Below are positions 1-64,000 of a DNA stretch of 64,000 nucleotides, in pieces. The notes beneath the pieces are model-generated. The model did not search any database. It saw nothing but the letters and a program-made list of their open reading frames with translations, and was not told the origin of the DNA. Position 1 is the stretch's first letter. Each line of letters starts with the position of its first letter. The position numbers and the translations under genes are program-made. The DNA comes from an uncultured Spirochaetaceae bacterium (GTDB lineage: Bacteria; Spirochaetota; Spirochaetia; Treponematales; Treponemataceae). The stretch is from the NCBI GenBank assembly GCA_902778325.1, contig CACYWZ010000006.1:1-64000 (forward strand), written 5' to 3'.

Positions 1-448
1 AGTTGTAAACATCGGTTTTGTAGAGCGTCAAATTGTACCAATAATCGTCAGGATTTTTCGGGTCAACCGTGTAGGAATATTTCATATCGCTCCAAAACTC
101 TTTGTCCACGTCGTTCGTCCAAAAGACCATATTCGACGAAAAAGCATCTTTGTAGCTTTGAAACTCCGCAAAAGCCCGCTCTCTCTCGTCTGGGTCGTCA
201 GGATTTTTGAAGAAGCGGATTATTGTCGGGGAAGAAGCGAGCTTTTTTGTCAGCGCGATTTCTGGCTGAAGATAATCTTCCATCATAATGCCCTTTTGGT
301 TGACCTCTTCGCGCAAAATCTGCGTCAAATTGCTCTTCGCCATGCTGTTTGAAATCGCCGTATACGCGAAAAGTATCAAAACTCCCATCGCGACGATTAG
401 AGCAATCGGGACAATTTTGCTCTTGTTGAACGCTGTTATTTCTGCCAT
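1..448 (-). CDS. Methyl-accepting chemotaxis protein, N-terminal fragment (runs off the window)
   Basis: The minus strand is open from an ATG at 448 to the window edge, about 149 codons, with no stop. The protein begins MAEITAFNKSKIVPIALIVA, then a hydrophobic segment (about residues 12-32) and a periplasmic stretch with 'LTQILREEVNQKG' and 'LASSPTIIRFF'. This is the usual start of a treponemal chemoreceptor with a double Cache sensor. An AGGAG sits 8-12 bases upstream of the ATG (plus strand about 459-466). HAMP and signalling domains would lie outside the window. It is transcribed away from the gene at 950. The family call rests on the membrane and sensor layout only, so another Cache-type sensor (kinase or cyclase) is possible. 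Confidence 0.72.
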   Translation of the reverse strand, partial: MAEITAFNKSKIVPIALIVAMGVLILFAYTAISNSMAKSNLTQILREEVNQKGIMMEDYLQPEIALTKKLASSPTIIRFFKNPDDPDERERAFAEFQSYKDAFSSNMVFWTNDVDKEFWSDMKYSYTVDPKNPDDYWYNLTLYKTDVYN

Positions 449-589
449 AAAAAGACTCTCCTTGAAGGTACTTTATTTTATTTTAGCAGTCTCATATGTA
501 ATTTTTCAATTTTTTCTTTTGTTATTTGCCTTTTTTATTGAAAAGACACTCGATATTTTTATGACATTTTAAGACTCAAGCGATTTTCA

Positions 590-850
590 GCCCGTGTCAC
601 TATGACACGACGCGCTTTTTAAAAAAGAGAGCAATGTCATGGTGACACGAGCCGCCTCTGAGCAAAAACGACGCTCGTCACCATGACACGGGGTGTTTTT
701 TGCGAAAATCACTGCTCGTCATGGTGACACGACGTGTTTTTTGTAAAAGACAGTGAATGTCAAAATGACGAGGGGTGCTTTTTTAAAAAGCGGGCAAATG
801 TCATTTTGACACGGCTTTCAAAGCGTTCTGTGCGTGTCATTTTGAATTTT
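590..850. repeat. Tandem array A, 41-bp units with GTCA..TGAC dyads
   Basis: Six to seven units fill the divergent gap between the chemoreceptor fragment and the gene at 950. The GTCA core recurs at 596, 636, 677, 718, 759 and 800, with a last one at 836, so spacing is 40-41 bp. Each unit holds a hairpin of the form GTCA-nn(n)-TGAC, often extended to GTGTCA..TGACAC; the centre varies (CTA, TGG, CCA, AAA, TTT) while the arms are kept. T-runs follow the dyads in some units. No coding potential is seen. Confidence 0.9.
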
Positions 851-949
851 GCATTAAAAAGAAAAATTCAGTGCTTTATTTTGCGGTAAAATCTAAGATT
901 GGAATTCTTTTGCTAGATTTTTATTCTGAAACAACAGATAATATAGAAT

Positions 950-2368
950 ATGGGTTCTCAAGATAATTTTTCAACACAATTATTGCAGGCATTAGATGCC
1001 AAAGCCTCTTGGTTCGACACGGTGGCGCTGCCGAAAGTCCTCGAGAACTACCGTCTGCACTCTTCTTGCGTGCAAAACCTGCTGGGCGCTCTCATCAAGA
1101 AATCGATTGTAACGGCTGACCCGTACAAGCACGATAAAAAAATCTCCAACATCATAATCCCGGACAGCACTGAGTTTGCTGAGGGAGAGCGAGCGTCCGT
1201 CATAGGCTTGAGATTGTCTGACTACGACAGCATGCTCGACTTTTTGTGCAACTATTTCAAATTTTCTGTTGCGCACGTCGACACAAACCGCATTAACAAG
1301 CTTCTTGCACTTAACAACACATTTTTGTGGAATTCGTTCACGATAAACAATCCGAAGCCGAACACACGAGGGCTTGCGACTCTTGTGGCTCAGGCGAGGA
1401 ACGGCGCAGACCCTCTCACTCAAAGCCTGTTCAACGACAGCGTAAGCAAGTCTGCCCGTGCGATTGACGAGATTAACGTGACTCTCACAGAGCTTTCGCT
1501 TTTCCAGCGGGAGATGTACAAGGGACAGGTGCGAAAGAATGTCTTTGAGCATCCGGCGTTCAACAAAGAGCTCGCCTACAAGTCAAAAGAGTCGCTTTTT
1601 GAGGCGATAAAGAAACTTCTTCCGGGTCTTCTTGGAAAAAAGAGCATAAACGTTGAGCTTGTCAACGAGGTTGTCGAGGAAGAACTTGGCGCAAACAAAG
1701 AAAAACTGCGCGAAGAGGTTTTGAAAAAACTCGAAGTGAAGGTCGAGCGCAAGAAAAAGAAAGTCCAGAAGGTCGACACAAAAGAGATGATTCTTGACGC
1801 TCTGAGAACGCTCGGCGCGCTTTATCCGCAGCTGAACGCCGTCATTGAAAAGGTATCGTTCAACCACAACATTCTTCAAGGCGAAAAAAATACGTTCTTT
1901 GACAAGCTCAAGGAGATTTTCCGTCGCGCTTTCAATCTTAAAGAGCCGCCTGTCATTTATGAGATTATCGAGTTTGACCGCGCATCACAAAGGAAGCGCA
2001 AGGTTACGATAAATTATCACGACTTTTTGGCAAGTCTGAACCGCCGAAACAGAGTTTATGCTTCATTCTCGCAAAAGAACTCTCAAGGCTATCAGAGGGT
2101 TGCGAATATCGAAGAGGACAAAATCCTTGATTTCGTAAAAAAGCAATGCTCTGAATGTCAGGCTCTCACGGTGCAGCTCAATGCGCTCGACGAGTTTTTC
2201 AAAACCACTTGCCAGCCGAGCAACAAGGCAAGAATCAAGGGTATGAAAATGGACCTTGAGGCGATGAAAAACACGCTTGTAAACGTCAATCAAAAACGCG
2301 CTGAATACGTCTCTTACATAGAAGAGCAAGCGCAAATGAAAAAACTTGGAATTACAGATGATGAATAA
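950..2368 (+). CDS. Conserved spirochaete protein of unknown function (possibly DUF5312)
   Basis: A 472-residue soluble protein with no signal peptide or membrane segment. Its most notable region is a lysine-rich, probably helical stretch around residues 225-285 ('EELGANKEKLREEVLKKLEV', then RKKKK). It resembles a spirochaete-only family I know as DUF5312, but I cannot confirm that without a profile search. No good Shine-Dalgarno sequence precedes the ATG; the bases just upstream are AT-rich (GATAATATAGAAT), so the start is less certain. The stop overlaps the start of the peptide-binding protein gene, suggesting co-transcription. Function unknown. Confidence 0.8.
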   Translation: MGSQDNFSTQLLQALDAKASWFDTVALPKVLENYRLHSSCVQNLLGALIKKSIVTADPYKHDKKISNIIIPDSTEFAEGERASVIGLRLSDYDSMLDFLCNYFKFSVAHVDTNRINKLLALNNTFLWNSFTINNPKPNTRGLATLVAQARNGADPLTQSLFNDSVSKSARAIDEINVTLTELSLFQREMYKGQVRKNVFEHPAFNKELAYKSKESLFEAIKKLLPGLLGKKSINVELVNEVVEEELGANKEKLREEVLKKLEVKVERKKKKVQKVDTKEMILDALRTLGALYPQLNAVIEKVSFNHNILQGEKNTFFDKLKEIFRRAFNLKEPPVIYEIIEFDRASQRKRKVTINYHDFLASLNRRNRVYASFSQKNSQGYQRVANIEEDKILDFVKKQCSECQALTVQLNALDEFFKTTCQPSNKARIKGMKMDLEAMKNTLVNVNQKRAEYVSYIEEQAQMKKLGITDDE

Positions 2369-3941
2369 ACCTTTTTTGAAAACGACTGCGCTTCTTTTTG
2401 CGCTTCTTTTTGCTTCAACTGCCGCGCTTTTTGCAGAGGAAGCAGAAAAGAGCGACAAACTTGAAAACCAGCGCACTTTGAACATGATTGATTTTCTGCA
2501 CGATTATGATTTGAATCCGCACACTTCAGCGTATACATCAGAAGCGCAGATTATGACGGGGCTTTACGAAGGGCTTTATTCCTACAATCCCGTGACGCTT
2601 GAGCCAGTTCCGGCTCTTGCAGAGTCGTTCAAAGTATCGAGAAGCAGAGTCCGCTGGACATTCACAATCCGAAAAAACGCAAAGTTTAGCGACGGCTCTG
2701 CAATCACGGCGCAAAGTGTGCGTGAATCATGGCTGAACCTTCTTGCAAATCCAGCGGCATCTTATTCATCGCTTTTGGACTGCATTGATGGCGCTGAAGC
2801 CTATCGCACAGGAAGCGGAAAGCGCGACAGCGTCGGGATTGTGGCAAAAAACGCCTCGACTCTCATCGTAACGCTCAACACGCCAGCGCCACACTTTCAG
2901 CGCCTTTTGTGCCATCACGCGTTCTCGGTTGTTCCTGCAAAGCCAAATGTCTACTCAGGCGCATTCACGCTCAAATCATACGAAAACGGCGTTTTGGAAC
3001 TTGTGAAAAACCCGAAATATTGGGACGCGGCTTCAGTGGCGCTTCCAAGCATTCATATCGAGCAGTCAGGCGACCCTGACGAAAACACTTACGCTTTTAA
3101 CACAGGAGCGGCGGACTGGGTGACAGGCAATATCGAGCCGAAATCACTCATAAACTCAAGCGCAGTCTGTATGGCAGCGGAATACGGAACGCAATTTTTG
3201 TTCTTCAAGTGCGAAAATCAGCCGTGGAACACAGCAGAGTTTCGACAAGCACTCCTTGCCGCAGTTCCATGGGCTGAGCTCAGAAGCAAAGCTGTCGTCG
3301 CAGCAGAAACGCTGATTTATCCGCTTCCGCTTTATCCAAGCGTCACAGGCTACAAAGACACAGACGCCGACGAAGCGCTGGACTTGATGAAAAAAGCGAG
3401 AGCAAAAGCTGGAATCCCAGAGAAAAAAGAAATCGAAATCATTATCGCGCTCAGCGAGGAAGAATCAGAAACACGCTTCTATGATATGCTTTCAGCAGCA
3501 TGGAAGCCACTCGGCGTCAAAGTAACAGCGCAGAGAACACCTGTTGAGAGCTATCTTTCAAACATCAAAAACTGGAAGGCAGATGTTTTCTTGTACTCTT
3601 GGATTGGAGATTTCGCCGAACCGCTGGCGTTCCTTGAGTTGTTCCGAACGGAATCAAAACTCCGCGAAACAACGTGGACATCAAAAGAATACGACGCTCT
3701 TCTTGATGAGGCGTCAGGCATTTCGGACACAGCAGAGCGCTACAAGGTCTTTGCAAAAGCGGAGCAGCTGTTGCTCGACGAGGCGGTGATTATGCCAATC
3801 TCGCACCCAGTGAGTTTCCACATTATCGACACAAAAGTTGTCGGCGGCTGGTATTCAAACGCTCTCGACATTCATCCGTTCAAGTATCTGTATCTCAAGA
3901 AACCGCAGATTACAGTACAAAATCTCGTTTTTGCAAAATAA
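2358..3941 (+). CDS. Oligopeptide ABC transporter substrate-binding protein
   Basis: A periplasmic solute-binding protein of the SBP_bac_5 (OppA/DppA) family, about 527 residues, usual length. A type I signal peptide (MNKPFLKTTALLFALLFAS, cleavage after ..ALFA) has no lipobox cysteine. Family sequence follows: 'VPALAESFKVSRSRVRWTF', 'FSDGSAITAQSVRESW' and 'YWDAASVALP'. An open frame extends to a TTG at 2346, but adjacent ATGs at 2358/2361 start the signal peptide properly. The start overlaps the stop of the upstream gene. No permease or ATPase genes are adjacent, so it must work with a transporter encoded elsewhere. A terminator follows directly. Confidence 0.9.
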   Translation: MMNKPFLKTTALLFALLFASTAALFAEEAEKSDKLENQRTLNMIDFLHDYDLNPHTSAYTSEAQIMTGLYEGLYSYNPVTLEPVPALAESFKVSRSRVRWTFTIRKNAKFSDGSAITAQSVRESWLNLLANPAASYSSLLDCIDGAEAYRTGSGKRDSVGIVAKNASTLIVTLNTPAPHFQRLLCHHAFSVVPAKPNVYSGAFTLKSYENGVLELVKNPKYWDAASVALPSIHIEQSGDPDENTYAFNTGAADWVTGNIEPKSLINSSAVCMAAEYGTQFLFFKCENQPWNTAEFRQALLAAVPWAELRSKAVVAAETLIYPLPLYPSVTGYKDTDADEALDLMKKARAKAGIPEKKEIEIIIALSEEESETRFYDMLSAAWKPLGVKVTAQRTPVESYLSNIKNWKADVFLYSWIGDFAEPLAFLELFRTESKLRETTWTSKEYDALLDEASGISDTAERYKVFAKAEQLLLDEAVIMPISHPVSFHIIDTKVVGGWYSNALDIHPFKYLYLKKPQITVQNLVFAK

Positions 3942-3980
3942 CTTTTTGCCGTCTGTTGCTCAATAGACGGCAAAGTTTTA
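3942..3980 (+). terminator. Rho-independent terminator after the peptide-binding protein
   Basis: GCCGTCT (3948-3954) pairs with AGACGGC (3965-3971) across a ten-base loop, extended by flanking T/A bases, and is followed by a short T run. It begins right after the stop at 3941. Confidence 0.75.
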
Positions 3981-3984
3981 TAAT
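3956..3984 (+). promoter_or_regulatory. Probable ackA promoter inside the terminator region
   Basis: A perfect TATAAT at 3979-3984 lies 17 bp downstream of TTGCTC (3956-3961). The -35 is weak. The leader would be about 30 bases and carries AGGGGAA before the ackA ATG. The promoter overlaps the loop and 3' arm of the upstream terminator. Confidence 0.5.
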
Positions 3985-4020
3985 ATGGCTTTCGCACAAC
4001 TTTCAGTTTAGGGGAATAAA

Positions 4021-5355
4021 ATGGTAATTCTTACATTGAACTGCGGTTCTTCTTCCGCAAAGTATCAGGTTTATGACTGGGACAACAAAGATGTACTCGC
4101 TACAGGTGTTGTTGAGCGCGTAACACAGGACGGCTCTGTTATCACACACAAGCCAAAGGGAAAAGACAAGTTCGTTCTCGAAAGCCCTTGCCCAACACAC
4201 AAAGAAGCTATCGAGCTTATTTTGAACGCAATCACAGACAAAGACCATGGCGTTATCACAGATATGAGCGTTATCGGTGCTGTTGGACATCGCGTTTTGC
4301 ACGGCGGCGACAAGTTCACAAAGAGCGTCAAAGTTACTCCGGAGGTTCTCGACGGATTCCGCTCTGTTATCGGATTGGGCCCTCTTCACATGCCTGCAAA
4401 CATCATGGGCATTGAGGCTGCTCAGAAAGTTTTGCCAAACGTTCCGCACGTCGCAGTTATGGACACCGCTTGGCACCAGACAATGCCGCCGTCATCATAC
4501 CGCTATGCAATCCCGAAAGAATGGTATGAGAAATACGCAGCACGCCGCTACGGCTTCCACGGAACATCATTCCTCTACACAGCAAAACGCGCTGCTGTTC
4601 TTTTGCACAAAGAGCCAAAAGACACAAACATCATCATCGCACACGTCGGAAACGGTGCTTCAATGTGCGCTGTAAAGAACGGCTGCTGCTTCGACACATC
4701 AATGGGTATCACACCTCTTGAAGGCTTGGTAATGGGAACTCGCTGTGGCGATATGGACTGCGCTTTGCCGTTCTACATCATGAGAGAGACTGGAATGAGC
4801 GCGGCTGAGATGGACAACGCTATCAACAAGAAGAGCGGACTTCTCGGAATCACTGGAAAATACACAGACCGCCGCGACGTTGAGGAGATGGCAGCAAAAG
4901 GCGACAAAGACTGTCAGCTCGCAGTTGATATGGAATGCTACCGCTTGAAGAAGTACTTCGGCGCATACATGGCAGCAATCGGTCCTGTTGACGCAATCGT
5001 CTACACAGCAGGCGTCGGCGAGCATTCACCGCTCATTCGCGCAAAGGCTCTTGAGGGCTTGGAATGGCTCGGCGTTAAGATTGACCCGAAAAAGAATGCG
5101 CTTGCAAACACAGGAAACGCAGAAACTTGCATCAGCGCAGACGACAGCAAGGTCAAAGTTTTCGTTATCCCAACAGACGAAGAGCTTGTTATGACAGAAG
5201 ACGCGTTTGCGATTATGAACGGAACTTACGATGTTCACACGAACTTCAAGTACAGCTTCCAAGACCCGTCCTATCGCAACAAGGCTCGCGAAGAAGGCTT
5301 GAAGAAAGACCTTGAGAAGCACCCAGACCTCGCTTCTATCATCGTACGCCCGTAA
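4021..5355 (+). CDS. ackA: Acetate kinase
   Basis: Converts acetyl phosphate and ADP to acetate and ATP, the final energy-yielding step of mixed-acid fermentation in the cytoplasm. The 444-residue product has the N-terminal phosphate-binding signature NCGSSSAKY (residues 7-15), the second acetate-kinase signature RYGFHGTS, '[11 protein letters not shown]', 'MGTRCGD' and 'GVGEHSP'. It is somewhat longer than the usual ~400 residues because of a C-terminal tail after the last conserved block. AGGGGAA precedes the ATG. It is a single-gene unit between two terminators; pta is not in this window. Codon choice looks highly adapted, fitting strong expression. Confidence 0.97.
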
Positions 5356-5373
5356 CCGTAAAAGGCTTTTTGA

Positions 5374-5405
5374 AGTCCCTGTCGTTTTTGGCAGGGATTT
5401 TTTTT
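5374..5405 (+). terminator. Rho-independent terminator of ackA
   Basis: TCCCTG (5376-5381) pairs with CAGGGA (5392-5397), separated by a T-rich loop and followed by eight T. Confidence 0.9.
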
Positions 5406-5422
5406 ATGAACACAAAATCTTT

Positions 5423-5560
5423 TTCGCGCAAGCCGTGAATAAGCATTTGAAGCGCAAATCCATTTCGCGCAGGTCGTGAATAAGTATTTGAAGCGCAAAT
5501 CCATTTCGCGCAAGCCGTGTGTAAGTATTCGAAGCGCAAAACCATTTCGCGCAAGCTTCG
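5423..5560. repeat. Tandem array B, exact 41-bp units
   Basis: The block TTCGCGCAAG starts at 5423, 5464, 5505 and 5546, exactly 41 bp apart, giving three full units and a partial fourth. Units end with GAAGCGCAAA and differ by a few substitutions (TTTGAAG versus TTCGAAG). The array lies between the converging ackA and lipoprotein genes. Confidence 0.93.
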
Positions 5561-5578
5561 TTTTCTCAAAACACCTCT

Positions 5579-6827
5579 CTAAAACTCACGGATTGCACAA
5601 ACATAGCAGGAAAGAATAGAAACACCTTGCCCGATAGGCGTTCCACCTCCAAACCTTACATTCATCGAAACTAGTTGATGATCAGCAGAGTCTTTTGCAT
5701 CTGTAAGATTTGACGAATGGAAGTGATTTCCTCCTGAACTCGTATCCAATTTTGTGCCGTTTACTTTTTGCAAAATTGTATTTATAACTTGAGATTCGTT
5801 ATCAACGTCGTACAGATTTGTTCTTAAAGTCATCAATTCTGCGGCAGTTGGCATATACCAGCCAGTTTCATACTCTTCTGGAAGAGAATACTTTGTTCCG
5901 TAATTGTTTACCCACGCAAATGCAGGATATTCTCCAGCAGCATCTTTTTGCCTTATCAAAGCCCAGTTGTCGCTTCCGTTTAAATCACCTTTCAAAAAGT
6001 ATGAGTTATTGTTGTATGATACATGAGCTTCACTAGGTTCTTCATTTACCTCATAAGCCATTATGTCGTTGAATGTGTTTTTTAATTGAGTCACATCAGA
6101 TTCTAAGTTTTTCGCCACAGAACCAGTTGATGCCCAATCATACAGACCGCCATTTGCACTTTCTTCAGAACTGTTGTGAATACCGATTCCGAGAATTCTT
6201 GCACCAAGAGAATCAGATGATGTTCCAGCATAGAAAATTACCGCAATGGCAGAGGCTTTCTGCTCGTCAGTCAGCGTCAAATCTGCGCTGTATTCAGTCG
6301 CAGAGCCGTCGCTGAAAACGATGTCACCGACAGCATTCGGTTTTTGCTTTGTGCCGATAAGGTTTTCAGCAGCAGTATCGTCTATATCTTCATAAGGCAA
6401 AAGCACAAGAGCAAGAGCATTCTCGTCCTCAGCTATCGTGATTTCATCAGTTTCGCCCTTGTACAAAATGATATTTTTGTCGTTTTCTTTTCTGAACGCA
6501 GTGCCTTCTGCTTTGACCACTGTGCCAACAGGGATTTCCTCGAACAAGACCTTCAAGCCGTCTTCAATCGCAACAGTCTTTTTGTCAATGTAAGCACCTT
6601 TTAACTCGACAGTCAAAAACAACTCATCTGCATTATCAAATCCCCCCCCCCTCTTCATCAATAACAGCGCGAGAGTGAGCAAGCGATTTTGATTTTATTT
6701 GCTTTACCATGTCGCTCGTGATTGTGAAAGAAAGTGAGCCTGTGTCATTACTTTGGTTCAGAAGTGAGCAAGACAAGAAAAGCAGCGAAATCAAAGCGGA
6801 TAATGCAAAAAAAGCCTTTTTGGTCAT
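5579..6827 (-). pseudogene. Lipoprotein with DUF1566-like C-terminus, frameshifted at a G10 run (possibly phase-variable)
   Basis: Two frames make one gene. From ATG 6827 (AAGGAG just upstream) the first encodes a lipoprotein signal MTKKAFFALSALISLLFLSC, then about 40 residues, and stops just after ten G (plus strand C run 6642-6651). The second frame continues from the tract to 5579 and ends with 'WYMPTAAELMTLRTNLYDV' and 'CYVCAIREF', which resembles the Lcl/DUF1566 C-terminal fold common in treponemal lipoproteins. Nine (or twelve) G would join the frames as ..EEGGGFDNADEL. As given, the gene is OFF. Whether this is slipped-strand phase variation, decay or a base-calling error cannot be decided from one sequence. 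The intact product would be a cell-envelope lipoprotein. Confidence 0.82.
6642..6651 (-). repeat. Homopolymer tract, G10 on the coding strand
   Basis: Ten consecutive C on the plus strand lie inside the lipoprotein coding region, about 60 codons after its start. The length puts the two halves of the gene out of frame by one base. Confidence 0.95.
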
Positions 6828-6890
6828 AGATTTCTCCTTATGGATTTTTTGGGAAAGTGTGCGATTATCATATTCGCTTCCATAAGTCTT

Positions 6891-6918
6891 ATTATAATGT
6901 GGTTTGCCCTCTTTTCAA
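6891..6918 (-). promoter_or_regulatory. Promoter of the frameshifted lipoprotein gene
   Basis: On the minus strand TTGAAA (6918-6913) is followed after 16 bp by a perfect TATAAT (6896-6891). The predicted leader is about 57 bases and ends with AAGGAGAAATCT before the ATG at 6827. A strong promoter argues the gene is still meant to be expressed. Confidence 0.75.
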
Positions 6919-6947
6919 TTTGAGGAGTTTTGCAGTCGAATGAGCAA

Positions 6948-6990
6948 AAGAAAAACCGCCCAAGTTTTGACCAAGGCGGTTTTTCTTAAA
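6948..6990 (-). terminator. Terminator of the membrane protein gene at 7025
   Basis: AAAAACCGCC (6951-6960) pairs with GGCGGTTTTT (6975-6984). T-rich on both sides, so it may act in both directions. Confidence 0.88.
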
Positions 6991-7024
6991 AAGTTTTTTA
7001 TCTCAATAGAAAAGCAAGAGAAAA

Positions 7025-7822
7025 TCAGTCTTTCCAAGGGAAGATGAAAGAGCGGATTGAGCGCGGTCCGAGCGTTTCCTTGTCGGCTTTCAAAAGGTCG
7101 CTCCACGGGATATTGCGCCTCTTTCGTCCTTTTAGCTCAGGGTGTGCTTCAAGATAATCGTATTTGTACAAGAGGATTTTGAGCGCGTTCGAAAGCGAGA
7201 GCAAAATGCCCGTTGCGCCCGGAGCAGAGCCTAGCAAAAACGCTGAAAGGAAGAGCATAATTCCGTGATAGACGAACATAAAGAGCGAAAGAAGCGGATT
7301 GTCAAAAAAGATGAAAAGCGACTTTTTGAGCGCCACGCGGAACGGGTCTTTCAAAGTCATTTTTATCGGGATAAACCACTGAAGCGAAAGAGAAGCGATA
7401 AGCACAAACCAAAACACGCAGGAGGCAAGGAAAATGCCAATCATATTTCCGCCGCGCGAAAGGCTCATGTAATATGGGATTCCCACTGAGGCAAAAATCG
7501 TAAAAAGACCGCAGATAAGACCAAAAAGAGCGCCCTCTTTTGCGCACGGCACAATCTGCGAAAAGTAATCTTTCACAGAGCCTGCGCCAAAATTCGCGAT
7601 GCGCACGGCGTTCTCGCCGAAAGCAAACAAAAGCGCCATGAAAAATGCAAAAAACACAAGGGTAAAAAGCATTCCCAAAGCCATATTTCCCGAAGCGTTG
7701 ACAGTGCCGTAAAGCGCCCAAAGAGCCACAGAAGCCAACGTCATAACAATGTTCGGAACAATGAGGGACAGCATATTGTCCCAGCCATCGCAAAAGTTCT
7801 TTTTTAGCAAATACAAAATCAT
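7025..7822 (-). CDS. Multi-pass membrane protein of unknown function
   Basis: 265 residues with about six hydrophobic segments (for example 'LIVPNIVMTLASVALWALYG', 'MALGMLFTLVFFAFFMALLF' and 'IGIFLASCVFWFVLIASLSL') and a basic cytoplasmic C-terminal tail ending GPRSIRSFIFPWKD. The layout recalls DUF624/YesL-type membrane proteins, but I do not recognise a specific family. There is no ribosome site before the ATG; the -10 element lies only six bases upstream, so the mRNA is probably leaderless. It is divergent from the MarR gene, and a 16-bp dyad covers its -35 box, so MarR control is likely. Confidence 0.82.
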   Translation of the reverse strand: MILYLLKKNFCDGWDNMLSLIVPNIVMTLASVALWALYGTVNASGNMALGMLFTLVFFAFFMALLFAFGENAVRIANFGAGSVKDYFSQIVPCAKEGALFGLICGLFTIFASVGIPYYMSLSRGGNMIGIFLASCVFWFVLIASLSLQWFIPIKMTLKDPFRVALKKSLFIFFDNPLLSLFMFVYHGIMLFLSAFLLGSAPGATGILLSLSNALKILLYKYDYLEAHPELKGRKRRNIPWSDLLKADKETLGPRSIRSFIFPWKD

Positions 7823-7828
7823 GGTTTA

Positions 7829-7857
7829 AATCTACTTATTGTTCGCCTTATAGTCAA
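7829..7857 (-). promoter_or_regulatory. Leaderless promoter of the membrane protein gene
   Basis: Minus strand TTGACT (7857-7852), 17 bp, TAGATT (7834-7829), then six bases to ATG 7822. Transcription should start at or next to the A of the ATG. No Shine-Dalgarno sequence is present. Confidence 0.6.
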
Positions 7858-7865
7858 TCGACTAT
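7850..7865. promoter_or_regulatory. Dyad operator, probably for the MarR regulator
   Basis: ATAGTC-AATC-GACTAT is a perfect inverted repeat between the divergent genes. It overlaps the -35 box of the membrane-protein promoter and lies 34 bp before the marR-type ATG. Size and placement suit a MarR dimer; binding is inferred. Confidence 0.55.
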
Positions 7866-7898
7866 TCATTTTTTTTCTTTGCTGATAAAATCAAAGCC

Positions 7899-8342
7899 AT
7901 GAAATGCGCCTTAGACACATCAAAAACACTCGCCCTCATCTCTCACATTCACTCTTGCGCGGAAGAATATCTTTGCACCGAGCTGAAAAAGAAAGGGCTT
8001 CCGGAGCTGTCTACCTCGCACGGCTTCATTCTTTATAATCTGTCCGTTTTTGAAAAACTCACAATGGGCGAAATCGCAACGAAAATCAACCGCGACAAGT
8101 CAACCGCGACCGTCCTCGTCAAAAAGCTCATCAACTTGAACCTCGTCGAAACAAAGAGCTGCACGAAAGACAGCCGCGTCAAATACGTCTCTCTTTCAGA
8201 AAAAGGAAAGCAGTTCACAGACGCCACCGCCGAGATTTCGGCAAATCTTTTGAAAAAATGCTACAAGGGCTTTTCTTCAAAAGACGCCGAAAATCTCACT
8301 TCATATCTTCTTTGTGTCGCAAACAATTTCGACAGCGAATAA
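7899..8342 (+). CDS. MarR-family transcriptional regulator
   Basis: 147 residues, the usual MarR length. The winged helix is visible: helix-turn-helix 'MGEIATKINRDKSTATVLVK' (about residues 56-75), then the wing 'CTKDSRVKYVSLSEKGKQF'. N- and C-terminal helices would form the dimer interface. It is expected to repress its own region and the divergent membrane protein in response to a small ligand, given the shared dyad. The start is the first ATG of the frame, with only a weak ribosome site upstream. The ligand cannot be inferred. Confidence 0.9.
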   Translation: MKCALDTSKTLALISHIHSCAEEYLCTELKKKGLPELSTSHGFILYNLSVFEKLTMGEIATKINRDKSTATVLVKKLINLNLVETKSCTKDSRVKYVSLSEKGKQFTDATAEISANLLKKCYKGFSSKDAENLTSYLLCVANNFDSE

Positions 8343-8378
8343 TTTTTTCCACCGCGCCCGCTTTTGAGAGTCTTCGCA

Positions 8379-8590
8379 GATTCCGAAACGAGTTCTCAAA
8401 TGACAATTGCCTCGCTGGGGCAACTTTTGCCTTTCGAACATTTGTTAAAAGCCCCGCTGAGCCTCAGCAAAGAAAAAAACATTTGTTCAAAGCTCCGCTG
8501 GAGTGAATTTTGCACTTTAAACACTTGTTCGCGCATCCGCTGAGCCTCAGCCTTAAAACTAACATTTGTTACTTTCAACGCAATTGTTAC
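8379..8590. repeat. Tandem array C, 41-bp units, with a fragment of the dispersed element
   Basis: ACATTTGTT-like blocks start at 8438, 8479, 8520 and 8561, exactly 41 bp apart. Between them lie different hairpins: GCCTCGCTGGGGC, GCTGAGCCTCAGC (twice) and CTCCGCTGGAG. The stem sequence differs from unit to unit while the fold is kept. The left edge (8379-8404, 'GATTCCGAAACGAGTTC') is a piece of the dispersed element found whole at 60.5, 61.5 and 63.7 kb. The remainder up to the terminator at 8653 shows nothing else. Confidence 0.85.
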
Positions 8591-8652
8591 AGCAATGAAA
8601 CGATATTGAAAAATATGTCATCTTTGACAAAGTCCGCTTTATTTTCGCTTCC

Positions 8653-8691
8653 AAAAAAAGAGGCGATGCAATAAAGCACGCCTCTTTTTGT
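8653..8691 (-). terminator. Terminator of the efflux operon
   Basis: AAAAAGAGGCG (8655-8665) pairs with CGCCTCTTTTT (8679-8689), A/T rich on both sides. It lies just beyond the last gene of the minus-strand operon. Confidence 0.88.
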
Positions 8692-8721
8692 TGGATTTGA
8701 TTTCAGCAAGAAAAAATTCGC

Positions 8722-9051
8722 TTAGTATTCTTCTGCCCGCGAGATAAAGCAGGCGATTCCCTCATCTTTGTAGACGACGCGGAGTTTTGAGACAATCGTC
8801 TTGATTTTCTCGGCTTCCTCCTCGCCGCAATAGATGATGTACATCATATTGAGCTGAGGCCAGATGGCGTCGCCCAAACGCGGGTTTGAAAAGCCCGCTC
8901 CCATCACAGGAAAGAGTTTCGTGTAGTGAGAACCGACTTTGTTGTCGTGAAACTCCTCCTGAAAGTCCTCTTCCAGTGCCTGCGAGAAAATAATCTCGAT
9001 TCTAACAGCCAAAGGCTGCTTTTCACTGTTCTGTTCATTTTTGGCTGCCAT
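8722..9051 (-). CDS. PII-like RND-transporter-associated protein (PG0541 type)
   Basis: A 109-residue small alpha/beta protein with the layout of the PG0541 family, PII-like proteins encoded beside RND pumps. Visible: 'VRIEIIFSQALEEDFQEEF' (strand and helix), 'YTKLFPVMGAGFSNPRLGD' where PII proteins carry the T-loop, 'QLNMMYIIYCGEEEAEKIK' and 'VVYKDEGIACFIS'. It follows the pump gene by three bases, so the two are co-translated. Role unknown; a cytoplasmic regulator of the pump is the usual suggestion. Confidence 0.8.
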   Translation of the reverse strand: MAAKNEQNSEKQPLAVRIEIIFSQALEEDFQEEFHDNKVGSHYTKLFPVMGAGFSNPRLGDAIWPQLNMMYIIYCGEEEAEKIKTIVSKLRVVYKDEGIACFISRAEEY

Positions 9052-9054
9052 AAA

Positions 9055-12000
9055 TTACTCCTCGTCTTCACTCTGCTTCTTTTCTGTTGTCTTTCGGGCT
9101 CTCTTTGGCTTTTCGCCGTCTGGCGCGATATTTGCGCTGTCGGCTTTCACTTCCTTTTTCGCTCTCGGCTTTCTTTCTCGTCGTTTTTCCACTACTTTCG
9201 CCTCGTCTTCAAGAACGACGCTCGTGTCGGCGATTTTCTGTTCTTCTTTGTTCAAGTCGCCTCTTCCGCCATCAGCGGTGATAAGAACGCTCTCGCCATC
9301 TTCGTTGACGACTTCGACATCGAACTTCTTGCCGTTTTGCTTTCTGACGTTGCCTTTTTTGGCTTCTTCCCTTGCTATGCGTCTTGCCTTCCGCTTTGCA
9401 GCTTTCTTGAGGCGGCGGTTGTTGACGATGTAGTAAACTGTCGGCATCAAAAAGAGCGTCATCAATGAGCCGAATGTCATTCCGCCGAAGACCGTGAGCG
9501 AAATCGGCTGCATTGAAGCAGAGCCTTCGCCTGGGAAGAACGCCATCGGCATCAATGAGATAACGGTCGTGAGCGTTGACATCAAAATCGGTCGCAAACG
9601 GTTTCGGGCAGCCTGAACGCAAGCCTCCTCAAGCTCAAGTCCGCGCTTTCGCAAAAGGTTCGTGTAGTCAACAAGAACGATACCGTTGTTGACGATTGTT
9701 CCGACAAGAACGAGCATACCCATGATTGTAACGATGTTGAGCTGGCTTCGTGTGATTGCGTAAATCGCGACAACACCGATGAACGACAGCGGAATCGTCA
9801 GGATAACGATGAACGGGTCAACGAGCGACTCGAACTGACTTGCCATAACGACGAATACGAGGATAGCCGCCATGATGATAATCAAGCCAAAGTTGACGAC
9901 GGCTTCCATCATGTCCTCATAATCGCCCGTGAACGAAATCGTAACGCCGTCTTCTTTCGGGATATTGTCGTCAATGAGCGCCTTCACGCCCGCTTGCACT
10001 TTGTCGAGCGAAAGCCCCGGAACTGGTTTTGCCGTAACTGCGATAACACGCGACTGGTCTTCGCGGAAAATCGTTACAGGAGCGGTTGACTTTTGATAGT
10101 GGGCAAAACTTGAAAGCGGGATTCTCTGTCCTGATGAGTTCACGACAGAAATTGAATCGAGGTCGCCCAAGCGCGTTTTGTCTTTTTCGCTCATGCGGAC
10201 AATAACGTCGATATCGTCTCCGTTTTTGGTGAAGCGGCTTGCGGTCGTTCCGTTGATTGCGCCCGCGATTTCAGCACCGACAGTGTGAATGTTAAGACCG
10301 AACTCGTACATTTTTGCACGGTCAACGATAATTTCAGCCTCAGGAAGTCCGTCCTGCTGGTCGCTAGAAACTTCTGTAACCCAATCTCCGCCCTTATCTT
10401 TCAAGACGTTTTCGATTTGTGTAGCAACAGAGCGAACGAGGTCAAGGTCATCGCTCTTCACTTTTATGCTCATACCGCTTGAAGATGAGGCGCTGTTTGC
10501 GTTCGTTCCAAACGAAAGGTCTGCACCTGGGAATTTTGTGAAATATTTTCTAAGTTTTGCCTTAGCAGTTTTCTCGTTATCGTATCCCGGAAGGCGCTCT
10601 TCTGGCGAGAAAAGCGTCCAAGTGATGCTTCCCGTGTTTGTCTCGGAGCTAGAGGAAATGAAACTTGAGCCACCGATTGAAACGGTAACGAACTTCACGC
10701 CAACAAGCTCATCTTTTGTCATCTGCTCAAGTTCGCGCACGGTGTCTTCCGTTACTTCAAGGCGTGTTCCCTGAGGGAGTGTGAACTGCACTGTAACCGA
10801 GTTCGCCGCAGTTTCTGGCATGAAGATGAAGCCGACGAACTTGATTGCGAATATCGACGCAAAGAAAAGCACAACAAGAACAAGGATACAAGCGAGTTTG
10901 TGGTGCAAAACGAAGCGCACTCCGCGTGCATACTTTGTGTCGAGAGACTCAAAGAAGCGGTTGAACGCGCGGTTGATGCTGTAGCCGATTCCAGACTTTC
11001 CGCTGTCGACGATTTTGTCGATTCGCATATACTTTGAAGTCAGGACAGGAACAAGACACATAGCAACGATGAGCGAGCACACAAGAGAGAAGATGATTGT
11101 ATATGCCAAATCGTTGAACATCTGTCCCATAATGCCCAAAGTCTTTTTGAACAAAAGCATTGGAAGGAAGATACAAACGGATGTGAGCGTTGAGGCGACG
11201 ATGGAGTTCACCATTTCCTGAGAGCCCAAAATCGCAGCAACTTTCGGCTTTGCGTCGCGCTGTCGGTAAGCATAGATATTTTCGAGAACAACGATTGAGT
11301 TATCGACAAGCATACCAATACCGAGCAAAAGACCCGCCATCGAAATCATATTGATTGTGATGCCCTTGAAATAAAGCAACATCAGCGTAATCATTACGGA
11401 AATCGGGATTGAAAGGCCAACGATAATCGTTGACTTGAGAGAGCGCAAGAAGATAAACAGGATTGCAACGGCAAGGAGCGCTCCCTGAACAACTGAGTTC
11501 ACAACTTCGTTAATCGTCTGCTCGATGATGTCAGTTGTGTTTGATGTCTCTTGAATAACGACGTCTGTCGGAAGGTCTTGAAGAAGCCCTTTCATAGCCT
11601 TTCGCACGTTTTTTGCAGCCGTAACGCTGTTTTTGCCAGACTGCTTTTGAATCGAAAGCATGACACAAGGCTCGCCATCAAGATAAGCAAGTGTGCTTTC
11701 GTCTTTGTAGCCTTCATAAACGTCCGCAACATCGCGGAGGCGAATTGTGCGAACTTCACCAGTTCCTGACGCTTTGTAAGAAATAACGGTGTTCTTCAAA
11801 TCGTTAATGCTCTGGTACTTTCCGTTTGTCTTGATTGTATAATTTATATCGCCAGAAGTAATCGTTCCGCCTGACGACTGCACATTCTGCGCTCCAATCA
11901 TCTGAGAGACAGAGCTGATTGAAAGCCCATAAGCCTCAAGGCGGTCACGAGGAATATCAACGTTGATAGACTTCTCACGTCCACCCGAAACGCTTGCAGA

Positions 12001-12513
12001 CGCAACTCCGTCCAACTGCTCAAGGCGAGGCGCAATAACGTCTTCGGCATAAGCGCGAAGTTCTTCTGGAGTTCGGTTTCCAGAAACAGTAAGCGTCATA
12101 ATAGGCATCATTGACGGGTCTGCTTTGATTGTTGTCGGAGAATCCGCGTCTGTCGGAAGATACGAGCGCACAAGGTCAATCTTGTCACGTATCTCGTTCG
12201 CTGCGGCGTCAAGATTTATTCCGAAGTTGAACTCAAGAATAATCATGCTCATTCCAGCCATAGAGCGTGACCTGATATGCTTCAATCCAGAAAGTCCAGA
12301 AAGTGAGCTTTCAAGCGTTCTTGTAAGACTCTGCTCAACTTCTTCAGGACCTGCGCTCTTGTAATTTGTCATGACAAGCATATACGGCAAGTCCATATCA
12401 GGATACATATCAACAGGCATTTTGAACGTACAGAATACGCCCAAAGCAATCATAATCAAAAACACAAGCAGTGTTGTAACCGGCTTGTTAACACACCTTT
12501 CCGATAAAGTCAT
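9055..12513 (-). CDS. RND efflux transporter, AcrB/MexB (HAE1) type
   Basis: Inner-membrane proton-driven pump of the tripartite efflux system. Standard landmarks: N-terminal membrane helix with 'FCTFKMPVDMYPDMDLPYM', 'RDRLEAYGLSISSV', the proton-relay region 'GMLVDNSIVVLENIYAY' in TM4, 'VTIMGMLVLVGTIVNNGIVL' in TM10, and 'MSTLTTVISLMPMAFFPGEG'. The core ends near residue 1040. An extra tail of about 110 very charged residues (many K/R, then E/D and 'KPKRARKTTEKKQSEDEE') follows the last helix and should be cytoplasmic; most AcrB proteins lack it. Substrate cannot be read from sequence. Confidence 0.95.
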   Translation of the reverse strand: MTLSERCVNKPVTTLLVFLIMIALGVFCTFKMPVDMYPDMDLPYMLVMTNYKSAGPEEVEQSLTRTLESSLSGLSGLKHIRSRSMAGMSMIILEFNFGINLDAAANEIRDKIDLVRSYLPTDADSPTTIKADPSMMPIMTLTVSGNRTPEELRAYAEDVIAPRLEQLDGVASASVSGGREKSINVDIPRDRLEAYGLSISSVSQMIGAQNVQSSGGTITSGDINYTIKTNGKYQSINDLKNTVISYKASGTGEVRTIRLRDVADVYEGYKDESTLAYLDGEPCVMLSIQKQSGKNSVTAAKNVRKAMKGLLQDLPTDVVIQETSNTTDIIEQTINEVVNSVVQGALLAVAILFIFLRSLKSTIIVGLSIPISVMITLMLLYFKGITINMISMAGLLLGIGMLVDNSIVVLENIYAYRQRDAKPKVAAILGSQEMVNSIVASTLTSVCIFLPMLLFKKTLGIMGQMFNDLAYTIIFSLVCSLIVAMCLVPVLTSKYMRIDKIVDSGKSGIGYSINRAFNRFFESLDTKYARGVRFVLHHKLACILVLVVLFFASIFAIKFVGFIFMPETAANSVTVQFTLPQGTRLEVTEDTVRELEQMTKDELVGVKFVTVSIGGSSFISSSSETNTGSITWTLFSPEERLPGYDNEKTAKAKLRKYFTKFPGADLSFGTNANSASSSSGMSIKVKSDDLDLVRSVATQIENVLKDKGGDWVTEVSSDQQDGLPEAEIIVDRAKMYEFGLNIHTVGAEIAGAINGTTASRFTKNGDDIDVIVRMSEKDKTRLGDLDSISVVNSSGQRIPLSSFAHYQKSTAPVTIFREDQSRVIAVTAKPVPGLSLDKVQAGVKALIDDNIPKEDGVTISFTGDYEDMMEAVVNFGLIIIMAAILVFVVMASQFESLVDPFIVILTIPLSFIGVVAIYAITRSQLNIVTIMGMLVLVGTIVNNGIVLVDYTNLLRKRGLELEEACVQAARNRLRPILMSTLTTVISLMPMAFFPGEGSASMQPISLTVFGGMTFGSLMTLFLMPTVYYIVNNRRLKKAAKRKARRIAREEAKKGNVRKQNGKKFDVEVVNEDGESVLITADGGRGDLNKEEQKIADTSVVLEDEAKVVEKRRERKPRAKKEVKADSANIAPDGEKPKRARKTTEKKQSEDEE

Positions 12514-12530
12514 TTACTCACTACTCCCGT

Positions 12531-13469
12531 TTAGTCAAGTTCTGAAACAGAAACAACATTTACTTTTGAGCCGTCATTAAGAAGCGACTGACCTTTTATG
12601 ACAATCTCATCGCCTGCAACAAGTCCGTCTGTAATCTCAGTCATATTATCAACGCTGATGCCTTCTTCAACCTTTTGCAATCTCACGCTTGTCTGAGAGC
12701 CGCCGCGGTTTGCAATAACGAAAACATAAGGCTCTTCGTTTTTCTTGACAATCGCAGCAGACGGCACGATAAGCGCATTCTGAATAGATGTCGTGATGAG
12801 TTTTACTCTGGCATACATTCCGACTTTGATTCTGTCGTCCTTTTTGTTAAAGCGAAGTTTCACGCTCATTGTTCTTGTCGATGTGTCAAGAACAGGGCTG
12901 ACTTCGTGCGCATAAGCGGCAAACTCAACACCAGGATAAGCGTCAAAAGTAACAATACCAGTCTGATTTTCCTTGATGCGACTGATAAAGCGCTCTGCAA
13001 TATTGATTTTCACTTCGAGAATGTCAGTGTTGCTTATAGTTGCAATCGGAGTTTGCTGGCTGACCATTGTTCCAACAGTTGGAGGAATTGCCGTGATGCG
13101 TCCGCTAATCGGCGCTTTTACAGGGCTTGCACTGTAGTTCATTCCAGGACGGCTTGCATCAACATAAGCGATAATGTCATCTTTTTTCACGCTGTCGCCA
13201 ACACTAACGCGGATTCTTGAGACCTTTCCCGCCATATCAGGCATAACAGCGACTGCATTGACAGAAGCAACATCGCCACCAAACTCAAGATAATCGTCCA
13301 TATTGCCCTCTGAAGTGCGGAACGTGTTTACAGCAAAAATCGCCTCAACCTCATCATTTGCAGAAGCCTTAGGCTCTCCAGGTTTCTTGCAAGAGCATAA
13401 AGACAGACAAACAAGAGCCAAAACTGCAATACTACATTTCTTAAAAAACATCTTCGTTGTAAAAATCAT
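12531..13469 (-). CDS. RND efflux periplasmic adaptor (membrane-fusion) lipoprotein
   Basis: 312 residues. A lipoprotein signal ends LCSC (lipobox cysteine about residue 27), anchoring it in the inner membrane. Barrel-sandwich halves are visible: 'VRISVG..VKKDDIIAYVD', 'SPVKAPISGRITAIPPTVGT', then beta-barrel 'VTFDAYPGVEFAAYAHEVSP' and 'VKVGMYARVKL'-like sequence. It lacks the long alpha-hairpin of MexA; only a short linker joins the two lipoyl halves, as in many spirochaete and Bacteroidetes adaptors. AAGGAG nine bases before ATG 13469 supports this start over the internal Met. It bridges the pump and the TolC-like protein. Confidence 0.93.
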   Translation of the reverse strand: MIFTTKMFFKKCSIAVLALVCLSLCSCKKPGEPKASANDEVEAIFAVNTFRTSEGNMDDYLEFGGDVASVNAVAVMPDMAGKVSRIRVSVGDSVKKDDIIAYVDASRPGMNYSASPVKAPISGRITAIPPTVGTMVSQQTPIATISNTDILEVKINIAERFISRIKENQTGIVTFDAYPGVEFAAYAHEVSPVLDTSTRTMSVKLRFNKKDDRIKVGMYARVKLITTSIQNALIVPSAAIVKKNEEPYVFVIANRGGSQTSVRLQKVEEGISVDNMTEITDGLVAGDEIVIKGQSLLNDGSKVNVVSVSELD

Positions 13470-13470
13470 T

Positions 13471-14898
13471 TTATTTATCTCCTTCAGATGACAAATCTGC
13501 GTTAAGTGTATTCTCCAAATCCAAAAGCGCCGTCATATAATTGAACTTTTGGTTAACAAGCCCAAGTTTTGCCTTGTTAAGCGATTCCTCCGCATCGCGC
13601 AAATCAAGAAGTTCCGTTGTTCCGTTTCTGTAAGCGCGATATGTCATGTCATAAGCACGCTGGGCAAGCTGGACGCTTCTGTTCATATTCTCAATCTGTG
13701 CTCTAGCCTGATTAAGCGTATCAACAGCCTTTCTGACAGCAATTTTCTGATTTTCCTTGAGCGTCTCAAGCGAAATCTCAAGTTTTGCAAGATTTTGCTT
13801 TATGTCCCGCGCTTGCTGCTTGTTGCTTGACCAAGGAAGAATATTCGTAAAATTCCACGCAAGAGTAAAACTCAAAGCGCCACTGTCATACCATTTTTCA
13901 TCTTTTCCAACATCCTTAAAGAAGTGGAACGCGCCCTCTTCCCCGATATAAGCAGGCTGCCACGCATAATTGACAGAAAGCGCTGGCGTCCAAGTCGCAA
14001 GGTCAATCGCGCCAAGATTCATTTTCAGCGTATCAACATTTTTCTGCAGAGACTGAATCTCAAGACTGTTTGAGCCATAGCGCTCGATAAGTTTTTCCGC
14101 ACTCACATCGATATATTTGGGATTTATCTCACCCGAAAGCGATAATTTCGTTCCAACAGGCATACCAATTAAAAACACAAAAGTATCAAGTTGATTGTTC
14201 AAGTTCTGCTCAGCGCTCTCAACATCAGGCTTTTTGTTTTCATAATTCACCTGCGCCTGAAGAAGGCTAAGTTCTGGAATAGTGCCGTTTCTGTAGTTTG
14301 CCTGAGCCTGAACAACACGCTGTCGAGAGTTTTCGAGAGTCTCCTTTTCAATCTTCAAACTTTCTTGCTGGAGCAAAAGAGCGTAGAACAATTTCTTTAT
14401 AGAAAGAAGTTGCTCGTTTGTGCTTTGCTCTGCCGAAATCTTTCCGCTTTCATATTTTGCCTTGGAAAGCTGAAGTTGCTTTATATTTGCAAGACTGAAT
14501 GTCCAGCCAACAGAAACACCACCAACAACAGACCATCTGTCCTCTTCGTCAGCAAAATCAGTTTTTGCAGGATACGCGCCCCGAGTAATCATTGACATCA
14601 TCTGAGATGTTGCGGCACTGCTCGGCGAATATTCCGTTGCTCTGCTCATTGTTCCAGTGACCTGCACATTCGGCAAAAAGATATTCCAACCGTATTTTGC
14701 CGCCCGCTCCTTAATCTCAAGGTCAATATCAGCGCTTTTCAGAGTTCTGCTGTTCTTTAGCGCGTATTCAACAGCCTGGTCAACAGTCAAAGTTACCGAC
14801 TGTTCAACTTTTATCTCCGAATCTTCAGCGCTGACGCTCACAGCAGTGGCGGCAAAAGCCAACATCCACGCCGCAAATACTTTTTTGTTCACGTTCAT
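13471..14898 (-). CDS. TolC-family outer-membrane efflux protein
   Basis: 475 residues with a type I signal peptide (MNVNKKVFAAWMLAFAATAV.., cleavage after VSA). Two OEP repeats follow, each with long heptad-rich helices: 'VTLTVDQAVEYALKNSRTLK' begins the first, and 'LRDAEESLNKAKLGLVNQKF' closes the second. It would form the trimeric outer-membrane channel and periplasmic tunnel. The stop is one base from the adaptor start, so translation is coupled. The N-terminus lacks a cysteine, so it is not lipid-anchored. Confidence 0.93.
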   Translation of the reverse strand: MNVNKKVFAAWMLAFAATAVSVSAEDSEIKVEQSVTLTVDQAVEYALKNSRTLKSADIDLEIKERAAKYGWNIFLPNVQVTGTMSRATEYSPSSAATSQMMSMITRGAYPAKTDFADEEDRWSVVGGVSVGWTFSLANIKQLQLSKAKYESGKISAEQSTNEQLLSIKKLFYALLLQQESLKIEKETLENSRQRVVQAQANYRNGTIPELSLLQAQVNYENKKPDVESAEQNLNNQLDTFVFLIGMPVGTKLSLSGEINPKYIDVSAEKLIERYGSNSLEIQSLQKNVDTLKMNLGAIDLATWTPALSVNYAWQPAYIGEEGAFHFFKDVGKDEKWYDSGALSFTLAWNFTNILPWSSNKQQARDIKQNLAKLEISLETLKENQKIAVRKAVDTLNQARAQIENMNRSVQLAQRAYDMTYRAYRNGTTELLDLRDAEESLNKAKLGLVNQKFNYMTALLDLENTLNADLSSEGDK

Positions 14899-14980
14899 CT
14901 ATATTTTCCTCCAAACGATATACAACTTCAAAAAACAATCGCTGACAACGCTCTTTCGAGCATTGCCAGAACAATCAAAA

Positions 14981-15109
14981 TCATTTCAAATGCAGCAAAA
15001 TCAAAAAGCCTGCAACAATATAAGAAATCGTTGCAGCACCAGCAATAAAAAGCGCAATCATAACAAGAGCGCTTTGCCTTCTGGATTTTTTCTCAGCATT
15101 ATCACTCAT
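14981..15109 (-). CDS. Small single-span membrane protein in the efflux operon
   Basis: 42 residues: a charged N-terminus (MSDNAEKKSRRQ) and one membrane helix ('ALVMIALFIAGAATISYIVA'). I chose ATG 15109 because GGAAAGAGAG lies just upstream; an earlier ATG at 15154 in the same frame would add 15 residues (MDNIEQTNKDKERE..) but has no clear ribosome site. It lies between the TetR regulator and tolC on the same strand. It could be a small accessory subunit of the pump, as AcrZ is for AcrB, but no homology to AcrZ is evident. Confidence 0.6.
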   Translation of the reverse strand: MSDNAEKKSRRQSALVMIALFIAGAATISYIVAGFLILLHLK

Positions 15110-15192
15110 ATTCTCTCTTTCCTTGTCTTTGTTTGTCTGTTCAATATTGTCCATACCTTGAAAATACCGCAGAAACAATGTTTGTTACGACT

Positions 15193-16404
15193 TTAAGTAG
15201 TCCCGTCCATTCCAAATTGCACCATAAAGTACATATCCTTCATCGCTGCTTGCAAAATCTCGCGTGAAAATTTGTGACTTCGACCATGAATCAAAAGCAT
15301 CACAGGAAGTGCAAAAAACCAACCAGCAGAAAAGCGGAAAAAGTTCTCGCCATTGCAACCAAGACCAATGTCCGGAAGTTCCGAAAGGATTTTTTGAGAG
15401 CGGAAAAAGTCAATGATTTCCTTTTCGCGCTCCGTATCTTCCTCAAACTCCACCCCCGACATATGAAGCCATTTGCAAACATCAAGAAGCTCAGGGCGCA
15501 GGATAAGATACGAAATGACAGTCTGGAGCATCGCATAAAGCCGCTCACCTGCGCTGTTCATCTGCTTCATATTCGCCATCATAATAGAATAAAGGCAACT
15601 CATCTCGTCCTTAATGAGCGTCTTTATCATCTCGTTCTTGTTTGAAAACCAAGTATAAAGGCTGCTCTTCGCCATACCAAGCTCTTTTGAAACCTTATCA
15701 ACCGTAAGGGACGAAACACCAGATTCCGAAATCACTTTGGCAATCGCCAGAAGCACCCTGTCCATTTTCTTCAAACCAGAAAGACTCTCAGAGCAAACGC
15801 CGTCAATCTCAGTCATTCGCAAAAGCGAAATCGGCGCGTCGTTTCCCCTGATTCCCTTTGCAATAAGAAGCGAAAGTTTTTCAGCAAAACTCATGCTGTC
15901 AACACAAACGCCCGTCGTTTCCTGAAAAAGCTGCTTGATACGCGTAAAAACAAACATCGTCGTGCTGACAAAGACACTCCTGAAATAATCATGAAGGTTC
16001 TTTATCGAGCCGTCATCGTTATAAATCCCGTTAAGAAGCGTGATTCCGTATTTTTTCAACTCGAAAAAAAAGCAGTCCTCCGTCGTTTCCTCAAGCGAGC
16101 AAAGCATATAATTTGAATACTCAGGATTATCAGCAACAAACTTTATCACCAGCGGCAAAGCCTCTGCGCTCTGAAAATTGTTGTATTTCTGCTGCATCTC
16201 GCCCAAAACGACAGACACATCGCCATACATTTTGTTCAGCATCGCCGCCTTCAGCGCGTCTTTGTTCTTGAAATGCTTGAAAATCGCCGCCTTGGTGATT
16301 CCCACCCTTTCAGCGATTTCGGAAAGCGACACCTCGCGAAAAAGCGGTTCGCGATAAAATGAGAATGCTGCCTTGAGGATTTTTTCTTTCGTGTTCTCTG
16401 CCAT
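15193..16404 (-). CDS. Double TetR-family regulator of the efflux operon
   Basis: 403 residues containing two TetR-type DNA-binding domains. The first helix-turn-helix is 'SLSEIAERVGITKAAIFKHF' (about residues 25-44); the second is 'TVDKVSKELGMAKSSLYTWF' (about residues 228-247). Each is followed by a helical, ligand-domain-like region, so this looks like two TetR proteins fused head to tail. The likely start is ATG 16404; a TTG at 16413 in frame adds three residues. An operator-like dyad sits just upstream over the predicted transcription start, so autorepression and control of the pump genes downstream are likely. Confidence 0.88.
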   Translation of the reverse strand: MAENTKEKILKAAFSFYREPLFREVSLSEIAERVGITKAAIFKHFKNKDALKAAMLNKMYGDVSVVLGEMQQKYNNFQSAEALPLVIKFVADNPEYSNYMLCSLEETTEDCFFFELKKYGITLLNGIYNDDGSIKNLHDYFRSVFVSTTMFVFTRIKQLFQETTGVCVDSMSFAEKLSLLIAKGIRGNDAPISLLRMTEIDGVCSESLSGLKKMDRVLLAIAKVISESGVSSLTVDKVSKELGMAKSSLYTWFSNKNEMIKTLIKDEMSCLYSIMMANMKQMNSAGERLYAMLQTVISYLILRPELLDVCKWLHMSGVEFEEDTEREKEIIDFFRSQKILSELPDIGLGCNGENFFRFSAGWFFALPVMLLIHGRSHKFSREILQAAMKDMYFMVQFGMDGTT

Positions 16405-16413
16405 AATTTCCAA

Positions 16414-16438
16414 AAGTAACCGAACAATCGGTAACTTT
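16414..16438. promoter_or_regulatory. TetR-type operator at the efflux operon start
   Basis: AAGTAACCGA-ACAA-TCGGTAACTT: the inner arms ACCGA/TCGGT are perfect, the outer arms match but for one base pair. It overlaps the predicted transcription start, just before the regulator gene. Confidence 0.72.
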
Positions 16439-16442
16439 GAGA

Positions 16443-16471
16443 AATATAACAGCCGCTCTTAATATTGTCAA
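16443..16471 (-). promoter_or_regulatory. Promoter of the efflux operon
   Basis: Minus strand TTGACA (16471-16466), 17 bp, TATATT (16448-16443). The predicted start falls inside the dyad operator. Confidence 0.8.
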
Positions 16472-16483
16472 TGCTTTTTTAAC

Positions 16484-16523
16484 GAAAAATCCCGCGCCCT
16501 TTCAAAAAGACGCGGGATTTTTC
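16484..16523 (-). terminator. Terminator of the DUF6261-like gene
   Basis: AAAAATCCCGCG (16485-16496) pairs with CGCGGGATTTTT (16511-16522). Symmetric A/T flanks make it usable in both directions. Confidence 0.92.
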
Positions 16524-16546
16524 ATTTTTTAACTCTTCGCCGAAGC

Positions 16547-17223
16547 TTAATCACTCTTTGAAGGAAGTGACGAATTCCAGCGTTTCACGGATTTTTCAAA
16601 CTCCACGGCAAGATTAGCGTACTTTTCGCTCTCGCTAATCGAAAGAGCTGAAAGAAGCGTTACCACAGAGCCATTGACCAAGGTTACCGCTTCGTTTCGT
16701 ATCGCCGTCGCATTCCTAAGAGAAGCAACAGCGCTTGCGTCCTGGGAAATCTTTGCAGAAGCGATTTCGAACTCCTCTTCGGTTTTCTTGACGAGAGCGA
16801 CAAGCTCTTTTGCGCCAAGGATTTGCGAGATGGCGTTCTGTGCGTCTTCCTTCTCCAAATCTTTCAAAAATGAGTTCATCAAGCCCGTTTGTGACGAGTA
16901 TTTGACGTCGAGCATTTTCGTTCCGTACGGCTCAAAAATCGAAAGCAGCAGCTTTGCGGCCGCCACCTGCTTTTCAAAGCCGTCGGGCAGAGCAACGTTT
17001 CCGTTAAGGACCGCATACAGGCGACGGACGGCACTGTCGCGCTCGCTATCCCCGCCTCGGTGAGTTCTGCGGAAAGGAGGGCAAGCGTTGAAAAGTTCGC
17101 GTCAAGAAGAGCATTTCTCTCTTCTTTTGGAACATTTTCCATCGCTTGGGCATACAACTTCAAGATTTCAATCAAAAATCCACTAAAAGCAGAGTTTTGA
17201 ATGTCTCTTTTAATCTTTTTCAT
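16547..17223 (-). pseudogene. DUF6261-like protein, frameshifted
   Basis: Two overlapping frames make one protein of about 225 residues. The first half begins at ATG 17223 (GGAGG upstream): MKKIKRDIQNSAFSGFLIEI.. to '..LSAELTEAG'. The second half reads 'DSERDSAVRRLYAVLNG', then 'ALPDGFEKQVAAAKLLLSIF' to the stop at 16547. They join if the four-C run near 17050-17053 had one more base. Length and helical pattern suggest the DUF6261 family, which has no known role. It could be a decayed gene, a sequencing error, or an expressed frameshift; nothing here marks a programmed slippery site. Confidence 0.7.
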
Positions 17224-17324
17224 CTTTCGATGCCTCCAAAATCCATACTAGCGCCCTGTAATTTTTATTGCAATACGTTTTTTTTCGCTTTTTTTCTCAA
17301 AAACTCCCAAAAAAACATCTGGAA

Positions 17325-17562
17325 AGCCCGCCAGTAACTCGGAACGGCGTTTCCATAAACATGGAAAGCTCGCCAGTGACTCGGAACGGCGTTTCCATAA
17401 ACATGGAAAGCCCGCCAGTGAGTCGGAATGGCGTTTCCATAACTGTGGAAAGCCCGCCAGTGAGTCGGAACGGTGTTTCCATAAACGTGGAAAGCCCGTC
17501 AGTGACTCGGAATGACGTTTCCATAAACATGGAAAGCCCGCCAGTGACTCGGAACGGCGTTT
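17325..17562. repeat. Tandem array D, exact 42-bp units
   Basis: The block GGAACGGCGTTTCC (or GGAATG..) starts at 17341, 17383, 17425, 17467, 17509 and 17551, exactly 42 bp apart, six copies. Each unit is GGAAAGCCCGCCAGTGACTC, then that block, then ATAAACAT. GGAA/TTCC arms close a short hairpin. Because 42 is a multiple of three, frames stay open through it (a 14-residue repeat, ESPPVTRNGVSINM), but there is no start signal or gene context. The rest of 17224-17633 holds only AT-rich sequence and the terminator. Confidence 0.94.
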
Positions 17563-17606
17563 AAAAAAAAGGAGGCGCTCTCAAATGGTGTGAAGAGCGC
17601 CTTTTG
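17563..17606 (-). terminator. Terminator of the TPR lipoprotein gene
   Basis: GGCGCTCT (17573-17581) pairs with AGAGCGCC (17594-17601), flanked by A and T runs, with a small bulge in the 5' A/G stretch. Confidence 0.75.
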
Positions 17607-17633
17607 TTTATATTTGGAAAAATATTTCAAAGC

Positions 17634-18275
17634 TTACAAGCCCGCACTGAAAAGACTTTCTTCGACTTTTTGGCGGAAATCTGCTCCAGCGCCGCGTTTT
17701 TCGGCTTTGGCTAGCGCGGAGAGGGCTTTTTCTTTTTGTTTGTCTTTGGCATAAGCGAGCGCAAGATTTGCGTGAAAATCGGCAGTGCGGGAGTTCATTT
17801 TTACGGCTTTTTCAAGAAAAACTATCGCGTCTTTCACGCGGTTTGTCCTCAAGCACAAAGCGCCAAGACAGCCGTAGGCGTCGGCTTTTTTCGGCGCAAA
17901 GACGATAGCCTCGCGATATGTTTCTTCGGCTTCAGAAAAGCGCTGGGAACGCTCTTGGAGAGATGCGAGAAGCAAATATGTCGTGTAATCTTTTCGGCTT
18001 TCAAGCGCTTTTTTGTAATAAACCATCGCGCAATCGCACTTGTCGTTCTGGGTGTAGGCTGCGGCGATAAAAGTATAGAGAAGCTCGTCGGAATACGAGG
18101 TGTCTGCAAGAAGCGCTTCGCGGAAATAATCGGCGGCATTCTCATATTTTCCGTTTTTGAGCGCCTCCATTCCGTCAGAAACAATACTGTCGCCAGGTTT
18201 TGAACAACCGAACAAAAAAACAGATGTGCAAAGAGCAAAAAATAGTGTCAATTTGGAAAAAATCTTGTTAGCCAT
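17634..18275 (-). CDS. TPR-repeat lipoprotein
   Basis: 213 residues. The signal MANKIFSKLTLFFALCTSVF ends in the lipobox LFGC. About four TPR repeats follow: 'ALKNGKYENAADYFREALLA', 'DCAMVYYKKALESRKDYTTY', 'RFSEAEETYREAIVFAPKKA' and 'RVKDAIVFLEKAVKMNSRTA'. Such proteins act as envelope scaffolds; no partner can be named. The ATG has no ribosome site and a TATATT box ends six bases before it, so the mRNA is probably leaderless. It is divergent from the FlhG-like gene, with the two promoters interlocked in 55 bp. Confidence 0.88.
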   Translation of the reverse strand: MANKIFSKLTLFFALCTSVFLFGCSKPGDSIVSDGMEALKNGKYENAADYFREALLADTSYSDELLYTFIAAAYTQNDKCDCAMVYYKKALESRKDYTTYLLLASLQERSQRFSEAEETYREAIVFAPKKADAYGCLGALCLRTNRVKDAIVFLEKAVKMNSRTADFHANLALAYAKDKQKEKALSALAKAEKRGAGADFRQKVEESLFSAGL

Positions 18276-18281
18276 AATTAG

Positions 18282-18310
18282 AATATAATAAAATGTTGAA
18301 AAAATTACAA
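18282..18310 (-). promoter_or_regulatory. Leaderless promoter of the TPR lipoprotein
   Basis: Minus strand TTGTAA (18310-18305), 17 bp, TATATT (18287-18282), six bases, ATG 18275. Confidence 0.6.
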
Positions 18311-18324
18311 ATACAACCTATACT
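18296..18324 (+). promoter_or_regulatory. Leaderless promoter of the FlhG-like gene
   Basis: TTGAAA (18296-18301), 17 bp, TATACT (18319-18324), six bases, ATG 18331. It overlaps the divergent promoter of the TPR gene, so polymerase can occupy only one at a time. Confidence 0.75.
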
Positions 18325-18330
18325 AGAATT

Positions 18331-19362
18331 ATGGTACATATGTTGCCCATCGCGAGCGGAAAAGGAGGCGTCGGAAAAAGCGCCATTGCTGTAAGTCTCG
18401 CGATTTGTTTGGCACGCACGGGGAAAAAGGTTGTTCTTGTTGATTTGGACCTCGGCGGTGCTAATTTACATACATTGCTTGGTCTCAAAAACAATCACGC
18501 GGGAGTCGGAAACTTCATTAACAGACAGGTAACGGATGTTTCAAAGCTCTTGCAGGACACAGAAATACAAAATTTGCAGTTCATCGCAGGCGATTGCCTT
18601 TTGCCGGGAACTGCAAACATGGATTTTTTTATAAAAAAAGCGCTGATTCAAAAGTTGTCAAAACTTCCTGGCGATTATTTGATTCTTGATTTGGGAGCGG
18701 GCGCGGCATACAATACGCTTGATTTTTATTTGATGACGCACAACTCTCTCATCGTCACAACTCCAGAAATTACGTCAATTTTGAACGCGTATTCTTTTTT
18801 GAAGGCGTCGGCTTACCGCTTTCTTTCATCGCAGTTTTCGCCGACAAGTGCAGAAAAGAAATTTATAAAAAAATGCACGGGAGAGGCTATTGCAGGCTCG
18901 GAAAGTTCTTTTGTGGAACTTGTTGACGCTCTTTGTTCAAGGTATCCTGATTGCGAGGAAAAGGTTCGCTCAGAACTTTCAAAATTTCGCCCTCAGGTGA
19001 TTTTGAACAACGGTTCTGACCCGCACGACCTTGAGATGTGCAGAAGACTTCGCTCTTTGTCACAGAAAAAACTTGGCGTCGGGCTGGATTTCATTGGATT
19101 TATCCCGCATGATGAAAATGTGGGGCTTGCGGTTGCTTCAAGAACGCCGCTTGTTATCAGCAATCCTTCCTGCAAGTTTTCTGTGCAGATAAAATCGGCG
19201 GCGGAGCGGATTTTGCTCCACTCATACGATTATAATACAGATATTGACCCGCTTGGGCTTGAGCCTAGCACAGAGAGGGTCGATTTTAAAGAGAATTCTT
19301 TAAACGAAGACAACGACTTGGAACAGCTGAGTCGAGATTTTAGTGAGGGAATATATGAATAA
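18331..19362 (+). CDS. MinD/ParA-family ATPase, FlhG-like
   Basis: 343 residues with a deviant Walker A SGKGGVGKS (residues 9-17), 'VVLVDLDLGGANLHTLLG' (switch region) and 'GDYLILDLGAGAAYNTLDFY' (Walker B). These fit the FlhG/MinD branch of membrane-cycling ATPases that set flagellar number or place chemoreceptor arrays. A long C-terminal part ('FIGFIPHDENVGLAVASRTP') is typical of the family. The next genes encode a chemoreceptor-like protein and CheD, so a role in placing or controlling a chemosensory complex is plausible. No ribosome site: the promoter geometry predicts that transcription begins at the ATG. Confidence 0.85.
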   Translation: MVHMLPIASGKGGVGKSAIAVSLAICLARTGKKVVLVDLDLGGANLHTLLGLKNNHAGVGNFINRQVTDVSKLLQDTEIQNLQFIAGDCLLPGTANMDFFIKKALIQKLSKLPGDYLILDLGAGAAYNTLDFYLMTHNSLIVTTPEITSILNAYSFLKASAYRFLSSQFSPTSAEKKFIKKCTGEAIAGSESSFVELVDALCSRYPDCEEKVRSELSKFRPQVILNNGSDPHDLEMCRRLRSLSQKKLGVGLDFIGFIPHDENVGLAVASRTPLVISNPSCKFSVQIKSAAERILLHSYDYNTDIDPLGLEPSTERVDFKENSLNEDNDLEQLSRDFSEGIYE

Positions 19363-21058
19363 TACCGAAATTAGGACGAAGATTAAGGACTACAGCAGTC
19401 AAATCGAGAAGAATTTTATGCTGCTGAGCGACAAGTTTCCGATGCTGCTTAACAAGCAGGGAGGAACCTCACTGGAAGAACTCCGTGATGTACTTTCACG
19501 CATTGGCGACGGAAACGCTGAGTCTAATCTCAAGGAAAAAGACTTGTTTTCCGGCTACAGCAACAAGTACAACAGCTTGTTCGAGCAATTAAATCAGCGC
19601 ATTCAAGACCTTGAGGAAGTCAATTCCCACGTTAAGGATATAAAGAGCGATTCAGAGGAAATGGAACTTATCGCTTTGAACGCGATGGTCATTTCTATCA
19701 AGTCAGGTGAAAAAGGACGCGCCTTCTCTGCGATTACAGAAAACTTGAAGCGTCTTTCCACCGATATGATTTTGTATTCAAACAATCTTATCAGCGAAGA
19801 AAAACGTCTTCTTGAAAGCATCACTTCTGTAAAGCAGATTTTCGGTGGTATCGTCGATTCTCAAAAGCAGCTCAGCGCTTTGGGCGAAAAAGGTTCTTCA
19901 GGTATTCAGGATTTGCTCGTCAACGCGAGTCGTCCTCTTGAAGAGATGAAAGGCATGGTCGATTCTGTTTACAAGCCAATTCAAACTGCGATGGAAGGTA
20001 TCCAGCATCAAGATATTATCCGTCAGGCTCTCGACCATGTTCAAGTCTACATGGATCAAATCATTGACGACACATATTCAGAGGACTGCAGCGACCGCGA
20101 TTTGGACACTGTGTGCTTCAATATCACAGTTTTGCAGCTTTGTCAGAAAATTCTTTCTAACATTGAAGCAAGTCTTTCTAAATGCACAAACATTTTCCGC
20201 GACAACTGGGCTTCTGTTTCAACGATTTTGGATTCTGTAGACCATCAGCGCTCAGCATACATTTCGCGCTTCCTTTCTGAGTCTTCAAAAGGTGCGGACA
20301 ATATTCTTGCATGGCTCAATCTTATTATGGAGCAGTTCCAGCAGATGATTTCTGAGTTTGCTCATTACCAGCTTGTTCAGAAAGACCTTATCCGCACTTG
20401 TCAGAACATCAACGAAGAAGCACGCACAATGTACGCTGTATTCGAAAACTTGGGACCTGTTGTTAACAGACTTCATCACGTTCGTATTTTGCAGCAGATT
20501 GAAGTTGCAAAGAATGTTGCAATTTCTGACGTTCGCGATTCTGTTACAGACATGGAAAAACTTATTCAGAGTGCTAACGGCTCGCTTGATTCAATGAGAG
20601 CGCTTATTGGTTCTTTCATTGAGCAGATTGGCAACTTGCTTTCATCTTTCATGGCTTCAATCACAGCCGACAACACAAAGATGGAAGAGCTCAGAATGTC
20701 AAAGAACGTGTTCTTTAATTCTCTCAAAGACGCACAGTCACGCCTTTCAAGTTGCATGTCAAACTTCACGGTTTTCCCAGACGGATTTGCACAGGAGTGT
20801 CAGGAAGTTGGAAACGCACTTTCTGTGATTGCGGCAATCGACGGAAAATTCAGCACATTCAATTCAGAGGTGAAATCACGAATTGACGCGCTCACAAGAA
20901 AACGCACTGAGATGTTCGCAAAAAGACAAATTTCTTCTTGGACAATTCAGGACAGCCGCTTGAACGAACTTCTTCAGAATTTCCGCTCAACAGCAGGTCA
21001 AGACGGTTCTAATCAGTACGGTTCATCTGCAACTCCCGGAGATGTGACTTTATTTTAG
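19355..21058 (+). CDS. Soluble chemoreceptor-like protein (atypical MCP)
   Basis: 567 residues, no membrane segment, nearly all alpha-helical with heptads. The stretch 'LIALNAMVISIKSGEKGRAF' (about residues 105-124) copies the hairpin tip of chemoreceptors ([20 protein letters not shown]) with changed residues, and 'GIQHQDIIRQALDHVQVYMD' follows around residue 215. It lacks a sensor domain and a full methylation helix bundle. I chose ATG 19355 after GAGGGA; a GTG at 19343 adds four residues. It overlaps the stop of the FlhG-like gene by eight bases. Perhaps a cytoplasmic receptor or scaffold acted on by the CheD encoded next. Confidence 0.75.
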   Translation: MNNTEIRTKIKDYSSQIEKNFMLLSDKFPMLLNKQGGTSLEELRDVLSRIGDGNAESNLKEKDLFSGYSNKYNSLFEQLNQRIQDLEEVNSHVKDIKSDSEEMELIALNAMVISIKSGEKGRAFSAITENLKRLSTDMILYSNNLISEEKRLLESITSVKQIFGGIVDSQKQLSALGEKGSSGIQDLLVNASRPLEEMKGMVDSVYKPIQTAMEGIQHQDIIRQALDHVQVYMDQIIDDTYSEDCSDRDLDTVCFNITVLQLCQKILSNIEASLSKCTNIFRDNWASVSTILDSVDHQRSAYISRFLSESSKGADNILAWLNLIMEQFQQMISEFAHYQLVQKDLIRTCQNINEEARTMYAVFENLGPVVNRLHHVRILQQIEVAKNVAISDVRDSVTDMEKLIQSANGSLDSMRALIGSFIEQIGNLLSSFMASITADNTKMEELRMSKNVFFNSLKDAQSRLSSCMSNFTVFPDGFAQECQEVGNALSVIAAIDGKFSTFNSEVKSRIDALTRKRTEMFAKRQISSWTIQDSRLNELLQNFRSTAGQDGSNQYGSSATPGDVTLF

Positions 21059-21064
21059 TGGTGA

Positions 21065-21643
21065 ATGATGAACCGATACTATGATTCGCATTTTGACCGC
21101 CAAATCGTAACAATTTATCCCTGTGAGTTTTTTTCGACAACTGGGGATGAATTGATTTCGACGGTCTTAGGTTCGTGCATAAGCGTGACGTTGTTTGATG
21201 AGCGCAACGGTTTTGGCGGTATGAATCATTTTATGTATGCCAACACATTGCACAATATTGACGACGAGCCTGATATGCGCGGACGTTACGGCGAATATGC
21301 GGTAAAACTTCTGCTAGAAGATATGATGAAAAAAGGCGCTGACAGAAGCGCTCTCAAAGCAAAAATCTTCGGCGGAAGCAATGTGTTCAATCTCCCTCCT
21401 GACGCAGGTATTCAGGTGGGAGATATGAACATTCACTTCGCGTTTGATTATCTCAAAAAAGAAAATATTCCAGTCATTGCTTCCGATACAGGAGGCATTT
21501 TTCCACGAAAGATTTATTTTGACCCTAAAACTTCAAAGGTCTGGCTCAAGCGCATAAAAACACAAAACGCAACTGACGTGAATGCGCTTTTACAAAAAGA
21601 AAAAACTTACATTTTGTCCGCAAAGTCAAAGAAGAGTTACTAG
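21065..21643 (+). CDS. cheD: Chemoreceptor glutamine deamidase CheD
   Basis: Deamidates receptor glutamines to glutamates and, in many species, stimulates CheC. The 192-residue product is close to the normal length (about 160-200). Catalytic residues are present: Cys38 in 'LGSCISVTLFD' and His55 in 'GGMNHFMY', and the conserved 'AKIFGGSNVF' and 'DTGG' motifs follow. The gene starts six bases after the receptor-like gene and is the last of this three-gene unit. It is separated from the main chemotaxis locus by the AT-rich island, and no cheC is seen in this window. Confidence 0.95.
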   Translation: MMNRYYDSHFDRQIVTIYPCEFFSTTGDELISTVLGSCISVTLFDERNGFGGMNHFMYANTLHNIDDEPDMRGRYGEYAVKLLLEDMMKKGADRSALKAKIFGGSNVFNLPPDAGIQVGDMNIHFAFDYLKKENIPVIASDTGGIFPRKIYFDPKTSKVWLKRIKTQNATDVNALLQKEKTYILSAKSKKSY

Positions 21644-21647
21644 TTTT

Positions 21648-21676
21648 TTGAAAACATATAAATTCCGCTGTATACT
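21648..21676 (+). promoter_or_regulatory. Promoter of the DruE-like island
   Basis: TTGAAA (21648-21653), 17 bp, TATACT (21671-21676). Leader about 44 bases; another TATAAT occurs at about 21691 without a good -35. Confidence 0.65.
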
Positions 21677-21726
21677 TTCTTATTGGGAATCCTATATAAT
21701 TTTTTACAAAGTTTCATAAAGTAATT

Positions 21727-23295
21727 ATGCCAGAAATTCAAGAACAACTCGGAAAAGCAATTTTTGATTATTTTTTACAACGTACATCTCCAAACGAAGA
21801 TTTTTATTTGTTAGTTGATTCATACACTTATGAATATTGTGCAAATCAAGCAGGATTAACAGAAAGTGACATCAACAAACTTCTTGAAGGATATGGATTC
21901 TATGATTGTTATAAACCTCTTAGTTCATTAGCTATAGCAGCTCTTGAAGTAAAAATAGCTTATGATGTTGAAACTAACTCAGATTTAATTAACAGCTACA
22001 ATCGTCGATTGATTGAAAAAATAAAGTATTGTGAAGATGAAAATTCAGTTCAAAAATTGTATCAAACTTGTGACCAAGAAGCTATTTGGAGAAGGACAAA
22101 GGAATTATTTGCAGAAAAGAATAGAACTCTTTTAATTCCTGAAGCAAAAACAAAAAAAGGACGATATGTACAATTTCCATTATCTCAAAGAATTGTTTCT
22201 GGACGAAAAATCATTGAATATGCAGATAAATTTATTGAATTGGGATTAGAGCAAAATTCAGGAATTACTTTTGATTATTTTGAAAAACTTGTTCTTAAAA
22301 AATCAGAAGATAAAATGATAAAAAGAATGGTGTTCTCTTTTTATTGTATGTGGGACGGACGGTCTTACAACGAGATTTATAATCGTACGAAAATTTCTAA
22401 TGCACAACGAGAACAACAAGCAAAAGATGAATTCTGCATTCGCTTAGAGCCAGAAATAGCAATCTATATCAATCAGAAGAAAATTGATTTTGAGAAAGAT
22501 GAAATTGATTATAAGTATTTATGGAAACTTGATGAAAACAAGTATTTGACTCATAAGGGAATTGTTTTTATCCAAGATGAGAACTATAACGATTGGCTTC
22601 CGTTAGCTCGCAATAAATCAATAGATATAAATGAAGATGTTTTATTGATTTCTCAGCAACAGAATGTTCCGAAACATATTGAAGATTTTATCAAAAACGG
22701 GAAAGCAGAAATCTTTGAAATTGGAAAGTATAGATTAATTTTGCTCTCGTGTTTTTCACAAGAAGATTTTGAAGAACTTGGAATAAAAGTAACACAAATT
22801 CCATATTTTTCTTTATTAGGTGGTTTAAAAATAAAGAGAAATACTTATTATGACTTTGCGCTTCCTGCAATAAAATTGAGTGATAATTTTAAAGACTATA
22901 AAAAAATTTTTGTTGATTTAAAAGAATATCCTGTAGAAAATGGAATTGCAAAACTAACTGACAAATTAAGTGCTGGTAAACATTACGTAAAACTTCTCAA
23001 TTCTTGGAAATCTTCAGAAGTTTATTTTTATGTCGAGAATGTACAAAATACCGAAATTGCAGATATTCACGGCTGGGATTTGAATTGTGCAAAACAAAAA
23101 GCAGAGCCTGCGCAAGATTCTGAAAAAATAATAGACGGCTTAAAATCCTGCAAAGAACTAAAATGGATTTTCAAAGATGAAAGCAAAACTGATGAAACTT
23201 TGAGAACTTTTCAAAGACAAAATGATAAACTAGTAAATCGGTTTATCAAAATTGGAAATATGAAACTAAACAGGAGAAGTCAATATGGCAACTAA
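21727..23295 (+). CDS. Unknown protein, first gene of the DruE-like island
   Basis: 522 residues, soluble, no recognised domain. It starts MPEIQEQLGKAIFDYFLQRT and has aromatic- and charge-rich blocks such as 'MVFSFYCMWDGRSYNEIYNR'. The C-terminal third is probably beta-rich ('YVKLLNSWKSSEVYFYVENV'), ending in a helical segment 'ETLRTFQRQNDKLVNRFIKI'. Base composition is much more AT-rich than the flanking chemotaxis genes, as in all five island genes. It overlaps the next gene by 11 bases. Its position in a helicase-led operon suggests a defence-system subunit; function not assignable from sequence. Confidence 0.8.
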   Translation: MPEIQEQLGKAIFDYFLQRTSPNEDFYLLVDSYTYEYCANQAGLTESDINKLLEGYGFYDCYKPLSSLAIAALEVKIAYDVETNSDLINSYNRRLIEKIKYCEDENSVQKLYQTCDQEAIWRRTKELFAEKNRTLLIPEAKTKKGRYVQFPLSQRIVSGRKIIEYADKFIELGLEQNSGITFDYFEKLVLKKSEDKMIKRMVFSFYCMWDGRSYNEIYNRTKISNAQREQQAKDEFCIRLEPEIAIYINQKKIDFEKDEIDYKYLWKLDENKYLTHKGIVFIQDENYNDWLPLARNKSIDINEDVLLISQQQNVPKHIEDFIKNGKAEIFEIGKYRLILLSCFSQEDFEELGIKVTQIPYFSLLGGLKIKRNTYYDFALPAIKLSDNFKDYKKIFVDLKEYPVENGIAKLTDKLSAGKHYVKLLNSWKSSEVYFYVENVQNTEIADIHGWDLNCAKQKAEPAQDSEKIIDGLKSCKELKWIFKDESKTDETLRTFQRQNDKLVNRFIKIGNMKLNRRSQYGN

Positions 23296-25210
23296 TGAAG
23301 ATATTTTGAGTTCAAGAATACTTGGTTTTATTGAGCCTCAGGGAATTAACGCAAGAGTAGATGTTATTGGCTTTAAGGCTCCTAATAATGACTATGAAAT
23401 CTTAGACAATACACGAAAAAGAAACATTTTCTATCCAGAAGGATTTGTTTTTGCTCCTAAGTTTCAATTTGAACAAAGCAATATTTCTCCAAACTCTTTT
23501 ATAGAATTCAATGTAATTCAAAGTCAAAAAGAGGAAGTTTCTTATAAAGATGACAGATTTGTTGTTAATTATCATAGTTCTATTCCCGTAAAGCAAAAGT
23601 CTTTTACAAGAATTATCTCTATAAACGAACATACTGCTCTTGAAGACGGATTTTTGGTTCAAGATGAGATTTTTCCGCTCATACAAAATAAAAATATCGA
23701 AAGTATTCAGGGAAGTTTTTTCTTGAAGTTTCAGAACAACCTTTATGGGCTTTTTAAATATGACGAAAATTCCAAAACCATAAAGCCAAAATCTGGCAAA
23801 CAGACAAATGAATACAATCTAAATGAGGATTATCTAAAAGGCAGATGTTATAACTTTGAAGGGAAAGAATACTTTGTTGGAAATCCTGACCAACTAGGAA
23901 ATCCTGTTCGCTCTATCGATTGTATGAGCGATGAACAGTTAGCAGATTGGTTCAAAGAGAGAATGGAGGCTGTTATAAAATCAGAGCCATTTCTTGAACT
24001 AAAGAAAGATAACTACAAAATTTTTTCTCAACACTTCAAAGCCGTTGATGACGAAAAATTAGAAGAAACTCGTCTTGAAAGAATAAAAGGAAAAATCAAT
24101 ACTCTTGAATATAATTTTTATGAAATAAAAGAACTTCTTGAGCCAAATTCAACTTTGACACAACACTTAAAATCAACAATTCTAGATATGAGAGATGATT
24201 TTAGGGCTGAATGGGCAAAGAATCTTCAAAATGAAAAAGCACAGATTCAATCTGAAATTGCTGAATTAAGAGGAGAAAGTAATAAGATAAAAAGTGAAAA
24301 AGAAAACTTTGAGACAGAACTTTCAAAATTGAAATCAGATTTCAATGTAAAATCAGAAATCTTACAAAATGATTTTGATGAGAAAAAGAAAAAACTTGAA
24401 AATTCGCTTTCTGAAACAGAAAGAAAGTATAACGCTATAAAAGCCAATTATGATTTGATTGTTGAAAGCATAAAATTGCAAACATCTTTAAAAAGTCAGC
24501 CAATAACAGAGTTTGTAAATTTAGAGCCAGTTATCTTTGAAGCAAAAGGAGAAACATTTTCTCACCTCGAAGAAAATGAAGGATATTCGTTCAATTCGCT
24601 TTTACGCAAAAACCTTAAAAGCGAAGATTTGTCAGAAATATTAACTGAACAGCTCAACAGAGAAAGTGAATTATTCTCTTACAAAGCCTGCTTTATTCCA
24701 TCTGTTTCTTGGGCTTATTTTTATGCAAAAGCGTTGCGAAATGTTAGGCTATACACAATCCACGTTGAACACGACTGGCTTCATTTCAAAGATTTTATCA
24801 ACAATGGGATTCTTGATGTTTTGAAGTCTTGCGATGAAAATAAAGACGTAAATCACATTCTCGTTTTTGATTCTTTGAATCTGACACAGCCTGAATGTGG
24901 ATTGAAGCCTTTGCTAGACGCAATATCAGGTTATTCGCTGATTCTTCCTGTTTTTAATAAGCCTTTGCCAAACAATTTGAAAATCTTTGCAACAATTTTG
25001 CCATTTTGCGAGGAAAACAAAATCGGGCTTCCATTGAACAAAGATTCTTTTGTAAATTGGGGACAAATATCAAATCCTGAAGACAAACTGACTCTTTCTG
25101 CTAAATTTATGGACTTTGAAACACAGACAGGATATTTTGAACCAAAAGATTTAGAAGTTCATAATATTCAGCCAAAAGAATGGAGCAACAATGGATATTT
25201 TGCAGAATAA
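23285..25210 (+). CDS. Coiled-coil protein with a degenerate McrB/AAA-like C-terminus
   Basis: 641 residues in three parts. 1-250 is probably beta-rich and of unknown fold. 260-398 is a charged coiled coil (for example 'KLKSDFNVKSEILQNDFDEK'). 440-600 resembles an AAA+ module in layout: 'YKACFIPSVSWAYFYAKALR' at the Walker A position, 'VNHILVFDSLNLTQPECGLK' at the Walker B position, and 'PLPNNLKIFATILPFCEEN' like the McrB block following sensor 1. The P-loop glycines and lysine and the acidic Walker B pair are missing, so it should not hydrolyse ATP. It overlaps both neighbours (11 and 20 bases). The AAA relation is my inference and needs structure-based comparison. Confidence 0.78.
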   Translation: MATNEDILSSRILGFIEPQGINARVDVIGFKAPNNDYEILDNTRKRNIFYPEGFVFAPKFQFEQSNISPNSFIEFNVIQSQKEEVSYKDDRFVVNYHSSIPVKQKSFTRIISINEHTALEDGFLVQDEIFPLIQNKNIESIQGSFFLKFQNNLYGLFKYDENSKTIKPKSGKQTNEYNLNEDYLKGRCYNFEGKEYFVGNPDQLGNPVRSIDCMSDEQLADWFKERMEAVIKSEPFLELKKDNYKIFSQHFKAVDDEKLEETRLERIKGKINTLEYNFYEIKELLEPNSTLTQHLKSTILDMRDDFRAEWAKNLQNEKAQIQSEIAELRGESNKIKSEKENFETELSKLKSDFNVKSEILQNDFDEKKKKLENSLSETERKYNAIKANYDLIVESIKLQTSLKSQPITEFVNLEPVIFEAKGETFSHLEENEGYSFNSLLRKNLKSEDLSEILTEQLNRESELFSYKACFIPSVSWAYFYAKALRNVRLYTIHVEHDWLHFKDFINNGILDVLKSCDENKDVNHILVFDSLNLTQPECGLKPLLDAISGYSLILPVFNKPLPNNLKIFATILPFCEENKIGLPLNKDSFVNWGQISNPEDKLTLSAKFMDFETQTGYFEPKDLEVHNIQPKEWSNNGYFAE

Positions 25211-25997
25211 CTTGCCAGATGAACAATTTTTTGAGATTCAGAGCAAACTCATTATGCGGCTGAAAAAACAAAGTTTTGTATCCTGGAAACAGATTCAAAA
25301 AACTTGCAAAACTCTTCTTGAAGCATACCCAGAAAGTTACTCCGCTCAATATGGCAATTTTCCAGAATATAAACTGTTTATGCCTTTGCTCAGAAACGGA
25401 ATTTGTGAAGTTGCAAAAGAAAATGAAAAAACAGGCTATGTAGCTTTGCCAGAACTTGCAGACTCTGAAGAAACACTAAATCCATTGCTGTTATTAAATA
25501 ATTTTCCATGCATAAATGACTTAATAAACGGTTTTAAGAAAGAAGATTCTTTGGAATTAAAGTTCAAATGCAATTTGGAAGACAAATATTCTTACAAGCC
25601 TTTTTCTGAAAAAAGTTTGGAAATTGGGATTTATAGACCAGAAGACAAAGTTTATGCAGTAACTTTGCTTTTTGACGGAAAAGCAAAAAGAATTATTCCA
25701 GATTACAATAAAAATCCAGATGCAATAAATGTTGCAAGATGTTTTGCACGCTGTAGCAAAAATCAGCAGCTGTTTACTTATCACAAGCAATCTAAAGAAC
25801 TGTCTACTTGTTTTTATTCAGAACTTCCGATTCTCGTTTCAAGAGCATTGATTCTTTTTGATAAATCGCAACTAAAAAATGCGATGTACAATTATCCTCT
25901 TTCAAGAAATCAGCCTTATCATAATGTAGATGAAAAAGCAGTAGAAGAATTAGAAAGAATTTTTGGAGCAAATTGCATAGAGGTGAAAAATGATTAA
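25191..25997 (+). CDS. Unknown protein, third gene of the DruE-like island
   Basis: 268 residues, soluble, no recognised motif. The N-terminal 90 residues look helical ('FEIQSKLIMRLKKQSFVSWK'), with strand-rich sequence in the middle ('SLEIGIYRPEDKVYAVTLLF'), and a helical end 'DEKAVEELERIFGANCIEVK'. It overlaps the genes on both sides by 20 and 8 bases, so all four island genes should be made together and probably form one complex. Confidence 0.78.
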   Translation: MDILQNNLPDEQFFEIQSKLIMRLKKQSFVSWKQIQKTCKTLLEAYPESYSAQYGNFPEYKLFMPLLRNGICEVAKENEKTGYVALPELADSEETLNPLLLLNNFPCINDLINGFKKEDSLELKFKCNLEDKYSYKPFSEKSLEIGIYRPEDKVYAVTLLFDGKAKRIIPDYNKNPDAINVARCFARCSKNQQLFTYHKQSKELSTCFYSELPILVSRALILFDKSQLKNAMYNYPLSRNQPYHNVDEKAVEELERIFGANCIEVKND

Positions 25998-28900
25998 TCC
26001 TGTAAAAATTGGCAGAACATTAAAAGAAATATATCTCAAATATCTTGATACAGGTATTCCGCTCAGAGAAAAATGCTACATTGATGAACGCAGAAAGTTA
26101 TATTCAGAAAATGGTGTTATTATGCAATCGCCAATTATTGAACTTGTAAACAAATACGAAGGCGTGGAAACAATAAGCCAATGCTGCAAAGAAAATAATA
26201 TTTCAAGCGATGTCAGCGATTTTTTGAATCTTGGACTTTTGAAATCCAATTCAGAAGAAATAAAAATCTATGCACATCAGAAAAAAGCATTTTTGAGCGT
26301 TCTTAAAAACAACAAAAATATGGTTGTTACAACAGGAACTGGTTCTGGAAAAACAGAGTGCTTTATGCTGCCTGTTATTGCAAATCTTGTTGATGAATCT
26401 AAAAACTGGGGAGAACCAGAAGAAAGAGAACATGCCATAAGAACATTGATTATGTATCCGCTCAACGCCCTTGCAGAAGACCAAATGGTTCGTTTGAGAA
26501 AATCTCTTGATGATGAAGATGTGAAAGAATGGCTTGATGAACACAGAAAGGGAAACAGATTTACTTTTGGTCGCTACACAGGAAGAACTCCTGGAAAAAT
26601 GGGAGAATCAAGAAGTCATGCTCTTTCAAAATTCAAATCTCAATGGGAGAACTTAAAATCTCAAAAAGAAAATAATCCTAAAATTTACAACGAATTGAAG
26701 TATTCAATTCCGTGTACTGATGAAAATTCAGCGGAACAAATTGTTCGTCAAGATATGCAAAACAATCCGCCAGACATTCTCATAACAAACTACAGTATGT
26801 TGAACATAATGCTTATGAGAGAGAGGGAAGAAGATATCTTTGAAAAAACAAAACAATGGCTAGAAGAAGATAAATCTCATATTTTCACTTTGGTCATAGA
26901 TGAGCTTCATACTTATCGCGGAACGGCAGGCACAGAAGTTTCTTACATCTTAAAAGTTCTGTTGAACAGAATTGGGCTTTCTCCAGATTCTCCTCTAGTA
27001 CGATTTCTTGCTTCCAGTGCGTCTATGGACAAAAATGAAAAAACAGAAGCATTTATCTCTGATTTTTTTGGAGTTTCAGCCACTTCTTTTGAATTAATTT
27101 CAGATACAGCAAAAGCACCTATAAACAAAAATCAACTTCCAGATTTACCTTTGAGCCTTTTTGACGAAATTTGTAAAAACGAAATTGATGAGCAAAGAGA
27201 ATCTGAAATTCTTGAAATATTGAAAGCTCATAATTTTTCTTCATTTTTTGAGTTTACAGAAAAGTATAAACTGACAGAATGGCTCTCCTACTCGCTTCAA
27301 GATGACGAAAACAAAATCTTCGCCAGAAATATTGAATATATGGCTTCAAGGCTTTTTGGAAAAAATTCAAATGCAGAAAAATATATTGAATGTTTGATTT
27401 CTTTGATAAACCTCACCAAAGATAAAAAAGAAAACTATATTCAGCCTGTAAGAGCACATTATTTTGCAAGAAATATCGAGCACATTTGGATTTGTTCATC
27501 AGGAGAATGCACCGCCGTTGCAGAAGACTTCAGAAACCCTACTAGAAAATTCGGAAAGCTGTATTCATCGCCAATAAAACGCTGTGATTGCGGTGCAAAA
27601 GTCTATGAAGCCATTGTTTGCCGTCAATGCGGAGAAATCTTTTTGTATGGTTATGATAATGCAAAAGATGGTAAACAGTATTTTGAAAGCACTCATTCTC
27701 TAATTTCTAATACGATTTCAAATGCTATTATTTTTAAGAAAACAGCAGGTCAAGAACTATTTGATGAAAAGGGAAATCAACAGCATTGGCAGAATACAAA
27801 TTTTAATTGCATTACAGGAGAAATCCAAAAAAATAGATATGCAACAGATTTTTGCCAGTACGATAAAAAAGAGTCAAAAGCTCCATTCCCAGAACAATGT
27901 CCATCTTGTGGCTATCATATAAAATATGCAGAAAACGAGCAGACTTTTACTCCTATTTCAACGCACGGAACTGGTGTTCAGAAAGTCAATCAAGTTTTTG
28001 CAGATTCTCTTTCAAGAATTCTTAGAAGCAAAAAAGAAAAAGCAAAATTGATTTTATTCTCAGACAGCCGACAAGGAGCTGCAAAACTTTCAGCAGGTAT
28101 TGAACTTGACCATTATAGAGATGAAATCCGTCTTGCAATGCTCAATTCTTTAGACTCAGAAGAAGAATGTCTTTCATATTTGAAAAAATGGAGAGAAGAT
28201 GAAATTTCATACAAAGAAATTCCTTCTGAAATAAAAGAGAAACTGAAAGAGCCTTATTTTGATTCTATAAAAAATGCTATTCGAGCAGAAAAAGACGAAG
28301 AAGAGCCTGAAAAAGACTTAGATTCTATATTTAATGCTTCAAACACAGACATCGAAAAAATTGTTGACGGAGTTATTGAAAAACTTCTTGATGTCGGAAT
28401 AAATCCAGCAGGTTCTTATCCAAGCTATCAATTTTATGGAGATGATTCAAAGTGGACAAAAACTGTAGACTGGAACAAAAATCGTTTTAACAGAGAAACT
28501 GTTCCACAACAAGAATTCGCTGATAAAATCAGAAGCAAATGCCGTGCAGAATTGCTAAAAACAGCTTTTGGTTCTAATAAAAGAACTTTTGAGCAACTTG
28601 GAATTGGCTATTTCAAAGCAAAAGAAACAAAAGGCATTGACCAAGAATTTATTGATTCAGCCATTCGTATTCTTGGAGAATCTTGGCGTATTTATGACAA
28701 TAATAGACAATATTTGTCAAAAGGCTTTCCAAAGCGATTGTGGAAATTTGCTGAAAATGTCTATAAAGAGAAGATGAAAGGCAATCATCCCAAAATGGAA
28801 AATTTGAAAACTGCTCTAGCAAATCTGCATATTATAAAAGAAGAGGAAGATGTTGCATTGACAGGCGAAAATATTGAATTTGTAAAAGCAGAGAATTGCA

Positions 28901-31215
28901 AATATCTTTGGAAATGTAACCGATGTGGAACAATTCATTTACATCATTCAATGGGATTCTGTACATTCTGCGGTGCAAGACTGACAGATGACTGTAAACA
29001 TGAAACTGCAACTTTTGAAAGAGATTCTTTTTATACATCTGAAATCTTTGGAACAGAACTTTCAAGGCTTCACTGTGAAGAGCTGACAGGGCAAACAGAT
29101 GATAATGACGCTTTAGACAGGCAAAGACTTTTTCAAGATTTAGTAAAAGAAAACGAAATTGGAAAAGTTGAAGCCATTGACTTGCTTTCTGTAACCACAA
29201 CAATGGAAGCTGGCGTTGATATAGGCTCTCTTTCTGCTGTTATGATGGGCAATGTTCCTCCTCAAAGATTTAATTATCAGCAGCGTGTTGGTCGTGCAGG
29301 TCGAAGAAATACGCCTCTCTCATTGGCTCTTACTGTTGCTCGCGTAAACAGCCACGACCAAAAACATTATTCTCAGCCAGAACGAATGGTTTCAGGTCAG
29401 TCTGCAAATCCATATATTGATTTGAGAAGTACGGATATTTTATATCGTTTTATCAACAAAGAAATCCTCCGAAGAGCCTACATCGAAAAAGGCATAAAAC
29501 CAGAGAAAAGTTCTGTCCACGGAGAATTTGGAACTGTTTCTGAATGGAAAGAAAACTCAAAACTAATAGCAGATTGGCTTTCAAACAATCAAGCAGCTAT
29601 TAAAGAGATTGTTACAACTTATGCAAATAAAGCTGCTGCTGCAAAAATCAATGAAATAGTTTCTTACATTCAAAACAATCTTGTTAAAAAGATTTCTGAG
29701 AAAATAAAGAAAGACGGATTTATCCAATATGAACTATCAGAACGGCTTGCAGCAACAGGAATGCTTCCAATGTTCGGCTTTCCAACTCAAGTTCGTTATT
29801 TATATGAAGCTGCCCCGAAACGATTTCCGCCAGAAAAAGTGACTGACAGACAAATGGATATAGCTTTAACTTCATTTACACCTGGCTGTGAAATCGTAAA
29901 AGACAAAAAGATTCTCAAATCCATTGGTTTTATCACTTATGAAAGCGACAGAGGTCAACCTAAAGAAAAGAACGGTTTGCACGAGTTCAAAGATAAAAAA
30001 TTGCTTTGCTGCAAAAACTGTTCTTATATTTCTCTTGTTGATAAGAATGTTGAAGACAAATGCCCAATTTGCAACACTGAAATACAACCTATCAACAATG
30101 TTGCTTCTCCACTAGGATACAGAACAGAATTCTCAAAGAGTGCTGTAAAAGATTTTGACGGCAGATTTGAGTGGCTTCCAATGACAAGCGAAACTCGAAT
30201 TGACAGCGACCAAACTGAGATTGAATTAAAATCTGTTGCAAACACAAATCTTTTGATTGGTAACAATGAATATCCAGAAAAAGGTGTTGTAAACACAATC
30301 AACACAAATCAAGGACAACTGTTCAGCTTGGTAAAATCCAATAAACACGAAGGCTGGTATGATTCTAATTGCGTGATTTATCAAAAAGATTTTGCTTTTG
30401 ACGACGCTTCTAGAAAAGAGTTTGCTCTCATCTCTTCAAAAATTACAGGTACTTTAGAAATCTGTATTAATTCTACAAATGAAGAATTAAATTTGAGTCC
30501 GTTGTTCGATACAACTTCTACAAATACAATTCTCGAAAATGAACGACTTATATCTCTAAAAGGTGCTTTTATCTCTTGGGGAAACTTATTAAGAAAAACC
30601 ATAACCGACTATTTGGATATTGAAACAACCGAACTTACTGCTGATTATTTTGTTCGTAGAGAAAATCAAGATGATTCATCTGTTAGAGCAGGTGTATTTA
30701 TGGTCGAACAACTTGAAAATGGAGCTGGATATACAAATTTTATTGGTCAAACAGACGCAAAAACGCAATATGATATTTTCTTAAAAGAACTTCTGCCAAA
30801 TGGTTATTTATACAACAAGCTTACAAGCATTTCTCACAAAGAAAACTGTGACAGTGCTTGTTACGATTGTCTTTGCGATTACTACAATCAACGTTATCAT
30901 AGTATGCTTGATTGGCGTTTAGCTTTAGATTTAGCACAAGTTGCAGAAAATAAGCAATATGTTCCAGATTTTATAAACAACAGCTATTGGAAATCATTGC
31001 TAGAAAAGCGGATAAGTGCATATAAAAGCCAAGAAAATGATGCTGTTGATTACACAGAAGAAAAAGAAACCTTTATAATTCATACTAGCAATGAGAACGT
31101 TTTGCTGGCTCACCCATTTTGGAGTAAAAACAAAATAGACTCTCTTTGCACGAAATACAATTGTAGTTTTGACAAAGTTATTTACATAAACAGATTTATT
31201 CAGAATTTTCAATAA
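25990..31215 (+). CDS. Giant DEAD/DUF1998 helicase, DruE-like
   Basis: 1741 residues. Helicase motifs: Q-like 'IYAHQKKAF' (93-101), Walker A TGTGSGKT (115-122), 'TLIMYPLNALAEDQ', DELH box (304-307), 'ASSASM' motif III (341-346), 'LILFSDSRQGAAK' motif IV, 'TTTMEAGVDIGSLSAVM' (about 1069) and 'QQRVGRAGRR' motif VI (about 1096). Several Cys-pair zinc ribbons interrupt the core ('RCDCGAKV', 'CRQCGE', 'CPSCG', 'CNRCGT', 'CTFCGA', 'CKNC', 'CPIC'). A DUF1998 domain closes the protein, with 'CDSACYDCLCDYYNQRYHS' near 1619. Size and layout match DruE, the hallmark of Druantia defence; DISARM (DrmA plus DrmB) and Dpd helicases are related. The companion genes do not look like any DruA-D, F-H or M protein I know. 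Confidence 0.9.
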   Translation: MINPVKIGRTLKEIYLKYLDTGIPLREKCYIDERRKLYSENGVIMQSPIIELVNKYEGVETISQCCKENNISSDVSDFLNLGLLKSNSEEIKIYAHQKKAFLSVLKNNKNMVVTTGTGSGKTECFMLPVIANLVDESKNWGEPEEREHAIRTLIMYPLNALAEDQMVRLRKSLDDEDVKEWLDEHRKGNRFTFGRYTGRTPGKMGESRSHALSKFKSQWENLKSQKENNPKIYNELKYSIPCTDENSAEQIVRQDMQNNPPDILITNYSMLNIMLMREREEDIFEKTKQWLEEDKSHIFTLVIDELHTYRGTAGTEVSYILKVLLNRIGLSPDSPLVRFLASSASMDKNEKTEAFISDFFGVSATSFELISDTAKAPINKNQLPDLPLSLFDEICKNEIDEQRESEILEILKAHNFSSFFEFTEKYKLTEWLSYSLQDDENKIFARNIEYMASRLFGKNSNAEKYIECLISLINLTKDKKENYIQPVRAHYFARNIEHIWICSSGECTAVAEDFRNPTRKFGKLYSSPIKRCDCGAKVYEAIVCRQCGEIFLYGYDNAKDGKQYFESTHSLISNTISNAIIFKKTAGQELFDEKGNQQHWQNTNFNCITGEIQKNRYATDFCQYDKKESKAPFPEQCPSCGYHIKYAENEQTFTPISTHGTGVQKVNQVFADSLSRILRSKKEKAKLILFSDSRQGAAKLSAGIELDHYRDEIRLAMLNSLDSEEECLSYLKKWREDEISYKEIPSEIKEKLKEPYFDSIKNAIRAEKDEEEPEKDLDSIFNASNTDIEKIVDGVIEKLLDVGINPAGSYPSYQFYGDDSKWTKTVDWNKNRFNRETVPQQEFADKIRSKCRAELLKTAFGSNKRTFEQLGIGYFKAKETKGIDQEFIDSAIRILGESWRIYDNNRQYLSKGFPKRLWKFAENVYKEKMKGNHPKMENLKTALANLHIIKEEEDVALTGENIEFVKAENCKYLWKCNRCGTIHLHHSMGFCTFCGARLTDDCKHETATFERDSFYTSEIFGTELSRLHCEELTGQTDDNDALDRQRLFQDLVKENEIGKVEAIDLLSVTTTMEAGVDIGSLSAVMMGNVPPQRFNYQQRVGRAGRRNTPLSLALTVARVNSHDQKHYSQPERMVSGQSANPYIDLRSTDILYRFINKEILRRAYIEKGIKPEKSSVHGEFGTVSEWKENSKLIADWLSNNQAAIKEIVTTYANKAAAAKINEIVSYIQNNLVKKISEKIKKDGFIQYELSERLAATGMLPMFGFPTQVRYLYEAAPKRFPPEKVTDRQMDIALTSFTPGCEIVKDKKILKSIGFITYESDRGQPKEKNGLHEFKDKKLLCCKNCSYISLVDKNVEDKCPICNTEIQPINNVASPLGYRTEFSKSAVKDFDGRFEWLPMTSETRIDSDQTEIELKSVANTNLLIGNNEYPEKGVVNTINTNQGQLFSLVKSNKHEGWYDSNCVIYQKDFAFDDASRKEFALISSKITGTLEICINSTNEELNLSPLFDTTSTNTILENERLISLKGAFISWGNLLRKTITDYLDIETTELTADYFVRRENQDDSSVRAGVFMVEQLENGAGYTNFIGQTDAKTQYDIFLKELLPNGYLYNKLTSISHKENCDSACYDCLCDYYNQRYHSMLDWRLALDLAQVAENKQYVPDFINNSYWKSLLEKRISAYKSQENDAVDYTEEKETFIIHTSNENVLLAHPFWSKNKIDSLCTKYNCSFDKVIYINRFIQNFQ

Positions 31216-31334
31216 ACATGTTTGATAAATTGTTAGTTCGGAATTATCCCTTGAAACACTTAAAAAATTTGCACAAGAAATCCTTTCAGGATAAAACAAA
31301 GAATAGTTATAATATTTAAAACAAGAGAAAATAA

Positions 31335-31892
31335 ATGAAACAACTTTTTACAATTCTTTTTGTAGTTATTATTGCAGACATTATTATTTTTACATCTTGT
31401 ATTAAAGAGTGTAGTTCACTATCAAATGAAATAAAAAATGTACAAGAAATAGAGATTGAAGATATTTATAAAACTGCAAAAGAATCAAGTATTATGCTTA
31501 GTGCGATTCCACATGCTATTAAGTATAATGACGAACTTAAAAACCGTGGAAAAGAACTTGAAAAGCTTTTTGAAAAGACTATGTTTCCTATTACAAGAGA
31601 AATAAGATACGCAGATTTAATCGATGATACTGGATATGAAAATGTAACTGCAACTTGTTTGTATTTTGAAAGAGATGGATATCATTTAATTCTTCATAAT
31701 CAAAAATATGAAATACCAGACAATCTTATTATTCACGAACTTTGTCACGCAGCGTTAAGTTGTGCAAATATAAAGTCTAACGACCATACTGGAGAAGAAT
31801 GGGATTATCTTTGTGATTATTTTGAATCTATTGGCTACAATCCGCTTCGTGATGGCTATTCTTATGGTATAAAATCATTTGCTTTTGAGTAA
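31335..31892 (+). CDS. Lipoprotein with SprT-like zinc-metallopeptidase motif
   Basis: 185 residues. A hydrophobic N-terminus ends in 'IFTSC' (Cys22), a lax treponemal lipobox. The zinc site HELCH (134-138) fits HExxH, and a downstream His151 in 'NDHTGEEWDYLCDYFE' fits the third ligand of SprT-like proteins. SprT family members are normally cytoplasmic or nuclear, so a lipid-anchored form is odd. AT-rich like the island genes, but separated from the helicase by 119 bases that contain a small ATCCT/AGGAT hairpin and a TATAAT at about 31308. It may be an independent gene of the island. Confidence 0.75.
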   Translation: MKQLFTILFVVIIADIIIFTSCIKECSSLSNEIKNVQEIEIEDIYKTAKESSIMLSAIPHAIKYNDELKNRGKELEKLFEKTMFPITREIRYADLIDDTGYENVTATCLYFERDGYHLILHNQKYEIPDNLIIHELCHAALSCANIKSNDHTGEEWDYLCDYFESIGYNPLRDGYSYGIKSFAFE

Positions 31893-31919
31893 ACTTACTG
31901 TTATTAAGCAGAAATAATT

Positions 31920-31985
31920 TGCTCCAAGTCTGCTCCTTCACTGCTCCTATACACTTCCTATACACATTGAATACACTTTGTATAC
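31920..31985. repeat. Six tandem 11-bp units
   Basis: Units begin at 31920, 31931, 31942, 31953, 31964 and 31975: TGCTCCAAGTC, TGCTCCTTCAC, TGCTCCTATAC, ACTTCCTATAC, ACATTGAATAC, ACTTTGTATAC. The sequence drifts along the array while the 11-bp step is kept. It lies at the right edge of the island. Confidence 0.8.
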
Positions 31986-32014
31986 TCTTGATTTGACACA
32001 CCAATATGATAAAA

Positions 32015-32052
32015 CAAAATGCCGCCCAACAAAAGTCAGAACGGCATTTCCA
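32015..32052 (-). terminator. Terminator of cheW (32093)
   Basis: AAATGCCG (32017-32024) pairs with CGGCATTT (32042-32049), reading out of cheW on the minus strand. Confidence 0.8.
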
Positions 32053-32092
32053 GATATTTTGTCAGAAGGATTTTCGCTCGAGATGCAAAAAC

Positions 32093-32575
32093 TTACGCTG
32101 TTTCGAGGTCAACTTCAGTTTCGATAGACTCAAAGATTTTCGGCAAATCCAAGACAAGCACAAACTCGCCGTTTTTCATTCCGACGCACTTTATAAACTC
32201 TTTGCGATTTGAAAGGCTGCCGTAATTTGCGTTGTCGCTTTTTGTGATTTCAAGAGGTCCTACAACATCAACATCGTCAGCAATGAGCGCTGTCGTCATA
32301 GGCTGCTCGTTTTCCTGCGGTGTTTCCGTCACGATAATCGCAGAGTCTTCAACTGCCTTTTTTGCAGGAAAGTTGAACAATTCTCGAAAATCAATAACCG
32401 TAACAACAGAGCCGCGAATATTCATCACACCTTTCAAATAAGGTGCGGCTTTCGGCACTCGCGTCAATGACGAATAGCGCAAAACTTCGCGAACGCTCGT
32501 TACTGGAACTGCGAAAATTCCGTCGCCAAGAGTGAACGTGAAATACATTTCTTCCGACATTTTTTTTTCTTCCAT
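32093..32575 (-). CDS. cheW: Chemotaxis coupling protein CheW
   Basis: 160 residues linking receptors to CheA. CheW landmarks: 'YFTFTLGDGIFAVPVTSVRE', 'LTRVPKAAPYLKGVMNIRGS', 'VTVIDFRELF', 'GEFVLVLDLPKIF'. The open frame continues far upstream, but AAGGAG eight to nine bases before ATG 32575 and the family's usual N-terminus fix the start. It is divergent from the STAS-cheA operon. It is one of three CheW proteins in this window, so it may serve a different receptor set from those at 40.2 and 42.4 kb. Confidence 0.93.
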   Translation of the reverse strand: MEEKKMSEEMYFTFTLGDGIFAVPVTSVREVLRYSSLTRVPKAAPYLKGVMNIRGSVVTVIDFRELFNFPAKKAVEDSAIIVTETPQENEQPMTTALIADDVDVVGPLEITKSDNANYGSLSNRKEFIKCVGMKNGEFVLVLDLPKIFESIETEVDLETA

Positions 32576-32586
32576 TTGACGACTCC

Positions 32587-32614
32587 TTAAATCGATAGTA
32601 GAATGATATATAAT
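32587..32614 (+). promoter_or_regulatory. Probable promoter of the STAS-cheA-cheR-cheB-cheY operon
   Basis: TTAAAT (32587-32592), 16 bp, TATAAT (32609-32614). The -35 is imperfect; the region is shared with the divergent cheW. Confidence 0.5.
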
Positions 32615-32669
32615 TAGAGTATACAAGAGTTCATTCAAAAAAAAAAGAATTTTCGCTTGGAGGGAAAAA

Positions 32670-32987
32670 TTGGAGAAAAACGACGAGCCAAAATTGATTA
32701 AATGGACAGGAGAAGCCGGCATCGAAGAAGCGGCTGCGGCACGAGAAGAACTGCTCGACGCATTCAACAATGCGAATGAAGTGCAGCTCGATATTTCCAG
32801 CGTAGACGACATCGACGTTTCAGCTATCCAGATAATCATCGCGTCGTTCCTCGAAGCCGACAAAAATGGCAAAAGATTCTCCATCATTGGCGAAATCCCA
32901 GACGTTATCGAGAAATTCTGCAAATCATGCGGTGTTTCTCTTTCCGAGTTCAATTCCAAGAAAAAGAAAGAGGTAAAAAATGCTTGA
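32670..32987 (+). CDS. STAS-domain protein leading the chemotaxis operon
   Basis: 105 residues with a single STAS domain (anti-sigma-factor-antagonist fold): 'EVQLDISSVDDIDVSAIQII' carries the Ser at the usual phosphorylation position, followed by 'FSIIGEIPDVIEKFCKSCGV'. The start is TTG: GGAGGG lies five bases before it and no ATG fits. It overlaps cheA by eight bases. STAS proteins at the head of che operons are seen in other bacteria and may tune CheA or couple it to a Ser kinase; here the partner is unknown. Confidence 0.85.
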   Translation: MEKNDEPKLIKWTGEAGIEEAAAAREELLDAFNNANEVQLDISSVDDIDVSAIQIIIASFLEADKNGKRFSIIGEIPDVIEKFCKSCGVSLSEFNSKKKKEVKNA

Positions 32988-35124
32988 GCAGATGAACGCA
33001 GTCTTCCTTGAGGAAGCAACAGAATTACTCGACAACCTTGAAGGTCAGCTTCTTGCTCTTGAAGAAGATCCTCAAAACACAGAAACTATTGGTGCAGTTT
33101 TCCGCGCTATGCACACGATAAAAGGCTCAGCTGCAATGTTCGGCTTTGATGCAGTTTCGCATTTTACGCACGAAATTGAAAGCACTTTTGACCTCGTGAG
33201 AAACGGAATTGTGCCTGTAACGCACGAGCTTATCAATTTCACGCTCTCAGCGCGCGACCATATTCGAGATTTGCTTGTTTCAAATCCTGTTTCCCCAGAA
33301 CTTCAAGCAGTTTCGGACAAAATCGTTTCGTCTTTCCAAAATTACGTCGCTCCATACAAAAAAGATGGCGCACAAAATCAAGAAAACAACGCAAAGCAGC
33401 AAACTGAGTCCGCTCCAGAACCACAAAAAGCAAGCAGAGGCGGAAACGAGACTACATGGCGCATAATGTTCAGACCTTCAGCAGAGATTATGAAAAATGG
33501 AACACGTCCTGCGCTTCTTATCAAGGAACTAACAGAACTCGGAACTGCGACAGTCGTTCCGTTTTACGAAACTCTTCCGCCATTGAGCGAAATGGACGCC
33601 GAGAAATGCTATTTTTCTTGGGACGTGATTTTGACAACAGAAAAGAGCGAAAATGATATTCAAGACGTTTTCATCTTTCTTGACAATGATTCAAAAGTCA
33701 CTTTTGAAAAAATCGATATTGGTTCTTCAGCAAACAAGAAAATTGGTGAAATTCTTGTTGACCGCCACGAAATAAATCGCGCAGAGCTCGACAATCTTAT
33801 TGCACAACAGAAAAAGCTTGGACAACTTCTTGTTGAAAACACAAGCATTTCAAAGCAGCAGATTCAAAGCGCGCTTGCTGAGCAGGAACATATCACAAAA
33901 ATCATTTCTGAAAGCAACAAGCCAAAACCGTCTAGCACGCAGACACCACAGACAAATCAGTCAATTCGCGTGAGCAGCGAAAAACTTGACCAGCTGATTG
34001 ACCTTGTTGGCGAAATGGTTACGTTCAATGCACGACTTGGACAACTTGCCCAAGATATGAAACTTTCGCAACTCACAAGTTTGAGCGAATTAAGTGAGCG
34101 TCTTATTTTGAGCCTTCGCGACACATCTATGGACATGCGAATGCTTCCGATTGGCACTATTTTCAGTCGTTTCCGCCGTCTTGTCAGAGACCTTTCGAAT
34201 GAACTTGGGAAAAATATCGAAATGGTGACAGAAGGTGCTGAAACAGAACTGGACAAAACTGTTATCGAAAAGCTCAATGACCCGCTTGTACATTTGATTC
34301 GAAATGCAGCCGACCATGGTGTTGAAACACCAGACGTACGCTTGGCAGCAGGAAAAAATCCGCAGGGAACAATCACGCTTTCGGCGAAACACGCAGGCGC
34401 ATTTGTTCTTATCACGATCGCAGATGATGGTGCGGGAATCAATCGCGAACGAGTAAGACAAAAAGGTATTGAAAAAGGCTTGATAAAAGCAGACGACAAA
34501 CTTAGCGACTCAGAAATCGACGAACTTATTTTCCGACCAGGATTTTCAACAGCGGCAAAAGTCTCTGATATTTCTGGACGCGGAGTTGGAATGGACGTTG
34601 TTAAGCGCAATATCACGACTCTTGGTGGCACAATCGCAATCGAAAGCAATCCAGGACACGGAAGCGCATTCATATTAAAGATTCCGTTGACACTTGCAAT
34701 CATCGAAGGAATGCTCGTCTCAATCGGCAAAAACAAATACGTCATTCCGCTCACAAATGTGGACGAGTGTCTTGAATATGAACCAGAAGACAAAGACGCA
34801 GACGGAATGTGCTCTCACATTACAGCACGAGGACAATTCTTGCCGTGCATCAATATGCGCAATTACTTTGATGAAGAGGGAGAAGCTCCGAAAGAAGAGC
34901 AAGTTGTTGTTGTTAACGACCAAAACTCAAAAATCGGTATCATAGTGGACAAAGTTATCGGAAATCATCAGACCGTAATAAAGCCACTTGGAAAATTATA
35001 CAAAAACATTGAAGGCTTATCTGGCGCAACAATTTTGGGCGACGGCTCAGTTGCGCTTATTTTCGATGTGTTCAAACTTTCTGCCGTCGTACATCGCTTG
35101 GAGAATGAGCATATAAACAGATGA
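32980..35124 (+). CDS. cheA: Chemotaxis histidine kinase CheA
   Basis: 714 residues. Hpt domain with phospho-acceptor His45 in 'MHTIKGSAAMFGF'; a P2-like region (about 155-250); an unusual segment about 253-305 with paired 'IGEILVDRHEINRAELDNLI' and 'LGQLLVENTSISKQQIQSAL' motifs, like the MshEN fold of type II secretion ATPases; dimerisation helices about 327-390; an HATPase with the N box 'HLIRNAADHGVE' and G boxes 'DDGAGI' and 'GRGVGMDVV'; and a CheW-like C-terminus ('YVIPLTNVDECL'). It passes phosphate to CheY and CheB. It overlaps the STAS gene and cheR, consistent with one operon. Confidence 0.97.
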   Translation: MLEQMNAVFLEEATELLDNLEGQLLALEEDPQNTETIGAVFRAMHTIKGSAAMFGFDAVSHFTHEIESTFDLVRNGIVPVTHELINFTLSARDHIRDLLVSNPVSPELQAVSDKIVSSFQNYVAPYKKDGAQNQENNAKQQTESAPEPQKASRGGNETTWRIMFRPSAEIMKNGTRPALLIKELTELGTATVVPFYETLPPLSEMDAEKCYFSWDVILTTEKSENDIQDVFIFLDNDSKVTFEKIDIGSSANKKIGEILVDRHEINRAELDNLIAQQKKLGQLLVENTSISKQQIQSALAEQEHITKIISESNKPKPSSTQTPQTNQSIRVSSEKLDQLIDLVGEMVTFNARLGQLAQDMKLSQLTSLSELSERLILSLRDTSMDMRMLPIGTIFSRFRRLVRDLSNELGKNIEMVTEGAETELDKTVIEKLNDPLVHLIRNAADHGVETPDVRLAAGKNPQGTITLSAKHAGAFVLITIADDGAGINRERVRQKGIEKGLIKADDKLSDSEIDELIFRPGFSTAAKVSDISGRGVGMDVVKRNITTLGGTIAIESNPGHGSAFILKIPLTLAIIEGMLVSIGKNKYVIPLTNVDECLEYEPEDKDADGMCSHITARGQFLPCINMRNYFDEEGEAPKEEQVVVVNDQNSKIGIIVDKVIGNHQTVIKPLGKLYKNIEGLSGATILGDGSVALIFDVFKLSAVVHRLENEHINR

Positions 35125-35987
35125 GTAGCTATCTTTCAAGTATAAAACAAGACAACTCATTTATTCTCAGCGACGTACAATTCAATAAAATAGCGCAATT
35201 CATGGAAGACAACGTTGGAATAAAAATGCCAGAATCAAAAAAGTTGATGATTCAGGCACGACTTTCCAGCAGACTCAAAGCGCTTCAGTTTTCTAATTTC
35301 AATCAGTACATCAATTACGTTTTTGCAAATCACAAAGACGGACAAGAAGAGATGATACTGATGATTGATGCACTGACCACAAATCTTACGCATTTTTTTC
35401 GTGAAAACTCTCACTTTGAATATCTTACTTCATCCGTCCTTCCAGAATTTCACTCACAAGGTTTCAGGAGTCTTGATATTTGGTCAGCGGGATGCTCTTC
35501 GGGTGAAGAGCCATACACACTTTCAATCGTTATGAACGAATTTTTAAGAACGCACCCCCAGTTTTTCTCAGATTTCAAAATTCTTGCAACCGATATTTCA
35601 ACAAAAGTGCTCTCAAAAGCGATGAATGCAGTTTATGCAATGTCGTCGGTGGACAAACTTTCGTATGAAATGAAAAAGAGATATTTTCTCAGAAGCTGCA
35701 ACAAAGAAAAAGCGCTAGTTCGTGTGAAAGAGAACATACGAAACAGTGTAACTTTTCAGCGGCTTAACTTTATGGACAAAGATTATTCGATATGTGGTAT
35801 GAAGAATATCATATTCTGTCGGAACGTGCTGATATATTTTGACAAGCCCACACAAGAAGCCGTAGTGCGAAAACTTGTCAACCAGTTAGTTCCCGGCGGC
35901 TATCTGTTTCTTGGACACTCCGAAACAATATTCGGAATGAACCTTCCGCTCAAAAATATGGCGCCGACAGTGTTCAAGAAAATATGA
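35121..35987 (+). CDS. cheR: Chemoreceptor methyltransferase CheR
   Basis: Transfers methyl groups from S-adenosylmethionine to receptor glutamates for adaptation. 288 residues: N-terminal helical domain ('IAQFMEDNVGIKMPESKKLM'), SAM site 'LDIWSAGCSSGEEPYTLSIV', then 'ILATDIST', 'NIIFCRNVLIYFDKPTQEAV' and 'GYLFLGHSETIF'. A beta-subdomain insertion is present, which in tethered systems binds a C-terminal receptor pentapeptide; both receptors downstream end in FEEF. It overlaps cheA by four bases (ATGA). Confidence 0.96.
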   Translation: MSSYLSSIKQDNSFILSDVQFNKIAQFMEDNVGIKMPESKKLMIQARLSSRLKALQFSNFNQYINYVFANHKDGQEEMILMIDALTTNLTHFFRENSHFEYLTSSVLPEFHSQGFRSLDIWSAGCSSGEEPYTLSIVMNEFLRTHPQFFSDFKILATDISTKVLSKAMNAVYAMSSVDKLSYEMKKRYFLRSCNKEKALVRVKENIRNSVTFQRLNFMDKDYSICGMKNIIFCRNVLIYFDKPTQEAVVRKLVNQLVPGGYLFLGHSETIFGMNLPLKNMAPTVFKKI

Positions 35988-36002
35988 TGAGAGGGAATAA
36001 AT

Positions 36003-37190
36003 ATGGCAATAAAGGTATTAATCATTGATGATTCTGCGCTTGTTCGTCAAACAATGTCCGACGTTCTCAATCTCGACCCTGAAATCAAGGTTATTGCTAC
36101 AGCCTCAGACCCGATTTTTGGTGTAAAAAAGATTCAGCAAGAGCGCCCGGACGTTATTATCCTCGATATCGAAATGGCAAGAATGGACGGATTGACGTTT
36201 TTGAAAAAACTGAACGCCACCGTTGACCCAATCCCAGTCGTCGTGTGTTCGGCAGGAGCAGAAAAGGGAAGCGCAAACGCAGTGAAAGCTCTCGAATATG
36301 GCGCTTGCGATGTCATTGACAAACCGTCCCTCGGAACAAAGAAGTTCATAGAAGAATCCCGCACAATAATCGGAGATGCAGTAAAAGCCGCTTACAAAAG
36401 CACAGGAAAACTCAAAAGCCTTATTCCTTCCGCGCTCACAGGAAAGCGAATGCACTCCACAAGCCAAGAAAATCCTGAAAAGAAAGACGCAAGACCGACA
36501 ATTTCTTCAGCGCTTGGAAAAGGCGAAGGAAGATTCAGCGACCACGTTCAGCCAAAGCTTTCCGCGGACGTTATCCTCGAAAAACCAGAAGCCGGAAACT
36601 TCACGGTGCTCAAAACATCAGAGCGCGTTGTTGTCGTTGGCGCAAGTACAGGCGGAACAGAAGCGCTCAAAGACTTTTTGGAGATGCTTCCAGAAAATGC
36701 GCCGGGAATCGTTATCGTTCAGCATATGCCAAAGCACTTTACAGCGGCATTCGCTGAACGATTGAACGGACTTTGCAAAATCACAGTCAAAGAAGCAGAA
36801 GATGGAGATGATGTTATTGCAGGACGCGCGCTTATCGCTCCTGGCGACTTTCACACACTTCTCAAAAGAGACGGCAACCGTTATTATGTTGAAGTCAAAC
36901 AAGGTCCGCTTGTCTCACGCCACAGACCGAGCGTCGATGTTCTTTTTCGTAGCGCGGCACGCTATGCAGGACAGAATGCTGTTGGTATAATTATGACAGG
37001 AATGGGCGACGACGGCGCTCATGGAATGAAAGAGATGCACGACACAGGTTCTTTTACGATTGCGCAGGACGAAGCGACGTGCATAGTTTACGGAATGCCC
37101 GGAGAAGCCGTAAAACTTGGAGGCGTCGACAAAATAGTGCCGCTTCCGGACATTGCGAAAGCAATGCTTGATGCTGTGAACAAAAAATAA
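36003..37190 (+). CDS. cheB: Chemotaxis methylesterase/deamidase CheB
   Basis: 395 residues. Receiver domain 1-125 with the phospho-acceptor Asp55 in '[13 protein letters not shown]'; a long linker (about 140-200); a C-terminal methylesterase with catalytic Ser in '[10 protein letters not shown]' (about 214), His in '[15 protein letters not shown]' and Asp in 'MGDDGAHGM'. CheA phosphorylation activates removal of receptor methyl groups, opposing CheR. GAGGGA precedes the ATG, 15 bases after cheR. Confidence 0.97.
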
Positions 37191-37241
37191 GAGCCACAGG
37201 CTCGTTTGTTTGAGAATATACATTTTACAGGAGTTTTTACT

Positions 37242-37610
37242 ATGGCAGAAAAAAAGATACTTGCGGTTGACGATTCAGTTTCAATTAGAAAAAGCCTGAG
37301 TTTCATTTTGGGACAGGAAGGCTTTGAAGTCGTCGAAGCAGAAGATGGCGTGGACGCGCTTGAAAAGGCGCAAGCGGAAAAGTTTTCGCTTATCATCACC
37401 GACATCAATATGCCAAGAATGGACGGAATTGAGCTCACAAAGCAAATCAGAAAGACACAGGGCTACAAGTTCACGCCAATCATCGCCCTCACAACAGAAA
37501 ACCAGCAGGAAAAAATGCAGGAAGGAAAAGAAGCAGGCGCGACAGGTTGGATTGTAAAGCCGTTCACAGCAGAAAAACTTCTTGCAGTCGTAAAAAAGAT
37601 TGTAGGCTAA
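37242..37610 (+). CDS. cheY: Chemotaxis response regulator CheY
   Basis: 122-residue single receiver domain. Acidic pair Asp10-Asp11, phospho-acceptor Asp54 in 'LIITDINMPRMDG', Thr in 'IIALTTE' and Lys in 'IVKPFTAEKL'. Phosphorylated CheY binds the flagellar switch. The open frame begins at 37206, but AGGAG and the family N-terminus place the start at ATG 37242. It is the last gene of the operon before array E. Confidence 0.96.
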   Translation: MAEKKILAVDDSVSIRKSLSFILGQEGFEVVEAEDGVDALEKAQAEKFSLIITDINMPRMDGIELTKQIRKTQGYKFTPIIALTTENQQEKMQEGKEAGATGWIVKPFTAEKLLAVVKKIVG

Positions 37611-37627
37611 AAGAAGCGTGAAACAGG

Positions 37628-38060
37628 TCACTAAATTTTGAGCGAGGTCAAAAAAACAAAAAATTAGCCCGCTCAAAATTTAGCGAGCAAGAAAATTTGA
37701 AAAGACGAACTCACACTAAATATTGTGAGCTCAAAAAAAGAAAAGTCGGACTCGCATTAAACAATGTGAGCAAGAAAAATTGAAAAGTCGGGCTCACACT
37801 AAATATTGTGAGGTCAAAAAAAGAAAAGTCGAACTCACATTAAACAATGTGAGCAAGAAAAATTGAAAAGACGAGCTCACATTAAATATTGTGAGGTCAA
37901 AAAAAGAAAAGTCGAACTCGCATTAAACAATGTGAGCAAGAAAAGAGAAAAGTCGAGGTCGCTCTAAATAGAGTGAGAGCAAAAAAGCGAAAAGTTCGCT
38001 CGCTCTATTTAGAATGGGCTTGAAAAAAGCAAAAAGATGAGGTCGCTCTAAATAGAGTCA
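37628..38060. repeat. Tandem array E, alternating 41/42-bp units with changing hairpins
   Basis: About ten units separate cheY from the next receptor gene. Reference T positions 37717, 37758, 37800, 37841, 37883, 37924, 37965, 38006 and 38049 give steps of 41, 42, 41, 42, 41, 41, 41 and 43. Units carry hairpins: CACACTAAATATTGTG alternating with CACATTAAACAATGTG, then CTCTAAATAGAG near the end and CGCTCAAAATTTAGCG at the start. Stems change on both arms together. Linkers alternate between GGTCAAAAAAAG and GCAAGAAAAATT, so the true period is a two-unit dimer in the middle. No other terminator follows cheY. Confidence 0.93.
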
Positions 38061-38082
38061 GCACAGACAAGGAGAATAGAGT

Positions 38083-40218
38083 ATGAAGTCATTAAAAACC
38101 AAGATTATTCTGGCGTTTGCGGCACTTTCCATTGGACTTGGCGCAATTCTCTTTAACGTTTCGATGACGTTCTCGGACAAGGCGGTGTCGGACACGACGC
38201 TTTCAAACTTCGAGATTATCGCCGAGAACATTGCTCAGTATCTCAATGTCAATTTCAACAAAGAGCTTGTTCTTGTGGAATCTATCGCACGCAGAAAAAC
38301 GATGAAAAGTACCGATATTCCGCTTCTTGAAAAGGCTTTGTCTGTTGCAGGCGACGTTGATTTGAACGAGGGGCATCGCTATTTTGTTCTTGTTGACACA
38401 AGCGGAGAAGGCTTTAACAGCGAGGGAAAGGCTGTCAACATCAAAGACCGCGACTATTTTCAGAAGGCGGTGAAAGGCGAGAATGCCGTGAGCGAGCCGG
38501 TTACGAGCAAGTTGCAAAATGTTGCTTCTATGCTCTATGCAACGCCTATGAAAGACGATAACGGCAACATCATCGGCGTTATTTGTCTTAATAAGTCCAT
38601 TGATATGCTAAGCCGCCTTTGCACTGCGCTCACTGTAGGAAAATCAGGTCATCCTTTTATCATCACGAAAAGCACTGGAGAAATTGTCGGCTGCTCTTCA
38701 GGCGTAACTTGGGTCGAAGACCACGCAACTTTCTCGCAACTCGCTCAGGAAAACAGCGGATACAAAGAACTTGCCGAAATCTCAGAGCTTATGAAGCTTG
38801 GAAAAACCGGCTCTCAGAAAATCAAGTTCATGAAAAAGAGCTATTTTATTTCATACCGTCCGATTATGACGACAAACTTTGCGATGGCGGTTTTGGCGAG
38901 CGTCAACGACTTCAGCGACGATTTGAGAGCAATGGCGTTCTCGCTTGCAATTGTTACAATCATCATTCTTGTGCTTGCGATTGCGTTCGGCATCTGGTTT
39001 GCTAACGGCATTGCAAATCCTGTCGCTGTGATTACCGAAAGCCTTGAGGACATTGCGGACGGAGACCTCACGCTTGAGGGCGTAACGGTCGATACTCGCG
39101 AAAAAATCTGCGCGCGAAAGGACGAAATCGGGCGCATGGGAAACGCGCTTAACAATATGGTGCTGTCTGTGACCCACACTGTGAAAACTGTGAAGTCCAT
39201 CGCTGAGCAGGTGCGCGAAGGCAGCGAGCAAATCAGTTCTTCAAGTCAGAGCGTTTCATCTGGTGCAAGCGAGCAGGCTGCATCAACGGAAGAGATGAGC
39301 GCCACAATGGAGCAGATGGCAAGCAACATCAAGCAAAACGCTGCAAATGCGTCAAAGACGGGCAACATCGCCTTAAAGACAGCGCAAGACAGCAGCGCGG
39401 GCGGCAAGGCTGTTCAGGAATCGCTTGAGGCTGTAAAAGAAATTTCTAGCAAAATCGGCATTATCGAGGATATTTCAAGTCAGACAAACCTTCTCGCTCT
39501 CAATGCGGCTATCGAAGCGGCGCGTGCGGGCGAGGCAGGAAAGGGCTTCGCGGTTGTTGCAAGCGAAATCAGAAAGCTCGCGGAGAGAAGCGCTATTGCT
39601 GCTGGTGAAATCAGCAAGATTTCAGCGAACACGCTCAAAGTTTCAGAGCATGCAGGCGAGATGATTCAAAGCGTTATTCCTGCTATTGAGCAAACAACGC
39701 AGCTTGTTGAAGACATCGCTGTTGCAAGCAAAGAACAGGATTCTGGTGCTGAGCAGGTAACGCTCGCTATAACGCAACTCGACACAGTTGTTCAGCAAAA
39801 TGCAAGCGCTGCCGAAGAAATGGCGGCAATGGCGGAAGAGCTTTCTGCAAATTCGGAAAAACTTGTTTCTGCAATAAGCGTGTTCCGCGTTGACAATGAG
39901 CCACTCGACGACATGGGTGAATCTGTGAGCGCAACAAGAAGCGCACCTCAGCGCCGACAAGTTGCCGCCTCCCCTGCTCCTGCGAGAGCGGTCTCACCAA
40001 AGCCTCCGCTTTCAAGCGCGGCAACAAAAAAAGTGAGCGCAACACAAGAGCGCGAAAAAAATGCAGCTCCACAGAGCGAAAGCAGTAGCACTGATGAAAA
40101 AGACGCAACTGAAAAGCCTTCTGCACAGTCACAAAAAGGCGCATCCTCTTCTTCAAAGCCTACAATACAGTCGATGTTCGCGAATGCAATAAGCGATGCG
40201 GATTTCGAGGAGTTCTAG
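38083..40218 (+). CDS. Methyl-accepting chemotaxis protein with double-Cache sensor
   Basis: 711 residues. TM1 about 7-29 ('[17 protein letters not shown]'), periplasmic dCache-type region 30-280 ('[16 protein letters not shown]', '[10 protein letters not shown]', '[16 protein letters not shown]'), TM2 about 283-305, HAMP about 306-360, and a signalling domain with the hairpin tip [19 protein letters not shown] near 468. A long Ser/Ala/Pro/Lys linker (about 600-690) leads to a C-terminal DADFEEF. AAGGAG precedes the ATG. First gene of an MCP-cheW-MCP-cheW cluster. Confidence 0.96.
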
Positions 40219-40246
40219 GATATTTTGGGGAGAGTGAAAAGTAGCA

Positions 40247-40744
40247 ATGTCTGAGCAGTTCTTGACTTTCAAAGTGGGAAACGCACAATATGCGGTGAGC
40301 GTGTTCAAAGTACTAGAAGTGCTTCCGTACACGCCGCCGCAGACTTTGCCTTGTCCCGACCCGCTGATTGCAGGAATAATCCGTTCTCGCGGAAAAAATA
40401 TTGCGATTGTTCGTCTCCGCGAGAAATTCGGGCAAAAGGGAAAAGAGCCTGACAAAGATACGAGAATCGTTGTTTTTGAAATCCGCAACAACGGAACGGA
40501 AACACTTTTCGGAGGGCTTGCGGATTGTGTCAACGAGGTCATCACGTTGGATTTGGAGGAAGAAGAGCCTCCTCCACCGATGGGCAAAAGTATTGCCTCT
40601 CGATTTATAAGCGGTGTTGGCAGACGCAATGGCGAATACATCTTTATTTTGAATGCGGACACGATCTTTTCTCCAGACGAACTTGAAACGATTTGTGATG
40701 CTGTAATCACGGCAAAATCGGAGGACAATAATGAAATTGAATAA
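40247..40744 (+). CDS. cheW: CheW-like coupling protein
   Basis: 165 residues: '[20 protein letters not shown]', '[20 protein letters not shown]', '[20 protein letters not shown]', '[14 protein letters not shown]'. The 'PPPPMGK' loop is shared with the CheW at 42443, so these two form a pair distinct from the CheW at 32093. Its end overlaps the next receptor by 14 bases. Confidence 0.93.
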
Positions 40745-42431
40745 TATAAAAATTGGTCAAAAGTTGTATATTTGCTTTGTGTCTCTTGTCATTGTTCTTG
40801 TTGCCGAGAGCGCTGTAATGCAGCGTTTGACAACGGCGGTGCGTGTTCAGGGCGAAAAAATCAGAACACAATCGCAGGATTTTGTCTATTTGCCCTCTCA
40901 GCTAGCTTCATTCAACAAGGAACTCCAGACAATACTTTATGATTTGACGATTTTGATTCCGCGCGGTTCTGCGGATAGCGCAATCCGTGGCGACATCGAA
41001 GCGCTTCAGGGCGTTGAGGACGGATTTTCAGCAAAAATTGACGCGCTCGACCTCCCGATTGAAGCGCAAAAAATTTGGGAAGCGGTAAAAATAAAGAGAA
41101 GCGAAATCAGAGAAAGAAGAGCAAAATGGCTCGACAGCGCTTTTTCAAAAACAGGAATCACTAATGATGCAGTTGACGACCTTGAAGCAATCACGCTTCT
41201 TGCACGCGCTTACGATGCAGACCTTGAGAAACTAAAAGAAAAATGCCTTTCGTTCAACGCGAGCCAAAACGCGACATTTGACGCGGCAATCGGAAAATCA
41301 CAGCGAATCGTAACGCTGATAACAGTTTTGATTGTCGCTCTCGTTTCAGTCGCGGTGTGTTTGGTGATTTCCGGAATAAAAAGCCCGCTTTTAATTCTCA
41401 CAAAGGCGCTCAAAGACGCTGGAGAGGGCGACTTGCTGTTATCGGAGCTAAACGAAAAAGAGCAGAAAATCCTAAAAGATATGAAAAGAGCGGACGAAAT
41501 CGGCATTATGGCGCAGTCGTTCTCAAAAATGCTAAAAACATTTTCGGCGACGCTCAACACGGTCTCTCATGCCTCTCTCCAAATGAAGCACGGCTGTGAG
41601 CAAATCAGCGCAACGAGCCAGGCGGTTTCAACGGGCGCGAGCGAGCAGGCGGCTTCAACAGAAGAGATGAGCGCCACAATGGAGCAGATGGCAAGCAACA
41701 TAAAGCAAAACGCCGAGAACGCAGCCAAAACAGGCCGAATCGCCGAGAAAACAAGCGAAGACACAAAAACTGGCGGAGAAGCCGTGAACAAGGCAATGCT
41801 CGCAGTGCGGGAAATCGCGGAGAAAATCACGATTATCGGAGAAATTGCAAGCCAGACAAACCTGCTTGCGCTTAACGCCGCAATCGAAGCCGCTCGTGCG
41901 GGAGAAGCTGGAAAGGGATTCGCCGTCGTTGCAAGCGAGGTCAGAAAACTTGCGGAGCGCAGCTCACATTCGGCAGACGAAATCACGCAACTTTCGCAGA
42001 ACACGATTGAAAGAGCGGAAGAGGCAAGCGCGTTCATAAACGATATTATTCCAAACGTCGAATCAACAGCGCACCTTGTTGACGAAATCGTCCACGCAAG
42101 CCGCGAGCAAGACAAAGGCGCGGAGCAAGTCAGCACAGCGATAACGCAGCTCGACAGCGTCGTTCAGCAAAACGCCTCCGCTTCCGAGCAACTTGCGGCA
42201 ATGGCGCAGGAACTTTCGTCAAACGCAAAAGACCTCGTGAAAGCGGTAAGTTTTTTCAAGCTGGAAAAAGATTTTTCCGCAGATACAGTTTTGTCAAACA
42301 TACACGAATCGGCGGCGTCAGAGGCGTTCGCAAAACGAGCAGCGCAGATGAGAGAGAAAACCGAGGAGATGAAGGCAAAACGAAAGAGCAAAAAGGCTTT
42401 GAATAACGACAGTCACTTTGAAGAGTTCTAA
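40731..42431 (+). CDS. Methyl-accepting chemotaxis protein, helical-bundle sensor
   Basis: 566 residues. TM1 about 11-30, a short mainly helical periplasmic domain (31-188, four-helix-bundle style), TM2 about 189-213 ('[20 protein letters not shown]'), HAMP, then a signalling domain nearly identical around the tip ([19 protein letters not shown] near 379) to the receptor upstream. The end is DSHFEEF, with FEEF shared. Sensor ligand unknown. Confidence 0.95.
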
Positions 42432-42442
42432 GGAGGCTTTTT

Positions 42443-42931
42443 GTGACAAAACAGTATCTTACATTTTCGCTTAACAGCAAAATCTACGCTATAAATGTGT
42501 TTCAGGTTCAGGAAGTCCTCACATACGTTGAGCCGACAAAGCTTCCCTGCACCGCCGCCCACATCGAAGGGCTGATAAACTCGCGAAACCAGGGCATCAC
42601 AGTCGTGAACTTTCGGAAAAAGTTCGCTCTCGAAGACTGCGAAGTGACGAAGTTCACGCGAATCATCGTTATTGAGCTGCCCTCCCCAACAAGCGAGGAC
42701 GAAAAGCACGTAACGCTTTTTGGAGCAGTCGCAGACAGCGTCAACGAAGTCATTGAAATCGATGATGAGATGATTGAGCCGCCGCCAAAGTTCGGAAACG
42801 CAATCTCGGCGGAGTTCATCACGGGCATCTGCAAAAAAGAAGATTCGTTCATTTCAATTCTGGACATTCAAAAGGTTTTCGCCGAAGAGTCAGCGACAAC
42901 AATTCCGCCAAGCGAAGTGCCAGCAGAATAA
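42443..42931 (+). CDS. cheW: CheW-like coupling protein
   Basis: 162 residues, the paralogue of the protein at 40247: 'YLTFSLNSKIYAINVFQVQE', 'TKLPCTAAHIEGLINSRNQG', 'GAVADSVNEVIEIDDEMIEP', 'FISILDIQKVF'. GTG start, supported by AGGAGG six bases upstream. A strong terminator follows at once, ending the cluster. Confidence 0.93.
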   Translation: MTKQYLTFSLNSKIYAINVFQVQEVLTYVEPTKLPCTAAHIEGLINSRNQGITVVNFRKKFALEDCEVTKFTRIIVIELPSPTSEDEKHVTLFGAVADSVNEVIEIDDEMIEPPPKFGNAISAEFITGICKKEDSFISILDIQKVFAEESATTIPPSEVPAE

Positions 42932-42935
42932 AAAG

Positions 42936-42964
42936 AGCGCCCTCAATTTTGAGGGCGTTTTTTT
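42936..42964 (+). terminator. Terminator of the receptor cluster
   Basis: CGCCCTCAA (42938-42946) pairs with TTGAGGGCG (42949-42957), then seven T. Confidence 0.95.
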
Positions 42965-42971
42965 ACCAATT

Positions 42972-43212
42972 GCCCGTCGGAACGTTCGGACAGCGTTTTG
43001 GGATTTGGAAAATGCTTGTCGGGACGTTCGGTGAGCCTTTTGGGATTTGGAAAATGCTTGTCGGAACGTTCGAGCGACCTTTTGGGATTTGGAAAATGCC
43101 CGTCGGAACGTTCGGACAGCCTTTTGGGATTTGGAAAATGCTCGTCGGAACGTTCGGACAACCTTTTGGGATTTGGAAAATGCTTGTCGGAACGTTCGGT
43201 CAGCGTTTTTCC
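42972..43212. repeat. Tandem array F, exact 42-bp units
   Basis: Six copies: the ACGTTC core of GTCGGAACGTTCGG recurs at 42982, 43024, 43066, 43108, 43150 and 43192, always 42 bp apart. GAACGTTC is an 8-bp palindrome. Units end TTTTGGGATTTGGAAAATG. Frames through it stay open only because 42 is divisible by three. The remainder to 43311 is AT-rich leader. Confidence 0.94.
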
Positions 43213-43311
43213 AAAATTGGTTTTGAAAATGGAAAAGAAAAGGCATTTGATATATTTTGAAAAATGCGTATAATTTTGCTGATTATCGATTTTTTCACGA
43301 GGTATTTTTTT

Positions 43312-43566
43312 ATGGCAGACAATAACAGCGAAAAAACAGAAGGAAAACTCGCTTTCGACATTGCGGGCGGCAGATTTTGGATTGTGGTTGACGGAATGGA
43401 GACGATTCAGCTCGGTTTTGGCGATACTTTCGAGGTGAAAGACGGAGACGGGAACTGGGTTGAGACTGGCATCGAAATCACAAGCGATGCCGACAACAAT
43501 CTTCTTTTCAAGCTCAAGAACACCAATTACGCGGGTATTCTTGACGACCTCGAAGTAAGAAAGTAA
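43312..43566 (+). CDS. Small beta-rich protein (possibly DUF5348-like)
   Basis: 84 residues, acidic, probably all beta: 'GKLAFDIAGGRFWIVVDGME', 'LGFGDTFEVKDGDGNWVETG', 'YAGILDDLEVRK'. The pattern recalls DUF5348, small proteins of unknown role. The open frame extends upstream, but GAGG before ATG 43312 and the start of the conserved sequence favour this start. It lies between array F and the antiporter on the same strand. Confidence 0.72.
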   Translation: MADNNSEKTEGKLAFDIAGGRFWIVVDGMETIQLGFGDTFEVKDGDGNWVETGIEITSDADNNLLFKLKNTNYAGILDDLEVRK

Positions 43567-43637
43567 GGCTTTTTTGCGAGGGGAAAAGTTTTTTATTTTT
43601 TGTTGCAGAAACGACATTAAATCATAGGAGAAGCATA

Positions 43638-44615
43638 ATGTTAATTTTCAACATAGCATTGCTTGTCATTGGATTCGCCGCTCTGATAAAGGGCGCGGAT
43701 TTTTTCGTGGACGGAAGTTCAGCGCTTGCAAAAATCTTCAAGGTTTCAGGCGTCATCATCGGACTTACGGTTGTTTCAATGGGAACAAGTCTTCCGGAAC
43801 TTGCGGTCAGCACGTCAGCGGCGCTTCAGGGCTCAAATGAAATCGCTATCAGCAACGTCGTCGGCTCAAACATTTTCAACTTGCTCGTCGTTTTGGGGCT
43901 TTGCGCGGCAATTCATCGTATTCCTGTTGACCGCGTGATTATAAAACGAGATTTTCCGCTTTCGATTTTTATCGAAGTGCTTCTTTTTGTTGTCGCGGGA
44001 TTGCCTGAGATTGTGAGCGGAAAACTTTTCTCGCTTTCTATGGCGGATAACGCGGGCAAAGTCTACAGAGCACTTTCGCTTTCGTTTTTGGTGATTTTCG
44101 TTTCGTACATTGTCTATCTGATTGTCGATGCGAAAAAGCACCCGACACAAGAGGAGGACATAAAGACGCTTCCGCTTTGGAAATGCGCTCTTCTTATCGT
44201 CATCGGTGTGGCTCTCATTATTGCAGGTGGTCAGGCGGTTGTCAAAAGCGCAGTTTTTATCGCCCAGACTTTCGGAATGACAGAAACGCTCATCGGCTTG
44301 ACGGTTGTCGCTTTGGGAACGAGTCTTCCAGAGCTTGTTACGTCGATTGTTGCTGCAAGAAAGGGCGAGGTTGAGATGGCTGTGGGAAATGTTGTCGGCT
44401 CAAATATCTTCAACGTTCTCTTTATTCTTGGCGTTTCTTCTTCAATTCATCCTGTCGCTGTCAATGTTGCAAGCATTTACGATATGATGATTCTTATTGC
44501 TGTAAGTGTTATGACGTGGATTTTCGCGATAAAAAGCAAAAGCATCGGAAGGCTTTCGGGCTTGACGATGCTTGCTTGCTACATTGGCGCGACGATTTTC
44601 GCTATTGTGCGCTAA
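43638..44615 (+). CDS. Calcium/sodium antiporter, CaCA family (YrbG type)
   Basis: 325 residues with about ten membrane helices and the two inverted alpha-repeats: 'MGTSLPELAVSTSAALQGS' with 'NVVGSNIFNLLVVLG', then 'LGTSLPELVTSIVAARKGE' with 'NVVGSNIFNVLFILG'. The Glu of each GTSLPE is the expected ion ligand. Inner-membrane exchanger. AGGAG precedes the ATG. Its 3' end overlaps the convergent PARG-like gene by 14 bases. Confidence 0.95.
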   Translation: MLIFNIALLVIGFAALIKGADFFVDGSSALAKIFKVSGVIIGLTVVSMGTSLPELAVSTSAALQGSNEIAISNVVGSNIFNLLVVLGLCAAIHRIPVDRVIIKRDFPLSIFIEVLLFVVAGLPEIVSGKLFSLSMADNAGKVYRALSLSFLVIFVSYIVYLIVDAKKHPTQEEDIKTLPLWKCALLIVIGVALIIAGGQAVVKSAVFIAQTFGMTETLIGLTVVALGTSLPELVTSIVAARKGEVEMAVGNVVGSNIFNVLFILGVSSSIHPVAVNVASIYDMMILIAVSVMTWIFAIKSKSIGRLSGLTMLACYIGATIFAIVR

Positions 44616-45396
44616 AGGCATTCTTGAACGCTTCGTAATTGGCGCTATCTTTATCGCGGACGCATTTTATGGCAAACTCGATTGTCTTGACTGCTCCGCG
44701 ATATTTTTTTAGCGCTTTTTTTGCCGCTTGGGCGACGATTTGAGGCGGATTTCGGAATGCTCCGCAACCAAATGCGCCAAGAACAAGAGAGTCCACGCCG
44801 TTTTCTTTTGCAACAGCGAGGATTTTGCTCCATCGCTTTTCGTGGAGAGCAAAAATTTCATCGCCGCTCAAATCAACATCGTTCAAGTCGGGAGCAGCAC
44901 ACGTCAAAACATCGACTGAAAACCAATCGCTGTTTTTCATCAATGTCAAATCGCTGTCGCCTTTGAAAACGGTGACACAAGGGCTGTAGATAATGTCGTC
45001 TGTTCCCAAATCGTCAAATGTTTCTCGGTGCTTCTCGTAAAAGCGTGAGAGCATTTCAGGAGCGCAAAGTGCAAAATAAAGCGTCGAAACACGACAAAGG
45101 CATTCTTCTTGAGCGCGCGCGCCGTAAACGACGCCGCCACCAGGATTAAAACTGTTAGCAAAGTTCAAGACGCATGTCTTTTTTCCCTCTCGGCTGTAAA
45201 AAGAAGCGGCTTCAAAACTTGATTTTTTGCTGACGATTATCTCCGTTTCGTCTTCAAGTTGTGTTTTTTCTGGAAAAACGATGCTCTCGTCATAGAATTT
45301 TTGTTTTTTCCTTGTGAGCTCACAAGACTTTTTCAAAGTCTCGTCGGAAGAAAAAAGTGAAACTGTGTCCTCAAATACTTTTTCGAGATTGTCCAT
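44602..45396 (-). CDS. PARG-like macro-domain protein (TIGR02452 type)
   Basis: 264 residues of the bacterial poly(ADP-ribose) glycohydrolase-like family. Signature 'FNPGGGVVYGARAQEE' with the paired Glu of the ADP-ribose site, then 'CRVSTLYFAL', 'LVLGAFGCGAFRNPP' and a macro-fold end. Probably removes ADP-ribose from proteins or nucleic acids. AAGGAG fixes ATG 45396; the open frame runs on upstream to 45537 inside ppk without a start signal. It lies 46 bases after ppk and may share its transcript. Confidence 0.85.
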   Translation of the reverse strand: MDNLEKVFEDTVSLFSSDETLKKSCELTRKKQKFYDESIVFPEKTQLEDETEIIVSKKSSFEAASFYSREGKKTCVLNFANSFNPGGGVVYGARAQEECLCRVSTLYFALCAPEMLSRFYEKHRETFDDLGTDDIIYSPCVTVFKGDSDLTLMKNSDWFSVDVLTCAAPDLNDVDLSGDEIFALHEKRWSKILAVAKENGVDSLVLGAFGCGAFRNPPQIVAQAAKKALKKYRGAVKTIEFAIKCVRDKDSANYEAFKNAFSAQ

Positions 45397-45442
45397 AACA
45401 ACTTCTCCTTTTTGCTTAAAAATGGCTTGTGTGATTTTCGTT

Positions 45443-47572
45443 TTAATTGTCACGGCGAACGACGAAATCAAGTTTTGGCTGTTTTTTGTGAAGTTCTGCT
45501 TGTCGTCTGTACTTTTTTTGCAAGATTTCCTGAGCATTCACTTCGGTTTCTTTTTTTGCGGGTTTGTTCGCTTTCCATTTTCCGCTCGAAGAAAGCGTGT
45601 GGCTTCTGCAATTGTCATCAAAATAAACTCGCAAGGTCTCTTTCACGATTTTGAAAACGTCAGCGTCAAGAATTGGAAACATAAGTTCAACGCGTCTGTC
45701 GAGGTTTCGTGGCATCCAATCCGCGCTCGAAAGATAAATCTCCTCTGAGCCACCGTTTTGGAAATAGAAAACGCGGCTATGCTCAAGATAGCGACCGACG
45801 ATTGAAACAACGCGGATATTTTCGCTCAAATCCTTGACGCCGGGAACGAGCATACAGATTCCGCGAACATTGAGGAGAACTTTGACGCCTGCACGGCTTG
45901 CGCGATAGAGCGATTTGATTATGCTTTCGTGTCCAAGCGCGTTCATTTTTGCCATAATGAGTCCTGGCTTTTCTGGTGTGGAAAGGCGGATTTCGCGCTC
46001 GATGAGGGAAAGAAGTCGTGATTTCAAATTAACGGGCGCCATGGAAAGATGCTTTAGGTTCAAAAACTGCGAATAACCCGAAATTGTGTTGAAAAACGTT
46101 GTTGCATCGTTCGCAATGTCAACGTTTGACGTAAAGACAGACATATCGCTATAGATTCGCGCTGTTTTTGAATTGTAATTGCCAGTGCTCAAATGCACAT
46201 AGCGCCTAAGTCCGTCACTTTCGCGTCTTATAACAAGGAGCATTTTTGCATGGACTTTCAGACCAACAACACCATAAACTACAATTACGCCTGACTTTTC
46301 AAGTTCGCTTGCCCAGTTCAAGTTTCTGCCTTCATCGAATCTGGCTTTCAGTTCCACGAACGCCGTAACTTGCTTTCCGTTTTGAGCAGCCTTTTCAAGC
46401 GCTTTCACAATCGGAGAGGCGTTTCCTGTTCTGTAAAGTGTCATTTTTATTGCAAGCACATTTTCATCTTCTGCCGCATCATTCAAGAACTTTATGACAG
46501 GCTCGTAAGACTCATAAGGAACGTGAAGCAGCACATCTCGCTGTCGGAGAGTATCCCAATATGTTTTTCCCTCTGGAAGCGTTACTGGATAATAATTTTT
46601 CCATTCAGGATTCATAAGTGGAGCGGCTTCGGAGGCATCTGTTATTCCAAGCAATGACGACGGGTCGATAAGACCGGGAAACTCATAAACATCGTCATCG
46701 GAAAGGTTGAGTTTTTCTTTCAGGAGTGTCGTTATTTTTGAGCCTGCAGCATTGCACAAAAGGCGTGTCGCAAGTGAAGAGCGGCGTTTTATGAGAACGT
46801 CCTCCATCTCTTTTGTGAAGTCAGCACCGTCTTCGTTAACGGCAAAATCTGCATCACGAGCGACTTTGAAAAGAAGTGTGTCAGTCACTGTGTATCCTGG
46901 AAAAACAGTGAACCCAAAAGATGTGATTACATCATCAAGTGTCGCAAACGCTCTTTTTCCGTTGTCCGACGGAAGCCAAATTACACGCGGCAAGTTCTCA
47001 GGAACGCCGACAAGAGCAAGCGGAGAAGGAAGCGATTTCATCACGAAAGCCTTTGTTCCGTCGTGAAGACCAGATATCTCTTTTAGCATAAACGCCACAT
47101 AAAGACGCATATTTTCTGTTGTGGGGAAATTGCTGTCAGTTCTAAGAGGCGTTATAAGAGGCAAAACCGAGTTTTTGAACATCGACGCAAGATAGCTTTT
47201 TTGCGAAGATGTGTAAGATGAGGGCGGAACATAAGAGATTCCAGCATCAGAAAGTTTTGGCAAAATATCACAAGCAAGGCACTGCTGTTGAATACGACTT
47301 ATCTGGTGGCAACGTTCAGAAATCTCTTTCAAAAGTTCACTTGGAGTGCGTCCAGAGCAGTCTTTGTGATGAGGGCTTACAGAATTAAGGCGCTTTATTG
47401 CCGCTACTCTAACTTGAAAGAACTCATCGAAATTGCTCGAAACAATAGCAATGAATTTGAGTCGCTCAATAAGCGGTAATTCTTTTCTGCACGCTTCATG
47501 AAGAACTCTCGCGTTGAACTCAATCCACGAAAGTTCGCGGTTAAAAAAAACGCTCTCTTTCTCTTTTTTCAT
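45443..47572 (-). CDS. ppk: Polyphosphate kinase
   Basis: Reversibly polymerises ATP gamma-phosphate into polyphosphate. 709 residues, full length for Ppk1. N-terminal 'FFNRELSWIEFNARVLHEA'; the catalytic core has 'HLSTGNYNSKTARIYSDM' with the autophosphorylated His, 'IKMTLYRTGNASPIVKALE', 'KARFDEGRNLNWASELEKSG', and a second phospholipase-D-like site near 'SADWMPRNLDRRVELMFP'. About 29 bases separate it from ppx upstream, so synthesis and breakdown are co-expressed. Confidence 0.96.
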   Translation of the reverse strand: MKKEKESVFFNRELSWIEFNARVLHEACRKELPLIERLKFIAIVSSNFDEFFQVRVAAIKRLNSVSPHHKDCSGRTPSELLKEISERCHQISRIQQQCLACDILPKLSDAGISYVPPSSYTSSQKSYLASMFKNSVLPLITPLRTDSNFPTTENMRLYVAFMLKEISGLHDGTKAFVMKSLPSPLALVGVPENLPRVIWLPSDNGKRAFATLDDVITSFGFTVFPGYTVTDTLLFKVARDADFAVNEDGADFTKEMEDVLIKRRSSLATRLLCNAAGSKITTLLKEKLNLSDDDVYEFPGLIDPSSLLGITDASEAAPLMNPEWKNYYPVTLPEGKTYWDTLRQRDVLLHVPYESYEPVIKFLNDAAEDENVLAIKMTLYRTGNASPIVKALEKAAQNGKQVTAFVELKARFDEGRNLNWASELEKSGVIVVYGVVGLKVHAKMLLVIRRESDGLRRYVHLSTGNYNSKTARIYSDMSVFTSNVDIANDATTFFNTISGYSQFLNLKHLSMAPVNLKSRLLSLIEREIRLSTPEKPGLIMAKMNALGHESIIKSLYRASRAGVKVLLNVRGICMLVPGVKDLSENIRVVSIVGRYLEHSRVFYFQNGGSEEIYLSSADWMPRNLDRRVELMFPILDADVFKIVKETLRVYFDDNCRSHTLSSSGKWKANKPAKKETEVNAQEILQKKYRRQAELHKKQPKLDFVVRRDN

Positions 47573-47601
47573 ATCTTGTCCTCTTTTGTTGTCAGTTGCT
47601 G

Positions 47602-49128
47602 TCAGACCAAAACGATTTTGTAACCGAAAACGCTCTCAAACAAATCACCTTTGTCGGCAATTGCGATTTTTTCCAGCATAATATTCTCAAGTTCGCCAGT
47701 TCGGATTGTCATGCTGTCTTCTGAAAATGATGCCGTAAAGTGTTTTATTTTTTGCTGATGTCCGCGGTCAAGAGCGTCTGCAACACGCAAAATCGCAGCA
47801 AGTTTCAAAATTGCAAGACGGTCACTTCGCTGGAGCGCTTTATATTCAGGGTCGCTCTGAGGGCTACACTTTTTTCGGTGATAAGAGGCAATCTGCGCAA
47901 TAAGCGTTGTTTCCTCACGGTTCAAACCAAATATTTCAGAATGAAGGATTATATATTTGCTGTGGGCTTCGTGGTCACTTGCGCGAATAAACATTCCGAT
48001 ATCGTGCAAAATCGCGCTCACTTCAAGCATTCGCCTTGCGCCATCTCCAAGCCCCAATTCATCTTTGAGCATATCAAAAATGCGAAGGCTTGTTTCTCTC
48101 ACATACTCGGCGTGTTTTTCGTCTCCGCGATATTTTTTGAGAAGATTTCTAGCGCTTGCCGCAACTTGCTCATCGAACTCTTGTCTGATTTCGTCATCTT
48201 CTGCAGTACGGCTGATAAAGATTCCCTCGCGGATGCTTGTTTTTGGAACGATTATGCTTTTTACATTAGTGAGACTCAAAAATTGCCTGAAAATCAAAAG
48301 CCCAAGATACAAACACTGCGCTTCGCTATAAGCAATCCGAAGTTTCACCGCAAGGAGTTCCGGACTAAAATCCTGAATGCTCAAAACAAAGCGCTCAAAA
48401 TCTTCTCGCCATATTTTCCAAAGAGAATCCGAAATTTTCTTGCCAGCCTCACGAGCAACAACGTTCGCTTCTCCGCCAACGATAATAAATTGCTGGACTT
48501 TTGAAAGATTAAGTTCGTTGTTGAGAGTTCCTTCCGTGTTACGAATAAACTCATCGATATAGCGCCGAGCATCTTCCCTGCCGTTCATCTGAGGATTGAG
48601 CTGCTGCGAAATCACAACAGTACCTAGTCGCATACTGTGAGCCGCAGCAACACGCCCCTGAGCAATCAGCATAAGCTCAGTTGAACCGCCACCGACTTCC
48701 ATAATCATTGAATCTTTTGATTTTAGGCTTTCAGAACTGCCTTTGAATGCGCCAAGAACAGCAAGATACATCAAGCGATTTTCTTCAATGCCGTCGATAA
48801 CACGCACAGTGAAGCCTGTTTTTACACGGATTCTGTCAACAAAAGGGTCGCGATTTGAAGCCTCTCGCACGCTACTTGTAGCGATAACGAAAGTTTCCGC
48901 CGCTGTTATCCCGTATGCTGCAAGTTGTTCAGCATATCGCCTCAAGATTTGCAAGCATACAAGCAAAGTGCTTCGGCTGATAGCGCCCTGAGTGAAAACA
49001 TCTCGACCGATAACGACAGGCTGCTCGCTTCTGTCGAGGATTTCAGGAACACCACCCGAAGCGGTCTGAGCCACCAGCAATCGGATTCCCGTTGAGCCGA
49101 TTTCAATAACAGCGGTAGGTTTCTTCAT
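47602..49128 (-). CDS. ppx: Exopolyphosphatase/guanosine pentaphosphatase with HD domain
   Basis: 508 residues. Actin-fold Ppx/GppA core about 1-300: 'AVIEIGSTGIRLLVAQ', 'IMEVGGGSTELMLIAQ', 'IIVGGEANVVA'. C-terminal HD-type domain: 'SAILHDIGMFIRASDHEAHS', 'SYHRKKC', 'ILRVADALDRGHQQ'. Breaks down polyphosphate and possibly pppGpp; adjacency to ppk favours polyphosphate. It begins 12 bases after the glycosidase gene. Confidence 0.93.
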   Translation of the reverse strand: MKKPTAVIEIGSTGIRLLVAQTASGGVPEILDRSEQPVVIGRDVFTQGAISRSTLLVCLQILRRYAEQLAAYGITAAETFVIATSSVREASNRDPFVDRIRVKTGFTVRVIDGIEENRLMYLAVLGAFKGSSESLKSKDSMIMEVGGGSTELMLIAQGRVAAAHSMRLGTVVISQQLNPQMNGREDARRYIDEFIRNTEGTLNNELNLSKVQQFIIVGGEANVVAREAGKKISDSLWKIWREDFERFVLSIQDFSPELLAVKLRIAYSEAQCLYLGLLIFRQFLSLTNVKSIIVPKTSIREGIFISRTAEDDEIRQEFDEQVAASARNLLKKYRGDEKHAEYVRETSLRIFDMLKDELGLGDGARRMLEVSAILHDIGMFIRASDHEAHSKYIILHSEIFGLNREETTLIAQIASYHRKKCSPQSDPEYKALQRSDRLAILKLAAILRVADALDRGHQQKIKHFTASFSEDSMTIRTGELENIMLEKIAIADKGDLFESVFGYKIVLV

Positions 49129-49140
49129 TACCCAATAAGA

Positions 49141-50583
49141 TTAAAGTTTGTCGATAAGCATTGAACACTTGCCCGATGGAATCGGAAGCGTCTTCTTCTT
49201 GCTGTTGAGAATATTTATCGTGAAATAATAAAGTTTCTCGCTTTCCATCTGGATTTCCCAACCGCGTGTACTCTTGTTTGACAAAATCGTGATGAGATTG
49301 CGCTTGAGAGAGAGGTTTTCGATGCCCATAATCTCAAGATTCGGGATAATCCAGTCAACAGTCTTTCGAGGAAGGCTGATTGAAAGCCCGATGATATTCT
49401 CAATCATCATTGCGATAGTCGAAAGACAAATCGTGTGCATATATTTCTTTCGTGGGAAACTCTCATCGCCGTCAAGATGAGCAAAACCCTCTTTGCAAGG
49501 AAGATACGCCTCATAAAGAGAACCGCGCTCCTTGCTGTTTGCAGGTGAAAGCGCCTCAAGAATGTAATAAACATGGCGGATTGCTGCTTCACGCGCAAGG
49601 TCATACTGCTGATATTTCTCAAGCCCTTTGACAACCATAAAGTTGAACGCAGGATAAACAGAACCACAGTAGCCGTTTCCATAATCGCGGAATGCAGGGT
49701 GGTCAGCGCTCAGTGTCGGGAACGGATGGTCAGTGCCAAAAGTCGCAGGATTTGACAAATGCGCAATGAGCTGGTCTGCTTTGTCCGCATTCGGAAGCTC
49801 AGCAAGAAGAGGCCAGAAGCCCGCGATTGTCTTGTGAGAAAGACGCTTTTCATCTTTGTCAAGGTCGTGATAAAAGCCTGTCTCGCTGTCCCACATCAAA
49901 TTATTGATGCGAGTCTTGAGACTAAAATACATCTTCTTGTACTGAAATCCCAAATCCTTGTCATTGAGAATTTCGCCAAGAGCGCTCATATGAGCGGCAT
50001 TTATCGCCATTGCCGAGTTGAAATCAACAAGATAAACAGCATTCTCGCGAGGAGAGTTCCGCATTGAAGAAGACACGACAGGAGTAGCATAAAGCCCGTT
50101 CGGCTGCTTGAACGTAGCATCAATCCAATCCATGTATTTTTGGAGGATTGGCATGATATCCTTAATGCGCTTCTTGTTCGCGCTCTTGTGATAAAGATTG
50201 AACTCCGCCCACGCAAAAAGAGGCATTGCGACACCCTCTGGGTTTTCGCTGTCTTTCACAGCCTCACCTGTAACAGTGTTGTATCTCCAGCGGATTGCAC
50301 CGTTCGGCTCTTGCTTTGAGTAAAGATAATCAAGATTTTGGTTCGCCGGATAATTGCGGTTTGAATAAACAAGAAAGAAGGACGCGAAAATTGCTTCAAA
50401 CTGGTCTATAAAAAGCTCTTTTTTCTCAGGGTCAACGCCCGGATAAATAAAGTAGCCGTCAGATGATGCTTCCCCCGTTTTTGGATTAAGCCAGTAGTCA
50501 GATAGCCAAGCCCACGATTTGTCGTAGATGTCAACAAAATCCTGGTCGTAGAAATGTATCTTGGGAAAGTCTTTTTTATTCAC
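49141..50583 (-). CDS. (alpha/alpha)6-barrel glycosidase, GH63/trehalase-like
   Basis: 480 residues, no signal peptide, so cytoplasmic. Features of MGH1-like or GH63 enzymes: 'DQFEAIFASFFLVYSNRNYP', 'GYFIYPGVDPEKKELFIDQF', 'AIRWRYNTVTGEAVKDSENP', 'YLVDFNSAMAINAAHMSALG' with a candidate catalytic Asp, and 'YGNGYCGSVYPAFNFMVVKG'. A possible substrate is a mannosyl- or glucosyl-glycerate or storage glycan; not decidable. AGGAG lies before ATG 50583. First gene of the glycosidase-ppx-ppk unit. Confidence 0.82.
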   Translation of the reverse strand: MNKKDFPKIHFYDQDFVDIYDKSWAWLSDYWLNPKTGEASSDGYFIYPGVDPEKKELFIDQFEAIFASFFLVYSNRNYPANQNLDYLYSKQEPNGAIRWRYNTVTGEAVKDSENPEGVAMPLFAWAEFNLYHKSANKKRIKDIMPILQKYMDWIDATFKQPNGLYATPVVSSSMRNSPRENAVYLVDFNSAMAINAAHMSALGEILNDKDLGFQYKKMYFSLKTRINNLMWDSETGFYHDLDKDEKRLSHKTIAGFWPLLAELPNADKADQLIAHLSNPATFGTDHPFPTLSADHPAFRDYGNGYCGSVYPAFNFMVVKGLEKYQQYDLAREAAIRHVYYILEALSPANSKERGSLYEAYLPCKEGFAHLDGDESFPRKKYMHTICLSTIAMMIENIIGLSISLPRKTVDWIIPNLEIMGIENLSLKRNLITILSNKSTRGWEIQMESEKLYYFTINILNSKKKTLPIPSGKCSMLIDKL

Positions 50584-50749
50584 AAGGAACTCCTGTCAAA
50601 CTTCTGAAAAAATCAGTCTATTACAAAGACACAGTATATCATAAATTTTTATAAAGCGGTATATCTTTACGAAAATTTGATACTTTTTGTTAAAAAAAAT
50701 AACGGTATTCTAGCAAAAGTTACGTTATTTTTCGCTCAGTTCAAAATAC

Positions 50750-50965
50750 GCCCGTGGCAAAAAAACTCATTTTTACTCACGGGCATTCGCCCAAAGCACC
50801 ATTTTTTCAAATTTGGCTCTTCGGGCATTTGCCCAAAGCCAGCTTTTGGCGATTTTGTCTTTCGGGCATTTGCCCAAAGCACCATTTTTTCAAATTTGGC
50901 TCTTCGGGCATTCGCCCAAAGGCAGTTTTTGGCGATTTTGCCTTTCGGGCACTCGCAAAATTGCG
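50750..50965. repeat. Tandem array G, alternating 42/41-bp units with GGGC..GCCC hairpins
   Basis: GGGCATTTGCCC (or GGGCATTCGCCC) starts at 50781, 50823, 50864, 50906 and 50947: steps 42, 41, 42, 41. A more degenerate copy precedes. Linkers alternate between CACCATTTTTTCAAATTTGG and a CCAGCTTTTGGCGATTTTG type, so the repeat is a two-unit dimer. It lies in the divergent gap between the glycosidase and the fusion gene. The rest of 50584-51047 is AT-rich and carries TGTATACT at about 51010 and AGGAG before ATG 51048. Confidence 0.93.
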
Positions 50966-51047
50966 AGAAAACGAAATGCGCTTTATTGATAGCCTAATTC
51001 TTTGAAAAACTGTATACTCATAAGCGATTTTGCTTTAGGAGTGCTTT

Positions 51048-53387
51048 ATGTATCAGTCGTTTGTTTTTCTGGAAGTGAGGATTTTGCTTTCAAACGAGCC
51101 GGAGGTTTTCGCAAAAAGCGCGGACGGCGTGAAAATAAAAAGCGCAGTTCTTGAAAAAGTTGCCGTTCTCGCTCGTGCATTGGGCTCAACGCTGAACGAA
51201 AAAGCGGTTGTCGAAGAACTGACAGGAAACGTCCCGCTTCCGCCCAAAAGCGACGAGACGGCGCTTTGGAGCATACGAGCGGCAAAGGGCGGAAGTCTTG
51301 ATATAATGTTCCACCAAAAAGCAAAAACAATCCAGATTGAAGAGATGAGGCTTGAAGAAGATTGCGGACGTCTGACGAGGGCGGCAGGAAAGCCAAGAAT
51401 GGACTTCTCGCTTTCGGGCTGTCCGAGTCTTCGGCTCAAAACAGCAAGTGTCTTTGAGCTAGGCGAAGAAGCGGAGCTCTTCCTTGAGGAACTTTCAAGC
51501 CTGCTTCGATACCTTGCGCTTCCGTATGGAGAGGGCGCAATCAGATGCAACGCGTATGTCTCGCTTGCCGAGTATCCGAACAAGGGCGAGCGCTATGTGA
51601 AACTAAGAAATCTCAACTCGTTCAACTTTGTGCGTGAGGCGATAAACGCAGAGACAAGCCGTCAGGAAAATATTCTCAATGCGGGCGATATTGTTGCGGA
51701 GGAGAGCCGCTTGTGGAACTCGGAGATGGGCGAGAGCGAAAGCTACCGCGCACGAAAGAGCGACCAGAGGCGCTTCCGTGATGTTGAGCCGTCCCTTTTT
51801 ATCGATGTGCAGACAGAGGCGGACGCGCTGCACTTGAGCGAAATCGAAGAGCCGAAGGCTCGTCGCGCGCGTCTTCGCGAGCAGTACGGGCTTTCGCGGC
51901 TCAGGGCGGAGTTCATCTGCGCAGAAAAAGAGAGGGCGGATTTCTTCGAGGACAGCGTGAAAGAGGGCGCAGAGCCGCTTGCCGCTTCTCATTGGATTGC
52001 GAGTGAAGTCACAAGGGTCTTGAATTATCTTCACATTCCGCTTTCAAAGAGCAAAATCAACAGCAAGAAGTTCGCCGAAATCATTTCGCTTCTGACAGCG
52101 CAGAAGATTCATAGCGGTATTGCAAAGCAGCTCGTCCAAGAGGCGATTGAAACAGATGCCGACATCGACTCACTTTTGAAGAAGAGCGAAAAAGACTTGA
52201 TTGGAGAGCCTGAAAAACTCCGCCCTCTCGTCCGCGCAATTCTCAAGGAAAACGAGTCGAGCGCAAGAAGGCTCAAGAACGGCGATATGGCAAACCTTGA
52301 GTATCTGACGGGACTCGTGATGAAAAAGACGAGCGGTCAGGCATTCCCGCTTATGGTGAAATCGCTCATCAAAGAGGAACTCAACTTGAGCATCATCTAC
52401 GTTCTTGGAACAGGCGGCGCAATCACGGCGATAAGGCGTGAGGACGGCTCTGTCGAAAGCGGAGGCGCTGTCGTCTTGCGCGACTTGTGCAAGGAGGCAG
52501 GCGAGGAAAGCGGCGTTCAGGCGGTGAGCGTGCGCTCTCTTTTAAGCGAGGAGTTCGAGCCTGGCGACTTTGCCGCTCTTATCGCAGAAATCAGCGCGAG
52601 AATTGCTGCAGGAAGCGCCAACGGAATCGTCGTCTCGCACGGAACAGACACGCTTCCCTACACTGCCGCACTGCTTTTCTGGCTCTTCGGCTCGTCCCCT
52701 GTCCCGATTGTCCTCACGGCAAGCAGTGAAATCCCTGCGGATTCAAGCGAAGCCAAAGACAATCTGTCGCTTGCGATAAAAACGGCGCGAGAAAAGAAAA
52801 ACGGCGTCTATGTCGCATTCGGCGGAAAAATCTTCTCGCCTCTCAACTTGAAGTTCGTCAAGGCAAGCGCGGACGGTTTTTGCAACTGGAACTTGAAGGA
52901 AAAAGTGTTCACCGAAAGCGGCGCAATCGCAACGCAGTTCGCGCAAATCAGCGAGCCTGACGGTGCTGTGATGAAGCGCATTCTGGACGAGAGCGCCGGG
53001 AAAATCGCAGTCTGCCCGACATATCCTGGCTTCAGGAGCGACCGCTACGGAGCGCTAATCAGCGCAGACGACGGCGTCCGCTCGCTTTTCATCGAGCTTT
53101 ATGCGGCAGGAACAGGCAATATGCGTGAAAGCGATTATTCGCTCAAGCCGCTTTTGCAAAAGGCACGGCGCTACGGTTGTCGCGTCTACTGCACGTCGCA
53201 GCAGGAAAGCTCCGTCAACTTCTCGAAGTTCGTAACAAGCGCGGGCGTGTGGCGAGGTGGCGCTGTCCCGATGGGAACGCTCACGACAGAAAGCGCGATT
53301 TCGCTTTACTATGCCGCCTCTCTCCTTGCCGACAACGACACGGAGCTTGCCCAAATCATCGAAACTTACGCAGAAGCATACGCATAA
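51048..53387 (+). CDS. GatB/GatE-like amidotransferase subunit fused to a type I asparaginase (GatD-like)
   Basis: 779 residues. About 1-445 matches tRNA amidotransferase subunit B: 'LEEDCGRLTRAAG', 'GAIRCNAYVSLAEYPNKGER', 'KLRNLNSFNFVREAINAETS', and a YqeY-type tRNA-binding tail ending 'GLVMKKTSGQAFPLMVKSL'. About 447-779 is an asparaginase/GatD domain: 'YVLGTGGAITAIR', 'VVSHGTDTLPYTAALL', 'YGCRVYCTSQQESSV'. Archaea use separate GatD and GatE for Glu-tRNA(Gln) amidation; a single polypeptide is unusual. Odd points: the first catalytic Thr of the asparaginase motif (TGGTI) is Ala (TGGAI), and the GatB FDRKNYFYPD region is lost. It could be a divergent paralogue with a new task. Confidence 0.85.
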   Translation: MYQSFVFLEVRILLSNEPEVFAKSADGVKIKSAVLEKVAVLARALGSTLNEKAVVEELTGNVPLPPKSDETALWSIRAAKGGSLDIMFHQKAKTIQIEEMRLEEDCGRLTRAAGKPRMDFSLSGCPSLRLKTASVFELGEEAELFLEELSSLLRYLALPYGEGAIRCNAYVSLAEYPNKGERYVKLRNLNSFNFVREAINAETSRQENILNAGDIVAEESRLWNSEMGESESYRARKSDQRRFRDVEPSLFIDVQTEADALHLSEIEEPKARRARLREQYGLSRLRAEFICAEKERADFFEDSVKEGAEPLAASHWIASEVTRVLNYLHIPLSKSKINSKKFAEIISLLTAQKIHSGIAKQLVQEAIETDADIDSLLKKSEKDLIGEPEKLRPLVRAILKENESSARRLKNGDMANLEYLTGLVMKKTSGQAFPLMVKSLIKEELNLSIIYVLGTGGAITAIRREDGSVESGGAVVLRDLCKEAGEESGVQAVSVRSLLSEEFEPGDFAALIAEISARIAAGSANGIVVSHGTDTLPYTAALLFWLFGSSPVPIVLTASSEIPADSSEAKDNLSLAIKTAREKKNGVYVAFGGKIFSPLNLKFVKASADGFCNWNLKEKVFTESGAIATQFAQISEPDGAVMKRILDESAGKIAVCPTYPGFRSDRYGALISADDGVRSLFIELYAAGTGNMRESDYSLKPLLQKARRYGCRVYCTSQQESSVNFSKFVTSAGVWRGGAVPMGTLTTESAISLYYAASLLADNDTELAQIIETYAEAYA

Positions 53388-53391
53388 AAAA

Positions 53392-53477
53392 ACGACCCCA
53401 TAGGGTCGTGCCGTGCGACCTTATAGGGTCGTGCAATCCGACCTTATAGGGTCGCACACATCTACCGCATAGGGTAG
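53392..53477. repeat. Tandem array H, four 23-bp hairpins (also terminators)
   Basis: Hairpins start at 53393, 53416, 53439 and 53462, exactly 23 bp apart: CGACCCCATAGGGTCG, CGACCTTATAGGGTCG (twice) and CTACCGCATAGGGTAG. In the last, G-to-T in one arm is matched by C-to-A in the other. The array lies between converging genes and probably ends both transcripts. Confidence 0.93.
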
Positions 53478-53478
53478 A

Positions 53479-54195
53479 TTATCGGCGGATTTCAACATTG
53501 CCGTCTGAGTGGGCAATGAACACCATAGGGTGAAGTTTTGTGAAAAAGCCGTTCTCCACAACGCCCGGAATCGCGTTAATCTCGTCCTCAAGAACAATCG
53601 GGTTCACAGGGCTTTCCCACTTGCAGTCAAGAATCCAGTTTCCGTTGTCTGTGATGACAGGACCGCACTTTTTCACGCCCTCGCGCAAGACGCAAGTCGC
53701 ACCAAGGCGGGAAAGGGCATTCTTCACGCTCTGCATTGCCTCTCCGATGATTTCGACAGGAAGAGCAAAGCCTGTTCCCTCGCTTTCAACGCTTTTGCTT
53801 TCGTCGGCGACAATCGCAAAACTGTCGGAGTTGTATGCGACGATTTTCTCGCGAAGAAGTGCTGCTCCGCCGCCTTTGATGAGGTCGCTGTTCAAGTCGA
53901 TTTCATCAGCGCCGTCAATCGTCAAATCCAAGTGTCCGCCGATTGCCTTGTCGTTGAGCGAATAAACTGGGATTCCCAGCTCAATGCACTCGTTCGATGT
54001 CTGAAAACTCGTTACGACAGCCTTGATGTCCTTGATTGTGCCGTCCTTAATGCGCTCTGCAAGGCGGCGCACAGCAGGGATTGCGGTGCTTCCTGTTCCG
54101 AGTCCGATTTTCATTCCGCTAAAAATCTTTCCTTCCTCGATAAGCGTATCAATCGCTGTACGAGCGGCAAGAAGTTTTTGTTCATCTCTAGTCAT
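53479..54195 (-). CDS. rpiA: Ribose-5-phosphate isomerase A
   Basis: Interconverts ribose-5-phosphate and ribulose-5-phosphate in the pentose phosphate pathway. 238 residues: 'KIGLGTGSTAIPAVRRLAE', 'TIDGADEIDLNSDLIKGGGA', 'LLREKIVA', 'EVIGEAMQSVKNALSRLGA' region, 'GVVENGFFTK'. AGGAG places the start at ATG 54195; the frame is open further upstream inside aroDE. The start overlaps the aroDE stop by eight bases. Confidence 0.96.
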   Translation of the reverse strand: MTRDEQKLLAARTAIDTLIEEGKIFSGMKIGLGTGSTAIPAVRRLAERIKDGTIKDIKAVVTSFQTSNECIELGIPVYSLNDKAIGGHLDLTIDGADEIDLNSDLIKGGGAALLREKIVAYNSDSFAIVADESKSVESEGTGFALPVEIIGEAMQSVKNALSRLGATCVLREGVKKCGPVITDNGNWILDCKWESPVNPIVLEDEINAIPGVVENGFFTKLHPMVFIAHSDGNVEIRR

Positions 54196-55684
54196 ATTTT
54201 TCTCCTGTAAAAAGTTCAAATTGTCTGTAGCCTTGATATTGCAGCATCGGGAATCCGTTCTGAACTCGGCAGCCCGCCTTTTCAGCCCTCGCCATAATCG
54301 GCGTCGTCTCAGGCACATAGATGATGTCGAACACCATTTCGTGTCCCTTGAAGTCGTAAAAATAAATCGGGTCGTTCTCGCTTGACGACGGTGAAGATGA
54401 GCCCATTCCAACGCTTGTTGTCTGCACGATGAGGTCGGAGTATTTCTCAATCATATGCTCGTTCTCAGGGGTGAGAAGCGCCCACTTGAAGCCGAACTGC
54501 TCGGCAAGTTTTTTCGCTCTGCTTGCCGTGCGGTTAAAGACGCAGACTTTCGCTCCGAGAGTCTTTAGCGCATAGGCGACAGCCTTCGCTGCTCCGCCCG
54601 CACCGATGAGCGCGACTTTCCAGTGCTTTATGTTCTTTGTTCCCGTGAACTCAAGGAGAGAGCGCGAAAATCCAAGAGCGTCCGTGTTGTCGCCAATCCA
54701 ATAATCGCCCTTGTTCAAGATTGTGTTGCACGCTCCGATTTCGCCAACTTGCGACGACACTTCGCGCAAGTCCGCAAGCACGTTTTCTTTGTGCGGGATT
54801 GTCACCGAAAGCCCTTTTACGCCGACTTCGTTGCAGAACTCGATTGCGTCGTCCACCGACTCAGAGCGAATCGGAACATAAACCGCGTCGATATTGTGCT
54901 TTTCAAAGCCCTTGTTGTGAAGAGCAGGGCTTAGCGTTGAATTGAGCGGCCAACCTGTGATTCCAAAGACTTTCGTGCTGTCGCTAATGCTTTGAAAGTG
55001 ATAAATGTCGCTGAGCGTTATCGGGTCAAGGTGTCCGAGAGTCTGCAATCGCGCGGACGCTTCGACAGGAGATGTGTATGTCAGATATGAGTTAATTTTC
55101 GCAGAGAGGATTCTTGACGGAAGCCCGAGAGGTCCCATCGCGCAAAGGATTTGCTCACTTTCGCCAAACTTCTTTGCTTGCTGGAAAAGGTTTGTGACAT
55201 CAGAAAGCGTCTTTGGCATAAAAGCGATTTTCGGGATTTCATATCCAGTTGTCCTCAAAGACGCAAGACGGGAAGAGATGTCCAGAATTGGATTTTGCAT
55301 ATCGTGAACGCTTCGGATAACGCGCGTTCCGAACGCCAGAGCCGAATCCTGAAGGCTCGGGACATGAAAATCTTCCTCAAAGTCAACGTAGGCGAAGTTC
55401 TTTGAGCGGTTTTCCTCTGCGAACGCCATCGCACGAGCAAAAAGCACAGTGCGGCTGGACTCTCCCTCATCAAAGCGACCTCCGTCAATTTTGCGCCGTA
55501 TTGTCAAAATGCACGGAAGCCCTGCCATAGCGGGAAAGTTTCGAATATAAAGCCGCTCGTTTTCGTCAAGGAAATCGACACGAAGCTCAACCAAATCGAT
55601 ATACTTGCGATAATTCTCGATTGTCGCAATATTCTCAGAAAGCGTCTTTCCTGTCAGTGTCAGACAGACGAGCGGTCTTTTCAT
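54188..55684 (-). CDS. aroDE: Bifunctional 3-dehydroquinate dehydratase / shikimate dehydrogenase
   Basis: 498 residues covering steps 3 and 4 of the shikimate pathway. About 1-225 is a type I dehydroquinase: 'LVELRVDFLDENERLY', catalytic His in 'VIRSVHDMQNP' and Schiff-base Lys in 'KIAFMPKTLSDVTNLF'. About 232-498 is AroE: 'GITGWPLNSTLSPALHNKGF', 'GLSVTIPHKENVLADL' with the catalytic Lys, 'GDNTDALGF', and the NADP-binding 'ALIGAGGAAKAVAYAL'. This fused order is common in chlamydiae, plants and some treponemes. Confidence 0.96.
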   Translation of the reverse strand: MKRPLVCLTLTGKTLSENIATIENYRKYIDLVELRVDFLDENERLYIRNFPAMAGLPCILTIRRKIDGGRFDEGESSRTVLFARAMAFAEENRSKNFAYVDFEEDFHVPSLQDSALAFGTRVIRSVHDMQNPILDISSRLASLRTTGYEIPKIAFMPKTLSDVTNLFQQAKKFGESEQILCAMGPLGLPSRILSAKINSYLTYTSPVEASARLQTLGHLDPITLSDIYHFQSISDSTKVFGITGWPLNSTLSPALHNKGFEKHNIDAVYVPIRSESVDDAIEFCNEVGVKGLSVTIPHKENVLADLREVSSQVGEIGACNTILNKGDYWIGDNTDALGFSRSLLEFTGTKNIKHWKVALIGAGGAAKAVAYALKTLGAKVCVFNRTASRAKKLAEQFGFKWALLTPENEHMIEKYSDLIVQTTSVGMGSSSPSSSENDPIYFYDFKGHEMVFDIIYVPETTPIMARAEKAGCRVQNGFPMLQYQGYRQFELFTGEKYD

Positions 55685-55702
55685 TTTTTACCCCTTTTTC
55701 TT

Positions 55703-56698
55703 TTATTGCGTTATTTCTTTTCCTGGAACACTCAGCGTGAAGCGGCTTCCCAAAGGCGCAGCATAAGGCACGGAAACAGAGCCACCCTTGTGCATAAAGT
55801 TCGCAATCACAAGGCTCTCCCCTTCAGGAGTGTCAGCCCTAAGCGACATCGGAACAGCATAAGGATAATCCGAAACCGTCACATTAAAGATGCCGTAAAC
55901 AGTTTTAGCCGCTTCTCCTTCGCCTGATTGAGCTGGGAAAGCAAAATCAACAGCGATGCGCGAGTAATCAGCAACGCTCTCGCCAGCGGCAGTGCCCATT
56001 GATGTCACAGAGCCAGCGCTTTCGCCTTCAAGCGCCTCGTGCGACGTGAAGTCAAAAATAAGCCGTGATTTTTCCATGACGGCAAGAACATCGCTAACAG
56101 ATTTTCCAGTCAGCTCTGGCACAGTCGACTTTTGGGAATTATTGCCGCGGCTCACCACAAAAGTCATCACGACAGCGTCCGTTATCGGCGTTCCAGACGG
56201 AGGCTCTTGAGAGAGAATCGTGCCTTCAGCAAGATTGCTCGTTTTGTAAATCGGGTCTGCGACTTTGATAAGAGCGCTTCCGTCAGCCCATGTCATCGAC
56301 TTCACGCTAAGGCGCGCATAATCAAGAAGCGTTCCCGTGTAATCAGGAACATGCGTCACAATAACACCACGCGACACAGTGAGAGTCACGCGCTCTCCCG
56401 CTTTCACAATCGCGCCGCCTTTAGGATTTTGCTCAAGGATATGCCCTTTTTCCTCAGCGTTGTCGCTGTAGCGCAAAAGCACCTTCGCATAAAGTTCCTT
56501 CTGCTGCATTTCCTGCAACGCCGCCGTCAGCTCCTTTCCTGTGACATTCGGAACAAGGACTTCCTCTTTGCCGCGCACCGCAAGCGCGAACACTGCAAGA
56601 GCAATCACGCCCATAAGCAAAACTGCGCTCAAAGCCGCAAAGAAGAACGTAAAAACAGGGTGTCTGTTTTGATTTTTCAATTCGTTAATTTCTTCCAT
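55703..56698 (-). CDS. Membrane-anchored PASTA-repeat protein without a kinase
   Basis: 331 residues: a short cytoplasmic N-terminus (MEEINELKNQNRHPVF), one membrane helix (about 16-43), and three PASTA-type repeats outside: 'VPNVTGKELTAALQEMQQKE', 'VPDYTGTLLDYARLSVKSMT' and 'VPELTGKSVSDVLAVMEKSR', each closing with 'VSRG' or similar. PASTA domains bind muropeptides, usually on Ser/Thr kinases or PBPs; neither domain is present. The start is ATG 56698 rather than the TTG at 56719. It lies between fmt and aroDE in one operon. Confidence 0.88.
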   Translation of the reverse strand: MEEINELKNQNRHPVFTFFFAALSAVLLMGVIALAVFALAVRGKEEVLVPNVTGKELTAALQEMQQKELYAKVLLRYSDNAEEKGHILEQNPKGGAIVKAGERVTLTVSRGVIVTHVPDYTGTLLDYARLSVKSMTWADGSALIKVADPIYKTSNLAEGTILSQEPPSGTPITDAVVMTFVVSRGNNSQKSTVPELTGKSVSDVLAVMEKSRLIFDFTSHEALEGESAGSVTSMGTAAGESVADYSRIAVDFAFPAQSGEGEAAKTVYGIFNVTVSDYPYAVPMSLRADTPEGESLVIANFMHKGGSVSVPYAAPLGSRFTLSVPGKEITQ

Positions 56699-56749
56699 AA
56701 AAAAATAACTTTTCCTCAAAAAAATATATCGCTAGAACTTCATTGCTTT

Positions 56750-57736
56750 TCAACAACAAACACTTCCGACAAAGCCTCTTGCACCATTCGCAAAAGCCTT
56801 GTAATCAGCGGCTTTCTTCGCCTGCCACTGCAAAACCGTCGCGCTCAAAAAGCCAGAAGCACATTTTATGATAATGCCGTCGTTTTTCAAAAGCGCGATA
56901 ACAGTGCCGTTTGCAGCGCTATTCGTGTCGCCAAGACTTGAAACATCGCCAGAGAAAACGTGCGCCTCAAGTATTTTCAGCACATTTCCGCCGTTCTCTG
57001 TGAAGCACGTTGGCCAAGGCGTGTACGCTCTGATTTGCCTGTCGATTTCACAAGCCGAGCGATTCCAATCGATTTTTCCGTCGCTTTTTTCGATGAAAGG
57101 CGTGTAACTCGCTTCCCCTTCCTGCTTCTTTCCCTCAGGAAGCGTGAAAGCGCCATTGCTCTCACTCGACGCAATCTTTTCAAGAAGCGAAGAAATCATC
57201 TCGATGCCATTTTTCACGACAACGCCGTCAGATGCCATAAGGCTCTCAGTTGTCTCAGTTCCTGAAAGAGTGATTTCGCGACAGTCCAAAATGTCGCCAG
57301 AGTCGATTTCAAGAGATATTTTTTGCAATGAAACGCCAGTTTTCTCGTCGCCTGAGAGGATTGCCGCAGGAACAGGAGTGCAACCGCGATATTTTGGCAA
57401 AAGAGACGGATGAAGATTTATTCCGCCAAGAGCGAACATCGAAAGGAATTTTGGTCCAAAGATATGACCGTAATCAAAGCAAACGAAAATGTCAGCGTTG
57501 AGCCCTTCAATCTGAGCGCGGAAAGCGCTGTCCAAATGCTCTGGAGTGAAAACAGGAATCCCCAAAGAGGAAGCGACATCAGCAACAGCAGTCGCAGTCA
57601 ATTCCTTGCTGCGCTTTTTTGCGCTCGGCGGATTCGTCAAAACACCGACAACCTCAAAGCCTTTCGCGTTTTCAACAAGGGAGCGCAAAACAGCCGCACT
57701 CGGCTCAGGACTTCCCGCATAAAAAACTTTCAGCAT
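56750..57736 (-). CDS. fmt: Methionyl-tRNA formyltransferase
   Basis: Formylates Met-tRNA for initiation. 328 residues: 'KVFYAGSPEPSAAVLRSL', 'PVFTPEHLDSAF', the active-site region 'GINLHPSLLPKYRGCTPVPA', 'AILSGDEKTGVSLQKI', then a C-terminal OB fold ('DRQIRAYTPWPTCFTENG'). It starts directly after def, which removes the same formyl group; the pair is a standard operon. Confidence 0.96.
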   Translation of the reverse strand: MLKVFYAGSPEPSAAVLRSLVENAKGFEVVGVLTNPPSAKKRSKELTATAVADVASSLGIPVFTPEHLDSAFRAQIEGLNADIFVCFDYGHIFGPKFLSMFALGGINLHPSLLPKYRGCTPVPAAILSGDEKTGVSLQKISLEIDSGDILDCREITLSGTETTESLMASDGVVVKNGIEMISSLLEKIASSESNGAFTLPEGKKQEGEASYTPFIEKSDGKIDWNRSACEIDRQIRAYTPWPTCFTENGGNVLKILEAHVFSGDVSSLGDTNSAANGTVIALLKNDGIIIKCASGFLSATVLQWQAKKAADYKAFANGARGFVGSVCC

Positions 57737-58303
57737 CTATTTTCCGCCCTTTTTCTTTGCAGCGATTTTTGCCGCAATGCTTTTTTGCTTGCGCTCTTTT
57801 TCCTCGGCTTTCTTTGCTGCACGCTCAGCTCTCTTCTTGAACTGCTCGACAGTCTTTTCCTTGAACTGCTCATCTCCGCGGTCAATGTAAAGAACACCGT
57901 CAAGATGGTCGTATTCGTGCTGGATAATTCGGGCAAGCATTCCGTCGGCTTCGAGCGTGAACGGCTTTCCGTTCTCGTTGAGCGCCTGAACAGTAACCTT
58001 CGACGGTCTCATAATATCCTCGTAAACGCCAGGAATACTAAGACAACCCTCCTCGTAACTCGTCAAATCGTCGCTCTTGTAAACAATCTGCGGATTCACA
58101 AAAACACGGCGAACATCATCGTCGGCGATGATAACAAAAAAGCGCTGAGAAATCCCAACCTGAGGAGCTGCAAGCCCAACGCCGTTAGCGCTAATCATCG
58201 TCTCAAACATCTCGTTAAAAACAGAACGAAGTTCGTCCGTAACCTCAGCAACAGGCTGAGCCTGCTCGCGAAGTACATCTTCTCCAAGTTTGCAAATTCT
58301 CAA
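57737..58303 (-). CDS. def: Peptide deformylase
   Basis: 188 residues. Motif 1 'GVGLAAPQVG', motif 2 'EEGCLSIPG' (metal Cys) and motif 3 'QHEYDHLDGVLYI' (two metal His and catalytic Glu). A lysine-rich tail of about 30 residues ends KIAAKKKGGK, probably helping ribosome contact. The start is TTG: AGGGG lies about eight bases before it and the family sequence begins MRICKLGEDVL. It heads the def-fmt-PASTA-aroDE-rpiA operon. Confidence 0.96.
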   Translation of the reverse strand: MRICKLGEDVLREQAQPVAEVTDELRSVFNEMFETMISANGVGLAAPQVGISQRFFVIIADDDVRRVFVNPQIVYKSDDLTSYEEGCLSIPGVYEDIMRPSKVTVQALNENGKPFTLEADGMLARIIQHEYDHLDGVLYIDRGDEQFKEKTVEQFKKRAERAAKKAEEKERKQKSIAAKIAAKKKGGK

Positions 58304-58409
58304 TTTATGTGCCCCTTAAATATCTTGATAACGATTTTCATTCTACCAAACTCGCCTATAATTTTCTACAGAATTTTTCCGATTGTTGACTTTTCGTTTT
58401 TTTGGCGTT

Positions 58410-58683
58410 CAGAAGAGTTCCGAACGCTGTCTCTTCATTTTTTTGCCCTTCACAAGTGTTCCGAATGCTATCTCTTCATCTTTTTGCCCTTCACAAGTGT
58501 TCCGAACGCTGGCTCTTCATCTTTTTGCCCTTCGGAAATGTTCCGAACGCTCTCCTTTCATCTTTTTGCCCTTCACAAGCGTTCCGAGCGCTGTCTCTTC
58601 ATCTTTTTGCCTTTCGGGATTTTTCCGAGCGCTCACTTTTCATTTTTTTGCCTTTCGGAAATGTTCCGAGCGCTGTTTTCAAA
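58410..58683. repeat. Tandem array I, exact 41-bp units
   Basis: Seven copies: TTCCGA starts at 58418, 58459, 58500, 58541, 58582, 58623 and 58664, always 41 bp apart. The sequence before it alternates among CACAAGTG, TTCGGAAATG and TTCGGGATTT; in the second form TTCGGAA pairs with TTCCGAA, in the first CAC pairs with GTG. The common filler is TCTTCATCTTTTTGCC. It fills the gap between def and the VOC gene; AT-rich sequence only from 58304 to 58410. Confidence 0.94.
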
Positions 58684-58686
58684 ACT

Positions 58687-59070
58687 TCAAACTGTCAGCT
58701 CGATAATATTTTGCTCAATCGCGACAATTGCGCTCTCGTAATATCCGTCGCCCGTGGTTCGAGGCCCGCTTTGAACACAAAATCCCGCACGCGAAAGTTT
58801 CTCCGTCAACTTGTCCACAGCCTCCGCGCTTCCAAGACTGAACGCCAAATGCGCCCAGCCAGTGCGAAACGGCTCTTTTTCGCTGTCCACGACTTCAGGG
58901 CGTGTCATAATCTCAAGGCGAGCGCCTGAATCAAAAGTCAAAAAATATGAGCGAAATCCAGTCTTTTGATTGAAATATCCGTCATTCGCCTTTGCGTCCA
59001 AATACTCAACAAAAAAATCTTTCGCTTTTTCCAAATCGCAAACATAAAGCGCAACGTGTTCAATTTTCAT
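58687..59070 (-). CDS. VOC-superfamily (glyoxalase/bleomycin-resistance fold) protein
   Basis: 127 residues. Paired beta-alpha-beta-beta-beta modules: 'IEHVALYVCDLEKAKDFFVE' with metal His, 'FRSYFLTFDSGARLEIMTRP' with Glu, 'GWAHLAFSLGSAEAVDKLTE' with His, and 'YYESAIVAIEQNIIELT' ending in Glu. All four metal ligands appear present. GGAGGA before ATG 59070 fixes the start over an in-frame ATG 18 bases earlier. Substrate unknown. Confidence 0.88.
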   Translation of the reverse strand: MKIEHVALYVCDLEKAKDFFVEYLDAKANDGYFNQKTGFRSYFLTFDSGARLEIMTRPEVVDSEKEPFRTGWAHLAFSLGSAEAVDKLTEKLSRAGFCVQSGPRTTGDGYYESAIVAIEQNIIELTV

Positions 59071-59091
59071 TTTTCCTCCATTCGTCATGCG

Positions 59092-60108
59092 TCAAAAATA
59101 TTCTTGCTCAAATGAGATTTTTGATTTCACAAAACTGTGGTGAACAACTTCAAGAGAGCGCAAATCAAGCGCGGTGAGCCAAAAATCCTCGCTTGTGCAG
59201 GCGCTGCTTTCGCCAGAATTACCCATTCCGATAAAAACAAGATACGGCTTTGAGTCTTTTTCAACGATGTCGAAACCCCACTGGACACTCGAAAGCGCAA
59301 AAAGTTCTTTTTCGTCCTCAAAAGATTTCCCGCTTGTTTTGAAAACTTCCCGCTCTCTTTTGAAGATTTTTATCGTGTAATTCGACGGAAGGCGTGCAAC
59401 GGAAGTCCAATAAAGTTCTGCAACGATTTTTTTGTCTTCGATTTCGCGCTCGATTTTTTGCACGTGGTCGCCAGAGATGCCCAAAAACGAATAGTCGAAC
59501 GCTGCCATTTGCTCGATTCTCTCGGCGCTAATCCATTGCTGTTGCTCATCTGTCAAATCGTAGCTGTAGCGGGAATGCGCCGAGGCGATTTTTCTCCACG
59601 CTCGATTTTTTGCGTCAAAGGAAAGCAGTTTGTATGAAGAAAGGCGCTTTGTGTCAAAGTCGCGCTCGATTTCAAGAAAAAGCGTTTCTTTTTTGTTCTG
59701 CACGGGATAAACCAAGCCGCACTCGCCTTTTGCGCCGTTCGCCGAAAAATAAATCTTCCACTTCTTCGCCTTTTTGTCAAAGCGGAAAATGCGAAAATAC
59801 GCAAAGCCGCCACTTCCTTCAAGGCTCATCATCGAAAGCATTTTGTCTTTTATGCCGTCAAGGTGAATCGGCGTGCAATAAAGGTTTTGCTTTTTGGTGA
59901 GCTCGACGAAATCGGGGTGGAACTCCTCTTTTTCGCTGTGCGGCGCGTCGATTGTGTTGTAATTCAATTCGCTCTCAAAATCCGCGTATGTTGTGTATTC
60001 GCTCTTTTTGACGACTTCAGCAAAATGCAGCACGTTAGGCACGAGCGACTTTGCGCTCAAAAGCGAGAGCGCAAGCATATAAAGCAGTGCAAAAAATATC
60101 TTTTTCAT
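59092..60108 (-). CDS. Exported protein of unknown function
   Basis: 338 residues with a signal peptide (MKKIFFALLYMLALSLLSAK, likely cleaved near LSA). The mature part looks beta-rich with many aromatic and charged residues ('GGFAYFRIFRFDKKAKKWKI', 'RYSYDLTDEQQQWISAERIE'). No family recognised. CGGAGGAAAA precedes the ATG, the same ribosome cassette as its neighbours. Confidence 0.78.
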   Translation of the reverse strand: MKKIFFALLYMLALSLLSAKSLVPNVLHFAEVVKKSEYTTYADFESELNYNTIDAPHSEKEEFHPDFVELTKKQNLYCTPIHLDGIKDKMLSMMSLEGSGGFAYFRIFRFDKKAKKWKIYFSANGAKGECGLVYPVQNKKETLFLEIERDFDTKRLSSYKLLSFDAKNRAWRKIASAHSRYSYDLTDEQQQWISAERIEQMAAFDYSFLGISGDHVQKIEREIEDKKIVAELYWTSVARLPSNYTIKIFKREREVFKTSGKSFEDEKELFALSSVQWGFDIVEKDSKPYLVFIGMGNSGESSACTSEDFWLTALDLRSLEVVHHSFVKSKISFEQEYF

Positions 60109-60129
60109 TTTTCCTCCGTTTTGCGAAAA

Positions 60130-60453
60130 TCAGTCGAAATAGCTGACTTCCGCTGATTTATAATTTCCGTTGTCATCAAAATAAATACAAAGCTCCCAGC
60201 CGCTTATAAAGCCGTCCGCTTTCAAGAAATACGAAATCTCTTTTTCAAGAACGCGCTCCTCCAATGCAGGACGACCGAGCAAAGACAGAACTTCGGTTTT
60301 GTTCGGCTTTTCCGCGTCCAGCTTGGCAATAAGCGAAGTCGTCATTTGGTAGCGGCTTTTGCCTTTCTGCCATTTTTGCGCGTCGAAGTCAATTTGTTTT
60401 TGGCACGCTGCAAAAATCACGCAAAATAAGAAAATCAAAATCAGTTTTTTCAT
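60130..60453 (-). CDS. Small lipoprotein of unknown function
   Basis: 107 residues: signal MKKLILIFLFCVIFAAC with lipobox FAAC (Cys17). Then 'KSRYQMTTSLIAKLDAEKPN', 'EVLSLLGRPALEE' and 'WELCIYFDDNGNYKSAEVSY', a layout like SmpA/BamE-type small lipoproteins, though similarity is only in pattern. CGGAGGAAAA fixes ATG 60453. Confidence 0.76.
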   Translation of the reverse strand: MKKLILIFLFCVIFAACQKQIDFDAQKWQKGKSRYQMTTSLIAKLDAEKPNKTEVLSLLGRPALEERVLEKEISYFLKADGFISGWELCIYFDDNGNYKSAEVSYFD

Positions 60454-60464
60454 TTTTCCTCCGT

Positions 60465-60556
60465 TTGTCATGCGTCATGCTGAACAAGTTTTCAGCATCT
60501 GTGTTTGCTGAGCGAAGTCGAAGCATGGATTCCGAAACGAGTTCGGAATGACGGGT
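60465..60556. repeat. Dispersed element, copy 1
   Basis: About 92 bp: TGTCATGCGTCATGCTGAAC, a TTCAGCA arm, TGTTTGCTGAGCGAAGTCGA, AGCATGGATTCCGAAACGAG, ending TTCGGAATGACGGG. TGCTGAA/TTCAGCA forms a hairpin. Its left end abuts the CGGAGG ribosome site of the gene at 60453. Confidence 0.92.
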
Positions 60557-60560
60557 AGTT

Positions 60561-60980
60561 TCATCTTTCCTCCATCTTTATTTGCAGTTTTTCATAAAAC
60601 CACGATTTTTCAAAATAAAAAATCGGGAATGTTACAAGTTCCAAAAACAAAAGCTTCAGTTTTTTCTTTGTTTTCTGCGAGAACAAAAATCCGCCCCGAA
60701 CACAAACCAGCATTGCCAGTTCGTCATCGCTGAGTTCCGTGCGAACAGCCCAGACAATCACATACTCAAACAAAAGCAAAATAATTGGAATAAGCACAAA
60801 CAGAGGCTTTTGCAAATACACATAGCCGCAGGCGATGAGCCACAACAGTGCCGTGTGAATCAGCGACAGGATTTTGTGAACGCGGCGCAATTTGCTCGTG
60901 TATTTTTCAAAAAAATACAAAACAATGTTCAAAAGCAAATATGCAAACACTATTTTTGCAAAATTATTTTCAATGTTCAT
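60561..60980 (-). CDS. Membrane protein of unknown function
   Basis: 139 residues with about three or four hydrophobic helices ('IVFAYLLLNIVLYFFEKYTS', 'IHTALLWLIACGYVYLQKPL', 'FVLIPIILLLFEYVIVWAVR') and a charged C-terminal third. No family recognised. Its start overlaps the stop of the gene at 60977 by four bases, so the two are co-translated. Confidence 0.72.
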   Translation of the reverse strand: MNIENNFAKIVFAYLLLNIVLYFFEKYTSKLRRVHKILSLIHTALLWLIACGYVYLQKPLFVLIPIILLLFEYVIVWAVRTELSDDELAMLVCVRGGFLFSQKTKKKLKLLFLELVTFPIFYFEKSWFYEKLQIKMEER

Positions 60981-61453
60981 TTTTCCACCCTCAAACTTTT
61001 GTATTGGATTGTCAAAAGAGCTGTTGATGAACGCCCGTGCTTTTGCTTTTCGTAATAAAAAAACACCAGCGAAAAATATTTTTTCCCAAACTCAGAATAA
61101 ATGTCCTCGTAGCCGTATTCTTTAGCAATCACGTTTTTATTTAAGCGCGAGATATGCCCATTCTGCTTGACGGAGTTGAACGAAACAATTTTTCCGCCGT
61201 CAAAAATCAGCCGCGCCGCCTCACCTGTTTGAGCCAAATTCAAATCAAAAATCACTTTGTTTCGTTCTTCGATTATTTTGAACTTTGAGTCGTGCAGGTT
61301 GTCATAAATCTTCAAAAGCTCACTTTCGGATTTTATCCGCTCAAAATATTCAGCCAAATCTTTTTGAAAACGCTCGTCGCCAAAATCAAGAAAATAATGC
61401 CGCAGTTTTTTGGATTTTCTGATGTTGCCGTGAGTCAAAAGCAAGTTCTTCAT
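60977..61453 (-). CDS. Hypothetical protein
   Basis: 158 residues, soluble, charged: 'LRHYFLDFGDERFQKDLAEY', 'NGHISRLNKNVIAKEYGYED', 'YFSLVFFYYEKQKHGRSSTA'. No family recognised. CGGAGGAAAAA precedes ATG 61453 and the dispersed element lies directly upstream. It overlaps the membrane protein gene downstream. Confidence 0.72.
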   Translation of the reverse strand: MKNLLLTHGNIRKSKKLRHYFLDFGDERFQKDLAEYFERIKSESELLKIYDNLHDSKFKIIEERNKVIFDLNLAQTGEAARLIFDGGKIVSFNSVKQNGHISRLNKNVIAKEYGYEDIYSEFGKKYFSLVFFYYEKQKHGRSSTALLTIQYKSLRVEK

Positions 61454-61464
61454 TTTTTCCTCCG

Positions 61465-61557
61465 TTTGTCATGCGTCATGCTGAACTTGTTTCAGCATCT
61501 GTGTTTGCTGAGCGAAGTCGAAGCATAGATTCCGAAACGAGTTCGCCAATGACGGGC
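61465..61557. repeat. Dispersed element, copy 2
   Basis: Same element as at 60465, in the same orientation: GTCATGCGTCATGCTGAAC to TTCGCCAATGACGGGC. Near-identical over its length. It abuts the ribosome site of the gene at 61453. Confidence 0.92.
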
Positions 61558-61561
61558 ATTT

Positions 61562-62251
61562 TCATTTTACATTTCTGAATGAAGTTCGTTTGTCAAACCC
61601 GTGGTTCACAGCCTTGTCAACGTCCGAAAGACCTTCGCTTTCAATGCTCACATCGTTTTTTGAAGCAAGCAGATACTCGTCAATTCCGCAATAAATCTCT
61701 TCGGGCGGAATAATCGAAGCAAAGCCCGCGCCGCGCAAAATCGGGATTGGACATCTTTCCAGCTCACCAGAAAGATTTAGAAGCGGACGAAAATTGCAGT
61801 TTGACAAATTCGCCTTGCGCCACTCTTCCGCCGAAAGTTTGTCCACCGCAAAAGCCCGAGAGTCGACCGTGTACAAATTCAGCGGCTCGCCTTTGTATTC
61901 GTACCATTTCCGCGAGCAAATCAATTCCATTGAAAAATCAAGAAGCAAATAATTTTCATAGCGGAGCTGCTTCAATTTTATCACGAAAAAGTTAAAACCT
62001 GCGGCAAGCACAATCAAAAGAAACGGTTCTCCGCTCTTTTTCTCCCACGAAAAAAAATTGTACGGAAAAAGCGGGATAAATCTCTTTTTCCCGTTGACAA
62101 TTCGATAGCAGCCGTCGCCACAATTGATTGCGTCGCAAAGAACTTTCTTTGAAAGAAGCACTGAACCGCGCCTGTCAAAAACAACTTCGTCATCGCCGTT
62201 CTGTTGCCAAAGATAATCGTAATAATCGTAGTTTCTGTCAATTATTTTCAT
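61562..62251 (-). CDS. Hypothetical protein
   Basis: 229 residues. One or two hydrophobic stretches ('FLLIVLAAGFNFFVIKL') but no clear signal peptide. It starts MKIIDRNYDYYDYLWQQNGD. A late block 'ILRGAGFASIIPPEEIYCGI' is distinctive. No family recognised. CGGAGGAGAA precedes the ATG. Possibly related to neighbouring small genes that react to envelope state, but nothing in the sequence shows that. Confidence 0.7.
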   Translation of the reverse strand: MKIIDRNYDYYDYLWQQNGDDEVVFDRRGSVLLSKKVLCDAINCGDGCYRIVNGKKRFIPLFPYNFFSWEKKSGEPFLLIVLAAGFNFFVIKLKQLRYENYLLLDFSMELICSRKWYEYKGEPLNLYTVDSRAFAVDKLSAEEWRKANLSNCNFRPLLNLSGELERCPIPILRGAGFASIIPPEEIYCGIDEYLLASKNDVSIESEGLSDVDKAVNHGFDKRTSFRNVK

Positions 62252-62277
62252 TTCTCCTCCGTTTTTATCTGTAACCG

Positions 62278-63618
62278 CTACAAATATCTTCCTGCCAGCT
62301 GCGCAATTTTGCCGACGAGTTTGTATGAGATTATTTTACACAAAAAATCAGTGAATTTTCCGTATTTACGATAAAACAAGTTGAATGTAAGATAAGCGGC
62401 TCTTTGCTCCTTGCAGTCGGGAAGCCGCTTCAAAATATTTTTGAGGCTGTAGACGTTGCGGTAAATCCAAAGATAGCCCTCGTACAATTCTTCTGCGCTC
62501 ATATTTTTGGGCTTATAAACAACGTGCGCCGTGTTATATTTTGAAAAATCCGTCGATGTGATTCTGTCCGCTTTTTTCAGTTCCTCGTAAACTTTCGTTC
62601 CGGGATATGGCGTGAGAATATGCGAGGTCACGGTTTCGATTTTGTTTTTTACAATCCAGTCCAGCGTCGTTTTGAATGTTTCCGTGCTGTCGCCGTCAAG
62701 CCCGAAGACAAAACTTCCGTGAATCATAATTCCGCGCTTGTGGATTTCAGAAATCGCGTTCTCATAGTTTTTGATGTTGTTCTGAACTTTATGCACGTTT
62801 GAAATGGACGAAGGGTTTATGCTCTCAAATCCGATGAAAAGACTTTTGCAGCCAGCTTCTTTCATCAAATCCAAAAGCTCGCCGTCGTTCGCGACATTTA
62901 TTGAAACAGCGGCATTCCACTTGATTTTTAAGGGCTTCAGCTCTTCAAGGAATTTTCTTGTCCATGCAGGATTCCCGATAAAATTGTCATCGATGAACAT
63001 TATGTGCCGCAAATTTATTTTCTTTATGTCTGCAAGAACATCATCAATATTTCGGTTTATGTATTTGTGATTTTTTGAGCTGTTATAGCAAAAATCACAA
63101 CGAAAAGGACAGCCCCTGCTTGTATGAACGATGTTCGTGTATAAATATTTGGATTTTTTTACAAAATCATAAGCTGGGGAAACTATTTCGTCCGCGCTGA
63201 AATTTTCTTTGCAACGGTAGATTTTCTTTAAGCTCTGCGTTTGCGCGTCTTTTATGATTTCTGGCCAAGTTCCTTCCGCATCCCCGATGCAGAGTGAATC
63301 AAACGCGTCTTGCGGAATAAAATCCGGCGCGCTCGTTATCTGGATTCCTCCCGCAACGACAGGAATTCCCTTTTCCCTGAACTTCCTGCTGATTTCAATC
63401 GCGCGGTTCAGAACATCAACCGTAACCGAAATGCCGACCAAATCAGGCTTGTCGTCAAAATTGATTTTTTCGATATTTTCATTTTCAAGAACAACTTTGT
63501 GATTGTCTTTTAGAATACTGACGATTGTAAGAAGCCCCAAAGGCGGTGCCATTCTGGCTTTTAAGCCCGTGTCCATCGGACGGCGCAGCATTTTGGGCTG
63601 GATGAGTTTTACGTACAT
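62278..63618 (-). CDS. B12-binding radical SAM protein
   Basis: 446 residues. The N-terminal cobalamin-binding-like domain (about 1-135; 'PPLGLLTIVSILKDNHKVVL', 'PDLVGISVTVDVLNRAIEIS', 'GIPVVAGGIQITSAPDFI') lacks the DxHxxG histidine. The radical-SAM core has the cluster motif CPFRCDFC (Cys170, 174, 177), then 'HIMFIDDNFIGN', 'CKSLFIGFESINP' and 'GIMIHGSFVFGLDGDSTETF'. Family members act as methylases or in hopanoid and lipid modification; the substrate is open. CGGAGGAAAAA precedes ATG 63618, again next to a dispersed element. Confidence 0.93.
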   Translation of the reverse strand: MYVKLIQPKMLRRPMDTGLKARMAPPLGLLTIVSILKDNHKVVLENENIEKINFDDKPDLVGISVTVDVLNRAIEISRKFREKGIPVVAGGIQITSAPDFIPQDAFDSLCIGDAEGTWPEIIKDAQTQSLKKIYRCKENFSADEIVSPAYDFVKKSKYLYTNIVHTSRGCPFRCDFCYNSSKNHKYINRNIDDVLADIKKINLRHIMFIDDNFIGNPAWTRKFLEELKPLKIKWNAAVSINVANDGELLDLMKEAGCKSLFIGFESINPSSISNVHKVQNNIKNYENAISEIHKRGIMIHGSFVFGLDGDSTETFKTTLDWIVKNKIETVTSHILTPYPGTKVYEELKKADRITSTDFSKYNTAHVVYKPKNMSAEELYEGYLWIYRNVYSLKNILKRLPDCKEQRAAYLTFNLFYRKYGKFTDFLCKIISYKLVGKIAQLAGRYL

Positions 63619-63629
63619 TTTTTCCTCCG

Positions 63630-63722
63630 TTTGTCATGCGTCATGCTGAACTTGTTTTCAGCATCTGTGTTTGCTGAGCGAAGCCGAAGCATGGATTTTG
63701 AAACGAGTTCGCCAATGACAGG
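63630..63722. repeat. Dispersed element, copy 3
   Basis: GTCATGCGTCATGCTGAAC .. TTCAGCATCTGTGTTTGCTG .. ending TTCGCCAATGACAGG. Same orientation and same relation to the downstream ribosome site as copies 1 and 2. Confidence 0.92.
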
Positions 63723-63754
63723 TGTTTTCAACAGGCTCAACCTCAATAAAAGCC

Positions 63755-63985
63755 GCCTTCCTTGCCGTAAGGATTCTGGCTTTTTTGAAATTTGGGCAAT
63801 CCTTATTGTAAGGAACGATGACTTTTTGGAAAACCGCGAATCCTCAAAATAAGGAAAGCCGACTTTTGCAAGGGCGATTTTCCTCAAAATAAGGATTTCT
63901 GGCTTTCTGCAAATCTGCCTTTCCTTAAAATAAGGAACGCCGTTTTTGGAAATTGCCACTTTCCTTATGTTAAGGAAAGCCCTAA
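63755..63985. repeat. Tandem array J, 40/41-bp units with TCCTT..AAGGA hairpins
   Basis: The CCTT arm starts at 63760, 63801, 63842, 63882, 63923 and 63963. Dyads are TCCTT-gccg-TAAGGA, TCCTT-attg-TAAGGA, TCCTC-aaaa-TAAGGA (twice), TCCTT-aaaa-TAAGGA and TCCTT-atgt-TAAGGA. Loops vary freely while stems stay. It may continue past the window. No gene is supported between 63619 and 64000. Confidence 0.9.
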
Positions 63986-64000
63986 TACACCCAGCCGATT

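Follow-up and report, generated by a model that had tools for sequence, protein, structure and literature searches.

The tandem arrays with a step of 41 or 42 bp in the 64,000-nucleotide stretch of DNA analyzed here (hereafter, the window) are predicted, with a probability of roughly 0.7, to be binding arrays for proteins of the DUF6261 family (Pfam PF19775), a family that, to our knowledge, has no assigned function. The prediction draws on the arrays and their spacing, their location 5′ of DUF6261 genes, the correspondence of mostly one paralog to one array family, the covariation of the protein N-terminus with the array sequence in one subfamily, and the occurrence of the association in two phyla. 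Judging from the sequences, the arrays together with DUF6261 suggest a class of DNA-binding proteins that has so far gone unstudied. A search of open-licence papers yielded no function or repeat association of DUF6261, with a single paper mentioning the family, one time, and no title on such arrays.

Arrays in the window and across the genome

Examination of the window bore out the presence of nine arrays, A to I, at the positions reported in an earlier note on this DNA (Table 1). Tandem Repeats Finder (TRF) at score 40 reports B, D, E, F, G, and H; the remaining three, A, C, and I, have diverged beyond its reach and were checked by hand. The steps claimed for B (exactly 41), for D and F (exactly 42), and for the largely alternating E and G hold, whereas C and I, also described as exactly 41, include steps of 42 and 40, respectively; in E, the steps between the main anchors at 37717-38049, selected from a longer list, are 41,42,41,42,41,41,43,41. 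The units had also been called unrelated in sequence. The nine do differ from one another, except for G and H, which cluster together, but all nine belong to families of 2–19 members when DUF6261-linked sequences are counted in (under a stricter clustering cut, B and H are left without a family); the arrays are dispersed sequence families, not unrelated singletons. The observation of the earlier note is thus partly confirmed.

Table 1 Arrays and the DUF6261 gene of the window
Feature	Positions	Strand	Repeat or match	Location and relations
Array A	590..850	no strand	dyad TGTCA-N3-TGACA; steps 40,41,41,41,41,36	family shared with the array 5′ of DUF6261 locus L302 (69% over 172 columns, E 4e-10)
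Array B	5415..5556	no strand	TRF 41 bp x 3.5; steps 41,41,41	DUF6261-linked array L297 (74% over 141 bp, E 3e-20)
Array C	8438..8580	no strand	steps 41,42,41	DUF6261-linked array L286 (81% over 103 columns, E 4e-19)
DUF6261 (PF19775) gene	16547..17223	-	Pfam match of body part, E 6e-10; PF19775 match 16607-17050	
Array D	17320..17562	no strand	TRF 42 bp x 5.8; steps 42 x5	lies 5′ of the DUF6261 gene in the row above (distance about 100 bp)
Array E	37685..38058	no strand	TRF; steps mostly alternating 41/42	start 37628 in the earlier note; ends about 25 bp before ATG of chemotaxis receptor gene; DUF6261-linked array L294 (77% over 239 columns, E 9e-46)
Array F	42971..43209	no strand	TRF 42 bp x 5.6; steps 42 x5	directly after terminator-like hairpin (judged by eye); family of 5, no DUF6261-linked member found
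Array G	50780..50956	no strand	TRF; steps 42,41,42	family of 14 including G and H, without DUF6261-linked member
Array H	58369..58676	no strand	TRF 41 bp x 7.5; steps 41 x6	same family as G
Array I	63760..63985	no strand	dyad TCCTTAAAATAAGGA; steps 41,41,40,41,40	DUF6261-linked array L305 (72% over 98 columns, E 2e-7)

For five of the arrays (A, B, C, E, and I), the genome contains a matching DUF6261-linked array outside the window. D adjoins a DUF6261 gene in the window itself; the upstream stretch of L305, the relative of I, resembles those of like genes in genomes G107, G176, and G416. Array D has 35 matches in this genome (G000) and none in 38 relatives, and its family, with 18 sampled arrays, is the largest. 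The DUF6261 gene beside it has its start and body in different reading frames and looks broken or mis-sequenced.

The period was surveyed in 1,131,425 bp of this gut Treponema genome (61 stretches, with about one third of the bases chosen for array hits, so that the array density is no random estimate). Before merging, TRF arrays with a length below about 60 bp, or with other periods, were set aside. The clusters number 221, 155 of these with a period of at least 25 bp. In agreement with the peak in unit lengths anticipated in the earlier note, 134 of the 155 lie at 40-43, 81-84, 123-126, or 164 bp; the periods of the remaining 21 are 36, 46, 63, 69, 102, 138, 207, and 471 bp. Periods below 25 bp are more spread, the commonest being 23 (17 clusters) and 21 bp (15 clusters). 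Measured from a 16-base anchor, the best next copy follows at 41 (3996 cases), 42 (4773), 40 (249), 43 (31), 39 (6), 21 (640), or 62-63 bp (252), with nothing between, a sharpness partly due to the preselection of arrays for these periods. The spacings of dyad centers, which are independent of TRF, peak at 41-42, 82-84, and 122-126 bp in this genome, and such peaks are absent from 756 kb of relatives. The arrays are genuine, and chance is far from accounting for them; 41-42 bp corresponds to four turns of the DNA helix.

As in the window, tandem, convergent, and divergent gaps are all used: after removal of one coding repeat array (L262), 63, 30, and 28 of the 135 sampled arrays, respectively, fall in such gaps, and 14 lie at a stretch end. 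The convergent share (30 of 121 arrays) compares with 62 of 350 array-free gaps, and this resemblance between the two sets of gaps led us to reject a promoter-only or terminator-only role. A CRISPR array was dismissed because the units repeat one another and the spacer columns are on average 0.805 conserved. Two pattern scans of viral contigs and a plasmid search with a Treponema query found no relative, a plasmid search with a gut-scaffold query returned two Bacteroidota replicons, and a phage search returned two unannotated faecal scaffolds; on these searches, phage or plasmid carriage was rejected. For the 21-bp arrays, no tie to DUF6261 was seen (0 of 12), and among ten of their neighbors, two SH3 proteins are the only sign of a common family. 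Between the strains represented by G000:C25 and G184:C247, one array is identical; the other differs by an 82-bp gap, and as the second contig ends within this array, the gap was not counted as unit loss.

Arrays upstream of DUF6261 genes

All 28 PF19775 matches listed in this genome exceed the Pfam cut-off of 27 bits (for example, loci L311, L295, L335, L336, and L320 score 160.5, 62.9, 155.5, 118.5, and 74.8 bits, respectively). An array signal is present on the 5′ side in 51 of 57 DUF6261 loci versus 1 of 54 on the 3′ side; for random genes of this genome, the count is 43 of 288 usable among 300 drawn. TRF reports an upstream array of about 2 to 20 units at 24 of the 28 loci of this genome and at 24 of 29 loci of other species; among further loci, the count is 13 of 16, including three other genera of the same bacterial family. 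No TRF array was seen at L283, L298, L301, L304, L315, L316, L321, L324, L333, L348, L352, L353, or L336, although step analysis detected 41-bp steps at L283.

The 24 loci of this genome with a TRF array represent 22 array families, with only two same-family pairs. Random draws of 24 arrays would be expected to contain 13.2 such pairs when taken from all 135 arrays, 9.5 from the 81 arrays in stretches not chosen for hits, and 11.0 from the 70 of these that are of the 41/42 type; two pairs or fewer occurred in at most 9 of 10,000 draws. Array adjacency by paralog cluster is complete for DUF6261 (7/7), compared with 13/25 for putative chemotaxis receptors and 10/21 for putative leucine-rich repeat proteins. 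A family with a DUF6261-linked member accommodates 83 of the 119 sampled 41/42 arrays, and 52 of 70 in stretches not chosen for hits; for the remaining 36 of 119 and for window arrays F, G, and H, no DUF6261-linked relative was found.

The association extends to Bacteroidota: the DUF6261 loci of Parabacteroides distasonis and Prevotella nigrescens have upstream repeats of 42 bp x4.0 and 41 bp x3.1, respectively. The human-gut scaffold MT839608.1 carries five sites with 0-4 mismatches to a 14-base dyad, spaced 41,42,41,42, where TRF reports no such repeat; a second scaffold, MT837725.1, shows no array. No 41/42-bp TRF arrays were found in the sampled relatives. In G176, with one DUF6261 gene, there is a weak upstream signal only (L324) and no array in 100 kb sampled.

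A Pfam scan of five DUF6261 proteins gave only DUF6261 above cut-off, with no DNA-binding, Y1, or ribbon-helix-helix (RHH) domain, and the family profiles found no homolog of known structure; a recognizable RHH domain was rejected on these grounds. The single-sequence fold of a C-terminal fragment encoded in the window is all helical (mean pLDDT 53), a quality too low for structural interpretation.

The protein N-terminus and the array sequence

In one subfamily, the array sequence goes with residues 5-11 and not with the rest of the protein. Similarity of N-termini correlates with similarity of arrays (rho 0.53, 36 loci of 10 genomes; 0 of 2000 permutations, and likewise 0 of 2000 when permuted within genomes). 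By contrast, the identity of protein bodies is correlated neither with the arrays (rho 0.02, 120 pairs of 16 full genes) nor with the N-termini (rho 0.08, 120 pairs). In the other subfamily, similarity of bodies goes along with similarity of N-termini, so that their effects are inseparable (L299, L316, and L337 lacked an N-terminus in this comparison). The N-termini and unit consensus sequences were tabulated for 43 stretches (L359 and L370 without N-terminus; L315, L333, L353, L362, and L365 without unit consensus), with the consensus taken at a fixed 42 bp, so that this table is no test of the period. Four classes carry N-terminal motifs of their own, PLT[ST] (15/15), Y[VIL][GS]G (9/9), IFLG[NG] (6/6), and I[SA]LVN (2/2), each absent from the other three classes; an exception is L369, where an FVPSH N-terminus accompanies an array of the YVGG class. 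Subfamily A has steps of 42 in 15 of 18 loci, with none or weak ones in the remainder, and the others mostly have steps of 41. Within the N-terminal segment, variable and hydrophobic residues tend to alternate. The N-terminus adjoins the array, and co-inheritance by linkage could account for part of the covariation; linkage alone leaves unexplained the contrast between the strongly variable residues 7, 8, 10, and 11 and the nearly fixed residues 12-18.

Proposed mechanism, alternatives, and known systems

Under the binding scenario, each DUF6261 paralog would physically contact the dyad of one array family as a symmetric dimer, with the short N-terminal segment (residues 5-11 in the best-resolved subfamily) setting the dyad that is read. 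Given the helically phased spacing and the dyads, the dimers would lie on one face of the DNA, four helical turns apart, and could contact one another, allowing cooperativity. An array 5′ of a DUF6261 gene would make the gene respond to its own product, that is, autoregulation; where paralogs are numerous in a genome, additional arrays of that family would have spread into gaps of every orientation, most likely to structure or insulate the chromosome and not to act as ordinary promoter operators. More tentatively, DUF6261 might be an architectural DNA-binding family with a swappable N-terminal reader of about 7 residues and private phased arrays for each paralog, forming parallel networks without crosstalk that organize or insulate the nucleoid, under a code in which xLPLTS pairs with CCGAGGCCTCGG, xYVGG with GAATTTGGTGCACCAAATTC, and xIFLGN with TTCAAGTGCCACTTGAA. 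The proposed binding would assign to a family of uncharacterized proteins a specific task that can be tested in both Spirochaetota and Bacteroidota, and a natural series of near-identical proteins with a short N-terminus paired to a known site would be material for a recognition code. It would also explain a genome full of repeats that share a period and not a sequence: the spacing may be a property of the protein fold, and the sequence that of each paralog.

The earlier note had proposed selection on spacing, with sites in helical phase, and this part is supported by the greater conservation of dyad arms over spacers in 84 of 98 arrays (the subset of the 135 that have a consensus dyad and three or more units, with 40-43 as the dominant step) and by the regular spacing retained in MT839608.1. 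Its nucleoid or topological protein acting irrespective of sequence, and its copying mechanism with a fixed step, do not fit arrays that form sequence families, many tied to one DUF6261 paralog. The third element, hairpins maintained by covarying arms, fails as well, so that the interpretation is partly supported overall. A hairpin role in RNA or in single strands, with the arrays as transcribed leaders, terminators, or processing sites, could be imagined from the dyad present in most units and from the closeness of E to a start codon, but is very improbable: in the 98 arrays, only 30 of 530 distinct deviating pair events are compensatory and mismatches are balanced (104 G-T vs 112 A-C; on the coding strand, 50 vs 43 across 44 arrays of tandem gaps; chi2 77.7, 89 df), an Rfam search of the window gave no match, neither covariation nor G-U tolerance on one strand was seen, and convergent gaps are occupied at the share given above. 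Neutral slippage minisatellites or an assembly artefact have a negligible chance of being the explanation; unit number does differ at an orthologous gap of the 21-bp class (9 in T. zioleckii vs 3 here), but slippage sits poorly with the concentration of clusters at one period and its multiples, dyad peaks seen without TRF, a spacing common to two phyla even where spacers have diverged, and the 5′-only linkage to one gene family.

Two alternatives that retain the link to DUF6261 deserve more weight. It is unlikely that DUF6261 multiplies and disperses its own upstream array in the manner of RAYT and REP elements. The pairing of each repeat family with one gene, dispersed copies, and lineage-specific explosion do parallel the RAYT/REP case as portrayed in PMC2817692, and PLTS-type arrays also occur where the contig has no DUF6261 match, in G134 (2), G211 (1), and G133 (1), with further such places, going by the matches listed, in G081, G082, and G213. 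Against this, none of the proteins scanned matched a nuclease or transposase family above cut-off, the arrays occupy the 5′ side only, the common spacing across two phyla needs a reason beyond dispersal, and L322, the one array queried in G018, G021, and G167 (genomes that have one or two DUF6261 genes), turned up nowhere but at the gene among 40 candidates scored in each genome. It is likewise improbable that the array is a cis element of a third factor, DUF6261 not being the binder and the covariation arising from neighborhood and co-inheritance while the rest of the gene recombines. The physical adjacency of array and N-terminus and the shuffling of bodies relative to N-termini speak for this possibility; the strong variation of residues 7, 8, 10, and 11 beside the nearly fixed 12-18, the agreement of subfamily with a period of 42 or 41, and the 22 array families carried by 24 paralogs speak against it.

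One of the closest known systems is that of REP/BIME elements with RAYT transposases, described in PMC2817692 as a gene lying beside its own family of palindromic repeats, with dispersed cognate repeats, co-evolution, and species-specific abundance. As there, repeat family and gene co-evolve here and the repeats are dispersed; however, the arrays described here are head-to-tail, spaced by 41/42 bp, and lie on the 5′ side instead of flanking the gene on both sides in inverted orientation. The Y1 family (PF01797) has no match in this genome, and a RAYT/REP system was rejected on this ground; 4 of 17 genomes searched have one match, 3 of these over cut-off.

Ribbon-helix-helix repressors such as Arc and MetJ exemplify autoregulated regulators with tandem operators. 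The DUF6261 proteins differ from these: the five scanned lack a Pfam DNA-binding family above cut-off, there are 28 matches within one genome, and the arrays have about 2 to 20 units and also occur dispersed in gaps without promoters. What they have in common is the location of dyads at whole-turn spacing 5′ of the gene, observed here for the array position, and a short variable N-terminal segment that goes with the site; the N-terminal pattern of DUF6261 is at most suggestive of a strand that reads the DNA, as in ribbon-helix-helix proteins.

Period and placement of the arrays in the host genome

The window opens contig C6 of the host genome, G000 (3.35 Mb in 173 contigs), which belongs to a rumen-type Treponema, its acetate kinase being 96% identical to the T. 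ruminis counterpart. All nine tandem arrays, A to I, that an earlier note had described in the window are present. The spacing of 41–42 bp attributed to them largely stands, given that steps measured on conserved words are 40–42 bp, with the exception of the last step of A (36 bp) and one step of E (43 bp); the statement that C and I step by exactly 41 bp disagrees with these measurements. The genome was sampled in 61 stretches (1,131,425 bp), of which 704,000 bp were picked regardless of hits and the remainder because they matched array D or another contig carrying arrays. Tandem Repeats Finder (TRF) produced 221 clusters from this sample. Among the 155 clusters with a period of at least 25 bp, 134 have periods of 40–43, 81–84, 123–126 or 164 bp; the most frequent short periods are 21 and 23 bp.

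Arrays with 41/42-type and 21-type periods were chosen and merged, one coding array was removed, and A, C and I were added by hand, resulting in a set of 135 arrays (28,478 bp in total), 81 of which come from stretches picked regardless of hits. These arrays are intergenic, so far as simple ORF calling shows, and, as proposed for the window, occupy all types of gaps (63 tandem, 30 convergent, 28 divergent, and 14 by a stretch end); array-free gaps of at least 60 bp comprise 204 tandem, 62 convergent and 84 divergent ones. Unit steps in 98 arrays are 40 (26 steps), 41 (260), 42 (229) and 43 bp (4), with one double step of 84 bp; the mean of about 41.4 bp corresponds to four turns of about 10.35 bp. 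Dyad arms are better conserved than spacers in 84 of the 98 arrays. The suggestion that the arms covary while the fold is kept does not survive, because compensatory changes in the arms are few and the mismatches show no strand preference across the 98 arrays. Judging from these sequence patterns, the arrays appear to act as DNA, not RNA.

No TRF cluster at 41 or 42 bp was detected in 80 named Treponema and Spirochaetaceae loci, where the sole 83-bp cluster (L150) has merely 1.9 copies, in the sampled stretches of six other genomes (G001, G004, G015, G026, G033 and G036), or in 363 kb of G053 (probably T. ruminis), G176, G096 and G194.

Array families and DUF6261 genes

An array located 5′ of a DUF6261 (Pfam PF19775) gene is a recurrent arrangement in two phyla. 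Among the paralog clusters of 951 ORFs, one cluster, DUF6261, has an array adjoining each of its 7 members, 5′ every time and from a different array family every time. PF19775 has 28 matches in G000. Within the genus, DUF6261 was found in 22 of 201 genomes, 12 of these with one or two matches and four with at least 17; T. ruminis has no match in this search. A TRF array lies upstream of 24 of the 28 loci in G000 and of 24 of the 29 loci from other species. By a step test, arrays are present upstream of 51 of 57 DUF6261 loci and downstream of 1 of 54, compared to 43 of 288 upstream of random G000 genes. A further batch yielded arrays at 13 of 16 loci, including those in G451, G416, G398 and G525, which represent three other genera. 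Among the four Bacteroidota loci sampled, arrays were identified in P. distasonis, P. nigrescens (where the array runs some bases into the annotated start of the gene) and one gut scaffold, and none by the DUF6261 gene of a second gut scaffold.

The arrays form sequence families. Array D, from the largest family sampled, is matched 35 times in G000 and not once across 38 relatives. A first sample of 113 arrays fell into 43 clusters; the 135 arrays together with the 28 DUF6261 upstream sequences formed 43 families, 26 of which are filled by the 28 loci. The 24 G000 loci with a TRF array fill 22 families, with 2 same-family pairs, whereas random draws of 24 give 13.2 expected pairs from all arrays, 9.5 from stretches picked regardless of hits and 11.0 from the 41/42 arrays of those; two or fewer pairs were reached in 2, 9 and 1 of 10,000 draws, respectively. 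There is, accordingly, mostly one DUF6261 paralog per array family. The family includes a DUF6261-linked member for 83 of the 119 arrays of the 41/42 type (52 of 70 in stretches picked regardless of hits) and for 0 of the 12 arrays of the 21-bp type. In the window, A, B, C, E and I each resemble a DUF6261-linked array elsewhere in G000 (E-values of 4e-10, 3e-20, 4e-19, 9e-46 and 2e-7, respectively, in a genome-sized search), with no matches in reversed-sequence controls; the same comparison found no DUF6261-linked match for F, G and H. Array D adjoins the DUF6261 gene of the window. In this gene, the start and body are in different frames, so either the gene is broken while its arrays have survived or the sequence contains an error.

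Several other repeats were encountered (see the table). A second class of arrays, with dyads such as TTCCTTAACGTCAAGGAA, has a period of 21 or 63 bp (two turns); in an orthologous gap, T. zioleckii (probably G215), which falls outside the set of 22 DUF6261-bearing genomes, has 9 units of the 21-bp class vs 3 in G000. Short dyad arrays with a period of 23 or 46 bp, a non-integral number of turns, are a possible third class. A dispersed element, TGTCATTCCGAA...TTCGGAATCCGTGCTTCGGCTACGCTC, adjoins the 21-bp array at two loci, and BLAST detects similar copies in the window. Another dispersed repeat, of about 25–110 bp, accounts for the bulk of the matches listed (36 in G021, 34 in G167 and 14 in G214). 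Locus L226 (G184:C247), filed under another species, is 98–99% identical to G000 (G000:C25), which suggests that this contig is probably mis-binned.

Locations of the window DUF6261 gene and of the additional repeats
Feature	Stretch	Position
DUF6261 gene by array D	window	16547-17223
21/63-bp array	L043	8005-8069
21/63-bp array	L233	10072-10262
23/46-bp dyad array	window	53393-53454
23/46-bp dyad array	L009	2258
23/46-bp dyad array	L030	6131
23/46-bp dyad array	L021	7069
23/46-bp dyad array	L042	12659
Dispersed element	L043	~8070
Dispersed element	L233	~10262
Similar copy of dispersed element	window	near 60474
Similar copy of dispersed element	window	near 61475
Similar copy of dispersed element	window	near 63640
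Other dispersed repeat	L322	1166-1282

The DUF6261 N-terminus and the array unit

In subfamily A, the DUF6261 proteins nearest the Pfam model, the protein is near-invariant save for residues 5–11 and the tail; within the first 25 residues, the highest entropies are at positions 7, 8, 10 and 11. Of 43 loci, 41 yielded the N-terminus and 36 both the N-terminus and a unit consensus. The N-terminus PLT[ST] pairs with the unit motif GAG[GA]CCTC (15/15), Y[VIL][GS]G with [GA]C[AG][AC][CA]AAATTC (9/9), IFLG[NG] with TCAAG[TC]G (6/6), and I[SA]LVN with TCAAATCGCATTTGA (2/2). None of these four motifs, which were composed after the units were seen, was found in any other of the four classes; of the four loci outside these classes, one (L369) carries the unit motif of the Y[VIL][GS]G class. 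Unit similarity tracks N-terminal similarity (rho 0.53; 0 of 2000 permutations, and likewise within genomes), the unit identity being 0.69 on average for the same class across genomes (135 pairs) and 0.46 for different classes within one genome (63 pairs).

Linkage may be partly responsible for the covariation of the N-terminus and the array that emerges from these comparisons within a single subfamily. Protein-body identity has no predictive value for unit similarity (rho 0.02; 120 pairs from 16 full genes). In the other subfamily, loci of different species that resemble each other upstream, such as L305, L324 and L325, also resemble each other at the N-terminus; the protein bodies are alike as well, so this subset cannot tell binding from descent. 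The units of the ISLVN and IFLG classes are partly alike, and their N-termini (L329 and L331 vs L372–L375) have I-x-L in common, mostly along with the final N, which hints at these residues as candidates for reading DNA. The array period also goes together with the DUF6261 subfamily: 15 of the 18 subfamily A loci step by 42 bp, two have no step and one (L333) is weak, and the other DUF6261 loci mostly step by 41 bp, with some 42-bp or mixed arrays in G000.

Repeats of 69, 138 or 207 bp lie beside several subfamily A genes (L307, L308, L310, L311, L327 and L332); we take these for coding repeats of BspA-like proteins.

Proposed mechanism and comparison with known systems

Most likely, DUF6261 dimers would read the dyads through the N-terminal segment and align along a single helical face at four-turn intervals; the DUF6261 gene would be autoregulated, and the dispersed arrays, placed independently of gene orientation, would have a structural or insulating role. 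In three genomes that have one or two DUF6261 genes (G018, G021 and G167), the array used as query occurs, among the candidates scored, at the gene alone, and in G000, G134, G211 and G133, arrays are also present away from the gene. This pattern suggests that the gene together with its own array is the basic unit, on which the dispersed arrays elaborate.

DUF6261 profiles found no relative of known structure, and the proteins scanned had no further Pfam family above the cut-off and no noteworthy NCBIfam or PADLOC match. In the literature searched, DUF6261 is named by a single paper, and claims of novelty hold for open-licence papers only. Unlike REP/RAYT systems, G000 lacks a match to the Y1 transposase, and the DUF6261-linked arrays are one-sided (5′). 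At each single locus, the DUF6261 array is similar to the tandem operators of autoregulated repressors.
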